A DNA stretch of 64,000 nucleotides, from assembly GCA_947184155.2 (NCBI GenBank), contig CAMXCT020001013.1:116001-180000 (forward strand), written 5' to 3'. Shown one piece after another: positions 1-64,000 of this stretch. The notes under the pieces are model-generated. The model saw only the letters and a program-made list of their open reading frames with translations, ran no database searches and was not told where the DNA came from. The DNA is from Cladocopium goreaui. Taxonomy: Eukaryota > Sar > Dinophyceae > Suessiales > Symbiodiniaceae. A program made the translations under genes and the position numbers. Positions within the stretch are counted from its first letter, which is position 1; the number at the start of each line of letters is the position of its first letter.

Positions 1-115
1 ATACACATCCTATACCCATAGGATCCATGTATGGTATATATACTAACATTGGGGGTATATTGATGGTAAATGTTACCATATATAGCATACATGGATCCTA
101 TGGGATAGGATTTTT
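1..115. mobile_element. Palindromic MITE-like element, GGATCC family
   Basis: A near-palindrome: CCTATACCCATAGGATCCAT at the left mirrors ATGGATCCTATGGGATAGG at the right. Related copies lie at 1428-1545 and 56208-56315. Confidence 0.6.
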
Positions 116-1427
116 CTTTTCAGAAGTCCCAAATATCACCTCCGTGAGCCACCTCATCTGGTGGGGAATTCCATGGATCCAACGTCACATGGCTTGACAC
201 CAAAAAACCATCGGTGCTTGGATGAAAAGAACTGGTTGGGAACCTCTTGGTGGCTCCAAACGGCTGCCCATTTGGAATATGGATACCTTCAAGGCAGTAC
301 CCAGGTAAAACCTGAAACATGGGTGGTTTACTGTAACCAGCCAAAAAGTTACGGACTTAATGTGATTTAACCCATTAACAGTGTTCATAAACATAGATAA
401 ATATAGATAAATAATGATAAATATAGACAAACAAAGATAAACATAGATAACCATAATAATCCATTCTTTAGTTGGTTTATCCATGACCCCCTAAGTTATT
501 GGAGGTATGTCTACCAACTGGGCTTTATCAGGACCTGGCGCACCTTGTCAATGGTTGCAAATGAGGAAACCAAGAACATAAAATAGTGAACCCACACTTA
601 CTTAAGGGCCAATTTCGATTTGTAGATGTGACTTGGGTCAACATATCATGGTTGACGCATGGTGACGTAGGGGTCAATGGTCAACAAACGGGATGCCCTG
701 TAGTTCCATGTCCAAACTGTATATTCGAGAGCAAACCTGATCAGCACAAAAACACTTCTCCAGGTTCAACCTTCTAGGGTTTCAATTTGTTTGGGTCATT
801 GGGGCTATGTCCAAGGTAGGGGTAGGAGTCTGCCGGCACAAGAGCTATCCAAAGCTGCCGTTCCCCATTGCCCGCCGCGGGTGACTTCTTTTTCAGATAA
901 GGAGACGTGAACCTTGTGGAGAAACTACGCCGTTGAAACCCGACTAACCTACCGTCATCCGTCTGTGTTCATGGAGTCTTCCAAGGATGGGTAGGGAAGT
1001 TGAGTCCTTCAAGTGTCCATGGATATGCAGATATCCGTGACTACAGTAGTTCAATATGCAATCAACTGCAACAAAGGTCCACGGGTTAAGTGATTTTGGT
1101 GAGCAGCAAGGCAACCGGAACTAAATTCCTAGACTAAATGTATGTCAATGTCATTGGGATTGCATATGATTAGTAATCTCAGAAAATATATGCCAGTTTT
1201 TAAAGGATGCGGGAGGCAAATCTCAACCATTTCATCCCTGGAAAAGCACCGCAAAATCGGCCATTGAGAACCGCCACTGCGGATGACGGGTTGACGGGGA
1301 CCTCGGCGGGTTTAGGGTCGAAATTCAAACGCCGAGTTCGGCGTTGAACCAGAAACCCAGAGTGACCAATCCTTAAAATCCTGGTAGAGCACTGTGTGTG
1401 TGTGTGTGATTGTGCGTATGTATGAAT

Positions 1428-1545
1428 ATACCCATGACGGATCCATGGTGCTGCTATATATGGTAACATGGATCCCATCAATATACCCCCTTTATGTTAG
1501 TATATATACCAGCACCATGGATCCTATGGGATATAGGATGTGTAT
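1428..1545. mobile_element. Palindromic MITE-like element, GGATCC family
   Basis: Inverted ends with ACGGATCCATGGTGCTG and CAGCACCATGGATCC. AT-rich core. Confidence 0.6.
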
Positions 1546-4500
1546 ATTTATATAGAGCAATCCTGTTATGATCGTCACAAACTATCGTCCAGGACAGATC
1601 CCGTTAATGCATTCCTTTTTGTTTCCTTTTTTTCGCTGTCCATGCACTAGCTATAGAGCAAATATGAGCAAATATGAGCAAACATATGCTACTGTCATGA
1701 TTCAATATGATTCATTATCACTGTGATGAGTTTGTGAGTAATAGTCGAGGCAACCCCTGAAAAGATTCGCGAACACATGTCTAAGTCGCACTTCCACAGA
1801 TTTATCACGCTTCTAACTGTTTGGGTATTATATACAAACAAAAAAACATACACTCAGTAAAGCGATGGCATAAACCGTCCATTCTTCGACGGTTGAAATC
1901 CCAACTATTTATGGGACAACTGAGCCCCCCTGGCCATGCTTGAGTTTGCCAAACCATGATTGCTATGTTCTAATGTATATGTATATATATATATATGTGT
2001 TAAATGTACATTTAATCATACCTATTACATTATACATATTACATATCTATGTACGTACGATATTTGTTGGATATAAACATACATAACCATACACAACAAT
2101 ACATAGCCATGTGCAACCATGTATAAGCATATGTATAATCAGTTGCCTGAGTCCGGGTGTCTCTTTTGAGGACTCAAACATGTCCTTAATTTCAACCCAA
2201 CACCTGTGATTCTCAAGCAATTGACGACTGGCTTTTGTCGCCTCGGACTGATCCGTGGCTCCCTCGTTTCGGAAGATCATATTTGATGGTCATATTTCAA
2301 GAACTGACGCAAACCTATATGGGGATGGGTCAAAACCCTGGTACCTAGTGAACATCAAAATAGCTGGTAAATGGATGTTCATCCCACTAAAAATGGTATT
2401 AATAGGTATTGATCCATAGCCATATATAGTGGTTGGGAAACTCTAAGTAGCTCCTTTGCTCCCCATTTTTTTTTGGAATATTTAGGGAATATGGATATCC
2501 ATAGCTCCTATAGCTATGACCTGAAAAAATAAAAAAAATACCTCCAATTCAGGCGCCAGAAGTCTTCCGTGAAAGTTGGAAATCCCAAACCCTGAGCTAA
2601 CCATCAACGAATCAAGGAAACACCCTGAAACCTAAACACCTAACACCCTCAAAGTGATGTTGGGTGAAATGGGGTGTTTGGGCGTAACAGTTATGCCGCA
2701 ACGCTTGTTCTGGTTCAAAGAAGGGAATGAACAGGTACCCCATGCATATGTATGTATATACATATATATGTACTGTACATACATTGTAACTTTATAACAT
2801 ATTATAACACATATCTACAATAATCTTGAAGTAGGTGATTATTATATATAATTAACATAATTTCCAATCATATTCCCATTATTTGGTAAGGATTGTTTGA
2901 AATTTAGATATTCTATTTACTCCTGGATGATCGTATACACCGTATACATATATACCGCAATATAAATATTGAAAACCATATATGTATACGCTTCATCTGG
3001 GAAGCAAACGCTGGCTGACCGCTTACCCCTCTCTTCTAAACAGGGCTTTTCACACCAACCTCAGCTCTTTCATACCAATCTCCTCCATCCAATAATGTCA
3101 ATCCCGGATTAATAAACCATGGTTTATTAATTAGGCGGTACTCCTCCAATAGTCATAATCTGATACTTAAATGGTCCCTCCCAATTAAACAGCCGTTTGG
3201 GGTTAATTCATCCAGGACATGAATGGATCCCCAAAGACGGATATTTTGTGGGCTCAAAGGAACGCCAGTAGCCCTTGATCTTCAACCCCAAAGTTCGGAC
3301 AAACAAATGTTGAACTTCTATCTGTTTAATATAGGTATGTACTGGAGATGCTCACGATAAAACCATCAATTCCACGAAGTTAATAGTTACAACATGTTAC
3401 AACCATTATAACTTTACAACCTAATTGTAAGCGACAACCAATTGTCAAATTGTAAAGACATCCATACTATATTTGCACTATAGAACCATTTTCCTAGATA
3501 TGTTATTTCCTAGTTGTTGATGGATCAGCACGGCTCTGGCACAAGCTTTGGTGCCATCTCTGATGACCGGACTGTCACAACGCACAGGGCCCCAGGGGAC
3601 ACAGACTCTCAGTCTTTTAGGGGATCAATGAACCAGAAAACGAGATGTTTATCAAATGGGGGGGGTTCAAAAACCAAGGGGAGTTCAGGAATCAATCCTT
3701 CTAGGCAGGGGGTATATTTGGAGGTTTTCTATGGGATATATCCTGGGATATATCATGGGATATGGGGAAACATGCCGAAACTTAGAAAGTGGCCAGAATT
3801 GGGTGACCTGCGTAACTTCAAATTAACGAACATGGAAAGCAATATGAAACCAGCCATACTTTGATGCGCCATACTTTGACGCTTGAAATCCCACCTCACT
3901 CACTTCAAACTTGAAGAGCTGGTCAAATGATGTCAAATGTATATGGAAAACCCCCGTTGGTCAATGACCTCAGTGTATGATCTTACTGTTAAAGTACACC
4001 TATATCAAAACAAGATGTTTCCCGTCTGGTCATGTGTTGTTCATTGGCTACGGACGGCTGGACTGCTGGCAAAGTTCTTTTGCTTCCACTTGTACAGCAT
4101 CAACAGAAAAGGTAATGCTAGCTAATGCTAGCTATGTCTGCTAAGTCTTCTAGTTCTTTCATGTGAGCAGACTTCAAAAATATCGGCCATTTCTTGATAG
4201 TTGGTTGAATGGAGTTCCCACATGCAGTGGGTCCTAATAATAATAATAATATTCACCAATAATCAAATCAAATCAAATAGTACAACCTCCTAGAATATCC
4301 TAGAATAACAAGTCAACAATCAACCGGCATTTATCAACTACATTCCAACACCAGGGATCAACTGGCTTTGTCTTCATTTGTCTGAACATTGGGTATCCCC
4401 AAATTCACTGCCATAAAATCATTGCTTTCCCTCTGAAAACTGCCAGAAATTCTGTCCCAGAAAATTCTCACAGTCGCTACGTCCGGTCCGACCACGTGGA

Positions 4501-4944
4501 GGTGGAGTGTGCCATCATACTCGAGTGGTGATTGCCCTGACTGCTCAGCAAGAACTCCTCCACATTTCGACCTCAGATCTCAGGACTTCCGGATTCGTGA
4601 AATCCATGTTGAACCTTTCCATGAATTATTCAAAAGTTCTTGGCCCCCAATACAATTGACATCAATTGACTCTTCTTTGGGAGGAAAAGGATGATACACA
4701 TTGATAACCCATGGAAACTTTGGATATCCCATTTTCAAACAAGCATCAACCATCATCTCTTGCCCCCCCCCCACTGGCTGCAAAAGTAAATTGAGCAAAC
4801 AACCTCTACGACCACAACCTCGAGGCCAAAAACAATGCTGCTGATATGCTCACCAAAGTTGGGATTGATGTCTTCTAGGTTGATTCTCATCATTTCAGCC
4901 CCACCTATAAACGGGGATTCAAGTATATTCAAGTCACATAGACT

Positions 4945-5048
4945 TACCCTCTGGTAAACTAACATAGCTATTGAAAATGGCAATCTATAGTGGATTTACC
5001 CATTAAAAATGGTGATTTTCCATAGTTATGTTAGTTTACCAGAGGGTA
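4945..5048. mobile_element. Introner-like palindromic element, TACCCTCTGGTAAAC family
   Basis: Inverted ends TACCCTCTGGTAAACTAACA and TGTTAGTTTACCAGAGGGTA around an AT-rich core with inner inverted repeats (ATGGTGATTTTCCATAG). The ends contain a donor-like G|GTAAAC and an acceptor-like TTTACCAG|AG. Confidence 0.75.
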
Positions 5049-6911
5049 CATTAAATTCAACAGTAGAGAAAAAATCGTGATCAGTCGCGACTTCCAAAGA
5101 CTACAAGAAAATCATGCCGACCGTGATGGGACCTGTTCCCAGTTTCTGGGCTCTGATAAGTACCTCAGGCATCCCCCTGCCCCAGGCGTGGTCAAGCATG
5201 GATACACAGGACATGGCAAACAAAAAACACTGAACACATACCGCAAACCTTGAACATCGATATCTCCCATCAAGATTGGAGGCATTAAACCACATTTGTT
5301 AATGCACATGTTTTTACATCATCGAACATCCATAGATTCTCTCAAGATACCACGTGGATGGGCCAGCGAAATCCACCACCAATTTGGGATGGTTGAAACC
5401 CTATGAATCATGGGATGTTTACCACCGTTTTCAACTGGTGATTCCGATGTCTTCCATCCACAGTATCAGCCATGAAAACCAGCCTCTTTCCGAGCCGTTT
5501 GAACCCTCCGTTGGTCGAGGATCAATTGAGCTCCGTCTGGAAAAAACGATGATTCTTCACCTGGCAAAGGGGTGCGGAAATTTTCCAGTATGAAATTTGG
5601 GATGTCCATATTAGTCTTTGAAATAGAAATAAGATGAAATACATTGAAATACTGTAAGCCGGGTTTGGGATGATTCTCCGTATACCAATCATCATGGTGA
5701 ATTCATTCTGAGGCGTTAAGTCACTCATTTTCCTGAACGCTTCAACGAAGAAATTGGTGACTTAACCAACAAACATTGGTTTTAAAAACGAAGATAGGGA
5801 GTGAACCAACAAGAATGATCCGAACTACCAGTAACATGGGCATCAACAAAAAACCCATGGCGTATCCCCTAAAAACTGCACCGTGAATTTCCACAACTTA
5901 TGGCTATATGGATCAAGTCAGTTCCGGCCATTTGGTACTGAACGACCCACATCGTCGTTAAGAAAGCACCTTCTGGCTATGTAAGCTCCTCACAAAAGGA
6001 TAGCCATGATCAACCGCTGAAAATCCAGGATGCTGCAAGGATTCACTCATTTTTCCAGTTGTGTCTCGCTCTTGGAGCAGTTTTCCCGGGGATTATAGGA
6101 TCATGCTAGCGGGGCTTAGGCCCATTTAGTTCAATGATTTGCGATGATTTACCGTTCTTAAAATTTAGTGATTTTCCAGAGGGTACTATATTTAGTACAC
6201 TAAAACATGTTCAAAAGTTTGTAAATGATAGTACCCTCTGGAAAATGAGTATAAAATTGGTATAGAATTTACTATGATTTACTAAAATATGTATAAATGA
6301 TTGTAAATTCTATACCCACATTATGGGGGTTTCCGAAATCAATCCATTCAGATCTAGATGAAAACTCAGTCTCTTTGGATTCCCATGGGGGACGGATGAC
6401 TCGGATGACCATGAAGCGTAAGCCCATCCGTATACCAGGTTTTGACCAAGCACCCCTAATATCAAGCACCCCCATTCTATGGTCCAAATGTCCAACTATA
6501 TGGAATTCACCTCCGTCGATAGAACGCTTTCTGGATCTGTTTAATAAGTTTGAATATGAGTGGGGGATGAGATTACCACAGTTGTACTATAGAAAAAAAA
6601 GAAAACTACTGTAAATAATCATATATAATAATCCTTATTTCAGTAGGATGACATTTTTCTATCTCATACTAGAGTATCGTAAAGTATATACTCAAAAACA
6701 CAAACACTTACTAAATCCAGCATGGGTTTTTGGAAACTCCTAGCTCCAAACCGCTCCCGGTATACCAATAATAGAGACATAACACTTAAGTTTTTTTTTT
6801 ATATTTCTTTTAAAATAGGGTATCCCAAAACCTGGTATATCATGATTTGTTTAAAATTAAAATATGTAAAACTGGGGAATCCATGGGAATCCACCATTTT
6901 TCAATCACATC

Positions 6912-7062
6912 CCAAAAAAAACCGCTCTCCGCACCTCTGGACTCTTCAGCTCCGAACGCCGCGCTTGCGCGAAGGGCAACAGCTTCTCCACCAGGAGATT
7001 GAAGGCCTCCCAGTTGATGGGGCCCGCAGGGGCTTGGTGCCGGGCAATTTCGATGGAAAATG
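6912..7062 (-). CDS. Candidate coding exon, minus strand
   Basis: A GC-rich island reads GPINWEAFNLLVEKLLPFAQ and ARRSELKSPEVRRAV on the minus strand, an amphipathic helical sequence without a recognised domain. Exact splice borders are unclear; the reading ends at a stop near 6912. It is a real coding island or an exon remnant, possibly from the same gene. Confidence 0.35.
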
Positions 7063-7336
7063 TCGGGTTTCTCCGATGGAAAATGAAGTTTGATAAGTGG
7101 ACACCATAAAACTGGGGATAACTTCGATGGATTTAGGCCCACTTCACCCAGCGAATCGTTTTTTTCGGGCCCCTGAAAAGATCACGGATCTCCAAGCGGT
7201 TCTTCTACCTCCACACTCAAAAATGGTGCTTCAACACCATCTCTGGTTGCTCAGCGACCAAGGCTGTCCTCATCGCATCTCAGCTTCGGTTTTCAGCAGG
7301 GCTGACATGCCCTGGATTGACCTGGAATGCTGTCCA

Positions 7337-7534
7337 TTAGGCTCCACCACAATCGATCATGTCAAGGTCCAGCGCCGATGTGTCAGCCAGGATTGGCCCT
7401 GGCTTTTGGTGGTGGGGATTGGTGGCACATCTGGCCTCTTCACTGTGGCTGGAACCAGCATCCGTTTGAAAGTCAGTGAAGGGCAGGGTGGAATCTGTCT
7501 CCTTGTTGTCAGCCTCACAATAACCCAGAGCATC
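7337..7534 (-). CDS. Candidate coding exon with stop, minus strand
   Basis: This 66-codon frame from acceptor CTAG|GAT to a TAA stop begins DALGYCEADNKETDSTLPFT and is acidic and Ser-rich; no family match. It lies on the kinase strand below the catalytic exons, so it could be the C-terminal tail. The plus strand is open but hydrophobic and less protein-like. Confidence 0.35.
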   Translation of the reverse strand, partial: DALGYCEADNKETDSTLPFTDFQTDAGSSHSEEARCATNPHHQKPGPILADTSALDLDMIDCGGA

Positions 7535-7911
7535 CTAGATTGAACAAAAATCTCTTGCACTTGAAGAAAACAATCGCCACTTGGACAGCTTCTAAAAACA
7601 ATCAATTTTCAAGTTTAAAATTCAATAAAAAGACTTATTGTTTGAATCTGATTTTCACAGAAATCACCACATCTACAATCAAGATGCAACAAGAAGTGTC
7701 ACTGTCGCGCCATGTACAGTGGGAACATCTGTGCACAAACATTCAAAGTCCCTACATTCGAAGTCTTTCTGTGGGCCTACCTACATATCAATCTATCAAT
7801 CTATCAATCTATCAATCTATCAATCTATCAAGCTCTTAATCCATCTATACACAGTATAGTATATAAATCACTATAATTCATTAAAAATCAATGACACTCA
7901 TTCAGTGTCAC

Positions 7912-8085
7912 TCAATCTACACCGGATTTTGCTGGAATCGGCATCACATTGAGGGCCTCCTCAGACAGACGTTGCGACAGCTTCAGCTGGGACAAGAGTT
8001 CGGCGTTCTCGTTCTCGGACAGGTGCAACGGCAGCCTCGGACGCAGATGCTGTGGATGGCTTTTCCACGTCCAAAAAACAAGCGC
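7912..8085 (-). CDS. Candidate C-terminal exon, minus strand
   Basis: This 58-codon frame after a CTCACCAG acceptor includes LPLHLSENENAELLSQLKLS and QRLSEEALNVMPIPAKSG, then a stop. ELLSQL-QRLSEEAL recalls the helix H-I region of kinases. The plus strand offers a rival exon in the same place (7974-8092) with a CAG acceptor and a canonical CTG|GTGAGT donor. Either strand may be the real one. Confidence 0.3.
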   Translation of the reverse strand, partial: ALVFWTWKSHPQHLRPRLPLHLSENENAELLSQLKLSQRLSEEALNVMPIPAKSGVD

Positions 8086-9138
8086 CTGGTGAGTAGTCTG
8101 GCATCTTCATCGCATTTTGAGGTTGATTTTCTTAAATCTTAAAAACATGTTGCACATATAAAATATATAATATTATAAAATATATAGTATATAATATATA
8201 ATATGTAATATAATATAATATAATATAATATAATAATATATATATATATATTTGTTGTAGATTATACAAACATATTACTAGGTTTATATACTTAATTAAG
8301 ATTATACTATATAATTATAATCGATACTGTATATTATATATACTAAATTTATGATATACAACATATAATAATATAATATATATATATTAATATATAATAT
8401 GGATGGCAGCCTCAAAAAGGCCAAGGCGTCTAAAAGAAAAATGGTCGGCCTCCCAGGCCAACCGTTGCCGAGTCACATCATTGGCCCCTTCCGTTTGACC
8501 GTCTTTCGACGTGCCCCGTCCTGGTAAGACGAACACCAAAGGAACAAAGGGGGCCCTACGCAACAAGCATGTTGATGAAACAGGCAAACATTGTGGCGTT
8601 GGAAACCTCTGACACTGGGAGTTTTTCGGAAACAGTGCCGTTCGAAACTTCTGGATTTTCAACGGAGGGTTTGCTGTTTTGATCCGTGGAGAACCCGTTC
8701 TGGGATGGTTTCAAGCCCATACCCGTGTAAACACCAACAAGATTGGCTATTGTCATTGTGGAACAAATATTCAAATCAAAATTGGTAAACACAACACCTG
8801 AAATTAAACTCATTTTGATGGGATAGTTACCCTCACTACTCATCATTTCCACAAAGTGGCGCCCCATAGTTGGCTAAGTTGGCTTGTACCTCCTCTAGCT
8901 AACGGTTTATGGTAGATATCTATTGTGGTATATGGGGTTATAAACCAACCAAACATTGGGGTATAAACCAACCAAACATTGGTGGCCACACCTCTCCCAG
9001 CAGCGCCACTTGAAGCGTTACGCCAAAGGAGTACCTCTATTTTCAGCCATCGGGACACACCAGGGCTTTATTCAGCGGAACAAGAAGTACGGATAAACCC
9101 AATGTCACCGGACTCAAACTGCAATGTTTCTTATGTCT

Positions 9139-9245
9139 TACCCTCTGGTTATGTCAAAATAGCTATGGAAAATCACCATTTATAGTGGATTTTCCCATTG
9201 AACATGGTGATTTTCCATAGTTATGTGAAAGTTTACCAGAGGGTA
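9139..9245. mobile_element. Introner-like palindromic element, TACCCTCTGG family
   Basis: Ends TACCCTCTGGTTATG and GTTTACCAGAGGGTA. The core has the same inverted TGGTGATTTTCCAT block. Confidence 0.7.
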
Positions 9246-10044
9246 ATTCAGAAAATATCATGCAGGTGGTTAAGAACTGCATGGAATCCAGGAATCCTCG
9301 AGGAAACTGTTGGGATTTGCCAACACATTCCCTGGCCATTTGCCAAGCAAATCAAGAAAATAGAAGAACATCCGCTGGAAAATACCCAATCAAAACTTAC
9401 TATAGGGATGTTGTGGGTCTGCAGTCCAACATGGAAAAACCCAGACTTCCTGAACAAGCAAGTGGACGTATGACAATGTTCAAAACCCCGGTTGGTTGAT
9501 GATAGGGTATCATACATGATCATACCAAGCAATGTATTGGGGAATATCACGATCCATCATCCCGTTCTCAACCAGAATAAGGGACGACACAGCAGTGCCA
9601 ATCTTAGATACCCTGCAAGCAAACTTATTCTTAGCTGGTGAACGTGGATAATCCAACACCAAAAGACTAAAGGATTAGTTTCTACCCATCTAGTCGATTG
9701 ACCTAGACAGGGTCTTGAGCACTCCTCAAATGAATCGTGAAATTTTGATATGGGGGTTTTCCAAATCCAGGACATGCCCTTATCATCCGCCTTGGTTTGT
9801 CGTTGCTCTTTACCAAACACTTTCTAATGTTTCCCAGTAGCATCCCAACGGTTCTCGATCTTTGCGTGTTGCATACTCGCTTTTGCCGGTCCCCAACATG
9901 TTTGCAGGTCGCTAAAACAACAACAAAATTCATTAATATAGTAATCATTTGAATGGGTATATTCATGGGGATATAGTGGAGTACGTCGTATATCCATATA
10001 TGATCATATATGTACACATGTATGATCATACACGTACAATGTAT

Positions 10045-10167
10045 ACAATGTGGGGCCCCCTAGATAGCAAAGTTTGAATGTAACTCCAAGAACTATGGTT
10101 TATTGTACGTAAAAAAATAGTTAATGGGGTTTATAAACCAACTTATAACTGGGGGGCCCCACATTGT
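10045..10167. mobile_element. Palindromic element, ACAANGTGGNGCCCC family
   Basis: Ends ACAATGTGGGGCCCCCTAG and TGGGGGGCCCCACATTGT, with a GGTTTATAAACCAACTTATA core. Confidence 0.7.
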
Positions 10168-10561
10168 AGCCAATAGTACGGTATGACTAGATTTCTTTGT
10201 TGGATTACCATGGTTGGATGGTGGCGATCATCCCACGTGGCTTCTGGTGCTGGTAGCCATATTTCAATGGTCCATTTGGGATATCCAAAGCTGTGCTTAT
10301 GATCGTACCCTATCGCTCCGAGCACCTTTTCAGACTGTACTTGGGACTGGTGTCTGCGTTTCAAAGACCTTCTAAGACGGTATTTGGAGCACTGGGGATA
10401 GTCAGTTCGCTGCTTATTTACTTATTTGCCAATTTAACTATATCCTGTTAGGTGCTTCTTGGTGATCAGCTGTGCCTATTTGTCAATCGTACCAATGGTT
10501 TTCCCAACCCCCCCAGCAGCGCCAGTTGTCCCAAGTTCCGTTCCCCCAGCAGCGCGGTCAC

Positions 10562-10595
10562 GCATCCGTCTTGAACGGGTTGAACTCTGGCGCAT
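10562..10595 (-). CDS. Candidate kinase C-lobe micro-exon
   Basis: This 34-nt frame between CTCTGCAG and a GC|GTGACC donor encodes APEFNPFKTD with split codons at both ends. It resembles the short linker before helix H of AGC kinases and lies on the expected strand downstream of the SPE exon. It is too short to be sure. The plus strand of the same island also reads well (QRQLSQVPFPQQRGH after a CCCCCCAG acceptor). Confidence 0.25.
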
Positions 10596-11224
10596 CTGCA
10601 GAGGCCATCGATTTCCATTGGTCATTGGTGACATTTTAACGGTTAAATGCCCATTCTCCATGGTGAAAGCATTGCTAAATTGCATGCGTTTGACAGTTAA
10701 ACCACCATGGTTCACCATTCTTGAAAATCCAATCCCTATTTTTCACCATTTTTTCCCGTTCTCCAAGACTATCTCGTGCCTCCAGCCTGGTGAGTTTTTC
10801 GGCATCCCCGGCATCCCCCCAACACAACCATGGACTCCAGCGAGTGGCCCCATGCTTAAGTTGCACGGGATTAATGTGGTACGGTCATCCCTCCCGCGCG
10901 TTTTTGGCTATAGGGGTTCCTAACATAATGGGTATAGCAAAACCCCTGTCAGTGAGTGGATGAAAGTTTGGGTTTGCCCAATAGAAGGCCAGAATCATCA
11001 CAATTATGATTTTGTTCATTGGCATTGAAACTGATAGCAACTGGAATTATTGGCTCTATGTCCATATGTGTTGATTGTACTCCCTTAATTTACTTTTTGA
11101 AGAATCATGATTGGTGTGTTCAACATGTTCAAACACGTCAGTGCCGGATGAACTAATACCCCGATAAAATTCTAAAATGCTGACCACTTATTGGCGTTCT
11201 GCTGTTCTACCCATCAATTACATA

Positions 11225-11340
11225 TGCAAAAATCATCCTCCTTGTTTTTGTTTTTGTTCTTGTTCTTATTGTTTTTGCTCTTGCTCTTGTTCTTCTTCTT
11301 CTTCTTGTTGTTGTTCTTCTTCTTTTTGTTCTTGTTTGCA
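11225..11340. repeat. Pyrimidine-rich low-complexity tract
   Basis: Runs of TTGTTCTTG and TTCTTCTTC. Open frames on both strands here are by-products. Confidence 0.8.
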
Positions 11341-11969
11341 CAGAATCCCTTACCCCCAGATAAACACCTCCCCAGAAACCTTGCTTTAGTATTGGTTTTG
11401 TTCCTTCCGGGGTCCCAGTCCAAGGCATCAACCGAGCTTGAACTCGTGAGATCTTGGTGTAGAAAACACCCTTACGAACCATCATTTATTGTGACGCCAG
11501 CGAACTGGTTCACCAATATCCAAAGCCTAAGAAGAACACATCAAACACCTGAAATCCAAAGTAATGGGCGTCTGTTCTAATGAGTCATGATCCTCAATAT
11601 CCATCAATATCCAATATTATGTAATGTCATGAAACCAAAAGTGCTGCCACATTCCCCGAGACACCAAGTGGTTCCCGTGTTCACGCCCTGTTTTTTTTCA
11701 AGCTCAAAAAATTGATTAAATCTTTTGTCCGAGTGAACGTATGACAAAATACAAGACTTGGCCCTGCGAATCGAAATTCAAGATTTCACTTAACGCGTCC
11801 AATTAGTTAAAAACTCTTGATAATATATCATCCTAGTATCTCCGTGCTCCCTGATGGTGCTGTCGCCTGTTTGAATACTGCATACACACATGCATGTTCC
11901 ACCAGGAAGGAACCTTTTGTGTGAGATCATTCGATTCACATGCGCGCATCTTCCCTGTGCTGTGTATGT

Positions 11970-12125
11970 GTGAGCAAATTGTGTGAAGTTTGTGTTGAAA
12001 GATGGTGTGTGACAAAGTTGTGTGTGAGCAAGTTTTGTGTGACAAAGTTGTGTGTGTCTGTGTGTGAGCAAGTTGTGTGTGAAAGAGAGTCTGTGACAAA
12101 GTACTGTAGTTGTGTGTGACAAAGG
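11970..12125. repeat. GTGTGTGAGCAAGTT/GTGACAAAG minisatellite
   Basis: Irregular tandem repeats of TTGTGTGTGACAAAG and TGTGTGAGCAAGTT, ending in a purine-rich tract. Confidence 0.8.
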
Positions 12126-13438
12126 GGAGGAGGAGGCGGAGGAGCGGGATACAGAATCAAAAACAAGAACTCCACACAAAGATGTGGGGAAAAATGTGTA
12201 GTTTTTTGGCTGGTTTGTGCATGTTACCATTGAGAGCAAAATATTAAAAATGTAAAGTGTCTAACAGAAGTTGACCCAGATAAAAACCCTCGGCTGGCGC
12301 CTTCATCTTCATCCTCTGAATCGCCTTCCCCACGCAAGGCCGCCAAGCCCTTGGCAGAAGAACATCCCGACATTTGTCAACGTCATCGGCGCCATCGGTT
12401 TCAATCAAATGGCCTAAAATCCTAAAAAGACTTTGAAGCCCTGGGGCCTACGGGGTGCAGGCCGGTCACAAAAACATGCCGTATAAATAAGAGATTCCAA
12501 GCTCCATAAGTTGGGATATGGGGCCCCTACAACTAGCCCACAAAAATTAGCTGAACTGCCCGAAACAAATATGCAAATGGCGACATTTTTATTGGGAGTT
12601 CCTGTCTTTTTGTCACCTGAGACCAATTCTGGGAGAGTTAGAAAGGCTTGAGAATTCTTGGTGACTCTGAAATCAACACACTCTTTTTGCTATGAAACAA
12701 AGCAGCTTTTGCCCAACTCAACCACTAGACCTGTATAATACCTCGAAGCCAAGTGACCCCTATTGTGGATGCTTTATTTTTCAATCCCTCAAATATGTTA
12801 AGAGGGGTTACCATGCAAAGGAGTCGCCGTTTGGCTTCTATCTAGATACATCGCATCGACAGATCGAGAGATAAACAACATACTCAGACTAGTTTCAAAC
12901 ATGGATGGTAGGATCAATATGTTCTTCAATATATAAACATATAATACAAAATAATGCAACAGTCAAGTGTATATATATATATACATACACATGATATTTC
13001 AATTGTTATGATGTGTATTAAACATGTATAAATAACATATATAATACTATAATGTAACAAACAATAAACTACAATAATATAATATAATATAATATAATGT
13101 AACATAATAAAAATAAAAATACAATAAAATATAATATCATATCATATAATAAATTATGATATTAAAAATGTGATATGATATATAATTTAAATTAATCTAA
13201 ATTAAAACAGTAAAATAAATAATATAAAACGATATAGTAAAATAATAAGATATAATATAATATAATAATCCCACAAACTAATTTAACATAATTCATGTAA
13301 TGTAGCAAAATATAATACAGCACAATAGAAACTAAAACATATAATATAACATAATATAATATGATACCAAAAAAACATATAAAATCATTTAAACAATATA
13401 ATATAAACACATATAATATAGTATAATATAGATTAATA

Positions 13439-13549
13439 TACCCTCTGGTAAACTAACATAACTATTGAAAATCACAATCTTTAATGGATAAGGGGTAAAT
13501 CAACTATAAATGACCATTTTCAATAGCTATGTTCAGTTACCAGAGGGTA
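13439..13549. mobile_element. Introner-like palindromic element, TACCCTCTGG family
   Basis: Ends TACCCTCTGGTAAACTAAC and GTTACCAGAGGGTA. A second damaged copy (13550-13648, ending CCGGAGGGTA) follows it, just below the kinase SPE exon. Confidence 0.7.
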
Positions 13550-13744
13550 AATATGACATATATCACTAGTTAACCATTTATAGTGGATTTACCCATTAAA
13601 AATGGTGGATCTTTCCATAGCAAACTGTTAGTTTTTCCGGAGGGTAAAAACAATTTCTGAATATTTCCAGCAATACAAAGCCATAGGTTGAGATCCCTTC
13701 CGCCAGATCCAGAGATCCCTACCGCCCAGAGGGTAAATATGAAC

Positions 13745-13841
13745 CCCCAAGCTATCGCTGGCGACATAGAACCCTCTGGGCTCCCCCACCGCACCGCTGA
13801 GCTCTGGAGACAAGAACCCCAAGGTGCCGCACATGGTCATC
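13745..13841 (-). CDS. Kinase exon: APE-like motif (CGTLGFLSPEL)
   Basis: This 97-nt exon encodes MTMCGTLGFLSPELSGAV and then GEPRGFYVASDSLG. GTLGFLSPEL is the P+1 loop and APE motif (here SPE) that closes the activation segment. YVASD is the start of helix F, where the invariant Asp is normally followed by W-S-L-G. The Trp is missing here, so the exon may end at the Asp or be altered. The acceptor is CCGCAG|G, and one G of overlap is needed to stay in frame after the DFG exon. The sequence just downstream runs into a MITE-like TACCCTCTGG end. Confidence 0.82.
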
Positions 13842-14099
13842 CTGCGGCTGATGGATGAAAATGACCCTCCAAAAACATGGCAAAAAACAATGGAAAAACA
13901 TCATTTTTCATAGGTAAATCATGGTAAATCAACTATTTCGACTGGGCCATGTTCAAGTTCGCAAACTGTAACAAATTACCAGAGGGTATGGGTGTTCATC
14001 CCCCCATTCAACATGGGAATCCTGTATAAATGGAGGATCTAAAGTGGAACATCCACTATAAATAGAAGACTTAATGGGAAAAACACCGTAAACGTCTAT

Positions 14100-14217
14100 A
14101 CCCTCTGGTAGTTTAACGTAGCTATATGTGCAAGACATGGCCCATGAACATTTCGATGATTTGCCTATGATAATGATGGTGATTTTCCAGTTCGCCATGT
14201 TAAATTAGCAAAGAGTA
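14100..14217. mobile_element. Degenerate TACCCTCTGG-family element
   Basis: The left end TACCCTCTGGTAGTTTAACG is clear; the right end has decayed to TTAGCAAAGAGTA. Confidence 0.45.
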
Positions 14218-15113
14218 CATGCTACTGACCCATCCATACTAACATCCTGCGCTGAAACAACATGCTCTCGATTCGCACAAAACCACTCCGCAGTCTCTTA
14301 TGTTTTTATCCAATAAACTAAGACTATGCACAATGAAAATACGCGTATAATATACTACGCACAATGAAAATACGCGTATAATACATATATATATATATAT
14401 TTATTTATTTAATAGGTTATACATAATGTATAATATGTTATATATATAGCAGGTTATATAAAATGTATACTTATATATATATATGTATTCTAATTGTGAC
14501 ACTAATGTATACATGCGATACCTCGTTTTTGACAAACCTGAGAGGAAACCAACATCTGACAATATAATCTTTCGAAAGTCCGATGACCAAATGTTTTGGG
14601 GTTAAGGGTTTACCACCTAAGTCACGAATAATAAACGATCCATCCAATGGTCCAATTCAAGTGATTGGTTGACAGCTATTTACATGGTACTCCTATTATG
14701 GTTTCGTTCGCAATCCCCATGGTAGAAAACACAACAAAGCATGACAGTTGCCGAGAACTAGTTAAAAAACACCCATATATTTGACCGTTAAACCCTCCTG
14801 TAATAACCGAATCATGTATGGCTATGGATCAATACCTATTAATACCATTTTTAGGGGAATGAACATCCATTTACCAGCTATTTTGGGGTTCACCAGGTAC
14901 CAGGGTTTTGACCCATCCCCGTATTTTTCGGTGCTTACAACCCATGAATTTCATGGCGACCTCCCAAATGGCGACCGGTCTCCTTTCGGCAGAGGTGACG
15001 ACCTGGAGAACCGCCAGACGTGATCTTCATGGCCAGATTGGCCATTTGAGCAGCCAAAAAAGGGGCCACAAAACCATGAACAATGGATATTACTATGATT
15101 TACTATGATTACT

Positions 15114-15236
15114 ACAAGGTGGTGCCCCATAGTTAGCTAAGTTGGTTTATAACTCCAATAACTATGGTTTATGGTACTTATAACTATAGTTACTGGGGCT
15201 TATAAACCAACTTATAATTGGGGCGCCTCACATTGT
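15114..15236. mobile_element. Palindromic element, ACAAGGTGGTGCCCC family
   Basis: Ends ACAAGGTGGTGCCCCATAG and GGGGCGCCTCACATTGT. The core GTTGGTTTATAACTCC mirrors GGGCTTATAAACCAAC. Confidence 0.75.
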
Positions 15237-16485
15237 ATGATTACTATGTATCTGAACATTTATCGGAAACCCCCAAAAAAATCTTCGGCATGATAGTCGT
15301 ACCGTCCTACCCCAACCCATATGGGATCATCGTCCGAACATATGGTGGATGGAAGAAACCCTTCACCAGTTGATAGGTGGTAAACATCCCATTATTTAAG
15401 GGGTTTCAACCATGCAAGGTGATGCAGGATTTTGCAGGATTTCGCAGGCCCATCCACAATATATGTTACGAATTTGAAACCACCAAGCCATATAGATAGG
15501 GACTTTGAACAATTTAGGGAAAAGATCAGGAAGAGATGGGACAATGACAATTACATGATCACAAGATGGGGAAATCATTGCCAATCTTTTAGATACCCTG
15601 CAAAAAAATACGAATTCTTTGCTGATTAGTAGATATTCCCATTGATACCAAAGACTAGTTAGGATTAGTTTGTATTCATCTAAGATTGACCTAGAAATGA
15701 TCACAAACGTGGGAAAACAATCAACTATCATGAGAACATGATCAACAATAGCGCGAGGATGATCAACAAAAAACGGCAAAAAAATCACTAATATCGCTAA
15801 TATGTGGACACTATGACAAAAATAGGGAAATTACCAATAACCATGAAAAGGATACATGACCACTTAAATAAACAGAAAAACAAAACAAAAGAACCATGAT
15901 TTATCCTCCTGTAGATCATTTTCCTGGGGTTTCCCCATGGGTTTTCCACATCTTTTTGGAGCAGTTTACCCCCGGGGACCTGCGGGGATCCGCTAAGGGA
16001 CTTGACCATGGCAGGGCCAACTCCAGGGCCTCACTGCATCCCACTGATACTCACCAGCTCCCCGGTGCAGAATGCCTTGGCAAACAGCTTTTAGACTGCT
16101 GTAGACTTCGAGAATTGCCAATTTTTTTCTTTTCACCATGCTCGGGCTGAAAGCTTTGTCGAATGAGCAATTCCTCCTTGCTCATCTCTCAAGAAGACCA
16201 TGGTATTTTGGACCATTTCCTCTTTGTCTTCTGAAGCCTGGCACAAACCCAGTCAAAAAAGAGTGAGCTGTGCTGGTGGAGTCAAACGTCCTGAACCCTG
16301 ATTTCTTGCCAGATGCCGCAGTCAGGAAGTTTCCTTTTCCGATAAAGCTGAACACGCTCTCGGTCTTGAAGAATTTCTGAAAAACCTGTTGGGCTGACTC
16401 AGCGATTTTTTTCACGAGAAGCAATGGCATCATTCCCATGAGAGGTGCAGACCTCGGTGACTCAGTCGACACTCCAGCGTCACAC

Positions 16486-16668
16486 ATTCCCAGTGTTCGG
16501 ATCCACCACATTCCCAGGTCTGAAGCCAGATTTTTGGGTACCAGCGGTGGAAGCAAGGGCGGATCGGCTGATCTCCGAGACTGTGACATCAAGCTTCTTG
16601 GCCTTCTGGATTTTTTTTGGCTTTGAGACTTTCTCCCAAAGGCCGTGCTCTTCGAAAATCCAGTGCTG
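16486..16668 (-). CDS. Possible activation-loop insert exon
   Basis: This 183-nt frame runs from a TCATAG acceptor to an AAT|GTGTGA donor, both in phase 0. It begins QHWIFEEHGLWEKVSKPKKI and later has TVSEISRSALASTAGTQ. It lies between the DFG and SPE exons on the same strand. If included it adds 61 Lys/Ser-rich residues to the activation loop, a place where inserts are tolerated. The minus strand continues with a second open frame toward 16182, so the islands at 16.2-16.7 kb may instead belong to another gene. No domain recognised. Confidence 0.45.
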
Positions 16669-16823
16669 CTATGAGAATCCATCCGATGCCATGCGACTAT
16701 CCAAATCCACTGATCAGAATGAGCCAATGTGTTTCTGGAAATCATAAAAACTTGCTTGGACAAAGCCATACTTTCAAGCAAAGCTACCAGGGTGTGCCCA
16801 TCCCAATGAACTCATGTTCACTA

Positions 16824-16927
16824 TACCCTCTGGTAAACTAACATAGCTATTGAAAATGACCATTTATAGTGAGTTTTCCCATTAAAAAAGGTGATTTTCC
16901 ATAGTTATGTTAAATTACCAGAGGGTA
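16824..16927. mobile_element. Introner-like palindromic element, TACCCTCTGG family
   Basis: Ends TACCCTCTGGTAAACTAACA and TTACCAGAGGGTA. It lies just upstream (minus strand) of the 16486-16668 exon candidate. Confidence 0.75.
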
Positions 16928-17037
16928 ATAACTATAATATCATGGCATATCTACGGCCAACTTCGGATTTCTGAATCCTTCGAGTTGCTGCATCGTCATT
17001 GATCCGTATACCATCAGCAATAGAGCGAATGTATACC

Positions 17038-17144
17038 ATCTGGCTATGACTAACATAGCCATGGTATAGATGGCCCATAGAAATAGATGGTTTACCTATT
17101 AAACATGGCGGATCTTTCCATGGCTATGTTAAATAACCAGATGG
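17038..17144. mobile_element. TACCATCTGG subfamily palindromic element
   Basis: Ends TACCATCTGGCTATGAC and ATAACCAGATGGTA. It is a sister group of the TACCCTCTGG family and lies in the kinase intron below the DFG exon. Related copies are near 20168-20295 and 20620-20742. Confidence 0.6.
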
Positions 17145-17492
17145 TAAATGAACTTGCCCAATCGTGATATAGATCTACATCTATGATATAAATCCCATGC
17201 AATCAGCCATCATTCAACGATTTCTAGTTGTTTATCTTTGAATCACCGCATCCACAAACCACATAGTTAATCTATAAATATGATAAATCAACCCCTATTC
17301 ATCACTATCAAATCCCAAATGCAACTTAAATCAAACTATCACAATCATCTTATATAGTATATTATAGTATAAACCATGGCCATAGTTAATATATATATAT
17401 TATAATATATATATATATATATATTATAATATACATAATTTATGTAATGATCAGCTTAACCACTTAACTTTCACATCCATGTCCCACTAAAC

Positions 17493-17528
17493 CATGGCCT
17501 TGGCGAGTCCGAAATCCGTTAACTTCGC
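17493..17528 (-). CDS. Kinase exon: DFG motif
   Basis: This 36-nt micro-exon encodes AKLTDFGLAKAM, the magnesium-binding DFG motif with its flanks. The acceptor CTTTCGCAG|GCG and donor ATG|GTTTAG are both canonical, and both ends are in phase 0. It is one of the shortest coding exons in the gene. Confidence 0.9.
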
Positions 17529-17732
17529 CTGCGAAAGGCGCAGTAACGTAAGCGCAGGCGGTCCCTGCCAAAAGATGGGAAGATGGTTTTCCAGATCTGG
17601 GTTTGTCTGAAAATAGTGTAGCCCTAAACCCAATGGTTAATCATCATTTTCCCTATTGAATGGCAATAATTGGAGGTATACATAGGTATATCCCATTTCC
17701 AGACATTCCAGATCTGGTTTTCCGGTATCAAA

Positions 17733-17852
17733 TACCCTCTGGTAAACATACAAAAAGCTATATGGAACATTGCCATAGTTTTTTTTTGATTTACTCATTA
17801 AAGATAAAGATGTTTTTTTTTCCATAGTTATGTAAACGTTTACCAGAGGGTA
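17733..17852. mobile_element. Introner-like palindromic element, TACCCTCTGG family
   Basis: Ends TACCCTCTGGTAAACATAC and GTAAACGTTTACCAGAGGG. Confidence 0.72.
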
Positions 17853-18020
17853 TCACACCCGAATGGTTTTGGAAGCCTAGCGAAAAGAAATCTTGCGTCG
17901 ACATGTTTCTGAGGAATATGGGGAAAGTCTCAGAATCATTGGCAGCGAAAATTGTGTGGTTGAAATCAAGAACCGATTCTGCGGCTCAAATGAAAACCAT
18001 TGGGTTATCCATATAATAAA

Positions 18021-18175
18021 GTGCATGCAGGGTAGACTATAGAACTATACAGTGCATGCAGGGTAGACTATAGAACTATACGGTGCATGGAGGGTAGACT
18101 ATAGAACTATACAGTGCATGCAGGGTAGACTATAGAACTATACGGTGCATGGAGGGTAGACTATAGAACTCTCAA
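18021..18175. repeat. 31-bp tandem repeat, five copies
   Basis: GTGCATGCAGGGTAGACTAT followed by AGAACTATACA, period 31. Two variant types (GCATGCAG and GCATGGAG) partly alternate. Confidence 0.85.
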
Positions 18176-18879
18176 GATGGAACCATCCGCGTGTGAGTTG
18201 GTTTATCTCATCCAGTTGTAGATTATATCCACCATTCAGAGCCTCGCTATTCTAACCTTTTGATCCACCTCACCTATCTGTTGGGACCCCCAGCTTGTAG
18301 GAGTTCGCTTTCCCGGTATCTTGGGATCTCCACCACGTATAGAGAATTATTGTCATATGTTAATCAGTGAGATGTGTACAAGTGTATAACCTGTACATCT
18401 TTCCCAGATTGCAACAGCTGCTGCCCGAAGATAACTCCAACAACTCTTGGGTAACCATGCTGGATACAACCTTTTAGGAGTGCTGCACGCCTCAGTTCTG
18501 CTGGGTCATCTGCCTATGTTCAATTGCTCAGAAATGCCTATGATAATGGTTCACACTGATAATTCGACGTGACGATGTTTTTGTTTTGATACATGAGATA
18601 CATGTCATCTTCTTCTTCCATGAGCAATGAAGTCCAAGACCGCGCTCTACTACCCATGTCATCACCACAAACAAACACATGTGTCTGGGTAAATTATAAT
18701 ATTTCACTAACCTGAATTAAGGCCATTTGGGGATGATTCCCCTTTGGGGATGATTCCCCTTATTAACCATGATTCCCAGTGAGGGAGAACAGTGAGGTTG
18801 TTATAATTTACACAGATGTGTCAATGTCACCACCAAATCACTACACATCACATGTTTTTTTTTTTTTTTTTTTCCGGTC

Positions 18880-18928
18880 CTCATTCCGAGTGTTGATGAG
18901 AATATTCTCCGGTTTCACGTCGCGATAC
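18880..18928 (-). CDS. Kinase exon: catalytic loop YRDVKPEN
   Basis: This 49-nt exon encodes YRDVKPENILINTRNE. It holds the catalytic Asp, the Lys of RDxKPEN that marks Ser/Thr kinases, and the metal-binding Asn. Tyr instead of His before Arg-Asp is typical of AGC kinases. A GACAG acceptor precedes it. The donor is not GT: the phase-0 end that joins the DFG exon would use GA (GAG|GACC), a donor class reported for dinoflagellates. A poly-A tract on the minus strand follows directly. Confidence 0.9.
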
Positions 18929-20458
18929 CTGTCAAGCAGAGGCAAAAGGCAGGAGAATCTTACACACCCGTGTCATTATGTAGTGTGACATAAATTTGAC
19001 AGAAAGCTATATTGAACGTATTGAAACTAAACATATGTGTATATATTATAATATATTAAATATATATAAGTATGTTGATCAACCGTCAATCGCGATCTCA
19101 ACGGTGTCAATCGCGGGAGCGTTCTGTCGTATGCGACACGATTTTGCGCAGAGAATCGTCAAAACATTGCTACATAATATCATAGTATCTAGAGACATGG
19201 CGTGAGCCAGGGCCTCATCAGGCGGGTTTAACAATCGCGGAGCAATCGCGGATCAACCGCGAACCAATCGCGGATTTCATCGACATTTTTTGAAAATTGA
19301 ATTGATCTGGGTTGTTAGACTTTGAACTTGTTGTTCTGATTCTTCTTTGCTATTGGCTATCACTATTGAACACAGTGTCTAGGCAGACCTGAATACAGTA
19401 TAAGGCTGAAATGTAACATAATTATCATGCCGTAAAAAAACATGTTGATTTCTCCTCTTACAATAGTCGATTCTTAACAGCAAGTGTTTGTCTCAATCGC
19501 GAACCAATCGCCGATCAATTGCGACACATGGTTTTACAATCGCGGATGCTGAAATACAAATGCCTTTTCATAATTCTCAGACTTGCATTTGCGATCGGCT
19601 CCCTATACAGTCCTATTGACATCATCTTTCAAATCATTTTTCGAGGGTTCCATATTAAATTTAGGGGGCGTTATACGTTGTGTGAACATAGGGGTGGAAC
19701 ATAAACATGATGGTAGTGCAACTAACGGTGATGTCAGGAGAATGTATATCTATACAGTGGGAAACTCACATGGACCAGTGGATTTTTCGGATAGCCACAC
19801 CCTTGGCGAACACGGGACCCCGGCCGTGCTTGGCGCTTGACAAACAGGGATTGCTCCCAACATCCCAGCATGACGGGAAAGGGTAAATGGGCTAAACACA
19901 AACAAGTCTGGGAATCAGAAAGACCTCTTGTGGCAGTTCAACTGAGAAAGAAACCAAGCATGAATCCCAAATCTTGTTTCTGAGGCCATGAATAACAAGC
20001 CCCAAATCAGCATCTCCGATATTCACCATTGTTTCATAGGGATGCTCAGCCATTGGCCATGAGACCCACATGATACATCATCCAGATCTATGGGTCCCAA
20101 CCCTGCCCCAAACGTGCTGTTTGGATGTTGGGATGAGCCGTTCCATCACCATCACCTCAATTTTTCATTACCCTCTTGTTATTTGACATAGCCATAGAAA
20201 ATGGCCTATTTATAATTTATAGATGATTTCCCCAGCTAGAAACCTCCATTTATGGATGGGATTTTCCATGGCTATGTTAGTCATAACCAGATGGTATTTA
20301 CCCAATTTTACCCATAAACCTTGTACTCCGAAATTTTGGTGTCAAGGATTCAAACGCAAACTGCTTCTGACGTGTTCTGACGGTCACCCCCCTGGTGCTA
20401 TATCTATGGCAAGCACCAGCAAGGACGGCAGGGAAATCGGACACACAACAAAGCAACT

Positions 20459-20581
20459 ACAATGTGAGGCCCCCCAGTAATAAGTTGGTTTATAAGCCCC
20501 AGTAACTATAGTTATAAGTACCATAAACCATAGTTATTGGAGTTATAAACCAACTTAGCTAACTATGGGGCACCACCTTGT
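20459..20581. mobile_element. Palindromic element, ACAAGGTGGTGCCCC family
   Basis: Opposite orientation to the 15114 copy: ACAATGTGAGGCCCCCCAG to CTATGGGGCACCACCTTGT. Confidence 0.72.
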
Positions 20582-20869
20582 AAGCAACTAATCAGCCAAT
20601 AATCATTGTGTTGTACATGTACCATCTGGTTATGACTAGCAGTTCGCAATGGAAAGATCCACCATGCTATTAATAGGTAAACCATCTATTTCGATTAGGG
20701 CCATCTATACCATGGCAAACTGTTAGTCATAACCCGAGGGTATATAATTTACACACATGGTCAGTTCCCCTCATGCTATATCTATCGCGAGAAAGGAACA
20801 AGTTAGGCTGTTACACTTGCCTTCACCAGTCCAGGTTAACCAGCTTAACCAATCGCCGGGATTCCAAAC

Positions 20870-20910
20870 ACAATGTCACTCTCGTGCAAGTATGCCAGCG
20901 CCAGCATCAC
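20870..20910 (-). CDS. Kinase exon: helix E
   Basis: This 41-nt micro-exon encodes VMLALAYLHESDI plus two nucleotides. The ALxYLHxxxIV pattern is the end of kinase helix E, directly before the catalytic loop. The acceptor CCACAG|GTG is in phase 0 after the hinge exon. The GT|GTTTGG donor leaves GT, which with the first G of the next exon makes the Val of HESDIV-YRD. It was found only by reading for the motif. Confidence 0.82.
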
Positions 20911-23393
20911 CTGTGGCGCCAGCATCACGTCAGGTGATTTTCACATCCAATGGATTTCCCAGGGATTTCCCATGGATTTCCCAGTAAACATACAATGAAC
21001 ATACAAAAAACATCTGGGGGAAATCCATAGGTTTCGTTTGGACAATTGACATCGTTGGATCGTGAGGTAAATGGGTATACCATCAACGTACCATCGAAAC
21101 TATATATGCCATCTACTGTATATCAAACAATGAAGTAACATATTGTATTAAATACCCCATGGTAACATCTATATCTATACCACATGTGTTATGAGTATAC
21201 CATCGAACTAATTATACCATCTATACCATAGCACACTGTGAAATCACCAAAGAAAATTGCCAACGATGATATCAACACATGCTCATACATGTTGAGGTCA
21301 TATTAGGGGATGTCTCATTTTTCCGTTCAAAAGCCCTAACATCAAAATAGTTGTTAGCTTTGCAGTTATGGCCCAAAATACCAGCTGTAAGTCACTGGAA
21401 TAACTCCATGTGTGGAATGTATAATCCCATAGAAATAACCAGTTATGAACCATTTATAACCGTTATAACCATTTATAGCCATCATTCATCACTACCAACC
21501 ACTATTAATCACCATTCAATCACCATTCCACATTTATGATTGGTAAAGGGCCATAACTGTGGACATTCATTCACCCTGTGTTTGCGTTGATCAGGGGTCA
21601 AGTTCCAGCGCTCAAATCTGGAAACCCTCCGGTATGTGTCATCAAACATACCGCAATGGATAAAATACCCCATTTATAGAGACTTTCCCCGTTAAAAGAT
21701 GTTATAAGTTAAGAGCAACATTTATATGAGTTCCCATTGCCCATGTTTGATTGCCGAAGGTTATGTAGTTGATTTGAAGGATCCCTTGAACCATGTTTAT
21801 ATAGAAGGTTTTGATTTCTCCATATCTTCCCCAAGCTAGAAATATTAAACATAAGTCTGAAACTACAAACAACCTTAAGGGCTGCATATCACCGCTTACA
21901 TTCAGTACATCACCAATGACCATCCAAGTTCAGGCCAAACAAAATCATTTAAAAACATGTAAAATCAGCTTTGTCTAACAAATAGGCTACCAAAACAACA
22001 ATCATGGTTACAGCTAAAGGAATCAGTATCATTCATTGCCTTTGACAGATCGAAGAGACCACCGCCTGGATCGCATGGATCGCGCTTCAGATCTATTTTC
22101 CTATGGATCCTGAGAATGGATAATGCCTCAATCCTCAAAATGAATCCATATTCATATATCACCTATATATGGATCGTGATTGTGGCAAACTAACATGGAT
22201 CTCCCATTTTTTGAGATATCCCACATTTTCACACGGACCGACAGCTGGCATCAAGGGCGCCTGCCCCATGTACCACGCCACGCGTTTGGAATCCAAGCCC
22301 AAGTACCTGTCGTGGTCCGAAAAAACCCATGGCCTGTTGCAACTCATCGAAACAGCAAGCCATCTTTGATGACACCTCATCAGAATCCCAAGGGCTCCTC
22401 GATTGGGAGAATGGGAAAAAACAACACAGTGAACACCGTGGACTGCGATCCTTGAAATGGTGAAGATATGTGAAAATGGGTTGATAAATACCCACTAATA
22501 TCTGGACAATACAGGGCAAGTCCTAGAGTTGAGGCCATCGAGGGATGATACCTGCCAATGGTAACTCCCAAATAGATCAAATAGGAAAATCATCATTTTC
22601 ATGGGAAAACCATCATTTTTCATGGGAAAATCATCATTATGTGTGCCCCCCAACACCCAGACAATAGGGCCAATAGGGTTGATGGGCGTGATTTTTATTG
22701 CCGGTCGCATCAAGGAGGGTGACCTGCAAGGTTTACCCACTGATTTCATCCGATTTCCATGTGCTGCGCCTTCCACCCTCACTTGGCTCCTCACAAAGCC
22801 TGGTGCTGGGAATAGGCAGAATTGAGGGAGAGGCGGCGCCAAGGGACATTGAATGGGAAGGATTGGGGAGGGCTCAGAATTTGAGAAACCTAAGGCCCGC
22901 AAATGTTCGTAATCCTGTCAGATGAACCATCGAATCAATGTTCAGAAAGCCATAAAAATCCAGCTCTCTGGGACCTTTTCCAAGGCTAGCACTCCGGAAT
23001 ACATTGGATCTGACCCGAAGATTCAATTCCGATTTCCATTTCCTAGCATCTGCCATAATCAGTGCATGAATTTCAGTAAAATCTGACATTTGCAAACCAT
23101 CCCTACGTATGAACAATCAGGGAAAAAACCGGTCCAAAAAAAACAGGGCGTAGCTGAAAATAGCGGATAAACATGGATAAACAACCGTGGCCTTCCCTTT
23201 AAAGCAATTCGATGCCACAGAAAGCGTCTCGTCGGTTGCAACGACTGAGTTGGTTGGTGATTTCACTGTTCGGGATGGAGATAAGGGAGAAATCACATGT
23301 TTGACACCACAAAGTTTTGAAGACATTTCCCATCATCACGTGTTGTTCCCTGTTGCTAGACCACGTGACCACGTTAAGACCATGGTCAAATAT

Positions 23394-23559
23394 ACAAGGT
23401 GAGGCCCTCAAACAGCTATATAGGTTGACTTATATCTCGGCTGACTAATGTTAACTACAAATAGGTTAATTAATTAGCACAACTCGGTTAACTATGGTTA
23501 ACTATATAGATTGGGTTAATAAACCAACTATAACCAACTTACAACTGGCCTCACCTCGT
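23394..23559. mobile_element. Palindromic element carrying the hinge-exon splice donor
   Basis: Ends ACAAGGTGAGGCCCTC and GGCCTCACCTCGT with core GGTTAACTATATAGATTGGG. On the minus strand its right end reads ACGAG|GTGAGGCC, which is exactly the end of the kinase hinge exon plus a GTGAGG donor. Confidence 0.65.
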
Positions 23560-23654
23560 ATCTTCCCTTCCTTTCCTTTGGGTTTCCCGACAAACGATTC
23601 AAATCCGTTGGGCACAGCTCCAATAGCAACGCCAGGTATTTGTCAAATGCAAAC
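23555..23654 (-). CDS. Kinase exon: hinge region
   Basis: This 100-nt exon encodes FAFDKYLALLLELCPTDLNR followed by LSGNPKERKGRYE. KYLALLLELC is a typical beta-5/hinge segment leading from N-lobe to C-lobe, and PTDLNRL starts helix D. The acceptor is CCGAG|G and the donor GAG|GTGAGG. The donor lies inside the terminal repeat of a palindromic MITE-like element at 23394-23559, so this splice site is element-derived. The join to the helix-E exon is in phase 0. Compared with PKA the helix D-E linker is about seven residues short, so a tiny exon may be missing. Confidence 0.8.
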
Positions 23655-24900
23655 CTCGGAGGAGCAGGACCAACAAAACAGCTTCGGAAACGACACAAAA
23701 TAACAACCAATGGGCTTGTCTGCCACCTAGTTATGGTCATGTTTTAGGGCAAATTAGGATAGACCATTGGAATTCGAGGTACATTTTTTGCAGACTAACG
23801 CAAATTCTGGGATAAGGGACCCAATGGTGGCAAACCAATAAACCTTCCAGTTGAAGATGTTTTTTTTATGGATGGTGATTTAGGGGATGGATGATTGTGT
23901 TTACCACATTATCCCTAATGTGAGTAAAACAATAATAAACCAACCATTTGGGAATGGTTCATACCACCTATCTATGGTGAAATTCGGGATGGTTTATTGT
24001 TGTTTTACCACATTATCCCTATCAAACAATACTTATTTTAAAGAAGCCGCCTTTCAACCTGGGAACAGCTCAGACCCGGACCGTGCACAGCCTAACAGTT
24101 CCATCGTTTTTTGAGCGAAAAATACTAACTTGTTGTAGCTCCTACGAGAAACTTGATGATTGTTAATCTCGGATAAGCTTCAAAGCTGGCTACTGCATGC
24201 CCTATCTCTTGCGTTCTATAGCCTCGCTTTAAAAAAAAAAACATGTATAGGCTAATAGCCTTCTGAATTTTCCTCACTATGACTTTTGCACTTCGTTATT
24301 TTTTTCCAGTTGATGTTCTCAGATCCAAGCGATCCCACATCCGCGAGATAAGACCCAGATCTCTACGACCAACTTTGGACATAAAACCATATAATGGGAG
24401 AGGTCCACAACAACACACATGCTGTTTCAAGATGTTTCAACCCAAATTTCGGCTGCATTCATCAACCAACTATTACCAGCCATGGTGGCATTGCCATCCC
24501 CACCAACTTCACACGAGGAACGCTCGATGCAAATGAACGATAAATGGATGCTCCGCCCTTTGAAGGGCCAGCACCTTGCCAAGGACCAGTGATGTCATCC
24601 GTGAAGAGAAACTGGGTGATCTGTGTAGTGCAGTGTAGGAAATTCCTTCATAGATGATGGATGATTATGGGGTAATTGCTGGGTCTTTTACCTTCAATGG
24701 ATGTTTTTCTGAGCGTTTCTTGATGTAGATTGGAAAGCACCATGGATTCTTTGTCATCCCTAGTCTACACCTGCTGTGGATTTATCAAAAAAACAACCAG
24801 GGGGACCTTCAAAATGCTGGACGCTTCATGACAAATCTCAGATGACCCTGCAAAAATCGGAAATCTATGGTGTAAAACAAAGGGAACCTATATGGAAATA

Positions 24901-25028
24901 GTGCCCCCAAACGATAGCTAAGTTGGTGAATATAACTCCAATAAGTATATGGTTTTTGTTGGTGATATATCTATATAGTTCATGGGCTTATAAACCAACG
25001 TTCACATCACTGGGGGGCACCACCTTGT
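24901..25028. mobile_element. Palindromic element, GTGGTGCCCC family
   Basis: GTGCCCCCAAACGATAGCTA to CTGGGGGGCACCACCTTGT. It lies about 50 bp downstream of the helix-C exon. Confidence 0.65.
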
Positions 25029-25078
25029 ATGGAAATCTTTGAAATATTGCTAGCCGGGTCATCTCGCTCTGTGGGAAC

Positions 25079-25172
25079 CCTGAGGACTCTGTGGTGGGAC
25101 AGCGCCATGATGCTCTCCCCCAAAATCACCTTCTTGTTCCCGACCGTAGCATCAGCCAATTTTGGCAAGAAA
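25079..25172 (-). CDS. Kinase exon: helix C
   Basis: This 94-nt exon encodes FLPKLADATVGNKKV, then ILGESIMALSHHRVLR. GESIMALSHHRVLR fits kinase helix C and strand beta-4 (E-x2-I-hydrophobic-x2-L-x-H-x3-hydrophobic), so the Glu is the likely salt-bridge partner of the FALK lysine. The acceptor GAAG|T supplies the third base of the Thr codon split from the previous exon. The donor is CTCAGG|GTTCCC. The join to the hinge exon needs one G rather than two at the junction. Antisense and alternative-frame readings of this stretch are also open but have no kinase motif. Confidence 0.75.
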
Positions 25173-25703
25173 CTTCGTGAAGTTGACCGGGTCGGTGAGG
25201 GCATTGCCCTCACTCCTCAACCTCTGACTCTGGATCAGATTAACTATGCCCTTCGCTGCCATCCTCAAAACCTGCGTTGAATCTCCGGTGGGTGTAGCTG
25301 TGCTGCCATTCCAGATGGTCCTGGGATGTCCTGATCTTCTGATGTCATCACCAAGGATGATTTTCCCCTGTATAGATGCCCATTAGTTCGGGATTTTCCC
25401 AGGAAATCGCCATGTTTGATGACACCGGAGGACAATCAATTTTACAAACGGGAAGATCTTACTAACAACTACGATTAGAATATGATTAGACAAATTATGG
25501 GGTTTCACTAACAACTTGGCGGGTTTTACAAAATAACCCACTTGTACCCACTATTTTTTCCTATAGAAAACCGTGCGGAAGTAGATCCAGCTTGGGGAAG
25601 GCAGTGTAGATCCAGGGTGGGGGAAAATGTGCATCCCATGGCATCCCATTTCGGGCCCCATTGAAGTGCCAAACCTGGAAAGTCACTCTAATTTTATGCT
25701 GGC

Positions 25704-25867
25704 GGTGGTGCCCCACCAGTGATATTACCTTGCATATGATTTATAAACCATGGGGATAACTATATAACTTATATAGATATAATAGTAACTATATAGATAT
25801 ATCTACCATAAACCACAGTGATTGGAGTTATAAACCAACTTAGCTATCGTTTGGGGGCACCACCTTA
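25704..25867. mobile_element. Palindromic element, GTGGTGCCCC family
   Basis: GGTGGTGCCCCACCAGTGA to TTTGGGGGCACCACCTT. Confidence 0.65.
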
Positions 25868-26553
25868 TGGGTTTCACCATTTTCAGATTCGCCTAATCGG
25901 TGTAATCGACTTAGACCTGCGGATAGAGAATGCCAAGTTCATTTTCACAAAGCTACCAATCGCAAAGACTTCAGGCTTTGTCCAATTCCCACACGTGGCT
26001 TTATCTGAAAATCCACTTGTCAATCAGTTGTTTCTCTTTTGTTGAAACAAACCATCATCTTGCCATATTGCTTACCATTGTTTGATAGCGGTGGTAAGTT
26101 CCCCAGTCTCACACACACCCATGGTCACTATTGGTGAAATCCCAATGTTTGACCAAGGAATGTCAAGTCAACCAATCAAACATGGTTATGTAAATCCCAG
26201 CTACTTCTCCATTTAAGAAGAGCAAATTCACCATTCTTCACCATATTGTTGATGGCTTAAACCATAATGTTTTTCCCATGTTGATGGCTTAAAAGGTGAC
26301 ATTCTTCACACATTTTTACTCGGTTTTCATGGGTAAATTCATGTAAATTCCATGATCTTCCTGTGAAATTTACCATAAACTTAGGTTTATACTATTACTA
26401 AATAGGTTATTAAATCCTAGGAATGTAAGGTTTTGATCGGTATCTTCAGGTTTACCATTGAAATCCGTGAAATACCATTACTATATTACTTCCATTTCAA
26501 TGGCCTTATTCTTCATGGTGAAACCATCCGTTTTCACCATGTTCGGTCGACAC

Positions 26554-26646
26554 GTCTTCGCCTCAGAAGACGCTTGGCGATGGTCCTGCTTCAGCTGCAA
26601 CTTCAACGCGAACCTGGCGGATTTCATCACCGGTGAAACTGGAAAG
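26554..26646 (-). CDS. Kinase exon: ATP-binding lysine (FALK)
   Basis: This 93-nt exon encodes FPVSPVMKSARFALKLQLKQ followed by DHRQASSEAK. FALK corresponds to the VAIK/AMK motif of strand beta-3, whose lysine contacts the ATP phosphates. Two acceptors are possible: CTCCCAG|C (26646), which keeps phase with the preceding insert exon, and TTTCCAG|TT (26638), which would let the Gly-loop exon join with about 14 residues between loop and lysine, the usual spacing, if one G is shared. The donor AC|GTGTCG leaves phase 2, and the next exon starts with the single T needed to complete Thr. Confidence 0.82.
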
Positions 26647-26671
26647 CTGGGAGTGGTGGATTAAACGGATT

Positions 26672-26797
26672 AATACTACTGTGGATGGTTGCGAAATCCT
26701 GCACCAGTTGATAGGTGGTAAACATCCCATTATTTATATGGTTTCAACCATCCGTTTGGTGGTGCAGGATTTCGCAACCATCAACAGTAGTGATATG
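26672..26797. mobile_element. Palindromic element, TGGTTGCGAAATCCTGCACCA family
   Basis: GATGGTTGCGAAATCCTGCA mirrors TGCAGGATTTCGCAACCATC. A partial relative is at 15352-15450. Confidence 0.6.
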
Positions 26798-27390
26798 ATT
26801 AATCATAGAGTTACTGGTAATAATCAAAATATATCAAGATATAGGATTGATTTTTGATATCTATAAATGGTGGATATTAATCATCGATTTTGTATTGATT
26901 GATATGATTCATCCATATTAGTTCAAAATAGTTAAATATAAATATTGCTCTATAAGAATATAGTGAACGCTAGTTTACAATAGTGAGAGTGATTCATGTC
27001 GGATTTTCGCCCTTGAGAATGGACACATGATGCAAATAGGAATGATTAATATGCAATTAATGATCGGAAATGACGATCAATACTCATGTTGAGTTCATAT
27101 TCAAAATTAGCCCCGGGTTCATCAACAAACAAAGTTTGGCAATGCTGCTTTGGTTGTCCCCGCCCTATTTTTTTTCACAGGTGCGACCCCCCCAAAAAAA
27201 CAACACCAATGCCCTGAAGGGATGTCCCATGTCCCTAGTTTTGTGAGTTGGGGAGTTGGGGGGGACTCGTATACCTTCATTTGCCTTCTAGAGGGGGTTA
27301 CTAATGCGAACTTGGCAGTAGAGATTTCAACTTAGCAATTTTAGGCCTTCATCTCATTGCAGCAAGAAAGTCAAGATTGTGCAGGTTCAC

Positions 27391-27550
27391 TCCGGCTCCC
27401 ATAGCTGTTGCCACGAACTGTTCACGTCCTTGCATGGCACGGCCACCACTTGTCCGCCCTCAAGTGCCACGGCGCCCTCCAGGCCCCCTGTGCTATTCCA
27501 CTTGCACAGGTTCTTAATACATCCGCTCTCAGGTGCCACCGATGGAAATC
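27391..27550 (-). CDS. Kinase gene exon, insert between Gly loop and ATP lysine (candidate)
   Basis: This 160-nt exon runs from a pyrimidine-rich CTTCTCCAG acceptor to a GA|GTGAAC donor. It reads FPSVAPESGCIKNLCKWNST, then a Gly/Val-rich stretch, and ends WQQLWEP. Its two leading nucleotides complete the codon left by the exon at 28131, and its two trailing nucleotides are completed by the C that starts the FALK exon when the acceptor at 26647-26648 is used. No domain was recognised. The two insert exons together would add roughly 80 residues between Gly loop and ATP lysine, which is unusual for the fold; they could also be alternative exons or belong to a nested transcript. Confidence 0.55.
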
Positions 27551-27629
27551 CTGGAGAAGTGCCACCTTTCTAAAAATCCCTCCATCCCTGAGAAATGGAG
27601 GTTTTAATGGATTTAACATACATTATCTA

Positions 27630-27737
27630 TACCCTCTGGTAAACTAGCGTAACTATGGAACATCACCATGCTATTAATGGGTAAATCCACTATTTCTATG
27701 GCAATTTTCAATAGCTATGTTAGTTTACCAGAGGGTA
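27630..27737. mobile_element. Introner-like palindromic element, TACCCTCTGG family
   Basis: Ends TACCCTCTGGTAAACTAGC and TTAGTTTACCAGAGGGTA, both well preserved. It lies in the intron between the two kinase insert exons. Confidence 0.75.
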
Positions 27738-28130
27738 AATGGTGGATTTTCCATTGCCATGTTTGATTACCGGAAAGTAACATTCAAAAATACAAAGGAA
27801 TGTAACCCCGAATAACCATTGGTATCCATCTATAACCATTTATATATTACCAACTGTTTACGGTTAGTATCCCTTACTAAACCATTGCGACTAGTTCACT
27901 AACTTCAAACTTGGGGCAATTGGGACATACCTCTTACATTCACCAACATTCCACTGACGCCATGTGAGGTCATGGAATACTTCATCCAGATCATTTCCCA
28001 TCATCATATCCACATGAAAAACCACCATGCTTGTTGCTTCAATCTCACATTTCATGGTTCAGTCACAGTTTACAGATGTTTACAGTACATCACATGATAT
28101 CACATGTTCCTTTCATTCATCATGAATTAC

Positions 28131-28209
28131 GAAAATTTGGGATTTCCCAGGTGAAGCCCATGAAATCCCCAGCTTCGGTGAAAACATCCACCTCTGCGCC
28201 CTCTTGGGG
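28131..28209 (-). CDS. Kinase gene exon, insert between Gly loop and ATP lysine (candidate)
   Basis: This 79-nt exon encodes 26 residues beginning PQEGAEVDVFTEAGDF, with no family match. Acceptor GCGCAG|CCC gives phase 0, matching the end of the Gly-loop exon, and donor TTTTC|GTAATT leaves one nucleotide that pairs with the two leading nucleotides of the exon at 27550. Earlier AG sites could extend it upstream. Between Gly loop and ATP lysine a kinase normally has about a dozen residues, so including this exon implies a large insert or an alternative transcript. The opposite strand is partly open too. The call rests on phase agreement. Confidence 0.5.
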
Positions 28210-29138
28210 CTGCGCCAGATGCTGCTGGCCGCATCGCGTGGCAGCTCGACCTCCAATGGGGAGGCCAATGGGGAGGCCAGAGCTCGAAACACATGGAGGT
28301 TTATAGCTGGGAACATCATAGGCACATGGAAAAATATGGAAAAATATGGGAGAATATGGGAGAAAATGGGAAAATCCAGCAGTGAGTCAGTTCTGGCCCG
28401 AAATACCAGTGATAAAGTCAGTGAAATAAGACCAAATGGAATGACAAGCCCATGTTTTTACCATTCATACTTGGGTAAAGGGCATGAACTGTGGACTCTG
28501 ATGTTCCCCATGAACAAATTGATATCGATTATATTGGTTGGTATATTGGTTAGTATAGTGGTTAGTATCCCCCAACTAATCATCAACCGGGGTTTAGTAG
28601 CCACTGCTCACTCAGCCCAACCATGGTAAATACATGTAAATAAATAGGTGATATGTGAAATTCTCAATGACTTAAGGCTAAGAACTGGGTTATATTTAGG
28701 GTAACCACATTTCCAGGCTAAATCATGGCTCCATAGTGAAGGTCAATAAGGCTAAAACATGGTGTGATATGTTAGATTGGCCCAAGAGTGTCTTACAAAA
28801 CATTGTGAGGGGATGACTGCCAGCTTGATTTACCCATGGTTTCTATCCCACAAAGTCAAGTAGTTGTTTCTCAAGCCAAACCAAGAGCATCGAACATGGC
28901 GAGTAAAATCGCCATTGAACATGTCCACTGCCATGGCACCCAGCTATCGTGTGGCGCAACTAGGTCCCCATTGGAAAACGCTAGCACGGAAGTTTTGGAT
29001 GAGCCCTGACCTGAATGGCAACATGCGGGGTTCTATCTAAATGTGAAAAGTGCCTATTTTCTAAGACAGTGACCCAAAAACTGACCAAAATCAGCAAACC
29101 CAATGTGCACTAACATGGCACCTGCAATGTGTGTATCC

Positions 29139-29159
29139 TAATGTTGGTTCCTGATTAGT
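29139..29159 (+). repeat. Left terminal inverted repeat
   Basis: The 21 bases are inverted and complementary to 49021-49041 except at position 10. The match stops on the inner side, where the left end goes on as a C-rich tract and the right end does not. Confidence 0.82.
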
Positions 29160-29318
29160 GTGTGGCCCCCCCCTCAAACTATATCTAGACTCTCTTTAAA
29201 GTGGACAATCAAAAAAATTCTTCCCAAAAAAAAAACATATCCTCAATTAAGTAAGGATTTCAATTGGCTACAATAATTGAAAACTAATTACTATTGTTTT
29301 TTTGTCGATGAAGTTGTG

Positions 29319-30196
29319 GTATTTGTAGTACTTGTAGTACTTGTAGTACTTGTAGTATTTGTAGTACTTGTAGTACTTGTAGTACTTGTAGTATTTGTAG
29401 TACTTGTAGTACTTGTAGTACTTGTAGTATTTGTAGTACTTGTAGTACTTGTAGTACTTGTAGTACTTGTAGTACTTGTAGTATTTGTAGTACTTGTAGT
29501 ACTTCTAGTACTTGTAGTACTTGTAGTACTTGTAGTACTTGTAGTACTTGTAGTAATTGTAGTATTTGTAGTACTTGTAGTACTTGTAGTATTTGTAGTA
29601 CTTGTAGTACTTGTAGTACTTGTAGTACTTGTAGTACTTGTAGTACTTGTAGTACTTGTAGTACTTGTAGTACTTGTAGTACTTGTAGTAATTACTTGTA
29701 GTACTTGTAGTGCGTGTAGTACTTGTAGTACTTGTAGTACTTGTAGTACTTGTAGTACTTGTAGTACTTGTAGTACTTGTAGTAGTTGTAGTATTTGTAG
29801 TATTTGTAGTACTTGTAGTACTTGTAGTACTTGTAGTACTTGTAGTACTTGTAGTACTTGTAGTACTTGTAGTACTTGTAGTACTTGTAGTACTGGTAGT
29901 ACTTGTAGTACTTGTAGTACTTGTAGTACTTGTAGTACTTGTAGTACTTGTAGTACTTGTAGTACTTGTAGTACTTGTAGTACTTGTAGTACTTGTAGTA
30001 CTTGTAGTACTTGTAGAACTTGTAGTACTTGTAGTACTTGTAGTACTTGTAGTACTTGTAGTACTTGTAGTACTTGTAGTACTTGTAGTACTTGTAGTAC
30101 TTGTAGTGCTTGTAGTATTTGTAGTACTTGTGGTACTTGTGGTACTTGTAGTACTTGCAGTACTTGTAGTACTAGTAGTACTTGTAGTACTTGTAG
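29319..30196. repeat. 9-bp tandem array (TAGTACTTG)n
   Basis: Nearly 100 copies of a 9-bp unit with scattered point changes. Because the unit is a multiple of three, long open frames of Val/Leu or Cys/Ser/Thr run through it; these are by-products. It lies about 180 bp inside the left terminus and has no counterpart at the right end. A few degenerate units recur before ORF-A (30495-30580) and beside its inverted copy (about 37870-37965). Confidence 0.9.
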
Positions 30197-30470
30197 CTCA
30201 TGCTCAGCCCATGCTCATGCTCAGCCAATGCTCATGCTCAGCCAGCTCATGCTCAGCCAGCTCATGCTCAGCCCATGCTCATGCTCAGCTCATGCTCATG
30301 CTCAGCCAGCTCATGCTCAGCCCATGCTCATGCTCAGCTCATGCTCATGCTCAGCCAGCTCATGCTCAGCCCATGCTCATGCTCAGCTCATGCTCATGCT
30401 CAGCTCATGCTCATGTTCAGCTCATGCCCAGCACATGCTCAGCTCATGCTCAGCCCATGTCTAGCTTAAG
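30196..30470. repeat. CATGCTCAGC-type tandem array 1
   Basis: Irregular repeats of GCTCATGCTCAGCC, mixing 6-bp (CTCATG) and 9-bp steps. It abuts the 9-bp array and stands about 200 bp upstream of ORF-A. It is rich in CTCAG. Confidence 0.9.
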
Positions 30471-30673
30471 GTCAGCTAAAGCTTAGTTCTGGTATGTGTA
30501 GTACTTGTAATTAGCAGTTACTTGTAATTAGTATTTGTTGTATGTTTAGCACTTGGAGTGTTTATAGTTTTGTGTAGTACTTCAGTGTATTTCATTGAGG
30601 TGACTGCTGCAGCTTTAGCACCTCAAATTTTCCTTAGGCTAAGGTGACAGCCCTCAGCTAGTGACTCTAAGCC

Positions 30674-31708
30674 ATGAGCAAGGGAGGCAAGAAGGGCAAG
30701 TGCACTGTCTCAGGCAAGGCCATGTCTCAGAAGGGGCTTGAGGTGCAGGACATCTTCATCCAGAGCAACCCTGAGCATTGGGTGGACTATGCCAGGCTCA
30801 GAACTGAGGAGCCAAAGGTCCATTGCCCTAATGGACACTTAGTTTACCTCAGTCGAATTCCTTGGCAGTCAGGATGCAGGGATTGCTCAGGCGTAAATGG
30901 ATGGCCTCTCTATGTCCTCAGAGAGTACTACTCTCAGATTCTGAACATGGAGCCTTTGCCTTGGCATGCAGCCTGCAAGCCAAAGTTCCACGTTGCTCAG
31001 TTTGTGGGCAAAGGTAGATGGCTTAACGACAGGCAAGCTCAGGGCGAGGGGAATGCTGAGCCTGCTGCTCAGGCTACTCCTCAGCCTGGTGGCAATGCAC
31101 CTCAGCCTCCTCCTGGTATTGGCAAAGGCAAAGGAAAGCCTCAGGCTGCTGTGCAGGCACCTCAGGCACCTGAGCTGCTCATCCTCAAGAGCTTGGACCC
31201 TCAGGAGAAGCTGCCTGCTCTTTTGGCTCATTTGCATCAGGAGCATGATGGTGACTTCTTAGAGGATCTCAGCAAGCTCCAGGACGAGATCCTCGTCTGG
31301 TTGCCTAAGGTGATCCAGGGAAAGGAGGCTCAGATGGCCAGGCATGCTCAGCTTGTCGAAGACGGGAAGATGATGACTGCTGAGATCGTGCAGCTGAATG
31401 ATTTTCAGTCTGGCCTGGTGGAGCTTGCTGAGAAGTTGCAAAAGGAGTCTGAGAAGAAGAAGGAGGCTCAGGAGGAGAAGATTCTCAGTTGCATGGAAAG
31501 CCAGCAGATCGACTTGGACAAGGTGGACTGGGATCAGCTGAAGCTGCTGTGGGAGAAGAAGAAGGCAGCTCAGTCTCAAGGATCCTCAGCATCAGCTGCA
31601 GCACCACCTGCAGCACCAGCTGCAGCACCAGGTGATCTGCTCAGCTCTGTGACTACAGGAGACGTTTCTGAGTCCAATGCCAAGAAGGCTAAGACAGAGT
31701 CCACTTAG
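30674..31708 (+). CDS. ORF-A copy 1, zinc-ribbon protein (344 aa)
   Basis: An intact 344-residue ORF of unknown function. A basic N-terminus (MSKGGKKGKC) is followed by a putative zinc ribbon with ligands Cys51, His55, Cys68 and Cys71 (C-x3-H-x12-C-x2-C) around the signature RIPWQSGCRDC, then a YY...PLPWHAACK box to about residue 110. After it come a Gln/Pro/Gly-rich linker (about 120-165), a long charged helical region with heptad-like spacing (about 180-295, likely coiled coil) and an Ala/Pro-rich tail ending in a small basic patch (AKKAKTEST). ORF-B shares the zinc-ribbon block. I infer a nucleic-acid-binding accessory protein of the element; no known family was recognised. Its codons are saturated with CTCAG/CTGAG. 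Confidence 0.8.
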   Translation: MSKGGKKGKCTVSGKAMSQKGLEVQDIFIQSNPEHWVDYARLRTEEPKVHCPNGHLVYLSRIPWQSGCRDCSGVNGWPLYVLREYYSQILNMEPLPWHAACKPKFHVAQFVGKGRWLNDRQAQGEGNAEPAAQATPQPGGNAPQPPPGIGKGKGKPQAAVQAPQAPELLILKSLDPQEKLPALLAHLHQEHDGDFLEDLSKLQDEILVWLPKVIQGKEAQMARHAQLVEDGKMMTAEIVQLNDFQSGLVELAEKLQKESEKKKEAQEEKILSCMESQQIDLDKVDWDQLKLLWEKKKAAQSQGSSASAAAPPAAPAAAPGDLLSSVTTGDVSESNAKKAKTEST

Positions 31709-31969
31709 CACTCTCTAAGAAGATGTGCTTAGGCTGCTGCCTGTTTTTGAAGCTCAGACAAGAGCTGAAGCGATAGAGGTGCAAAATGCAGCACCAGCTT
31801 TGCAAGGGAACTGGTTGCTTGGAGGTGATAGGATAGAGATGTATTTAGACTCAGCACCTATCATATGAGATTTGTCATTGTACATATATTAATTATACAT
31901 ATAGTGATTCTTGGAAGTGTTGCAAGCACTTTGATTTGAGTGCAAGCTCAGCTTTCAGCAGAGAGACGA

Positions 31970-32220
31970 CAAACTCATGCTCATGCCCATGCTCAGCTCA
32001 TGCTCAGCCCATAATCATGCTCAGCCCATGCTCATGCTCAGCCCATGCTCATGCCCAGCCCATAATCATGCTCAGCCCATGCTCATGCTCAGCCCATGCT
32101 CATGCCCAGCCCATGCTCATGCTCAGCCCATGCTCATGCTCAGCTCATGCCCATGCCCATGCTCAGCACATGCTCAGCACATGCTCAGCTCATGCTCAGC
32201 CCATGTTTAGCTTAAGCCCA
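31970..32220. repeat. CATGCTCAGC-type tandem array 2
   Basis: Lies about 260 bp after the ORF-A stop. It mixes CTCATGCTCAGCC, ATAATCATG and CATGCCCATG steps, and the 210-bp repeats follow it. Confidence 0.85.
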
Positions 32221-32261
32221 GCTAAAGCTCAGGAAACACTGAACCAGCTCATGCCCAGCTT

Positions 32262-33016
32262 GCTGCAATAGTGAACCCAGCAAACAAACCTACTAAAGTG
32301 AAATGGAGCCTCTCCTGGTCCAGAATTTTGGAAAATTGTGGAAAAGCTGTTCTTTAATAAGGGTTTAATAAAGGATTGGCTCCTTTGGGAAAGGCTTGGA
32401 GTTTGAATTTGGCAATTTTGGAAAAGGCTTGCTTCTCTTCTGGGCTTCCAGGAGCTGCTCTGGCACAGCTTGCTGCAATAGTGAACCCAGCAAACAAACC
32501 TACTAAAGGGAAATGGAGCCTCTCCTGGTTGGTCCAGGGCCTTGGAAAATTGTGGAAAAGGTGTTCTTTAATAAGGGTTTAATAAGGGATTGGCTTCTTT
32601 GGGAAAGGCTTGGGCTTTGAATTTGGCAATTTTGGAAAAGGCTTGCTTCTCTTCTGGGCTTCCAGGGGCTGCTCTGGCACAGCTTGCTGCAATAGTGAAC
32701 CCAGCAAACAAACTTACTAAAGTGAAATGGAGCCTCTCCTGGTCCAGGGCCTTGGAAAATTGTGGAAAAGCTGTTCTTTAATAAGGGTTTAATAAGGGAT
32801 TGGCTCCTTTGGGAAAGGCTTGCTTCTCTTCTGGGCTTCCAGGAGCTGCTCTGGCACAGCTTGCTGCAATAGTGAACCCAGCAAACAAACCTACTAAAGG
32901 GAAATGGAGCCTCTCCTGGTCCAGTGTTTTGGAAAATTGTGGAAAAGCTGTTTTTAATAAGGATTTAATAAGGGATTGGCTTCTTTGGGAAAGGTTTGGG
33001 CTTTGAATTTGGCAAT
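32262..33016. repeat. About 210-bp tandem repeats, array 1
   Basis: Roughly three and a half units. Each carries TTGCTGCAATAGTGAACCCA, a CTCTCCTGGTCCAG box and TTAATAAGGGTTTAATAAGG. Short open frames (about 63 codons) recur once per unit on both strands and are by-products of the repeat. The array ends directly at the truncated ORF-A copy 2. Confidence 0.9.
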
Positions 33017-33018
33017 CC

Positions 33019-34005
33019 ATGTCTCAGAAGGGGCTTGAGGTGCAGGACATCTTCATCCAGAGCAACCCTGAGCATTGGGTGGACTATGCCAGGCTCAGAA
33101 CTGAGGAGCCAAAGGTCCATTGCCCTAATGGACACTTAGTTTACCTCAGTCGAATTCCTTGGCAGTCAGGATGCAGGGATTGCTCAGGCGTAAATGGATG
33201 GCCTCTCTATGTCCTCAGAGAGTACTACTCTCAGATTCTGAACATGGAGCCTTTGCCTTGGCATGCAGCCTGCAAGCCAAAGTTCCACGTTGCTCAGTTT
33301 GTGGGCAAAGGTAGGTGGCTTAACGACAGGCAAGCTCAGGGCGAGGGGAATGCTGAGCCTGCTGCTCAGGCTACTCCTCAGCCTGGTGGCAATGCACCTC
33401 AGCCTCCTCCTGGTATTGGCAAAGGCAAAGGAAAGCCTCAGGCTGCTGTGCAGGCACCTCAGGCACCTGAGCTGCTCATCCTCAAGAGCTTGGACCCTCA
33501 GGAGAAGCTGCCTGCTCTTTTGGCTCATTTGCATCAGGAGCATGATGGTGACTCCTTAGAGGATCTCAGCAAGCTCCAGGACGAGATCCTCGTCTGGTTG
33601 CCTAAGGTGATCCAGGGAAAGGAGGCTCAGATGGCCAGGCATGCTCAGCTTGTCGAAGACGGGAAGATGATGACTGCTGAGATCATGCAGCTGAATGATT
33701 TTCAGTCTGGCCTGGTGGAGCTTGCTGAGAAGTTGCAAAAGGAGTCTGAGAAGAAGAAGGAGGCTCAGGAGGAGAAGATTCTCAGTTGCATGGAAAGCCA
33801 GCAGATCGACTTGGACAAGGTGGACTGGGATCAGCTGAAGCTGCTGTGGGAGAAGAAGAAGGCAGCTCAGTCTCAAGGATCCTCAGCATCAGCTGCAGCA
33901 CCACCTGCAGCACCAGCTGCAGCACCAGGTGATCTGCTCAGCTCTGTGACTACAGGAGACGTTTCTGAGTCCAATGCCAAGAAGGCTAAGACAGAGTCCA
34001 CTTAG
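33019..34005 (+). CDS. ORF-A copy 2, lacking the first 16 residues (328 aa)
   Basis: Almost identical to copy 1 from its Met17 on, with two visible changes (Phe to Ser near residue 195 and Val to Met near 240 of copy 1). The 210-bp repeat array is fused to it at CCATGTCTCAG, so the native promoter and the basic N-terminus are gone but a start codon remains. The zinc ribbon and helical region are intact. It is followed by the same 3' region, CATGCTCAGC array and 210-bp array as copy 1, which makes it the second unit of a segmental tandem duplication of about 2.3 kb. Confidence 0.75.
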   Translation: MSQKGLEVQDIFIQSNPEHWVDYARLRTEEPKVHCPNGHLVYLSRIPWQSGCRDCSGVNGWPLYVLREYYSQILNMEPLPWHAACKPKFHVAQFVGKGRWLNDRQAQGEGNAEPAAQATPQPGGNAPQPPPGIGKGKGKPQAAVQAPQAPELLILKSLDPQEKLPALLAHLHQEHDGDSLEDLSKLQDEILVWLPKVIQGKEAQMARHAQLVEDGKMMTAEIMQLNDFQSGLVELAEKLQKESEKKKEAQEEKILSCMESQQIDLDKVDWDQLKLLWEKKKAAQSQGSSASAAAPPAAPAAAPGDLLSSVTTGDVSESNAKKAKTEST

Positions 34006-34269
34006 CACTCTCTAAGAAGATGTGCTTAGGCTGCTGCCTGTTTTTGAAGCTCAGACAAGAGCTGAAGCGATAGAGGTGCAAAATGCAGCACCAGCTTTGC
34101 AAGGGAACTGGTTGCTTGGAGGTGATAGGATAGAGATGTATTTAGACTCAGCACCTATCATATGAGATTTGTCATTGTACATATATTAATTATACATATA
34201 GTGATTCTTGGAAGTGTTGCAAGCACTTTGATTTGAGTGCAAGCTCAGCTTTCAGCAGAGAGACGACAA

Positions 34270-34500
34270 ACTCATGCTCATGCCCATGCTCAGCTCATGC
34301 TCAGCCCATAATCATGCTCAGCCCATGCTCATGCTCATGCCCAGCCCATAATCATGCTCAGCCCATGCTCATGCTCAGCCCATGCTCATGCCCAGCCCAT
34401 GCTCATGCTCAGCCCATGCTCATGCTCAGCTCATGCCCATGCCCATGCTCAGCACATGCTCAGCACATGCTCAGCTCATGCTCAGCCCATGTTTAGCTTA
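34270..34500. repeat. CATGCTCAGC-type tandem array 3
   Basis: The counterpart of array 2 behind ORF-A copy 2, slightly shorter. Confidence 0.85.
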
Positions 34501-34544
34501 AGCCCAGCTAAAGCTCAGGAAACACTGAACCAGCTCATGCCCAG

Positions 34545-36180
34545 CTTGCTGCAATAGTGAACCCAGCAAACAAACCTACTAAAGTGAAATGGAGCCTCTC
34601 CTGGTCCAGAATTTTGGAAAATTGTGGAAAAGCTGTTCTTTAATAAGGGTTTAATAAAGGATTGGCTCCTTTGGGAAAGGCTTGGGCTTTGAATTTGGCA
34701 ATTTTGGAAATGGCTTGCTTCTCTTCTGGGCTTCCAGGAGCTGCTCTGGCACAGCTTGCTGCAATAGTGAACCCAGCAAACAAACCTACTAAAGTGAACT
34801 GGAGCCTCTCCTGGTCCAGGGCCTTGGAAAATTGTGGAAAAGCTGTTCTTTAATAAGGGTTTAATAAGGGATTGGCTTCTTTGGGAAAGGCTTGGGCTTT
34901 GAATTTGGCAATTTTGGAAATGGCTTGCTTCTCTTCTGGGCTTCCAGGGGCTGCTCTGGCACAGCTTGCTGCAATAGTGAACCCAGCAAACAAACTTACT
35001 AAAGTGAAATGGAGCCTCTCCTGGTCCAGGGCCTTGGAAAATTGTGGAAAAGCTGTTCTTTAATAAGGGTTTAATAAAGGATTGGCTCCTTTGGGAAAGG
35101 CTTGGACTTTGAATTTGGCAATTGCCATTGGAAAAGGCTTGCTTCTATTCTGGGCTTCCAGGAGCTGCTCTGGCACAGCTTGCTGCAATAGTGAACCCAG
35201 CAAACAAACCTACTAAAGTGAAATGGAGCCTCTCCTGGCCCAGGGTTTTGGAAAATTGTGGAAAAGCTGTTCTTTAATAAGGGTTTAATAAAGGATTGGC
35301 TCCTTTGGGAAAGGCTTGGAGTTTGAATTTGGCATTTTTGGAAATGGCTTGCTTCTCTTCTGGGCTTCCCGGGGCTGCTCTGGCACAGCTTGCTGCAATA
35401 GTGAACCCAGCAAACAAACTTACTAAAGTGAAATGGAGCCTCTCCTGGTCCAGGGCCTTGGAAAATTGTGGAAAAGCTGTTCTTTAATAAGGGTTTAATA
35501 AGGGATTGGCTCCTTTGGGAAAGGCTTGGGCTTTGAATTTGGCAATTTTGGAAAAGGCTTGCTTCTCTTCTGGGCTTCCAGGAGCTGCTCTGGCACAGCT
35601 TGCTGCAATAGTGAACCCAGCAAACAAACCTACTAAAGTGAACTGGAGCCTCTCCTGGTCCAGGGCCTTGGAAAATTGTGGAAAAGCTGTTCTTTAATAA
35701 GGGTTTAATAAGGGATTGGCTTCTTTGGGAAAGGCTTGGAGTTTGAATTTGGCAATTTTGGAAAAGGCTTGCTTCTCTTCTGGGCTTCCCGGGGCTGCTC
35801 TGGCACAGCTTGCTGCAATAGTGAACCCAGCAAACAAACTTACTAAAGTGAAATGGAGCCTCTCCTGGTCCAGGGCCTTGGAAAATTGTGGAAAAGCTGT
35901 TCTTTAATAAGGGTTTAATAAGGGATTGGCTCCTTTGGGAAAGGCTTGGAGTTTGAATTTGGCAATTGCCTTTGGAAAAGGCTTGCTTCTCTTCTGGGCT
36001 TCCAGGAGCTGCTCTGGCACAGCTTGCTGCAATAGTGAACCCAGCAAACAAACCTACTAAAGGGAAATGGAGCCTCTCCTGGTCCAGTGTTTTGGAAAAT
36101 TGTGGAAAAGCTGTTTTTAATAAGGATTTAATAAGGGATTGGCTTCTTTGGGAAAGGTTTGGGCTTTGAATTTGGCAATC
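34545..36180. repeat. About 210-bp tandem repeats, array 2
   Basis: About eight units with a period of 210 or 214 bp. It has the same end junction onto CCATGTCTCAG of an ORF-A copy as array 1. The minus strand is open for 370 codons across it, a frame made by the repeat. Confidence 0.9.
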
Positions 36181-36181
36181 C

Positions 36182-36440
36182 ATGTCTCAGAAGGGGCTTG
36201 AGGTGCAGGACATCTTCATCCAGAGCAACCCTGAGCATTGGGTGGACTATGCCAGGCTCAGAACTGAGGAGCCAAAGGTCCATTGCCCTAATGGACACTT
36301 AGTTTACCTCAGTCGAATTCCTTGGCAGTCAGGATGCAGGGATTGCTCAGGCGTAAATGGATGGCCTCTCTATGTCCTCAGAGAGTACTACTCTCAGATT
36401 CTGAACATGGAGCCTTTGCCTTGGCATGCAGCCTGCAAGC
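36182..36440 (+). pseudogene. ORF-A fragment (copy 3, 5' part only)
   Basis: Carries the MSQKGLEVQ start through the zinc ribbon to HAACK, then breaks off at 36440 where an inverted copy of the ORF-A 3' region begins (ATGATTATGGG and on). The frame ends six codons later. It is the third unit of the duplication, cut by an inversion breakpoint. Confidence 0.8.
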
Positions 36441-36741
36441 ATGATTATGGGTTGCTCTGAACTGAGCATGGGCATGAGCATGAGTTTGTTGTCTCGCTGC
36501 TGAAAGCTGAGCTTGCACTCAAATCAAAGTGCTTGCAACACTTCCAAGAATCACTATATGTATAATTAATATATGTACAATGACAAATCTCATATGATAG
36601 GTGCTGAGTCTAAATACATCTCTATCCTATCACCTCCAGTTCCCTTGCAAAGCTGGTGCTGCATTTTGCACCTCTATCGCCTCAGCTCTTGTCTGAGCTT
36701 CAAAAACAGGCAGCAGCCTAAGCACATCTCCTTAGAGAGTG

Positions 36742-37776
36742 CTAAGTGGACTCTGTCTTAGCCTTCTTGGCATTGGACTCAGAAACATCTCCTGTAGTCA
36801 CAGAGCTGAGCAGATCACCTGGTGCTGCAGCTGGTGCTGCAGGTGGTGCTGCAGCTGATGCTGAGGATCCTTGAGACTGAGCTGCCTTCTTCTTCTCCCA
36901 CAGCAGCTTCAGCTGATCCCAGTCCACCTTGTCCAAGTCGATCTGCTGGCTTTCCATGCAACTGAGAATCTTCTCCTCCTGAGCCTCCTTCTTCTTCCCA
37001 GACTCCTTTTGCAACTTCTCAGCAAGCTCCACCAGGCCAGACTGAAAATCATTCAGCTGCATGATCTCAGCAGTCATCATCTTCCCGTCTTCGACAAGCT
37101 GAGCATGCCTGGCCATCTGAGCCTCCTTTCCCTGGATCACCTTAGGCAACCAGACGAGGATCTCGTCCTGGACCTTGCTGAGATCCTCTAAGGAGTCACC
37201 ATCATGCTCCTGATGCAAATGAGCCAAAAGAGCAGGCAGCTTCTCCTGAGGGTCCAAGCTCTTGAGGTTGAGCAGCTCAGGTGCCTGAGGTGCCTGCACA
37301 GCAGCCTGAGGCTTTCCTTTGCCTTTGCCAATACCAGGAGGAGGCTGAGGTGCATTGCCACCAGGCTGAGGAGTAGCCTGAGCAGCAGGCTCAGCATTCC
37401 CCTCGCCCTGAGCTTGCCTGTCGTTAAGCCATCTACCTTTGCCCACAAACTGAGCAACGTGGAACTTTGGCTTGCAGGCTGCATGCCAAGGCAAAGGCTC
37501 CATGTTCAGAATCTGAGAGTAGTACTCTCTGAGGACATAGAGAGGCCATCCATTTACGCCTGAGCAATCCCTGCATCCTGACTGCCAAGGAATTCGACTG
37601 AGGTAAACTAAGTGTCCATTAGGGCAATGGACCTTTGGCTCCTCAGTTCTGAGCCTGGCATAGTCCACCCAATGCTCAGGGTTGCTCTGGATGAAGATGT
37701 CCTGCACCTCAAGCCCCTTCTGAGACATGGCCTTGCCTGAGACAGTGCACTTGCCCTTCTTGCCTCCCTTGCTCAT
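36742..37776 (-). CDS. ORF-A copy 4, inverted, full length (344 aa)
   Basis: Same length and start as copy 1 but on the minus strand, with a few substitutions (for example Ile to Asn in the LLILKSL region, and ESEKKK to ESGKKK). The inverted segment includes the copy-1 type upstream region (37777-37980) with its CTAAG/CTCAG-dense leader and degenerate 9-bp units, so this copy keeps a native 5' region as copy 1 does. All three long ORF-A copies stay open despite the rearrangements, which suggests recent amplification, selection, or both. Confidence 0.8.
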   Translation of the reverse strand: MSKGGKKGKCTVSGKAMSQKGLEVQDIFIQSNPEHWVDYARLRTEEPKVHCPNGHLVYLSRIPWQSGCRDCSGVNGWPLYVLREYYSQILNMEPLPWHAACKPKFHVAQFVGKGRWLNDRQAQGEGNAEPAAQATPQPGGNAPQPPPGIGKGKGKPQAAVQAPQAPELLNLKSLDPQEKLPALLAHLHQEHDGDSLEDLSKVQDEILVWLPKVIQGKEAQMARHAQLVEDGKMMTAEIMQLNDFQSGLVELAEKLQKESGKKKEAQEEKILSCMESQQIDLDKVDWDQLKLLWEKKKAAQSQGSSASAAAPPAAPAAAPGDLLSSVTTGDVSESNAKKAKTEST

Positions 37777-38009
37777 GGCTTAGAGTCACTAGCTGAGGAC
37801 TGTCACCTTAGCCGAAGGAAAATTCGAGGTGCTAAAGTCGCAGCAGTCACAACCTCAATGAAATACACTGAAGTACTACACAAAACTATAAACACTCCAA
37901 GTGCTAAACATACAACAAATACTAATTACAAGTAACTGCTAATTACAAGTACTACACATACCAGAACTAAGCTTTAGCTGACCTTAAGCTAGACATGGGC
38001 TGAGCATGT

Positions 38010-38100
38010 GCTGGGCATGAGCCCTTGCTCATGCTCAGCCCATGCTCATGCTCAGCTCATGCTCATGCCCATGCTCAGCCCATGTTTAGCTTAAGCCCAG
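38010..38100. repeat. CATGCTCAGC-type tandem array 4
   Basis: A short remnant between the inverted ORF-A copy and the next 210-bp array. Confidence 0.75.
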
Positions 38101-38129
38101 CTAAAGCTCAGGAAACACTGAACCAGCTC

Positions 38130-39130
38130 ATGCCCAGCTTGCTGCAATAGTGAACCCAGCAAACAAACCTACTACGGTGAAATGGAGCCTCTCCTGGTCC
38201 AGGGTTTTGGAAAATTGTGGAAAAGCTGTTCTTTAATAAGGGTTTAATAAAGGATTGGCTCCGTTGGGAAAGGCTTGGAGTTTGAATTTGGCAATTTTGG
38301 AAATGGCTTGCTTCTCTTCTGGGCTTCCAGGAGCTGCTCTGGCACAGTTTGCTGCAATAGTGAACCCAGCAAACAAACCTACTAAAGGGAAATGGAGCCT
38401 CTCCTGGTCCAGTCTTTTGGAAAATTGTGGAAAAGCTGTTTTTAATAAGGATTTAATGAGGGGTTGGCTTCTTTGGGAAAGGCTTGGGGTTTGAATTTGG
38501 CAATTGCCTTTGGAAAAGGCTTGCTTCTCTTCTGGGCTTCCAGGAGCTGTTCTGGCACAGCTTGCTGCAATAGTGAACCCAGCAAACAAACTTACTTAAG
38601 GGAAATGGAGCCTCTCCTGGTCCAGTCTTTTGGAAAATTGTGGAAAAGCTGTTTTTAATAAGGATTTAATGAGGGGTTGGCTTCTTTGGGAAAGGCTTGG
38701 AATTTGAATTTGGCAATTGCCTTTGGAAAAGGCTTGCTTCTCTTCTGGGCTTCCAGGGGCTGCTCTGGCACAGCTTGCTGCAATGCTGCAATAGTGAGCC
38801 CAGCAAACAAACCTACTAAAGTGAAATAGAGCCTCTCCTGGTCCATGGTTTTGGAAAATTGTGGAAAAGCTGTTCTTTAATAAGGGTTTAATAAGGGATT
38901 GAGTCCTTTGGGAAAGGCTTGGGGTTTGAATTTGGCAATTGCCTTTGGAAAAGGCTTGCTTCTCTTCTGAGCTTCCAGGAGCTGCTCTGGCACAGCTTGC
39001 TGCAATAGTGAGCCCAGCAAACAAACCTACTAAAGAGAAATGGAGCCTCTCCTGGTCCATCTCTGCTCAGAAAATTGTAGAAAAGCTGTTCTGTAATAAT
39101 GGTTTAATAAGGGGTTGGCTCCTTTGGGAA
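38130..39130. repeat. About 210-bp tandem repeats, array 3
   Basis: About four and a half units, more diverged than array 2. One unit carries a local doubling of GCTGCAAT. It ends upstream of ORF-B. Confidence 0.85.
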
Positions 39131-39351
39131 AGATTTTCAGCAGCTGTTCACTGTTCCTCAGTGGCATGGTTCTTAGCCAGCTTGTTTTGGAAGCATTCAG
39201 TGATTGAGATTCGCTTGCAAGCTGTGGTTTTAGTTGCAGTTCAATGTGCTTCAGTGGCATGATCTTTAGCCATTGCTTTGACTGCTTGTGCTCAGTTTTT
39301 TTCTGGCTCCAGCCTTTTTTTTGAAATCCTTAGTCTTTCTCTGCCTCAGCA

Positions 39352-40542
39352 ATGGGCAAGAAGACTTTCAAGGGCGGCTTCACTCAGCTGATACAAGAGG
39401 TTGGAACAGACCCTGAGGTCACAGATCTGTTTCCTCAGCCTGATCCTGCTGCCACAGTGCCCTTTCCAAGAATTCTCAGAGAGCCTAGCATCTATTGTCC
39501 TAAGGGGCATCCTTTGAAGCTAGGTCGGCTTCCTTGGCAATCCAGCTGCCACCACTGTCCAGATCACTTAGGCTGGACTCAGAAGGACCTGCAGATGTAC
39601 TACCTGCATATGCTGCAGATGAATCCTTTGCCATGGGGCGAGCTGGTGAAGCATCCTTTCCAGGAAGCTCAGTTTATGGATCTGCTCAGAGAAGATTACT
39701 ATAAAGCTGAGGGAGGTGGCAAAAGTCAGCAAGGGAAGGGCCAAGGCTCAGGCTCCTCTGAGCAACCTTTGAAGCCTCAGCCTCCTTCAAGCGTGCTGAC
39801 ATCTCAAGAATCTCAGACTGACTTTGAAGATGTCTTCATGCAGCCAGGCTACTACCTCAACGCCCTTGAGAAGCTGGACCCTCAGGGAGAAGCTCAGAAG
39901 TTGTTGTCGAAGTTGAAGGAATCTCAGCACATGGAAGAGCTGAGAGATTCAAAGCAACTGGGCTCAGCTGTGAAGAATGTCCAACAGCAGATCAAAAGAA
40001 TTGCAATGGCTCAGGACATCCAGCAGGAGTGCATTGTCAGGTTGAAATGCGACCTTGAGACCATGCAAGCTCAGCAAGCTCAGAACGAGCTCTTGATCAC
40101 TGAGCTGAGCAGCCAAGCTGATGTACTCTTCGCAGCAGCTGAGGGTGAAGAGGAAGTTTGGGAGGCAGAGGAGAGACAAATGGAGGCACTCCTTGAAGTC
40201 ATGCAAAAGATGAACCTCAGCCCAGAGGCACTGCAAGAGTTGCTCAGTAGGCGAGGAAAGGCCTCTCAGTCTTCCAAGGAGAGTGACCAGGCAAAGCCTT
40301 CTCAGCAGACTCTGCAGCAGGAGGTGACTCAGCAGACTGTGGAGAAGGAGTTGTCTGAGCAGTGCTTGCAGCCAAAGCCTTCTCAGCAGACTGCGCAGGA
40401 GGAGGTGCCTCAGCAGACTGTGGAGCTTGAGGCTTGTCAGAAAAATGCTTTCCAACAGTTTCTGTTTGAGGAGGATACTGCACAGCCAGCGTACTCTCAG
40501 CAAACTGTACAGCCAGAGTCTCCTGAACCTGAGGAGTATTAA
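39352..40542 (+). CDS. ORF-B, diverged zinc-ribbon protein (396 aa)
   Basis: Paralogue of ORF-A in its N-terminal 110 residues. Cys49, His53, Cys66 and Cys69 have the same C-x3-H-x12-C-x2-C spacing, and LGRLPWQSSCHHC and MNPLPW match RIPWQSGCRDC and MEPLPW. The rest differs: a coiled-coil-like middle (about 150-300) and a C-terminal Gln/Glu/Ser/Pro repeat region in which SQQT-V-x-E-like units recur. The start MGKKTFKGG resembles the basic ORF-A start, and no better upstream Met is seen. It lies alone on the plus strand between two repeat arrays. The function is unknown; DNA binding is inferred only from the ribbon. Confidence 0.75.
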   Translation: MGKKTFKGGFTQLIQEVGTDPEVTDLFPQPDPAATVPFPRILREPSIYCPKGHPLKLGRLPWQSSCHHCPDHLGWTQKDLQMYYLHMLQMNPLPWGELVKHPFQEAQFMDLLREDYYKAEGGGKSQQGKGQGSGSSEQPLKPQPPSSVLTSQESQTDFEDVFMQPGYYLNALEKLDPQGEAQKLLSKLKESQHMEELRDSKQLGSAVKNVQQQIKRIAMAQDIQQECIVRLKCDLETMQAQQAQNELLITELSSQADVLFAAAEGEEEVWEAEERQMEALLEVMQKMNLSPEALQELLSRRGKASQSSKESDQAKPSQQTLQQEVTQQTVEKELSEQCLQPKPSQQTAQEEVPQQTVELEACQKNAFQQFLFEEDTAQPAYSQQTVQPESPEPEEY

Positions 40543-40616
40543 TGTCAGATGTTTTTGAAGGGCCTCAGCCAAAAAGCAACAGCAGCTGTGCCTCAGAAAG
40601 CTGCCATGGGTGTTGC

Positions 40617-40800
40617 TGCTCAGCTCATGCTCAGCCCATGCTCATGCTCAGCCCATGCTCATGCTCAGCCAGCTCGTGCTCAGCCCATGCTCATGCTCAG
40701 CTCATGCTCATGCTCAGCTCATGCTCATGCTCAGCTCATGCTCATGCTCATGCTCAGCTCATGCCCAGGACATGCTCATGCTCAGCTGCTGCTCCTGCTA
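40617..40800. repeat. CATGCTCAGC-type tandem array 5
   Basis: Follows the ORF-B stop by about 75 bp, the same layout as behind ORF-A. Confidence 0.85.
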
Positions 40801-41332
40801 AGCCATTTTGCCTTTTCTTTTTCTTCCTCTTCTTCCCCTTTTTTATTGTGGATGGGGTTTCATGTAGGAGTAATTAGACTTGTGCCCTGGGAGGACATGC
40901 GGATTTGGATGAGCTCTTTGCTGCTCACTCTGAGAAGAAGGAGAAAAAGTCTGCAGCAGCCTCATCTTCGAAGACTGAGTAGATCAGCGGGACCCTGCAA
41001 CAGAAGAGTGCTGAGATTTTTGAAACTATGCAGCAAAATGTCAAACTGGGCTTGGTGGTGCTTCTGGTACACTTACACATACATATATATATATATATGT
41101 GTATAATTATTGATATCGTTTTAAAAATAGAACTGATGTATATATGTATATATGCATATAAAAGACTTGGAATAACTATAATTAGCATAGATAATGTTTT
41201 GATTCATGTATGTATACATACCTTTCTGTTGCTCAGGTGTCCTTCTTTTTCTTTCTTCAGCTGACTTAGCATGTCCATTGTTTGGATGAGCATGCTTGGA
41301 TTCTTTCTGCATTGCCTCAGCAAAGTAACAGC

Positions 41333-41497
41333 TCAAGCTGACTTTTTCCCCTGTGTGCTGAACTTTGGCTCAGCTTGCTCCTTGGCGTGCTGTTTCATTT
41401 CTTGCTTCTTCTTTTCTTGGCTACTTAGTATGACATGGCCAGAACAGCTTAGACATGTTTTTGGTCGATGTCCCTTAGAGCCAAGGTGCTTTGCCAT
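41333..41497 (-). CDS. Small Lys/Gln-rich protein with CLSCSGH motif (54 aa)
   Basis: MAKHLGSKGHRPKTCLSCSG, H, then a Lys/Gln/Glu-rich helix ending TQGKKSA. An in-frame stop lies one codon upstream of the ATG, so the start is fixed. C-x2-C-x2-H could be half of a zinc knuckle. A second frame just downstream (41232-41336, EAMQKESKHAHPNNGHAKSA and on) has the same style and ends at a GTATG that could be a donor, so this may be one spliced or frame-broken gene. The composition matches the element's other proteins. Confidence 0.4.
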   Translation of the reverse strand: MAKHLGSKGHRPKTCLSCSGHVILSSQEKKKQEMKQHAKEQAEPKFSTQGKKSA

Positions 41498-41681
41498 GGG
41501 CTATCAGATAAAGGTTGTCTTCCTCCTTGCTTTGGCAGCCAGCTCTGGGCTGGCACTGAGCAATTGCAACTCTGTGGACTTACAAGCCAGGCTCAGCCAA
41601 TTCAGAGATGTACTACCTTGCAATGAGATCGCTCCTTGTCTTAAGAAGCAGGTCCTTGTTTGTTGGGCTCCTTGTAGATAA
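41496..41681 (+). CDS. Possible small secreted-type peptide (61 aa)
   Basis: MGYQIKVVFLLALAASSGLA followed by a Cys-containing region. It has a hydrophobic, signal-like N-terminus. The frame is open further upstream to 41271, so the start is a guess. The start codon overlaps that of the minus-strand ORF inside CCATGG; at most one of the two is likely real, and I favour the minus strand. Confidence 0.2.
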   Translation: MGYQIKVVFLLALAASSGLALSNCNSVDLQARLSQFRDVLPCNEIAPCLKKQVLVCWAPCR

Positions 41682-41854
41682 TTTGTAAGCATATGGCTGA
41701 ACAAGCCCAGGGCTGGGCCTCTGTTGTGCTCTTGGCGCTTTGGTTCACCAGAGCTTTGCTGGCTTCTGGGCGCCTGCTCTTTTCTCAGAAACTGAAGGAG
41801 AAGCAATGGGTTGCTCAGGCCAAGGGGCAGGTGTCTTAGCAACAGCAGAGAGAC

Positions 41855-42060
41855 AGCAAACTCATGCTCAGCCCATGCTCATGCTCAGCCCATAATCATG
41901 CTCAGCCCATGCTCATGCTCAGCCCATGCTCATGCTCAGCTCATGCTCATGCTCAGCTCATGCTCATGCTCATGTTCATGCTCATGCTCAGCTCATGCTC
42001 ATGCTCATGCTCAGCACATGCTCAGCACATGCTCAGCTCATGCTCAGCCCATGTTTAGCT
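41855..42060. repeat. CATGCTCAGC-type tandem array 6
   Basis: Precedes the longest 210-bp array and resembles arrays 2 and 3. Confidence 0.85.
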
Positions 42061-42099
42061 TAAGCTCTGCTAAAGCTCAAGAAACACTGAACCAGCTCA

Positions 42100-43648
42100 T
42101 GCCCAGCTTGCTGCAATAGTGAACCCAGCAAACAAACCTACTAAAGTGAAATGGAGCCTCTCCTGGTCCAGGGCCTTGGAAAATTGTGGAAAAGCTGTTC
42201 TTTAATAAGGGTTTAATAAGGGATTTGCTCCTTTGGGAAAGGCTTGGAGTTCGAATTTGGCAATTGCTTTTGGAAAAGGCTTGCTTCTCTTTTGGGCTTC
42301 CAGGAGCTGCTCTGGCACAGCTTGCCACAATAGTGAACCCAGCAAACAAACCTACTAAAGTGAAATGGAGCCTCTCCTGGTCCAGGGCCTTGGAAAATTG
42401 TGGAAAAGCTGTTCTTTAATAAGGGTTTAATAAGGGGTTGGCTCCTTTGGGAAAGGCTTGGAGTTTGAATTTGGCAATTGCCTTTGGAAAGGCTTGCTTC
42501 TCTTCTGGGCTTCCAGGGGCTGCTCTGGCACAGCTTGCTGCAATAGTGCCCAGAGCCCAGCAAACTAAACCTACTAAAATGGATGGAGCCTCTCCTGGTC
42601 CAGGGCCTTGGAAAATTGTGGAAAAGCTGTTCTTTAATAAGGGTTTAATAAGGGATTGGCTCCTTTGGGAAAGGCTTGGGGTTTGAATTTGGCAATTGCC
42701 TTTGGAAAAGGCTTGCTTCTCTTCTGGGCTTCCAGGAGCTGCTCTGGCACAGCTTGCTGCAATAGTGAACCCAGCAAACAAACCAACTAAAGTGAAATGG
42801 AGCCTCACCTGGTCCAGGGCCTTGGAAAATTGTGGAAAAGCTGTTCTTTAATAAGGGTTTTATAAAGAATTGGCTCCTTTGGGAAAGGCTTGGAGTTTTA
42901 ATTTGGCAATTGCCTTTGGAAAAGGCTTGCTTCTCTTCTGGGCTTCCAGGAGCTGCTCTGGCACAGCTCGCTGCAATAGTGAACCCAGCAAACAAACTTA
43001 CTAAAGTGAAATGCAGCCTCTCCTGCTCCAGGGCCTTGGAAAATTGTGGAAAAGCTGTTCTTTAATAAGGGTTTAATAAGGGATTGGCTCCTTTGGGAAA
43101 GGCTTGGAGTTCGAATTTGGCAATTGCCTTTGGAAAAGGCTTGCTTCTCTTCTGAGCTTCCAGGAGCTGCTCTGGCACAGCTTGCTGCAATAGTGAACCC
43201 AGCAAACAAACCTACTAAAGAGAAATGGAGCCTCTCCTGGTCCAGGGCCTTGGAAAATTGTGGAAAAGCTGTTCTTTAATAACGGTTTAATAAGGGATTG
43301 GCTTCTTTGGGAAAGGCTTGGACTTTGAATTTGGCAATTGCCTTTGGAAAAGGCTTGCTTCTCTTCTGGGCTTCCAGGAGCTGCTCTGGCACAGCTTGCT
43401 GCAATAGTGAACCCAGCAAACAAACTTACTAAAGTGAAATGGAGCCTCTCCTGGTCCAGGGCCTTGGAAAATTGTGGAAAAGCTGTTCTTTAATAAGGGT
43501 TTAATAAAGAATTGGCTCCTTTGGGAAAGGCTTGGAATTTGAATTTGGCAATTGCCTTTGGAAAAGGCTTGCTTCTCTTCTGGGCTTCCAGGGGCTGCTC
43601 TGGTACAGCTTGCTGCAATAGTGAACCCAGCAAACAAACCTACTAAAG
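42100..43648. repeat. About 210-bp tandem repeats, array 4
   Basis: About seven units with a period near 214 bp, reading directly into the transposase ORF. The change from repeat to unique coding sequence is at ACTAAAGTGAGATGGGCTG (about 43640). The last unit may hold the transposase promoter or 5' untranslated region. Confidence 0.9.
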
Positions 43649-46254
43649 TGAGATGGGCTGATGTGTTCTTTTGCTGTGAGGCTTGCAAGCAAAGAAGATT
43701 GGTAGGTGGAGGTCTTGAGTCTCCACCTGGTAAAGATTCTACTCCCAATGCAAAAGGAGCACTTGCATCTCCTCCAAGCTCAGAAAAGAAGCAATTCTCC
43801 ATGCACAAATTTTTTGGAAGCGCGGAAGCGAAGCAAGCTGCTCAACCAGTGATCAGAAATTTCTTGGAGGAGGCTTCCAAGAGGCAGAGATTGTCCAAGT
43901 GGCAACAGGATTGCATGGCGGAAAGAGATGCTGCACTTGAAAAACTTGTTCAGCTTGAAGCTGAAAAAGCAGAGAATGACGAGGAAGCCATGAAAGCAGC
44001 TTTGAAAAGAAGGAGGCTGGTGAGGGCTGATTCAAAACCATCTCCTCAGTCCTCTTCAGCTCAGAAGAGTAACAGAAAGCGACCTGGAACAGCTACAATG
44101 AGGCTGGAGCTTTCTGCTGAGAAGAAGCTGCAGTATTGTCAGGAGATGAAGGATTGCAAAGATCATTATGCTTCTGCAGCAGACTTCTGGAAAGCTCAGG
44201 TGCAAAAGTATGGCTTGTCCAAACGAAGCCTTATGACTATTGCAAAGAATGGAAAGGCTTGGCAAATGATCAAGGATCAGCCTGCTTTAAGGAACCTTAG
44301 AAAGCAGCAGAAGTCAAAGAGAAAGCGAAACAGTGGAGCTGGCAGAAAAGTTCCTTTCCAGGATGTCGTATCTGCTATCAAGCACTGGCTCTCAGTGGAA
44401 AGAGCTTGTGGTCATACCATTACTCCACAGGATCTCCTCACAGAGTTCATGGCGAGGCTGCAGCTCAGCGCAAACAGGTTGAGAGAAGAAGCACAAAAGC
44501 CAGGTGTGACACAGCTCAAGAAGGCTGAGCTTATGTTGGAGGCTAAGGAGAGACAAGTGAGGAAAGAGAAGCTCCAAAACTCAGCAAGCTATAGAAAGAC
44601 TCAGAGAGGAAGACTGATAGCTTGGATTGGAGCCAAGCATATGTCAACTGAATTAGTGACGAACATTAGTGAAACTGAGTCTCAGACAAGGATCAAACTC
44701 ACATGGCAAGAATTTGATCATACCCTATGGCTGGCAACTTGTGCCTCAGAGCAAACCTTAGCTGAGAGTGGGCGTGTCTCAGCTCCAGCTGATTTTGTGG
44801 CTGCCAGGTCTCAGCTAGTGATCGGTTTTAGTGACCAAGTCCCGCTCTGGGCAAAGGCAACTGGCAGAAAGGCAGTCTTTGCTGAGGAAGAATTGCAAAA
44901 AGCTTCAGATGTTAAGAATTTCTCTGAAGTCAGACAAGCGATTGAAGAGATCATGCAGTCAGACCAACAAGCCAACATGGTAGTGCAGCCATTGAAGAAG
45001 CATGGCTCAGGCAGCTTGCAATCATCAGAGCAAACTCCTCCACCATGCAAAAGAAAGCTGAGCTTTGGCTCAGATACTTCTACACCAGGCAGTGTCGCCA
45101 AGAAGTTAAGCTTTGATGGTGCTGACCCTGAGCCATTGCAAGCTTCTCCAGGCCTTCAGATAGTGCCACCAGCTTCTGAAGCAACTGAGCAGGATGCAGC
45201 ACCTGCATCTGCAGAGACTCAGCAGCAATTGGCCCCAGCCAGTCCTGTGCATGAAACTGAGAACAAAGCTGCGTTGCCTCAGCCAGGGTCCACTACCCTC
45301 ATTGGAGTTTCAGCTGATGAGAGGTTCAGAATAACATACGAAGCCAGACAGCTGCTACATGGTGCCTATGGCACTGAGGAAGTAGTGGGCTCAGTAGGAA
45401 AGGGTCTTCTGGTAGTGCCTGGCCAGTGGGCCAGGCTCAGCAATATTTCAGCCACAGGAACATGGCTGAAGACAGAACGGTTCAAGGTGGGCGACAAAGT
45501 GATTGTGAGGCAGCAAGGCTCCTCAGTAGGAAGAATTCTTGAACCCTACAGAAAGCTGAGGGAGTCCCATCCTGAGCTGGTGGCAGAAGTGGAGATTATG
45601 TCTCAGCCAGCCAGCAATGTGGATTCAGTCATTCTTTCCTGGAAGATTGAAGCTCAAGCTCAGCAGTTTCCCTGCTCTGTGTGGATGCGAGACTGCTTCA
45701 GCTCTGTCTTCTCAGATTCTGCTGCTGAAGCCATGAGCTTGGGCAATCAGCTCAGTTGCCTTGTTGCTCAGAAATGCACATCCATGCTTCAAATTACAGA
45801 TACAGATTTCAGCAAACAGTTTAAGTCACTTGTCAGGAAAAGGTTGACTGAGATGCGGTCTGAGTGGCAAGAGAAACCCAAGGACACACACTCAGTCTGG
45901 AAGGTTGGTGCTTTTGAAATAGTTTCAGCAGTGGTCTTTGCTCAGAAGTTCATGCAGGAGAAAAACCTCTCAGACCAATGGGTCTTGAGAGCAGCTGTGC
46001 GAAATGCTTTGTTGGTCTACAGGCCCAACCTCAGCACAGGCAAGCTGGTACAACTTCTTTCTCAGCCATGGGCCAAAGAGATGGACCTCAGCTGTGGCTC
46101 TAAGAGGTACAACCCCAACTACTTAGCAGACAGATTGAAGTGGCTGGATTCTGAGTCTGTGCCAAGGAAAGCTGACTGGGAGCTCAGTGAGACTGCGAAA
46201 AACATTTCAGACTTGCAGCAATGGGATTATTGGCACCCAGCTGAAGAAGAGTAG
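43552..46254 (+). CDS. DDE_1 / CENP-B-type transposase (up to 900 aa)
   Basis: Predicted transposase of the element. A helix-turn-helix at about residues 190-240 is followed by a CENP-B-like one at about 266-300 (VVSAIKHWLSVERACGHTIT). The catalytic triad I propose is Asp428 (GFSDQVPLW), Asp714 (VWMRDCF) and Asp750 (CTSMLQITDTDFSKQFK). The last box closely follows the TSLLQPLD...FK pattern of pogo/Tigger/jerky DDE_1 proteins, with 36 residues between the second and third Asp. The first two are about 286 apart, much more than usual, because a Ser/Pro/Gln-rich segment (about 480-590) intervenes. The first Met (43552) lies in the 210-bp repeat; Met84 (43801, MHKFFGSAEAK) is a more natural start, but a spliced start is possible. 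Confidence 0.78.
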   Translation: MPLEKACFSSGLPGAALVQLAAIVNPANKPTKVRWADVFFCCEACKQRRLVGGGLESPPGKDSTPNAKGALASPPSSEKKQFSMHKFFGSAEAKQAAQPVIRNFLEEASKRQRLSKWQQDCMAERDAALEKLVQLEAEKAENDEEAMKAALKRRRLVRADSKPSPQSSSAQKSNRKRPGTATMRLELSAEKKLQYCQEMKDCKDHYASAADFWKAQVQKYGLSKRSLMTIAKNGKAWQMIKDQPALRNLRKQQKSKRKRNSGAGRKVPFQDVVSAIKHWLSVERACGHTITPQDLLTEFMARLQLSANRLREEAQKPGVTQLKKAELMLEAKERQVRKEKLQNSASYRKTQRGRLIAWIGAKHMSTELVTNISETESQTRIKLTWQEFDHTLWLATCASEQTLAESGRVSAPADFVAARSQLVIGFSDQVPLWAKATGRKAVFAEEELQKASDVKNFSEVRQAIEEIMQSDQQANMVVQPLKKHGSGSLQSSEQTPPPCKRKLSFGSDTSTPGSVAKKLSFDGADPEPLQASPGLQIVPPASEATEQDAAPASAETQQQLAPASPVHETENKAALPQPGSTTLIGVSADERFRITYEARQLLHGAYGTEEVVGSVGKGLLVVPGQWARLSNISATGTWLKTERFKVGDKVIVRQQGSSVGRILEPYRKLRESHPELVAEVEIMSQPASNVDSVILSWKIEAQAQQFPCSVWMRDCFSSVFSDSAAEAMSLGNQLSCLVAQKCTSMLQITDTDFSKQFKSLVRKRLTEMRSEWQEKPKDTHSVWKVGAFEIVSAVVFAQKFMQEKNLSDQWVLRAAVRNALLVYRPNLSTGKLVQLLSQPWAKEMDLSCGSKRYNPNYLADRLKWLDSESVPRKADWELSETAKNISDLQQWDYWHPAEEE

Positions 46255-46378
46255 CTCTCTGACTCAGAACTTGTCTTCAATGTGCAAGATCAAGTTGAAG
46301 AAGAACTCGAGCTGGAACTCAGCAATTCTTTGGCACTTAGGTTGCATCCCTCATTGAGGAGAGCACAACTCAGAAAAC

Positions 46379-47821
46379 TTGCTGACCAAACTGGTGATGA
46401 CAAAAAAAAAAGGTGAAGCCAGGAGAGCAGAGAAGCGAAGGAGAGCTGAGGTGAGGACCAAGCTTAGAGGCAAGTTCCTCCAAGCTCTGCAAGAAAAGGT
46501 CAAGTCTCAGAGCAGGCAAGAAGCTTTTGAGGAGATGCAGCCTCAAGCCAGGCAGAAGTCAGGCAAGAAGCCTAGCTTAGTGCTCAAGCCATCTGCTAAG
46601 CTCAAGACCTGTCTCAAGAAGAAGCCAAGTCTCACCTTGAAGGCAAGTGCTGTCGCTAAGAAGGACAAGAAGCAGACAAAGAAGCAAGAAGCAGACAAGC
46701 AAGCAAAGAAGCTGGGTCAGCAAGCTTCCAAAGATCCACTTCCTCCCCTACCTCCTCCAGCAGAAGGTCCTGAGGAAGAAGAACCTCAAGTGGATGAGCT
46801 GCTGCATAAGGAAGTAGCAGTGACTTCAGAGGCTGCAGGAAGGCTCAGCTATGGAAAAAGAGGGAAGCTGACCCACTTAGGCAGCAATGGTTTTTACACC
46901 TTACTTGCTGCCACTGGTACATACCCAGTCAAGAAGGAGTGGCTGCAGCTGCTCTCAGAGAAGCCAATTCCAGAACTTGAGTGGCCAAAGTGGACAAGGA
47001 TGAGCAAGAAGGACTTGCTCCTCATGTTGTCTTGTCTCAGTGCCAATCCTTTAGATATGTTGGGCTTAGAGCCAACCCTCTGGGATACTCAGGCTATAAT
47101 CAAATGCCCTGAGGAGGTTCCAGAACTTGAAGACCAACATATTTGGCTGGGGTGGTTGCTGCTTAGGTGGATGCTCACAAAAAGCCATGAGAAGTTTCCT
47201 GAGGACATGGGAATCACCTGTGTGGATCCTTTGCTTATCTTTTCGATCTTAGAGCAAAAGGCCAATGTGCAGCTCTTGCAAGCACTTAGAGATTCTTTCA
47301 CAGACAAGACCCAGATTCTCCTTATCCCTATCCTCAGAAGCTTTCATTGGACTCTCCTGGTGGCTCAAAGAGATGGCACCCAGAAGCTGCAATGGAGAAG
47401 ATATGACACATTGTCAGTAGAACACGCTGGGTCGCATGCTGCTCAGGAGTTCATCGGCAAGGTGCTAGATCCTGACTTTGTCTTGCCACCCTTGACAAAT
47501 GTGGCAACTCAGCCAGTTGGCTCCAATGCTTGTGGAGCATATTTACTTCATTACCTTGAGCTCGAGCTCAGGCTGTTTCGAGGAGAGCTGCCTTCAGTCT
47601 GGCCTGCTCTGGGCTGGAAGCAGTGGAAGCTTAGGCTCAAGACAGCAGCTGAGAAGCTCTCTGCAGAGCAGAAACTCAAGGCAAAGGAATGCTTAGATAA
47701 AGAGAATTCTGAGAAGAAACAGAGAGATGAAGTAGAGTCCCTGAGGAAGAAAGCTGAGGATAAGCTAGCGAAACTCACCAACATTCCTCTATGGCATACA
47801 TCACAGCCCAGGAAGCTCTGA
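46379..47821 (+). CDS. Ulp1-like C48 cysteine protease (480 aa)
   Basis: The C-terminal half is a SUMO-protease-type (peptidase C48) domain. The catalytic His is at about residue 323 (RSFHWTLLV), Asp at 343 (RRYDTLS), oxyanion Gln at 378 and Cys at 385 (QPVGSNACGAYLL). The N-terminal 110 residues are very Lys-rich and probably bind nucleic acid or target the nucleus. A coiled coil follows the protease. Such domains are often carried by large DNA transposons (CACTA and Mutator relatives), where their role is unsettled. The gene starts 125 bp after the transposase stop on the same strand, so the two could be one transcription unit. Confidence 0.82.
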   Translation: MLTKLVMTKKKGEARRAEKRRRAEVRTKLRGKFLQALQEKVKSQSRQEAFEEMQPQARQKSGKKPSLVLKPSAKLKTCLKKKPSLTLKASAVAKKDKKQTKKQEADKQAKKLGQQASKDPLPPLPPPAEGPEEEEPQVDELLHKEVAVTSEAAGRLSYGKRGKLTHLGSNGFYTLLAATGTYPVKKEWLQLLSEKPIPELEWPKWTRMSKKDLLLMLSCLSANPLDMLGLEPTLWDTQAIIKCPEEVPELEDQHIWLGWLLLRWMLTKSHEKFPEDMGITCVDPLLIFSILEQKANVQLLQALRDSFTDKTQILLIPILRSFHWTLLVAQRDGTQKLQWRRYDTLSVEHAGSHAAQEFIGKVLDPDFVLPPLTNVATQPVGSNACGAYLLHYLELELRLFRGELPSVWPALGWKQWKLRLKTAAEKLSAEQKLKAKECLDKENSEKKQRDEVESLRKKAEDKLAKLTNIPLWHTSQPRKL

Positions 47822-48003
47822 ATAAGAATTCCCAGCGGTTCACTTGGAAGGATTTGTCCCAGGAGGCCACCTTGAAGATCCTCAGCCTCCAGTTCAGCTT
47901 GGGTGTTTGCAGCAAGTGCAGATGGACCTCAGGATGTCTGGAGTGCAGCTCCTATAAGGCCTCCACTCAGAAGCAGCAAAGGCCAAGAAATTGGCTTACT
48001 TGA
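47791..48003 (+). CDS. CSKCR zinc-module frame overlapping the C48 3' end (70 aa)
   Basis: The frame overlaps the last 31 nt of the protease in another frame. It encodes AQEALNKNSQRFTWKDLSQE and then CSKCRWTSGCLECSSYKA, a C-x2-C-x5-C-x2-C module. I recall comparable CSKCR modules at the C-termini of dinoflagellate proteins, including C48-containing ones. It therefore looks like the true C-terminus of the protease, separated by a frameshift, a missed intron or a sequence error. Confidence 0.5.
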   Translation: MAYITAQEALNKNSQRFTWKDLSQEATLKILSLQFSLGVCSKCRWTSGCLECSSYKASTQKQQRPRNWLT

Positions 48004-48371
48004 GCAGAGGACCTGGGTTTCAAAGCATATATTCCATGTTTAGCTCAGGTTTCCTTCGTCTTTCCACCTCAGTCCTTTCTTTTCTCTCTTCCTTTTGGTA
48101 TCTCCACCTTTTTCTTGCTTCTTTGCTTGCTTGGGAAGCGATTGCTGGGACAATGATTTTGCTGCCCAGCCAGGAGAAATCTGGAGACACATTACTCAGC
48201 AAACATGTCATGCTCAGCATCCAAGTTGGTCAGTCTTCAGCAACTCAGTCTCTTGAGCATCCCAAGCCTCAGCAGCTTTTGGGAACTCAAGCCTTCACCC
48301 AGCTTCCTCAGCAACAATCCTTCTTCTGGCGCCATGGGCTTCCAGCTGAAGATGGTGTGCATCTTCTGGGC
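48004..48371. other. Element spacer between C48 gene and last repeat array
   Basis: Contains T/C-rich sequence and a plus-strand open stretch (47991-48407) without recognisable domain; rich in CTCAG. No clear gene seen. Confidence 0.4.
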
Positions 48372-48850
48372 TTCCAGGGGCTGCTCTGGCACAGCTTGCT
48401 GCAATAGTGAACCCAGCAAACAAACCTACTAAAGTGAAATGGAGCCTCTCCTGGTCCAGGGCCTTGGAAAATGGTGGAAAAGCTGTTCTTTAATAAGGGT
48501 TTAATAAGGGATTGGTTCTTTTGGGAAAGGCTTAGAGTTTGAATTTGGCAATTTTGGAAAAGGCTTGCTTCCCTTCTGGGCTTCCAGGGGCTGCTCTGGC
48601 ACAGCTTGCTGCAATAGTGAACCCAGCAAACAAACTTACTGAAGTGAAATGGAGCCTCTCCTGGTCCAGGGCCTTGGAAAATTGTGGAAAAGCTGTTCTT
48701 TAATAAGGGTTTAATAAGGGATTGGTTCTTTTGGGAAGGGCTTGGAGTTTGAATTTGGCAATTTTGGAAATGGCTTGCTTCCCTTCTGGACTTCCAGGGG
48801 CTGCTCTGGCACAGCTTGCTGCAATAGTGAACCTAGCAAACAAACCTACC
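48372..48850. repeat. About 210-bp tandem repeats, array 5 (right subterminal)
   Basis: About two and a half units, the last reading GTGAACCTAGCAAACAAACC and breaking off at 48849. About 170 bp of AT-rich sequence with two diverged core motifs then lead to the right terminus. Confidence 0.85.
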
Positions 48851-49020
48851 TTGACTGAGCTACAGCGTTTTTGAGAAAAAAAAATGCCTCTCAGCAATTA
48901 CAGTTTTTTTTCAAAAAAAAGGCTCTCCCAATTTTGTTTTGCCACAACAGTGAACCCTCCAAACAATACATGAGTTTCAGAACAATTTGGAACAAAATTG
49001 CCACAATAGCGACCCTAGGT

Positions 49021-49041
49021 ACTAATCAGGACCCAACATTA
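49021..49041 (-). repeat. Right terminal inverted repeat
   Basis: ACTAATCAGGACCCAACATT plus A is the reverse complement of the left terminus with one mismatch. Just inside it, near 48998 and 48950, lie two versions of the motif found once per unit in the 210-bp repeats (TTGCCACAATAGCGACCC, TTGCCACAACAGTGAACC). Confidence 0.82.
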
Positions 49042-49750
49042 CTTGTATATTTTAAGATATTTGACATTAACTTAACATGGAACCCCGTTCGTTTTTGGAG
49101 ACACCTATAGCTCCCTTCACCGTTCCTTCCATTGGATATCCGAACAAGTCAAGCCTCAAATTGATTCATCAAGCGCACGATCAGCCCCCACCCCAAAAAA
49201 ACTTAGTCCACCAAAACACAGATTTTTTCATCTTAGTCCAGGACGACCCCGTTATAGTCCAATTCAATTTCAGCTTTTCCCTGCAGATGCTTCTACTGTA
49301 CCTAATTCCCAGATTTCTCAACCCGACATCCCCAAAGGTCAAACCGCAAGGCCAAGGCGAAGCAAGACTAAGTTCGTTTAAAAAAAAAATCTGCAACTCT
49401 CATATATCTCTACCATAAACCCAAGTTACTGTAGGTAAAACAATGCTAAACCATGCCCCAGTCATCACCATTTTTAGAGGTGGTATTTTTACGATTCCCA
49501 GTCATGGCTGGTAAACATGGCATTGTTTTACCCAGATATCCACATGAATATCAGAATATCATGATATCATGATATCAATATCATATCCCTATAAATCACT
49601 GGCTGGTGGTTTCAACCCCTCTAAAAAATATTAGTCAGATTGGATCATCATCTCAACTATTGGGGGAAATATAAAATATTATAAAATGTTCCAAACCACC
49701 AACCAGATCACTATTGTTGTTGATTAACCATGATTAATTAACCATGTTCT

Positions 49751-49870
49751 ACAAGGTGGTGCCCCATAGTTAGCTAAGTTGGTTTATAACTCCAATAACT
49801 ATGGTTTATGGTAGATATATCTATAGTTAATGGGGTTTATAAACCAACTTATAACTGGGGGGCACCATGT
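49751..49870. mobile_element. Palindromic element, ACAAGGTGGTGCCCC family
   Basis: ACAAGGTGGTGCCCCATAG to ACTGGGGGGCACCATGT. It lies 60 bp below the Gly-loop exon and about 710 bp outside the giant element's right terminus. Confidence 0.72.
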
Positions 49871-49930
49871 TCTATGTGTCCCAACTTCGCTTTTTTCGCA
49901 CCGGGAAAAAAAAAAAAACGAAAAAAACAC

Positions 49931-50030
49931 CGCCTCGATGACTCGTCCAAAGCCGCCACGGCCCAGTTCACGGACGCGGCGAAGGGCGCCCAAGGGGACC
50001 TTGTCGAGACGAAGCGACTTCGACTTCGAT
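49931..50030 (-). CDS. Kinase exon: glycine-rich loop
   Basis: This 100-nt minus-strand exon encodes 33 residues ending VRELGRGGFGRVIEA, with the GxGxFGxV nucleotide-binding loop of protein kinases. A CTCCAG acceptor precedes it, so it starts with one nucleotide completing a codon, and a GT donor (GCG|GTG) follows in phase 0. The leading SKSKSLRLDKVPLGALRR fits the segment just before strand beta-1 in AGC kinases. The plus strand of the same interval is also open and Arg/Lys-rich, but the Gly loop in a row with the other kinase exons fixes the strand. The next exon lies beyond the 19.9-kb element, at about 28.2 kb. Confidence 0.88.
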
Positions 50031-50860
50031 CTGGAGGTCATTGGGATTTTCAATAGCCATATGCTCCACCATACCATGGAGCTGAGTGATTTTTAGGGTG
50101 ACTGTAGGTAAATACTTGATCTGAAATATCCTTTATAGAAATCCAACATGGCTTGTTGGAAAATTCTTCATTTAGATCGATTCTTCTCACAGCGAACTAA
50201 ACCTCCATGGCTACTTCCGAGATTTGCCATGGAATGCACAGAACCATCCAGCTGGGTAGCTGTGGGTAAGAAAAACTGGTTGTACGATCTGGTGAACATA
50301 GCAAGCTCGTTTTTGGATGAATGTGAAGGACACCACAATACACCACATCCATCCACATCCTGCAAAGGCTTAACAAAAACCCTCAACACTAGCGATAATT
50401 CCACTTCTAAATGGGGTTCCTCTGATAATGAGAACGTATCAACTGGGATGGGTCTTGAGCCAGGGTTAGCTTTGTGAACTTGAGTTGGATCGCAACCAGC
50501 ACTGTTTAAAGCCCTTGTAATCCGTACCGGTGGAGAGGGAGAACACCGTCCTGGGTCACCCCCCCGTGGGTCATCCCCAATAGTTCATCAGCTGGGTCAA
50601 CTGGTCACTACTCTAAGGGTTAGCTTCCTGAGAATGCGAAGAAATGGTGTCTGGAAATTGGCGTTTTACCATGTTTTACCCTTGGTAAATCGGGAAAAAA
50701 CCACATATGGGAACATTATGATCAACCGCTATAATGATTATTATAATGTTACTAAAGCAATAATAAACCATCAATATGTTGACGGTTTATACCACCAACT
50801 CATGGTAAATTCAGGAATCGTGGATCCTCTTGCTGTGCCAAGATTAGGGGGTCTCCTATC

Positions 50861-50954
50861 GACAAAACTCAGCGATGCGTTCCGCGACCACCGGTCTTTT
50901 CTGCAGCAAAACGAGGGCCTCTTCCGCCGCGACGCAACGACGCTCGGACCAGTT
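50861..50954 (-). CDS. Candidate exon upstream of the kinase Gly loop
   Basis: After a GCATTTCAG acceptor the minus strand reads NWSERRCVAAEEALVLLQKR, PVVAERIAEFC, a helical segment. It could encode part of the kinase N-terminal region, but its end phase does not directly match the Gly-loop exon, so at least one exon would lie between. No domain was recognised. Confidence 0.35.
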
Positions 50955-51855
50955 CTGAAATGCGATCCCCAAGGCGATACAGTTCCCATGTGCGATGGCT
51001 GTCATTGTCCAACCCACCTTATTTTTTTTGGGGGGGGGCAATTTTTTTCCATAGGTATATCTAGGTTAACCACAATTTTCTAGATTAACTATATCATGCA
51101 TAAATGGGGCATGGGAGATTATAGGAATTATGGTAATGTGATAAAACCAATGTCATAATGACATACAGTAAAATATTCCCAAAATCACCATGCATGGGGT
51201 AGTTTATTGGGCTTACCACATTGATAGGTAATTTGTATTTTCCATTTTGTGTTGAACCTCCACAACATGGTTGAGCTAAAGAAACCCAATGTTTAGAGGT
51301 TGATTGTGGTTGACAACCCGCCAAAAAAATCATGAAATATCTTGGAACATAGCTGACAACAAAACAACAATCGGTTCATTTGAGATAGTGAAAACAGTTC
51401 AAGATACAGTTTGTTTTATACATGGGGCGAAATTTCAAAATCCATTTAGCTATGTTGAGGTTCACATTCCACCAGTATGTTTATCAATATCCATATATGA
51501 TTCGTTTCAATCCACCCCGACTTTGGCATTGTGTTCAACCCACAAAACCTCTTGTCTAACAACGGAACATGCCGTCGGATGTTTATGCCACGTGAGTGAA
51601 TTTCAATGGATTGGTGGAAGGGAGAATCTACAGGAAACCACGGTTTTTCCCATTTTTTATATGGGGCTTTCCTATATTTTTGTTCCCTTAAACCAATCCA
51701 TTGAGAATTACAACCACCAATGTTATGCTGATGGTCATCACCAACTTTTTGGACGTGGCTAATTGTGTGTCAACATATTGTACCACAAAACAAGCTATAT
51801 CGGTAATATATGTATATATAATATACAATAGTTATCTTGTATATATACACAAAAT

Positions 51856-51961
51856 ACCCTCCAGTAAATTCACATAGACTCTGGTATAAAGGGGTTGGTA
51901 GATTATTTTCCACTAACAATTGGTGATTTTCAGGGTCAAGAAGTTAATTTACCAGAGGGTA
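51856..51961. mobile_element. TACCCTC-family element, diverged
   Basis: Left end TACCCTCCAGTAAATTCAC, right end TTAATTTACCAGAGGGTA. Confidence 0.5.
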
Positions 51962-52144
51962 ATAGACATACATATATATATATGGTAAATTTCAATACCA
52001 CGAAACTGGGATTCAAGGCCAGTTTTCGATAATCATGCACCCAGATTTTGTTTGAATCTGCCACACCAATCCTTGTTCCCGTCCCATCATAAGTTCCAAA
52101 TGTTTATGGCCAATCCAACAGATATCCTGTAAACAAGTTTGCGA

Positions 52145-52264
52145 TAGTTAGCTAAGTTGGTTTTAACACCAGTAACTTGAATTTATGGTAGATATAAATA
52201 TATATTTATATATCTATAGTTACTGGTGGTTATACACCACGTTTTTAGTGGGGCGGCACCACCT
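52145..52264. mobile_element. Palindromic element, GTGGTGCCCC family, damaged
   Basis: Core GATAGTTAGCTAAGTTGG is present; the right end GGGGCGGCACCACCTT is kept while the left end is degraded. Confidence 0.5.
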
Positions 52265-53732
52265 TCTTCCCCTATATTCCAAACTATTTCCCCATTTATC
52301 TGGCTGAACTACAACAAATCACCAGCCTGAAATAAAGCCCTTTGGGGATGATTCCCCTATCAACTATCATTTGTGGTGGCGTGCGCCGGTGTTGTTGTTG
52401 TAATGTGCTGTGTATATATAATATATATATATAATACACATGTCGATGTACAGTATATGCAAGAATAAAGTAACCCCCCGCACCAAACCAAAGTTGACCC
52501 ACCGTTGAGGTGCACGGTGCGAGATCGCTTGTGGTCGCCTGTGGCTGCCTAGCCTACCCCAAGAAAGCACACCATTGTTTTTGGTTCTGCCACAAGATCT
52601 GGGTTAAATCTCCAGTTGACCTTTTTCTTATCCACCTTAAATGTTTGATCATTTCCCATTGAACTTTCCATACTACCATGAGGATTTTCATTGCCGGGTT
52701 TATGAGCCAGGGAGATCCTGATGTTGTTTCTGAATAGTGTGTGTATATGATATATACATATATGTATATATACTGTATACATACATATATATATATTATA
52801 TTCTCAAATGTATGACACTGCTGCTGACAATCATTGGGTTTCCCTATGATATGCCGATCATCTGATAAAATGGTTTCAGAGCCAACTTGATTCGGAATCT
52901 CGTGACAGTTCCGGGGAATCCCATGAAACATCTCCACTCAGTGCCGACAGCGTGAGCCGCAATCAGTCGGATCATTTGTTGCTTCAGCGGCGCTTCAAAA
53001 ACATTGCCAGCAATGATCGGTTCGCGGATTACTTTGAGAAACAACAAGCAATGATCCGGTCCACACATAGTCTGGATAGACATGATTTACAGATGCGCGT
53101 CCCACAATAAGGTGGTAACCTAATAATAAATGATTATATGATTCCTGATATACCCAAGTTCAGTATTTCTTTGAATATATGTTAAAACAATAAACAACAG
53201 CATGCCAAAGAAACATGGTCCATGATCAGGCTTGCCATGGCTTACATGATTTGCCATGGAAAATCCATCCGCCCGCACCATCCGGAAGCAGCAAACGTTG
53301 AGTGGACGCGACGAAAGGCCAGAAGATTGGCAGCCAACGGGCTGCTGGTCCGGTCAATGGCTCAAAGCGAGAAAGGTAGTGACAGTAGTGGCAGAACAAG
53401 CCAAGAAATCTGAAAATCGAGTGAGGAGAAAATCTTCCAGATAATATGATTTTCCTCGTTTTCCATCTGAAGATATCTGAAGTCATATCAAGGTGAAAGT
53501 CGTTTTTAAGGAATCAGAACACGAGAAAAAAATAAATCACCAGATAGTTCATCTTCACCTTGGTAAAATTTCTCAGCCATCCAGAAAAATAAGTCATTCA
53601 GATTCATCGAGGTAAGGGGAGAAAACCGCAAGGCACACAAACACACCCACCCATATATAGTGAATGTTCCCATTTAAATCCTCTATTTATACAGGATTCC
53701 CATGTTGGGGGGATGAACATGATGAACATCCA

Positions 53733-53875
53733 TACCCTCTGGTAAACAAAATCACAGTTTGCGAACTTGAAAATGGCCCAGTCGAAAATAGTTGATTTAC
53801 CATGATTTACCCAGCTATAAAATGGATTAAAATGGTGGATGTTTCCATAGCTTTTTGTATGTTTACCAGAGGGTA
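53733..53875. mobile_element. Introner-like palindromic element, TACCCTCTGG family
   Basis: Ends TACCCTCTGGTAAACAAAA and GTATGTTTACCAGAGGGTA, with a longer core than usual. Confidence 0.72.
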
Positions 53876-55942
53876 CATGATATAAATGTACGGGGTGCCA
53901 CTATCCTACATCTCCTGGAGTACAGTGTGATATGTATTGGGCGGGTCACTTTGCCCAGGAAAAAAAAACAGTGGAATCAAGACGACGGATAGTTCGGATT
54001 GTCCACGCTAACAGACACGCCTTTTGGTGTTTGTGAAGGTATAGAAAAGCGAGCCATACCAAATATGGTTTTGATCCTGGGAAGTGATCGGTATCTTTCT
54101 GTGCAAAAAACATGAATTGAACATAAACATATCCAAGTGGTGGCCTTGGCTGGTGAAGTCGCTCAAATTTCCCAACAGCCCGGTGCCAGTGCCGTCCCGT
54201 AGTCAGGTCCAAAACCGAACCCAGGCTACTGTAGTTTCATGGCACGCTGCGTGCCAGCAAACCGTTCCAATTTCTGAGCATCTCATGTGGGTAATGGGAA
54301 TCAAAATTCACTGCAGGTTGTCCATCTGTGTTATAAAAACATGGGGCGAAGCATGAAGCATTTTGAAGCCATCTCCACTCAGCCACCTTTTTGCAAATCG
54401 TGCGCCGCTGGAGGAACCAATGAAGCCATGTAGATTCCCACCCCATGGCGGAATGATGGAAGAAATTTACTGAAAAATGGATCCACGTCCAAGCGTATTT
54501 GCATCCCATGACTGGGTGACTGGGTGACTGGGTCAACTCTAAGCCCCTTTACTAACCACTTTGCGGCAGATTCTTCAGGAACAAACAAATCCACCAATCA
54601 GTTAATCCTTCCCCGGTTCCTATTCAACACCCCACAGTCAAACAGAAAGACATGAATGACTGGGACAAAAGCACCATGGGGGCATAGGCCATGTGAGGCA
54701 AGTGAGGTGGTTCCAATATAGGGTACCGCAAGTTATCCAGTGGTTTAGAACCGATTTTGTTGTCTATTCACATGGCGTGTGTTGGGTGCAAAAATCACAT
54801 TTTGAGACATAGCCATATGACAATCTCCGGATCACCGATTGATTATATATTATTATCAATGTTTCGTTATATGGTGTCTCAATATCCCAATAAAATCCCA
54901 AGAGCTGGCGAACCTCAACATAGCTGGGATAAAGATGTTCGCAAAAATGATATCTATAGGCTGCATAGGTATTGATCATCAAATGATGGGTTTTCATCGG
55001 TTCCAGAGGATTCGTCCTTTTCTGACCACTGGCCCATGCCAGGTGGCCCCCAAAGGATCGAAAAAAAATCGCTGCTGCGGCAAGGCTGGCAGGGAATTGT
55101 CGCACCGAGATTTTCACAGTCCCGGGCGGTCCCCAAACGTGCCAGCCCTAAGAATCTATGAATCACTAGGGCAAGCCATGTTTATCACTTCAGTATAAAT
55201 AGTGTACAGTAGTCATATATGTTATATATATATGTTAAATAAATATATATATATGTTATATATATATATGTTATATTATATATATTGGGTAGGCTAAGCT
55301 GGGCTAGGCGACGATAGACAGGATTGATGGGATAGATCAGATACATTTGATAGACAGAATGGCAAAAATAGATAGATTAGATACAATGAAAGACCTGTAC
55401 CAGTTATTTTGATGCTTAATGGGCTTGTAACTGACCATAAATGTGTCTTTTTCACTGACACAAAAAACTGGTAAAGGGCCACAACTCTCTACAAGGTGGC
55501 CCCCCTGAAGTCGGCCACTGGCTCTTCAGGGGCATGTATAACTTAATTCCATCTGAGCTATGTATATTTAATTACACATGTCTGTGTGTGGATATGTATA
55601 GATATATTATGTGTATAATTAATTGTATATATATATATATATATATGTAGATGTATATACGATATATGTACAGATGATTAGATGTGCCTACTTTAGATAT
55701 AAAGGGTAGTATAGCCTCGACAACATCAACCAATCAGCAAACATCAAACAATCTCCCCTTATTTGCTAACTATGCTAAACACCAGATTTGATCTAAAGCA
55801 TGTCAGGACCAACAAATTGCACCCGCAACAGCGATTTCCTTCGGTGACTAAGTTGTGGTGACTGTGTCGACTGTTGAACGGTGCAAGGCTGAGACCGAGA
55901 ACCTTGGGCAACATCTTGGGATACTGCCATACCCCTAGTTAG

Positions 55943-56048
55943 TACCCTCTGGTAAACTAACATAACTATGGAAAATCATCATTTTGAATGGGTAAATCAA
56001 CTATTTCTATGGCCATTTTCAATAGCTATGTTAGTTTACCAGAGGGTA
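55943..56048. mobile_element. Introner-like palindromic element, TACCCTCTGG family
   Basis: Well-preserved ends TACCCTCTGGTAAACTAACA and TGTTAGTTTACCAGAGGGTA. Confidence 0.75.
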
Positions 56049-56207
56049 AGTTCCCCCCTTGTGTGGAGCTATCCCAGTAACCCCCAGCTATCTATGATAT
56101 CCCGTTAACGGATCCAGCCGTACCTTCTTAGGAAGTTGGACTGGGGGATGATCTTAGAATTTTTTGCCGTGCCTTCAGACAGTGTGGCTGGATCCATAGG
56201 CTATAAA

Positions 56208-56315
56208 TTACCCATGACGGATCCATGGTGCTGCTATATATGGTGCTCCATGGATCCCATCAAGATTAACCCCAGTCATGTTAGCATTAATATACCAGCA
56301 CCAGCCGGATCCGTC
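56208..56315. mobile_element. Palindromic MITE-like element, GGATCC family
   Basis: Its left half is almost identical to the copy at 1428-1545 (ACGGATCCATGGTGCTGCTA); the right end carries CAGCACCAGCCGGATCC. Confidence 0.6.
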
Positions 56316-56711
56316 AAGGGTTATGAATTACTTTGGTTATCAGTTACGATTCCTATGGGCGATCCTCCAAATACCCATAGATCATTCAAGCAATTCGTCG
56401 AAAAAGAGCCATTGCAATTTTCCAAGGCAATGGTTTTGTATGTGGTTCAAAGAATGCCACATTTTTACTACCCATTTTTCAGGGGAATGGTAGTTTATAC
56501 ATGTTCATACCAGCCATAAAAATGGTGATGACTGGGAGATGGATGATCCCATGATCCAAGCAGAAACTCTCGGCCAGGAGCCAGGATGGCCATGAGTCAA
56601 AAGCCTGGGACTGGCCCTTCCAGGAACCCCAAAAGAGCTAGGAATTCTTCACGCTCATCCCCTCCAAAATATGAGGTAAAGTATACGGTAAATATATGTA
56701 AATATATATAC

Positions 56712-56746
<35 letters not shown>

Positions 56747-57479
56747 TATATGTTGACGCATCCCCATTGATGTTTTTCCTACACTAGGATCTCAGCTGGT
56801 TTATATACAAGCTGCAGAGATCTCCAGCATCCACCCCGTGTGGGAAGTGAATTGAGGCGTACACCATCAGTGATAGCTTAACCGACTCGTCACCTTCTCA
56901 ACGATCACCCGAAAGCTGGGAAACGCGGTATTACAGGAATTCAACCAACATATGGATGTATAACGGATGACACGATTAGTATCTGGCTGAATCATGCTGA
57001 ATCATCATAAAGCACTAAGCTGACAATTGCTATATGGCCAGCTCTGGGGATACTTCCCGGATGTAATCATCATTCCAGCGACATCATGATGTGAGGTCAT
57101 TATAGCTAATTTCTCCAGATATATTCAAAACAAGCAGAACATCTCGGAAACCTATGAGCTGATGTTGGTCGTGCCCATGCCCAGGCACGAAATGGTCGTC
57201 TTCCATGAATATGATGATAGAAAGCGACAAGCCAAACCATGCAATTTTGGGCTCTCCAATCGCTTGATCCATACCCAACAGATAGGTTCATGAAAACAAA
57301 GGATAGAGATAGTCAGATTTCGGACATATGTTTGGATATCATCCAATTCAATCACTAAACCGTCAAACATCCACTAGGATCACTAGGGCGGCTGAACGGT
57401 TTTTTCGTATGTTGATTGGATTCATGTCCAGTTTTCCTAGGAATTTTCATGAATTTTGGGCATCGACCTGACCGGGGGT

Positions 57480-57577
57480 TCTTCGGTGCGTGCCTCCAAA
57501 AGCTGGGTCTCCACGAGATCTGCAAACTGGGATGACTGGGCCCTGCTGCTGTTTTTCGCATCACAGACATGCCAGAC
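57480..57577 (-). CDS. Candidate exon, minus strand
   Basis: The minus strand reads DAKNSSRAQSSQFADLVETQ then LLEARTEEPPV, a hydrophilic stretch in a locally GC-rich island. The plus strand is open too. It could be an upstream exon of the kinase gene or of another gene. Borders are approximate. Confidence 0.25.
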
Positions 57578-58745
57578 TCGTGTTATGTCGCGACTGGGTG
57601 TTCTTATTCGAATGTGGAGCCAAAGGGATACCCACAGTGCCATAATCCATTGGAACTCGGGGCCCTGGGGGTTGAGTTACCTGGATTTCTTCCACAAAGA
57701 GCTGGCTGTTTTGCTTCCCCGGCATGATCAATAGGTTAGGGACTTAGTACTGGAATCGAACAATTTGGAACTGGAATACTGTGGAGAACGGCCGTGTCTG
57801 AAAATAGGCATACCACCGGATGAAAATAGGCACCTTTAGTAGGTGATACTGATGATACAAGTGATAAACCAAGCCTAGCCTCTGGTAATGAAATAATTTG
57901 CTAAGGAAAAGTTGCCCATAATGTAAAGTTGATTTACCTATTAAAAAATGGTCATGTCCATAGCTATGTTGAATTACCAAATGGTATACGCAATCTATTG
58001 AAAAGGTGGATACATCAACATTTGGATGGGTTTATAAATTAGCTTGTCTCTCTACAAATCCTTCTTGGTACTCTATACTCAAAGATGGGATTTTGACCAT
58101 TTGGGAAAACAGAAATAAATAGAACAAATACGATCACATACATTAAAAACATGGACCCAGTTAAAACACAGTACTCCAAATTACTCAACAATGGTCCTAC
58201 AACCAGTTCTCACCAACATGGATCTGGACCAACCATCACCGCTGCCCTTGATGTGTCTAAGTGGATGCCGGGCGCAGATTGAATGGCTACAGTATCAATC
58301 ATCATCAAACCTATGGTGCGCAGAAACATATTCCTCATATATCCTAGACTCTTGGGTCTGGGTCACCACCCCGCTACAGAACCCTGAACATCTCCGGGGA
58401 AAACCGGGTTTTCATCCATCACTTCATGGATCTCATGATCATGATGTGACTCACCCCGTGGCGCGAAAAATTTCCGATCTGGCTGCCTGTTACATGTTTT
58501 GGGGTCGGTCTGGACCTGTTCCAAAACGTGGAGGACAAGTGAAACGAAAACGGTCACAATGGAAACATGTCAAGCTAGTTGGTGCTTAAGTCACCACTCG
58601 GCAAAGGACATAAAGCAAACACACACAACATCCTATCGCGTAGGATTGCGCAAGCTCGGACCAACAAAAACAGAGTTTGGGAGTCCAATAACTCGTTGGT
58701 TTGTTGATTCCCAAAAAAAACAAGTTCAACTGCTAGTAGCCCAAT

Positions 58746-58857
58746 TACCCTCTGGTAAACGTTTACATAACTATGGAAAGATCCACCATTTTAAATGGGA
58801 AAATTCACTATAAATGGCCATGTTCAATAGCAATCTGGTAGTCATTACCAGAGGGTA
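58746..58857. mobile_element. Introner-like palindromic element, TACCCTCTGG family
   Basis: Ends TACCCTCTGGTAAACGTTTA and GTCATTACCAGAGGGTA. Confidence 0.7.
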
Positions 58858-59059
58858 CGCATCAAAAATCATCAAAATCGGAAGTCTCCCCATTTTGGCA
58901 CGGGTCTCAGGAGGGCCCCAGAAAGGTCCAGCAGGGCCCAGCACTTATTGGGTCGAATTCGCTCGAAGCGCGGAGAATCGGTTGCGCGGAGAAGGCGCGG
59001 CTGGGATTCTGCGGATCATCTGGCAGCGATGGTGAAATCAGCTGGGGGACCAGCTGGGA

Positions 59060-59266
59060 CATACCCTCTGGTAATTTGTTACATAGCTATTGAACATGGC
59101 CCAGTCGAAATAGTGATTTTTCCCATTAAAAATGGTGGATCTTTCCATTAAAAATGGTGATTTTCCCATTAAAAATGGTGGATCTTTCCATTAAAAACGG
59201 TGATTTTCCCATTAAAAATGGTGGATCTTTCCATAGTTTTTTGTAAACGTTTACCAGGCCGGGTAT
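59060..59266. mobile_element. Enlarged TACCCTCTGG-family element with internal tandem repeats
   Basis: Left end TACCCTCTGGTAATTTG, right end GTTTACCAGGCCGGGTA. The core half-palindrome (CCATTAAAAATGGTGGATCT alternating with TGATTTTCC) is repeated about six times, doubling the usual length. Confidence 0.65.
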
Positions 59267-60003
59267 CCTCCAAAAAAAGGGTGACCGAGTGACCACCAAC
59301 ATCTCAACCTGAAATTTTGCCCGTGGAGGCTATGTCTTAAGGCCAAGTCGACATAGAATAGCATAGATAACTGGCCACCCCGCCGTAGTCCCATTTTACC
59401 CAAAAAGCTGGATGGTTTATAATGGAAAATCCGAAGTTCAAATGGATGATTTGGGGGTACCACCATTTCAGGAAACCTCCATTTATGGCCAACAAGAGTA
59501 TCAAACCCCAGCAAATATAAAGCCTCATGTTACAACTCCTGGAATCTCATTGAAACAAAGCATTGCCGCGAAGTTCTGGTGAGTTAAAACATATATATCA
59601 TGTCAGGTTGTGATGACACCCAAATGCTTGTGAATCTGATCAAACATCATCAAACATCACCAAACTATAACAGGTTGTTCGTCACATTGCCTGCATGACT
59701 GCCAACAGAATCCCTGGTAGCTTATGTAAGTGTCACTGCTTTGCGAAGCCAACCTACGAGTAACTAGTGACGTCACGAGAGTTCAACTGTGATCTATTCC
59801 AGCTGTGTCTCTTTCATGGAGCGAACATCATCGTCATTTTGGTGCATTTTCAAAACGTAAGCCATAACCGCCATAACCTAGAGCTTGGGCACTCTATATT
59901 CAATACTTCAGTGAGACAGTCTGACGAGGAGCCCTGAGGAGAAATCATGAGACACCATTGGCTCGGAGGAACCTACGTGATCTTGAAACATCTACAAACT
60001 CAA

Positions 60004-61114
60004 AAATTACTTTACTTCGTGTGATCCCCACCATGACATTTATACATGTTCTTACTGGCACATCTTCTGGCATTCTATCTGACATATCTTCTGACATTCC
60101 ATTTGGCATTCTATCTGGCATATCTTCTGGCATATCTTCTGGCATTCTATCTGACATATCTTCTGACATTCTATTTGGCATTCTATCTGGCATATCTTCT
60201 GGCATATCTTCTGGCATTCTATCTGACATATCTTCTGACATATCTTCTGGCATTCTATCTGGCAAATCTTCTGGCATTCTATCTGGCATTCTATCTGGCA
60301 TATCTTCTGGCATTCTATCTGACATATCTTCTGACATTCTATTTGGCATTCTATCTGGCATATCTTCTGGCATATCTTCTGGAATTCTATCTGACATATC
60401 TTCTGACATTCTATTTGGCATTCTATCTGGCATATCTTCTGGCATATCTTCTGGCATTCTATCTGGCAAATCTTCTGGCATTCTATCTGGCATATCTTCT
60501 GGCATTCTATCTGATATATCTTCTGGCATTCTATCTGGCATTCTATCTGGCATATCTTCTGGCATATATTCTGACATATCTTCTGGCATTCTATCTTGCA
60601 TTCTATCTGGCATTCTATCTGGCATATATTCTGACATATCTTCTGGCATATCTATCTGGCATATTTTCTGGCATATTTTCTGGCATTCTACCTGGCAAAT
60701 CTTCTGGCACTCTATCTGACATTTTATCTTCCTACATGAGGTCCGGCAGGGAACACTGGGCGTGGATACTCGCGGTTGAGGTCCGGCAGGGAACACTGGG
60801 CGTGGATGGTCGTGGTTGAGGTCCGGCAGGGAACACTGGGCGTGGCTGGTCGTGGTTGAGGTCCGGCAGGGAACACTGGGCGTGGATGTTCGTGGTTGAG
60901 GTCCGGCAGAGAACACTGTGGATCGCGGGTCGCAGTTGGACGAGGACGACGAGGACGACGAGGACGACGAGGACGACAAGGAGGACGAGGAGGAGGAGGA
61001 GAGGAGGACGAGGCAGGAGGAGGCGGAGGAGGAGGAGCAGGAGGAGGAGGAGCAGGAGGAGGAGGAGGCAACTGACATAAAATCTAACAACCCTCACCTG
61101 GCAGGTGGGGAAAA
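60004..61114. repeat. Composite satellite unit 1
   Basis: The order of blocks is: a leader (ACTTCGTGTGATCCCCACCA), about 680 bp of CTGGCATATCTT/CTATCTGGCATT-type 9-12-bp repeats, five 40-bp units of GAGGTCCGGCAGGGAACACT, a purine-rich GACGAG tract and a tail (CTGACATAAAATCTAACAAC). The whole is repeated as the next unit. Long frames such as the minus-strand MPEDMSDRMPEDMPDRMP type run through it because many steps are multiples of three. Confidence 0.8.
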
Positions 61115-62158
61115 ATTACTTTACTTCGTGTGATCCCCACCATGACATTTATACATTTTCTTACTGGCAAATCTTCTGGCATTCTATCTGACATATCTTC
61201 TGACATTCTATTTGGCATTCTATCTGGCATATCTTCTGGCATATGATCTGGCATATCTTCTGGCATATCTTCTGGCATTCTATCTGGCTAATCTTCTGGC
61301 ATTCTATCTGGCATATCTTCTGGCACTCTATCTGACATATCTTCTGGCATTCAATCTGGCATTCTATCTGGCATATCTTCTGGCATTCAATCTGGCATTC
61401 TATCTGGCATATCTTCTGGCATATATTCTGACATATCTTCTGGCATTCTATCTGACATATCTTCTGGCATATATTCTGACATATCTTCTGGCATATCTTC
61501 TGGCATATTTTCTGGCATATCTATCTGGCATATCTTCTGGCATATCTTCTGGCATATCTTCTGGCAAATCTTCTGGCATTCTATCTGGCATTCTATCTGG
61601 CATATCTTCTGGCATATTATCTGGCATTCTATCTGGCATATCTTCTGGCATATATTCTGACATCTCTTCTGGCATTCTATCTGGCATTCTATTTGGCATT
61701 CTATCTGGCATATCTTCTGGCATATCTTCTGACATTCTTTCTGACATTCTTTCTAACTTTCTTCTGCACATTCTTTGTCCCATATCTTCCCACATGAGGT
61801 CCGGCAGGGACCACTGGGCGGGGATGGTCGTGGTTGAGGTCCGGCAGGGAACACTGGCACGGATGGTCGTGGTTGAGGTCCGGCAGGGAACACTGGGCGT
61901 GGATGGTCGTGGTTGAGGTCCGACAGGGAACACTGGGCGTGGATGGTCGTGGTTGAGGTCCGGCAGGGAACACTGGGCGTGGATGGTCGTGGTTGAGGTC
62001 CGGCAGGGCACACTGACATGGATCGCAGTGGAGCAGGAGGAGGACGAGGAGGACGAGGAGGACGAGGAGGACGACGAGGAGGAGGAGAGGAGGACGAGGC
62101 AGGAGGTGGAGGCAACTGACATAAAATCTAACAACCCTCACCTGGCAGGTGGGGAAAA
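61115..62158. repeat. Composite satellite unit 2
   Basis: The same five blocks in the same order as 60004-61114, with different copy numbers inside each block, so the composite was duplicated and the inner arrays then changed independently. Confidence 0.8.
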
Positions 62159-63706
62159 ACATGTTTTTTCCGGATGGGGACAACATCAATAAAAGGGAGG
62201 ACACCAAAATAACCAACCGTGTTTTCAGACAGTTGTCAGTTTTTTCATTGATGTTGCAACACGCTTGAGACACAACTGGAGATTGGGCCTTTGAAAAACT
62301 GTGGGCCAACTTGGGCCAGACAAAGTCATCACGCCATCATTTCCATGGTGTTCGCCTATGCCTCTCTTTACACGTTGCGAATTGCCATTTCCCGCAGCCT
62401 TGGCGGCTAAGACACCCTGTACGCTGCCTCAAAAGCGGGGCCGCCAGTGTTAAATAACAGAATCAACACCATCAACTGACACCCAAAGAATTGCAGGACT
62501 GGGAAGTGAAGGAACCCAGGAAACCCAAAAAAGTAAACTGGGGATTCCGATTTGTGAGTCTTGCTAAATCTGGCTCAATGAGAATACTTCCATTCTATTT
62601 GCCAACCGGACGGATGTGTATGAAACCTACCCCCAAATGACAGCGTAATGATTATATAAGTTTATTTACAGCATGTTAGAAGGTGATGCACCACCCCCAG
62701 AATATATATAATTATATATATATACATGTAACCAAAAGCCCATTAACTGCAGATACATCATGATATATCTACCATAAACGCCTTCAAAACCATATGTAAT
62801 CTACTCAAGACTGGATGACATATGATGGCATTCCGTGAAATAGCCATGGTGGATCATGATCGTCCCCTATTTATGATATATTATAGGTAGTACATCAATA
62901 ACAGTATGGGTTGATGACTAGTGGATCATGATACTGTTGGTTGATGATTATTATACTAGAAATCATAATCATCAGCCAACAGTGGTTTTGAACACTGCTG
63001 ATTGGTCGCGATGGAAACACGAATCGACGAACCATGAAAAAAACACCAGTGGTGGTTCGTACTTGCCGCCAAGTTTCAGCAAAAGACGGTAAATCGATCA
63101 GCAAATGGTGCCTGACAGAATCAGACTGAGTCACTTAAAACTCAACTTGTTGTGGAGGATTTTAGACCGTGTTCAAATATCTAATGTTGAATTTATCGAA
63201 AAAGTTCCACACAAGTTCTTCAATTGCACACATTCAAAACTTACTGGTGCGTTTTACGTAGGGAATGGATGGGTTGCTGGTGTGTGAATTGGATTATTAT
63301 TACTAGTGATGAAATGGATCATTCCCGAAAATTCCCTGCGCTTAGCACCAGTAAGAAAAATCCAATGGAAAAAACATCCGCGCAATGATTCGCCTCAGCC
63401 AATTCGCCTCCGAACCATGGCTTGTTGCCCCTGTAGCCACCATTTCTGGTGCGATTTCTGGTCAAACTATGTCAAACTTGCGATGAGAATGCCTGGACAG
63501 TTTACTCACAAAATAAATCAACAAAACCTGTTTATCCTTGCTGCTCATGGCCTTAATCTTGACCAATGATGTCAAAGCATGTCAAACCCGGATTCCATTC
63601 ACCCCTCTATTAATCATGGGGACCGTGTTGGTCACTATTTGGAGAGCCCTGATTCTTAATCACCCAGTGGGTCAATGTTCATCCACGGTGACCTCAAATC
63701 ATTAGA
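62159..63706. other. Spacer without recognised gene
   Basis: Mixed sequence with short AT tracts (62.7 kb). Nothing seen that supports a gene or RNA. Confidence 0.4.
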
Positions 63707-63835
63707 ATGTGGGGCCCCCCAGTGATGGCTATGTTGGTTTATAACACCCATGAATACTATAGTTATAAGTACCATAAACCATAGTGAAATTGGAGTTATG
63801 TTCACCAACTCAGCTATCCAGGGTGACCTCACATC
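63707..63835. mobile_element. Palindromic element, GTGGGGCCCCCC family
   Basis: GTGGGGCCCCCCAGTGATGG to CAGCTATCCAGGGTGACCTC, with the GGTTTATAAC core. The right end is diverged. Confidence 0.5.
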
Positions 63836-64000
63836 AGAATGCCAAGCTGCTTGCGATAGTGCCGCGTGGAATGATCAAGGGACCTCGTTGTTTGATGCGA
63901 GGCGCCAAGTTCACCGCGGAGTTCCTAGGGCGAAATGGAGTGGTTCAAGGGCAAACATATGGGGATTCGGTATTCAAATAGGTATATTAGATAGGTAGAT

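What the first reader, a model, noticed from the sequence alone, without database searches (positions are those of the whole stretch)
29139..49041. A 19.9-kb multi-gene transposon with 21-bp terminal repeats and TA ends, not matching a family I know
Seen: 20/21-bp inverted termini about 19.9 kb apart, TA at both outer ends, an abrupt compositional change, and a DDE_1-type transposase inside together with a Ulp1-like protease, two related zinc-ribbon genes and several repeat arrays. Known: pogo/Tc1-type elements use TA targets but are normally a few kb with one or two genes; C48 proteases ride mainly on CACTA, Mutator or Maverick-type elements. Combining a pogo-like transposase with a protease and a zinc-ribbon family in a 20-kb unit would be a new kind of element.
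Basis: partly seen in the sequence, partly recalled or inferred. Interest (0 to 1): 0.92.

Follow-up and report, generated by a model that had tools for sequence, protein, structure and literature searches.

The report
Giant multi-gene jumping element in dinoflagellate
A 20-kilobase stretch of a dinoflagellate alga's genome is a mobile element that inserted cleanly at a TA, and it carries a transposase, a SUMO-type protease and a family of zinc-binding genes, an unusually large gene set for an element that uses this kind of target.

Summary
The 19,903-bp unit (29139-49041) has 20/21-bp inverted ends. Six related host sequences elsewhere run through the insertion point with only 2 bp there: a precise insertion with a TA duplication. 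The host is a dinoflagellate (172 exact spliced-leader matches, 0 in the control). The ends belong to a large family: 674 TIR-pattern matches against 1 in the control, and four short (1.2-1.5 kb) copies with both ends. A second complete large element (29,702 bp, contig C828) has TIRs 1-3 bases different, though its transposase is only about 59% identical. A third near-identical one has an unrelated right flank (left end not reached), so the large form moved independently. In relatives, transposase and protease form one ORF of about 1,500 codons with zinc-ribbon genes nearby (39 of 49 transposase hits within 10 kb). The protease is C48/Ulp1-like through relatives above Pfam's cut-off. The transposase matches no Pfam or PDB entry; its relation to pogo-type DDE_1 rests on motifs and a weak profile match. 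The window's transposase-protease frame is interrupted, and some relatives are tandem or segmental duplications. Verdict: a real giant TIR transposon, a new variant of a known kind, possibly a new superfamily.

The parts
29139..29159 (+). left terminal inverted repeat, TA at the outer end
   Evidence: same end in 7 other loci; host repeat interrupted exactly here
49021..49041 (-). right terminal inverted repeat, TA at the outer end
   Evidence: the right-end 182 bp has 40 scored matches including itself, the others at 94-96%
28939..29138 (.). left host flank, part of a diverged host repeat
   Evidence: six paralogues without the insert
49042..49241 (.). right host flank, continuation of the same host repeat
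29314..30196 (.). subterminal 9-bp array (TTGTAGTAC, about 98 copies); shorter arrays of it in three of four short copies (L002, L003, L007, not L004)
30196..30459 (.). 17-bp CATGCTCAGCC-type array; further blocks at 31976-32232, 34271-34518, 38020-38084, 40617-40804, 41861-42079
32256..32998 (.). 210-214-bp repeat block; further blocks at 34542-36179, 38135-39132, 42104-43656, 48363-48849; the same unit fills the three short copies read in full
30674..31708 (+). zinc-ribbon gene A, copy 1 (344 aa)
33019..34005 (+). zinc-ribbon gene A, copy 2 (328 aa)
36182..36460 (+). zinc-ribbon gene A, truncated copy
36742..37776 (-). zinc-ribbon gene A, copy 3, inverted (344 aa, 99%)
39352..40542 (+). zinc-ribbon gene B (396 aa); relatives cluster near transposase loci
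43543..46254 (+). transposase ORF (903 aa stop to stop); candidate catalytic D431, D717, D753
46379..47821 (+). C48/Ulp1-like protease ORF (480 aa), a separate frame here but fused to the transposase in relatives
47740..48003 (+). out-of-frame remnant of the C-terminal CSKCRW.SGCL.C motif that ends the fused protein in relatives

Best explanation
A giant TIR DNA transposon of a dinoflagellate. SHOWN: the whole 19.9-kb unit sits as a precise insertion with a TA duplication; its ends define a family with hundreds of TIR copies, short derivatives and large forms at other loci; relatives encode transposase and C48 protease as one protein and often have zinc-ribbon genes nearby. INFERRED: the N-terminal part of the transposase binds the 21-bp TIR and perhaps the subterminal repeats, and its D431-D717-D753 centre cuts and joins at TA, probably by cut and paste as in pogo/Tc1 enzymes. 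The protease either separates the fused protein or removes SUMO from the transposase or host repair factors. The zinc-ribbon proteins (zinc motif, a tail that looks coiled-coil by eye, some with a lysine-rich end) share a WQSGCxxC stretch with the C-terminus of the fused protein of the C828 type, so they probably act as accessory DNA-binding or regulatory partners. The window copy's transposase-protease frame is interrupted, so today it is probably moved in trans or immobile.
For: Six empty sites. TIR pattern 335+339 versus control 0+1; among the first 100 places listed of 674, 23 inward pairs within 8 kb against 1 outward and 1 same-direction pair within 40 kb. Second complete element, C828:173915-203616. 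C828 and C1746 are about 99% identical inside but outside the right TIR 2,778 bp of one show no similarity to 5,336 bp of the other. Fused ORF of 1,501-1,527 aa at 15 of 49 non-window hits. Protease within 3 kb of a transposase hit at 39 of 39 loci tested, the best 39 of 92 non-window protease matches; the 53 weaker ones were not tested. Zinc-ribbon hit within 10 kb of 39 of 49 and within 20 kb of 41 of 49 transposase hits. C48: (35.1 bits, cut-off 20.7) plus (E 1e-14). Long-term constraint: dN/dS 0.34 between the L010 and L012 subfamilies; pN 0.29 against saturated pS for the window. Profile match to DDE_1: 19.7 versus at most 9.9 in 40 shuffles and 3.5 reversed.
Against: hhalign probability is only 2-9%, with no Pfam or PDB hit for the transposase. 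The window frame has a stop and two frame changes. No second window-type transposase was found (next best 60%; 50 of 1,824 candidates were scored). In empty site L043 a 2-base gap lies two bases past the junction, and L041 and L042 have right arms of only 18 and 14 columns. Some relatives are tandem arrays without TIRs between units (C6122), and C828's flanks recur at 99-100% on other contigs, so duplication as well as transposition spreads them. 49 of 109 non-window zinc-ribbon hits are not within 20 kb of a scored transposase or protease hit. dN/dS among close copies is 0.45-1.4. Empty-site searches for C828 and L004 found none. Two structure jobs were still unfinished.
Confidence: 0.87

Rival explanations
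1. The two TIRs belong to two separate short elements of the family that happen to flank a host gene cluster, a composite mobilised once or never.
For: The ends are shared with many short copies, and the window interior has no close relative among the scored matches.
Against: The empty sites join the two outer flanks directly, so the whole unit arrived as one or grew inside one insertion. C828 has the same kind of genes between the same kind of ends. The 210-bp repeats of the short copies recur through the interior.
Confidence: 0.06
2. The transposase-protease and zinc-ribbon genes are a tandemly amplified host gene family, and only sometimes become trapped between TIRs.
For: C6122 has units about 15.8 kb apart with no TIR in the two inter-unit stretches read. 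Zinc-ribbon hits stretch over about 100 kb of C5825. Flank-sharing duplications.
Against: The enzyme has transposase-like motifs, the TIRs are conserved between subfamilies whose proteins are only 59% identical, and C828 and C1746 have unrelated right flanks.
Confidence: 0.05
3. A provirus-like or Polinton-like element.
For: Size and a cysteine protease.
Against: No polymerase, capsid or integrase match for the four proteins in Pfam, PHROGs or NCBIfam; no relative of the transposase confirmed in viral contigs; 2-bp target duplication.
Confidence: 0.02

Closest known systems
pogo / Tc1-mariner (ITm) transposons
   Same: TA target duplication, short TIRs, D-(35 residues)-D spacing with an LQxxD motif, nonautonomous short derivatives
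   Different: 20-30 kb, several genes, fused protease, no Pfam DDE_1 hit. Passages of PMC7325037 give about 1.3 kb for Tc1 and 2-6 kb for PlantMar; the size of pogo elements is recalled
Ginger1 transposons
   Same: DDE-type enzyme with a C-terminal Ulp1 protease in one protein (passages of PMC2836005)
   Different: Ginger1 is 2.6-7 kb with CCGG/CCGT duplications and a Gypsy-type integrase; here TA and no integrase hit
Ulp1-carrying Mutator-like elements
   Same: mobile element with a Ulp1 protease (mentioned in passages of PMC2836005)
   Different: long target duplication and MULE transposase (recalled); here 2 bp and no MULE hit
Polinton/Maverick and other giant transposons
   Same: size class, several genes (passages of PMC6431247)
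   Different: no polymerase, capsid or retroviral-type integrase found among the four proteins
KDZ / Zisupton transposons
   Same: DNA transposons with extra genes
   Different: Zisupton makes 8-bp and Kyakuja 7-bp duplications (passages of PMC12730594); here 2 bp

Membership tests
pogo / Tc1-mariner (ITm) | TA target-site duplication | tested here: met
   six empty sites with 2 bp at the junction; TA at the outer end of every TIR read
pogo / Tc1-mariner (ITm) | DDE_1/ITm transposase domain | tested here: inconclusive
   no Pfam hit; hhalign probability 2-9%, but score 19.7 versus at most 9.9 in 40 shuffles, D717 and D753 in register
pogo / Tc1-mariner (ITm) | short element with a single transposase gene | tested here: not met
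   19.9 and 29.7 kb, several genes
Ginger1 | C-terminal Ulp1 domain fused to the transposase | tested here: met
   in relatives: 15 single ORFs of 1,501-1,527 aa, C48; in the window itself the two parts are in separate frames
Ginger1 | CCGG/CCGT target duplication | tested here: not met
   TA
Ginger1 | Gypsy-type integrase core | tested here: not met
   no integrase hit in Pfam, 15 members scanned
Peptidase C48 (Ulp1) | PF02902 catalytic domain above cut-off | tested here: inconclusive
   the window protein gives no Pfam hit; its homologue L064 does (35.1 versus 20.7 bits; blastp E 1e-14); H, D, Q, C motif residues seen by eye (recalled motif)
Polinton/Maverick | protein-primed PolB, capsid genes | tested here: not met
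   none among the four proteins
Mutator-like / CACTA / KDZ | 8-11-bp, 3-bp or 7-8-bp target duplication | tested here: not met
   2 bp; the MULE and CACTA values are recalled, KDZ
any family in Repbase | sequence match to a named dinoflagellate repeat | not testable with these tools
   no repeat library is held

The most novel reading that the evidence does not exclude
A new superfamily of giant TA-target DNA transposons in dinoflagellates, in which one polyprotein joins a divergent DDE transposase, a C48 protease and a zinc module, and a co-mobile, repeatedly duplicated zinc-ribbon gene family serves as its own accessory toolkit.
Probability: 0.55. Interest if true: 0.85.

Novelty: new variant of a known kind. 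Interest (0 to 1): 0.73.

Why it matters
As far as I recall, very large TIR transposons with several conserved genes are uncommon outside virus-like elements and fungal Starships. This one suggests that a TA-inserting, pogo/Tc1-like system can carry 20-30 kb with a protease and a multi-copy zinc-protein family. Because paralogous empty sites and near-identical large copies exist in one genome, the roles of the protease and the zinc proteins in transposition become testable. It may also help explain how dinoflagellate genomes grow and rearrange.

Tried and rejected
Pfam, PHROGs and NCBIfam searches of the four proteins, and PDB searches of the transposase and the protease, gave no credible hit. 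Profiles of A1 and A4 against PDB gave none worth using. Scanning 15 family members against Pfam gave only implausible hits, best Peptidase_M61_N at 0.0075. A viral-contig scan with A1 confirmed none (12 stretches matched a pattern). An empty-site search for C828 found flank copies but no uninterrupted junction among the 40 scored of 463 candidates, since the right flank starts another repeat; for the short copy L004 the flanks are single-copy and uninformative. Two structure predictions were still unfinished, so no fold comparison was made. I considered a composite of two short elements, a host gene array and a Polinton, and rejected each as set out under the rivals. Paper searches found no description of such an element among the papers listed: 15 of 18 listed; none of these holds both 'dinoflagellate' and 'Ulp1'; 20 of 34; 15 of 32; 13 of 13; 15 of 819; 'dinoflagellate' + 'SUMO protease' + 'transposon': 0 papers; 8 of 53. 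Only open-licence PMC papers were searched, and most of the long lists were not seen.
Full report
Host. The window is G000:C1013:116001-180000 of a 1.166-Gb, 6,202-contig assembly. The dinoflagellate spliced leader (sequence recalled) occurs 172 times exactly, and 0 times in the reversed control, so the host is a dinoflagellate; the species is not known.

Ends. The two 21-bp termini match at 20/21, are the only matches with up to 3 mismatches in the window, and none appeared in 100 shuffles. The left-end 162 bp has 40 scored matches including itself (of 453 candidates; the others 89-92%), and the right-end 182 bp has 40 including itself (of 312; the others 94-96%). The TIR pattern occurs 335 + 339 times in the genome against 0 + 1 for the control. 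Among the first 100 places listed of 674, neighbours within 40 kb gave 23 inward pairs (361-7,945 bp), 1 outward pair and 1 same-direction pair. All eight left-end loci read (L001 is the window itself) have TA at the outer end of the TIR. Their outer flanks differ, although L002 and L007 both lie in ATGC-type microsatellites. Four (L002, L003, L004, L007) hold both TIRs, 1.2-1.5 kb apart. The three printed in full (L002, L004, L007) consist of the left end, 210-bp repeat units and the right end; the 9-bp array is present in L002, L003 and L007 (5, 27 and 5 exact units) but not in L004.

Precise insertion. I joined 200 bp of each window flank around one TA and searched the genome. Of 12 matches, 2 are the window's own flanks, 4 cover only part of the left flank, and 6 run across the junction. 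Realigned, all six read through the junction at 68-74% identity; the dinucleotide there is CA in five and TG in one. None has a gap at the junction itself; in L043 a 2-base gap lies two bases past it. Their right arms are 55, 45, 18, 14, 55 and 28 columns (L039 to L044), so L041 and L042 are weak. The simplest reading is an insertion into a diverged host repeat with a 2-bp TA duplication. A similar search for C828 found no uninterrupted site, and for L004 the flanks are single-copy.

Other large copies. No second close copy of the 903-aa ORF was found: the 49 non-window matches, of the 50 scored out of 1,824 candidates, are 53-66% identical. Fifteen of these 49 lie in an open frame of 1,501-1,527 aa that also holds the protease. 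On C828 a complete element runs from a left TIR at 173915 to a right TIR ending at 203616, 29,702 bp. It has a 21-bp subterminal array and 248- and 456-bp repeats, at least four zinc-ribbon genes, each split over two ORFs (an intron is inferred), and a fused ORF of 1,506 codons. Its TIRs differ from the window's by one to three bases, though the proteins are about 59% identical. C1746 carries a very similar element: ungapped segments of 98.7-99.9% on the main diagonal, from a list filtered at 97%, and 98.9% gapped over 5.4 and 3.3 kb. It has the same right TIR, but outside it 2,778 bp of C828 show no similarity to 5,336 bp of C1746 (blastn, E up to 1e-3). So the large form very probably inserted at least twice, recently. 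The left end of the C1746 copy was not reached.

Results that complicate this. C828's left flank recurs at 100% on C5825 and 99% on C5480, and its right flank at 100% twice on C2946, so segmental duplication also multiplies these elements. On C6122 three transposase hits lie about 15.8 kb apart, and the two inter-unit stretches read, which align at about 98% over long segments, hold no TIR with up to 4 mismatches. Zinc-ribbon hits stretch over about 100 kb of C5825, whose own right TIR I did not find in 388001-408000.

Genes. Protease: the window protein has no Pfam hit, but its relatives on C1720 and C567 (E 3e-10 to 7e-10) match PF02902 above the cut-off, and direct blastp against L064 gives E 1e-14 at 29%. 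L064 and L065 also carry the transposase motif (L)QLTDTDYSRAFK upstream and CSRCRWT(S/C)GCLSC at the end, so the order transposase, protease, zinc motif looks old; in L066, another distant member, a stop separates the two ORFs. Of the best 39 of 92 non-window protease matches, all 39 lie within 3 kb of a transposase hit; the 53 weaker ones were not tested. Transposase: in alignment A1 (15 sequences) D431, D717 and D753 are invariant; in the wider A4 (7 sequences, the others 30-59% identical to the window) D717 and D753 are invariant, and D431 is kept in the six that reach it. D717 and D753 have 35 residues between them. Against an alignment of eight DDE_1 transposases from the same genome (A2; loci found with PF03184) hhalign gives a probability of only 2-3% and 9% for the catalytic block, but a score of 19.7 against at most 9.9 in 40 column shuffles and 3.5 reversed, with the second and third aspartates in register. 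I read this as a distant pogo-like enzyme, not proven. Zinc-ribbon genes: the alignment of two window and four C828 proteins shows a C-x-x-(x)-H/C ... IPWQSGCxxC ... GW ... YY ... PLPW ... AQF pattern with small variations. Of 114 matches to gene B, 5 are the window's own (gene B itself and four gene-A pieces). Of the 109 others, 60 lie within 20 kb of a scored transposase or protease hit and 49 do not; of 49 transposase hits 39 have one within 10 kb and 41 within 20 kb. A WQSGCxxC stretch recurs in the C-terminus of the fused protein of C828, C1746 and C5825; that link is suggestive only.

State of the window copy. Relative to intact relatives its frame has one in-frame stop and two changes of frame around the transposase-protease join and the C-terminus. 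I cannot say whether these are decay, sequencing error or recoding. The transposase part is open over 903 codons. Selection: between subfamilies L010 and L012 dN/dS is 0.34; among closer copies it is 0.45-0.63, and in two near-identical pairs 0.9 and 1.4 with very few differences; against the window, pS is saturated (0.76-0.78) and pN 0.29 (nine pairs tested). This fits genes kept by selection over the long term.

Literature seen. Passages of PMC2836005 (Ginger1: DDE enzyme with C-terminal Ulp1 or OTU; CCGG/CCGT duplications; 2.6-7 kb), of PMC6431247 (giant transposons), of PMC7325037 (Tc1/mariner and pogo: TA; about 1.3 kb for Tc1, 2-6 kb for PlantMar), of PMC12730594 (Zisupton and Kyakuja duplications of 8 and 7 bp) and of PMC11071213 (no matching element among the passages). 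Other papers were seen only in search listings.

Verdict. Whether it is a deep branch of pogo-like elements or its own superfamily is open.

Noticed in passing
window 60050-62112: Two successive compound arrays, each a 12-bp TCTTCTGGCATA array followed by a 40-bp array and a GGA array, as if a 1.1-kb unit had duplicated.
   Followed up: no
window 49751-49870; L004:2891-2960: A partly palindromic AT-rich repeat with GGTTTATAAACCAACTT and ATAGTTAATGGGG-like pieces, seen by eye in both places; possibly a MITE.
   Followed up: no
L069, L070 (contig C6122): Tandem units about 15.8 kb long of zinc-ribbon and transposase-protease genes, with no TIR in the two inter-unit stretches read.
   Followed up: partly
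L045-L062: The same genome is rich in canonical DDE_1 transposase genes (150 scored of 716 candidates, most in frames of about 300-380 aa), several in tandem about 2 kb apart.
   Followed up: partly
L032, just outside the right TIR of the C828 element: The right flank starts another high-copy repeat, most of whose scored copies begin within a few bases of the insertion point, so two TA-flanked repeats may abut.
   Followed up: no
L037:4765-5406 and C828:184215-184820: Two further element ORFs without an obvious zinc ribbon that end in KSKKAKTEEP, much like the end of window gene A.
   Followed up: no
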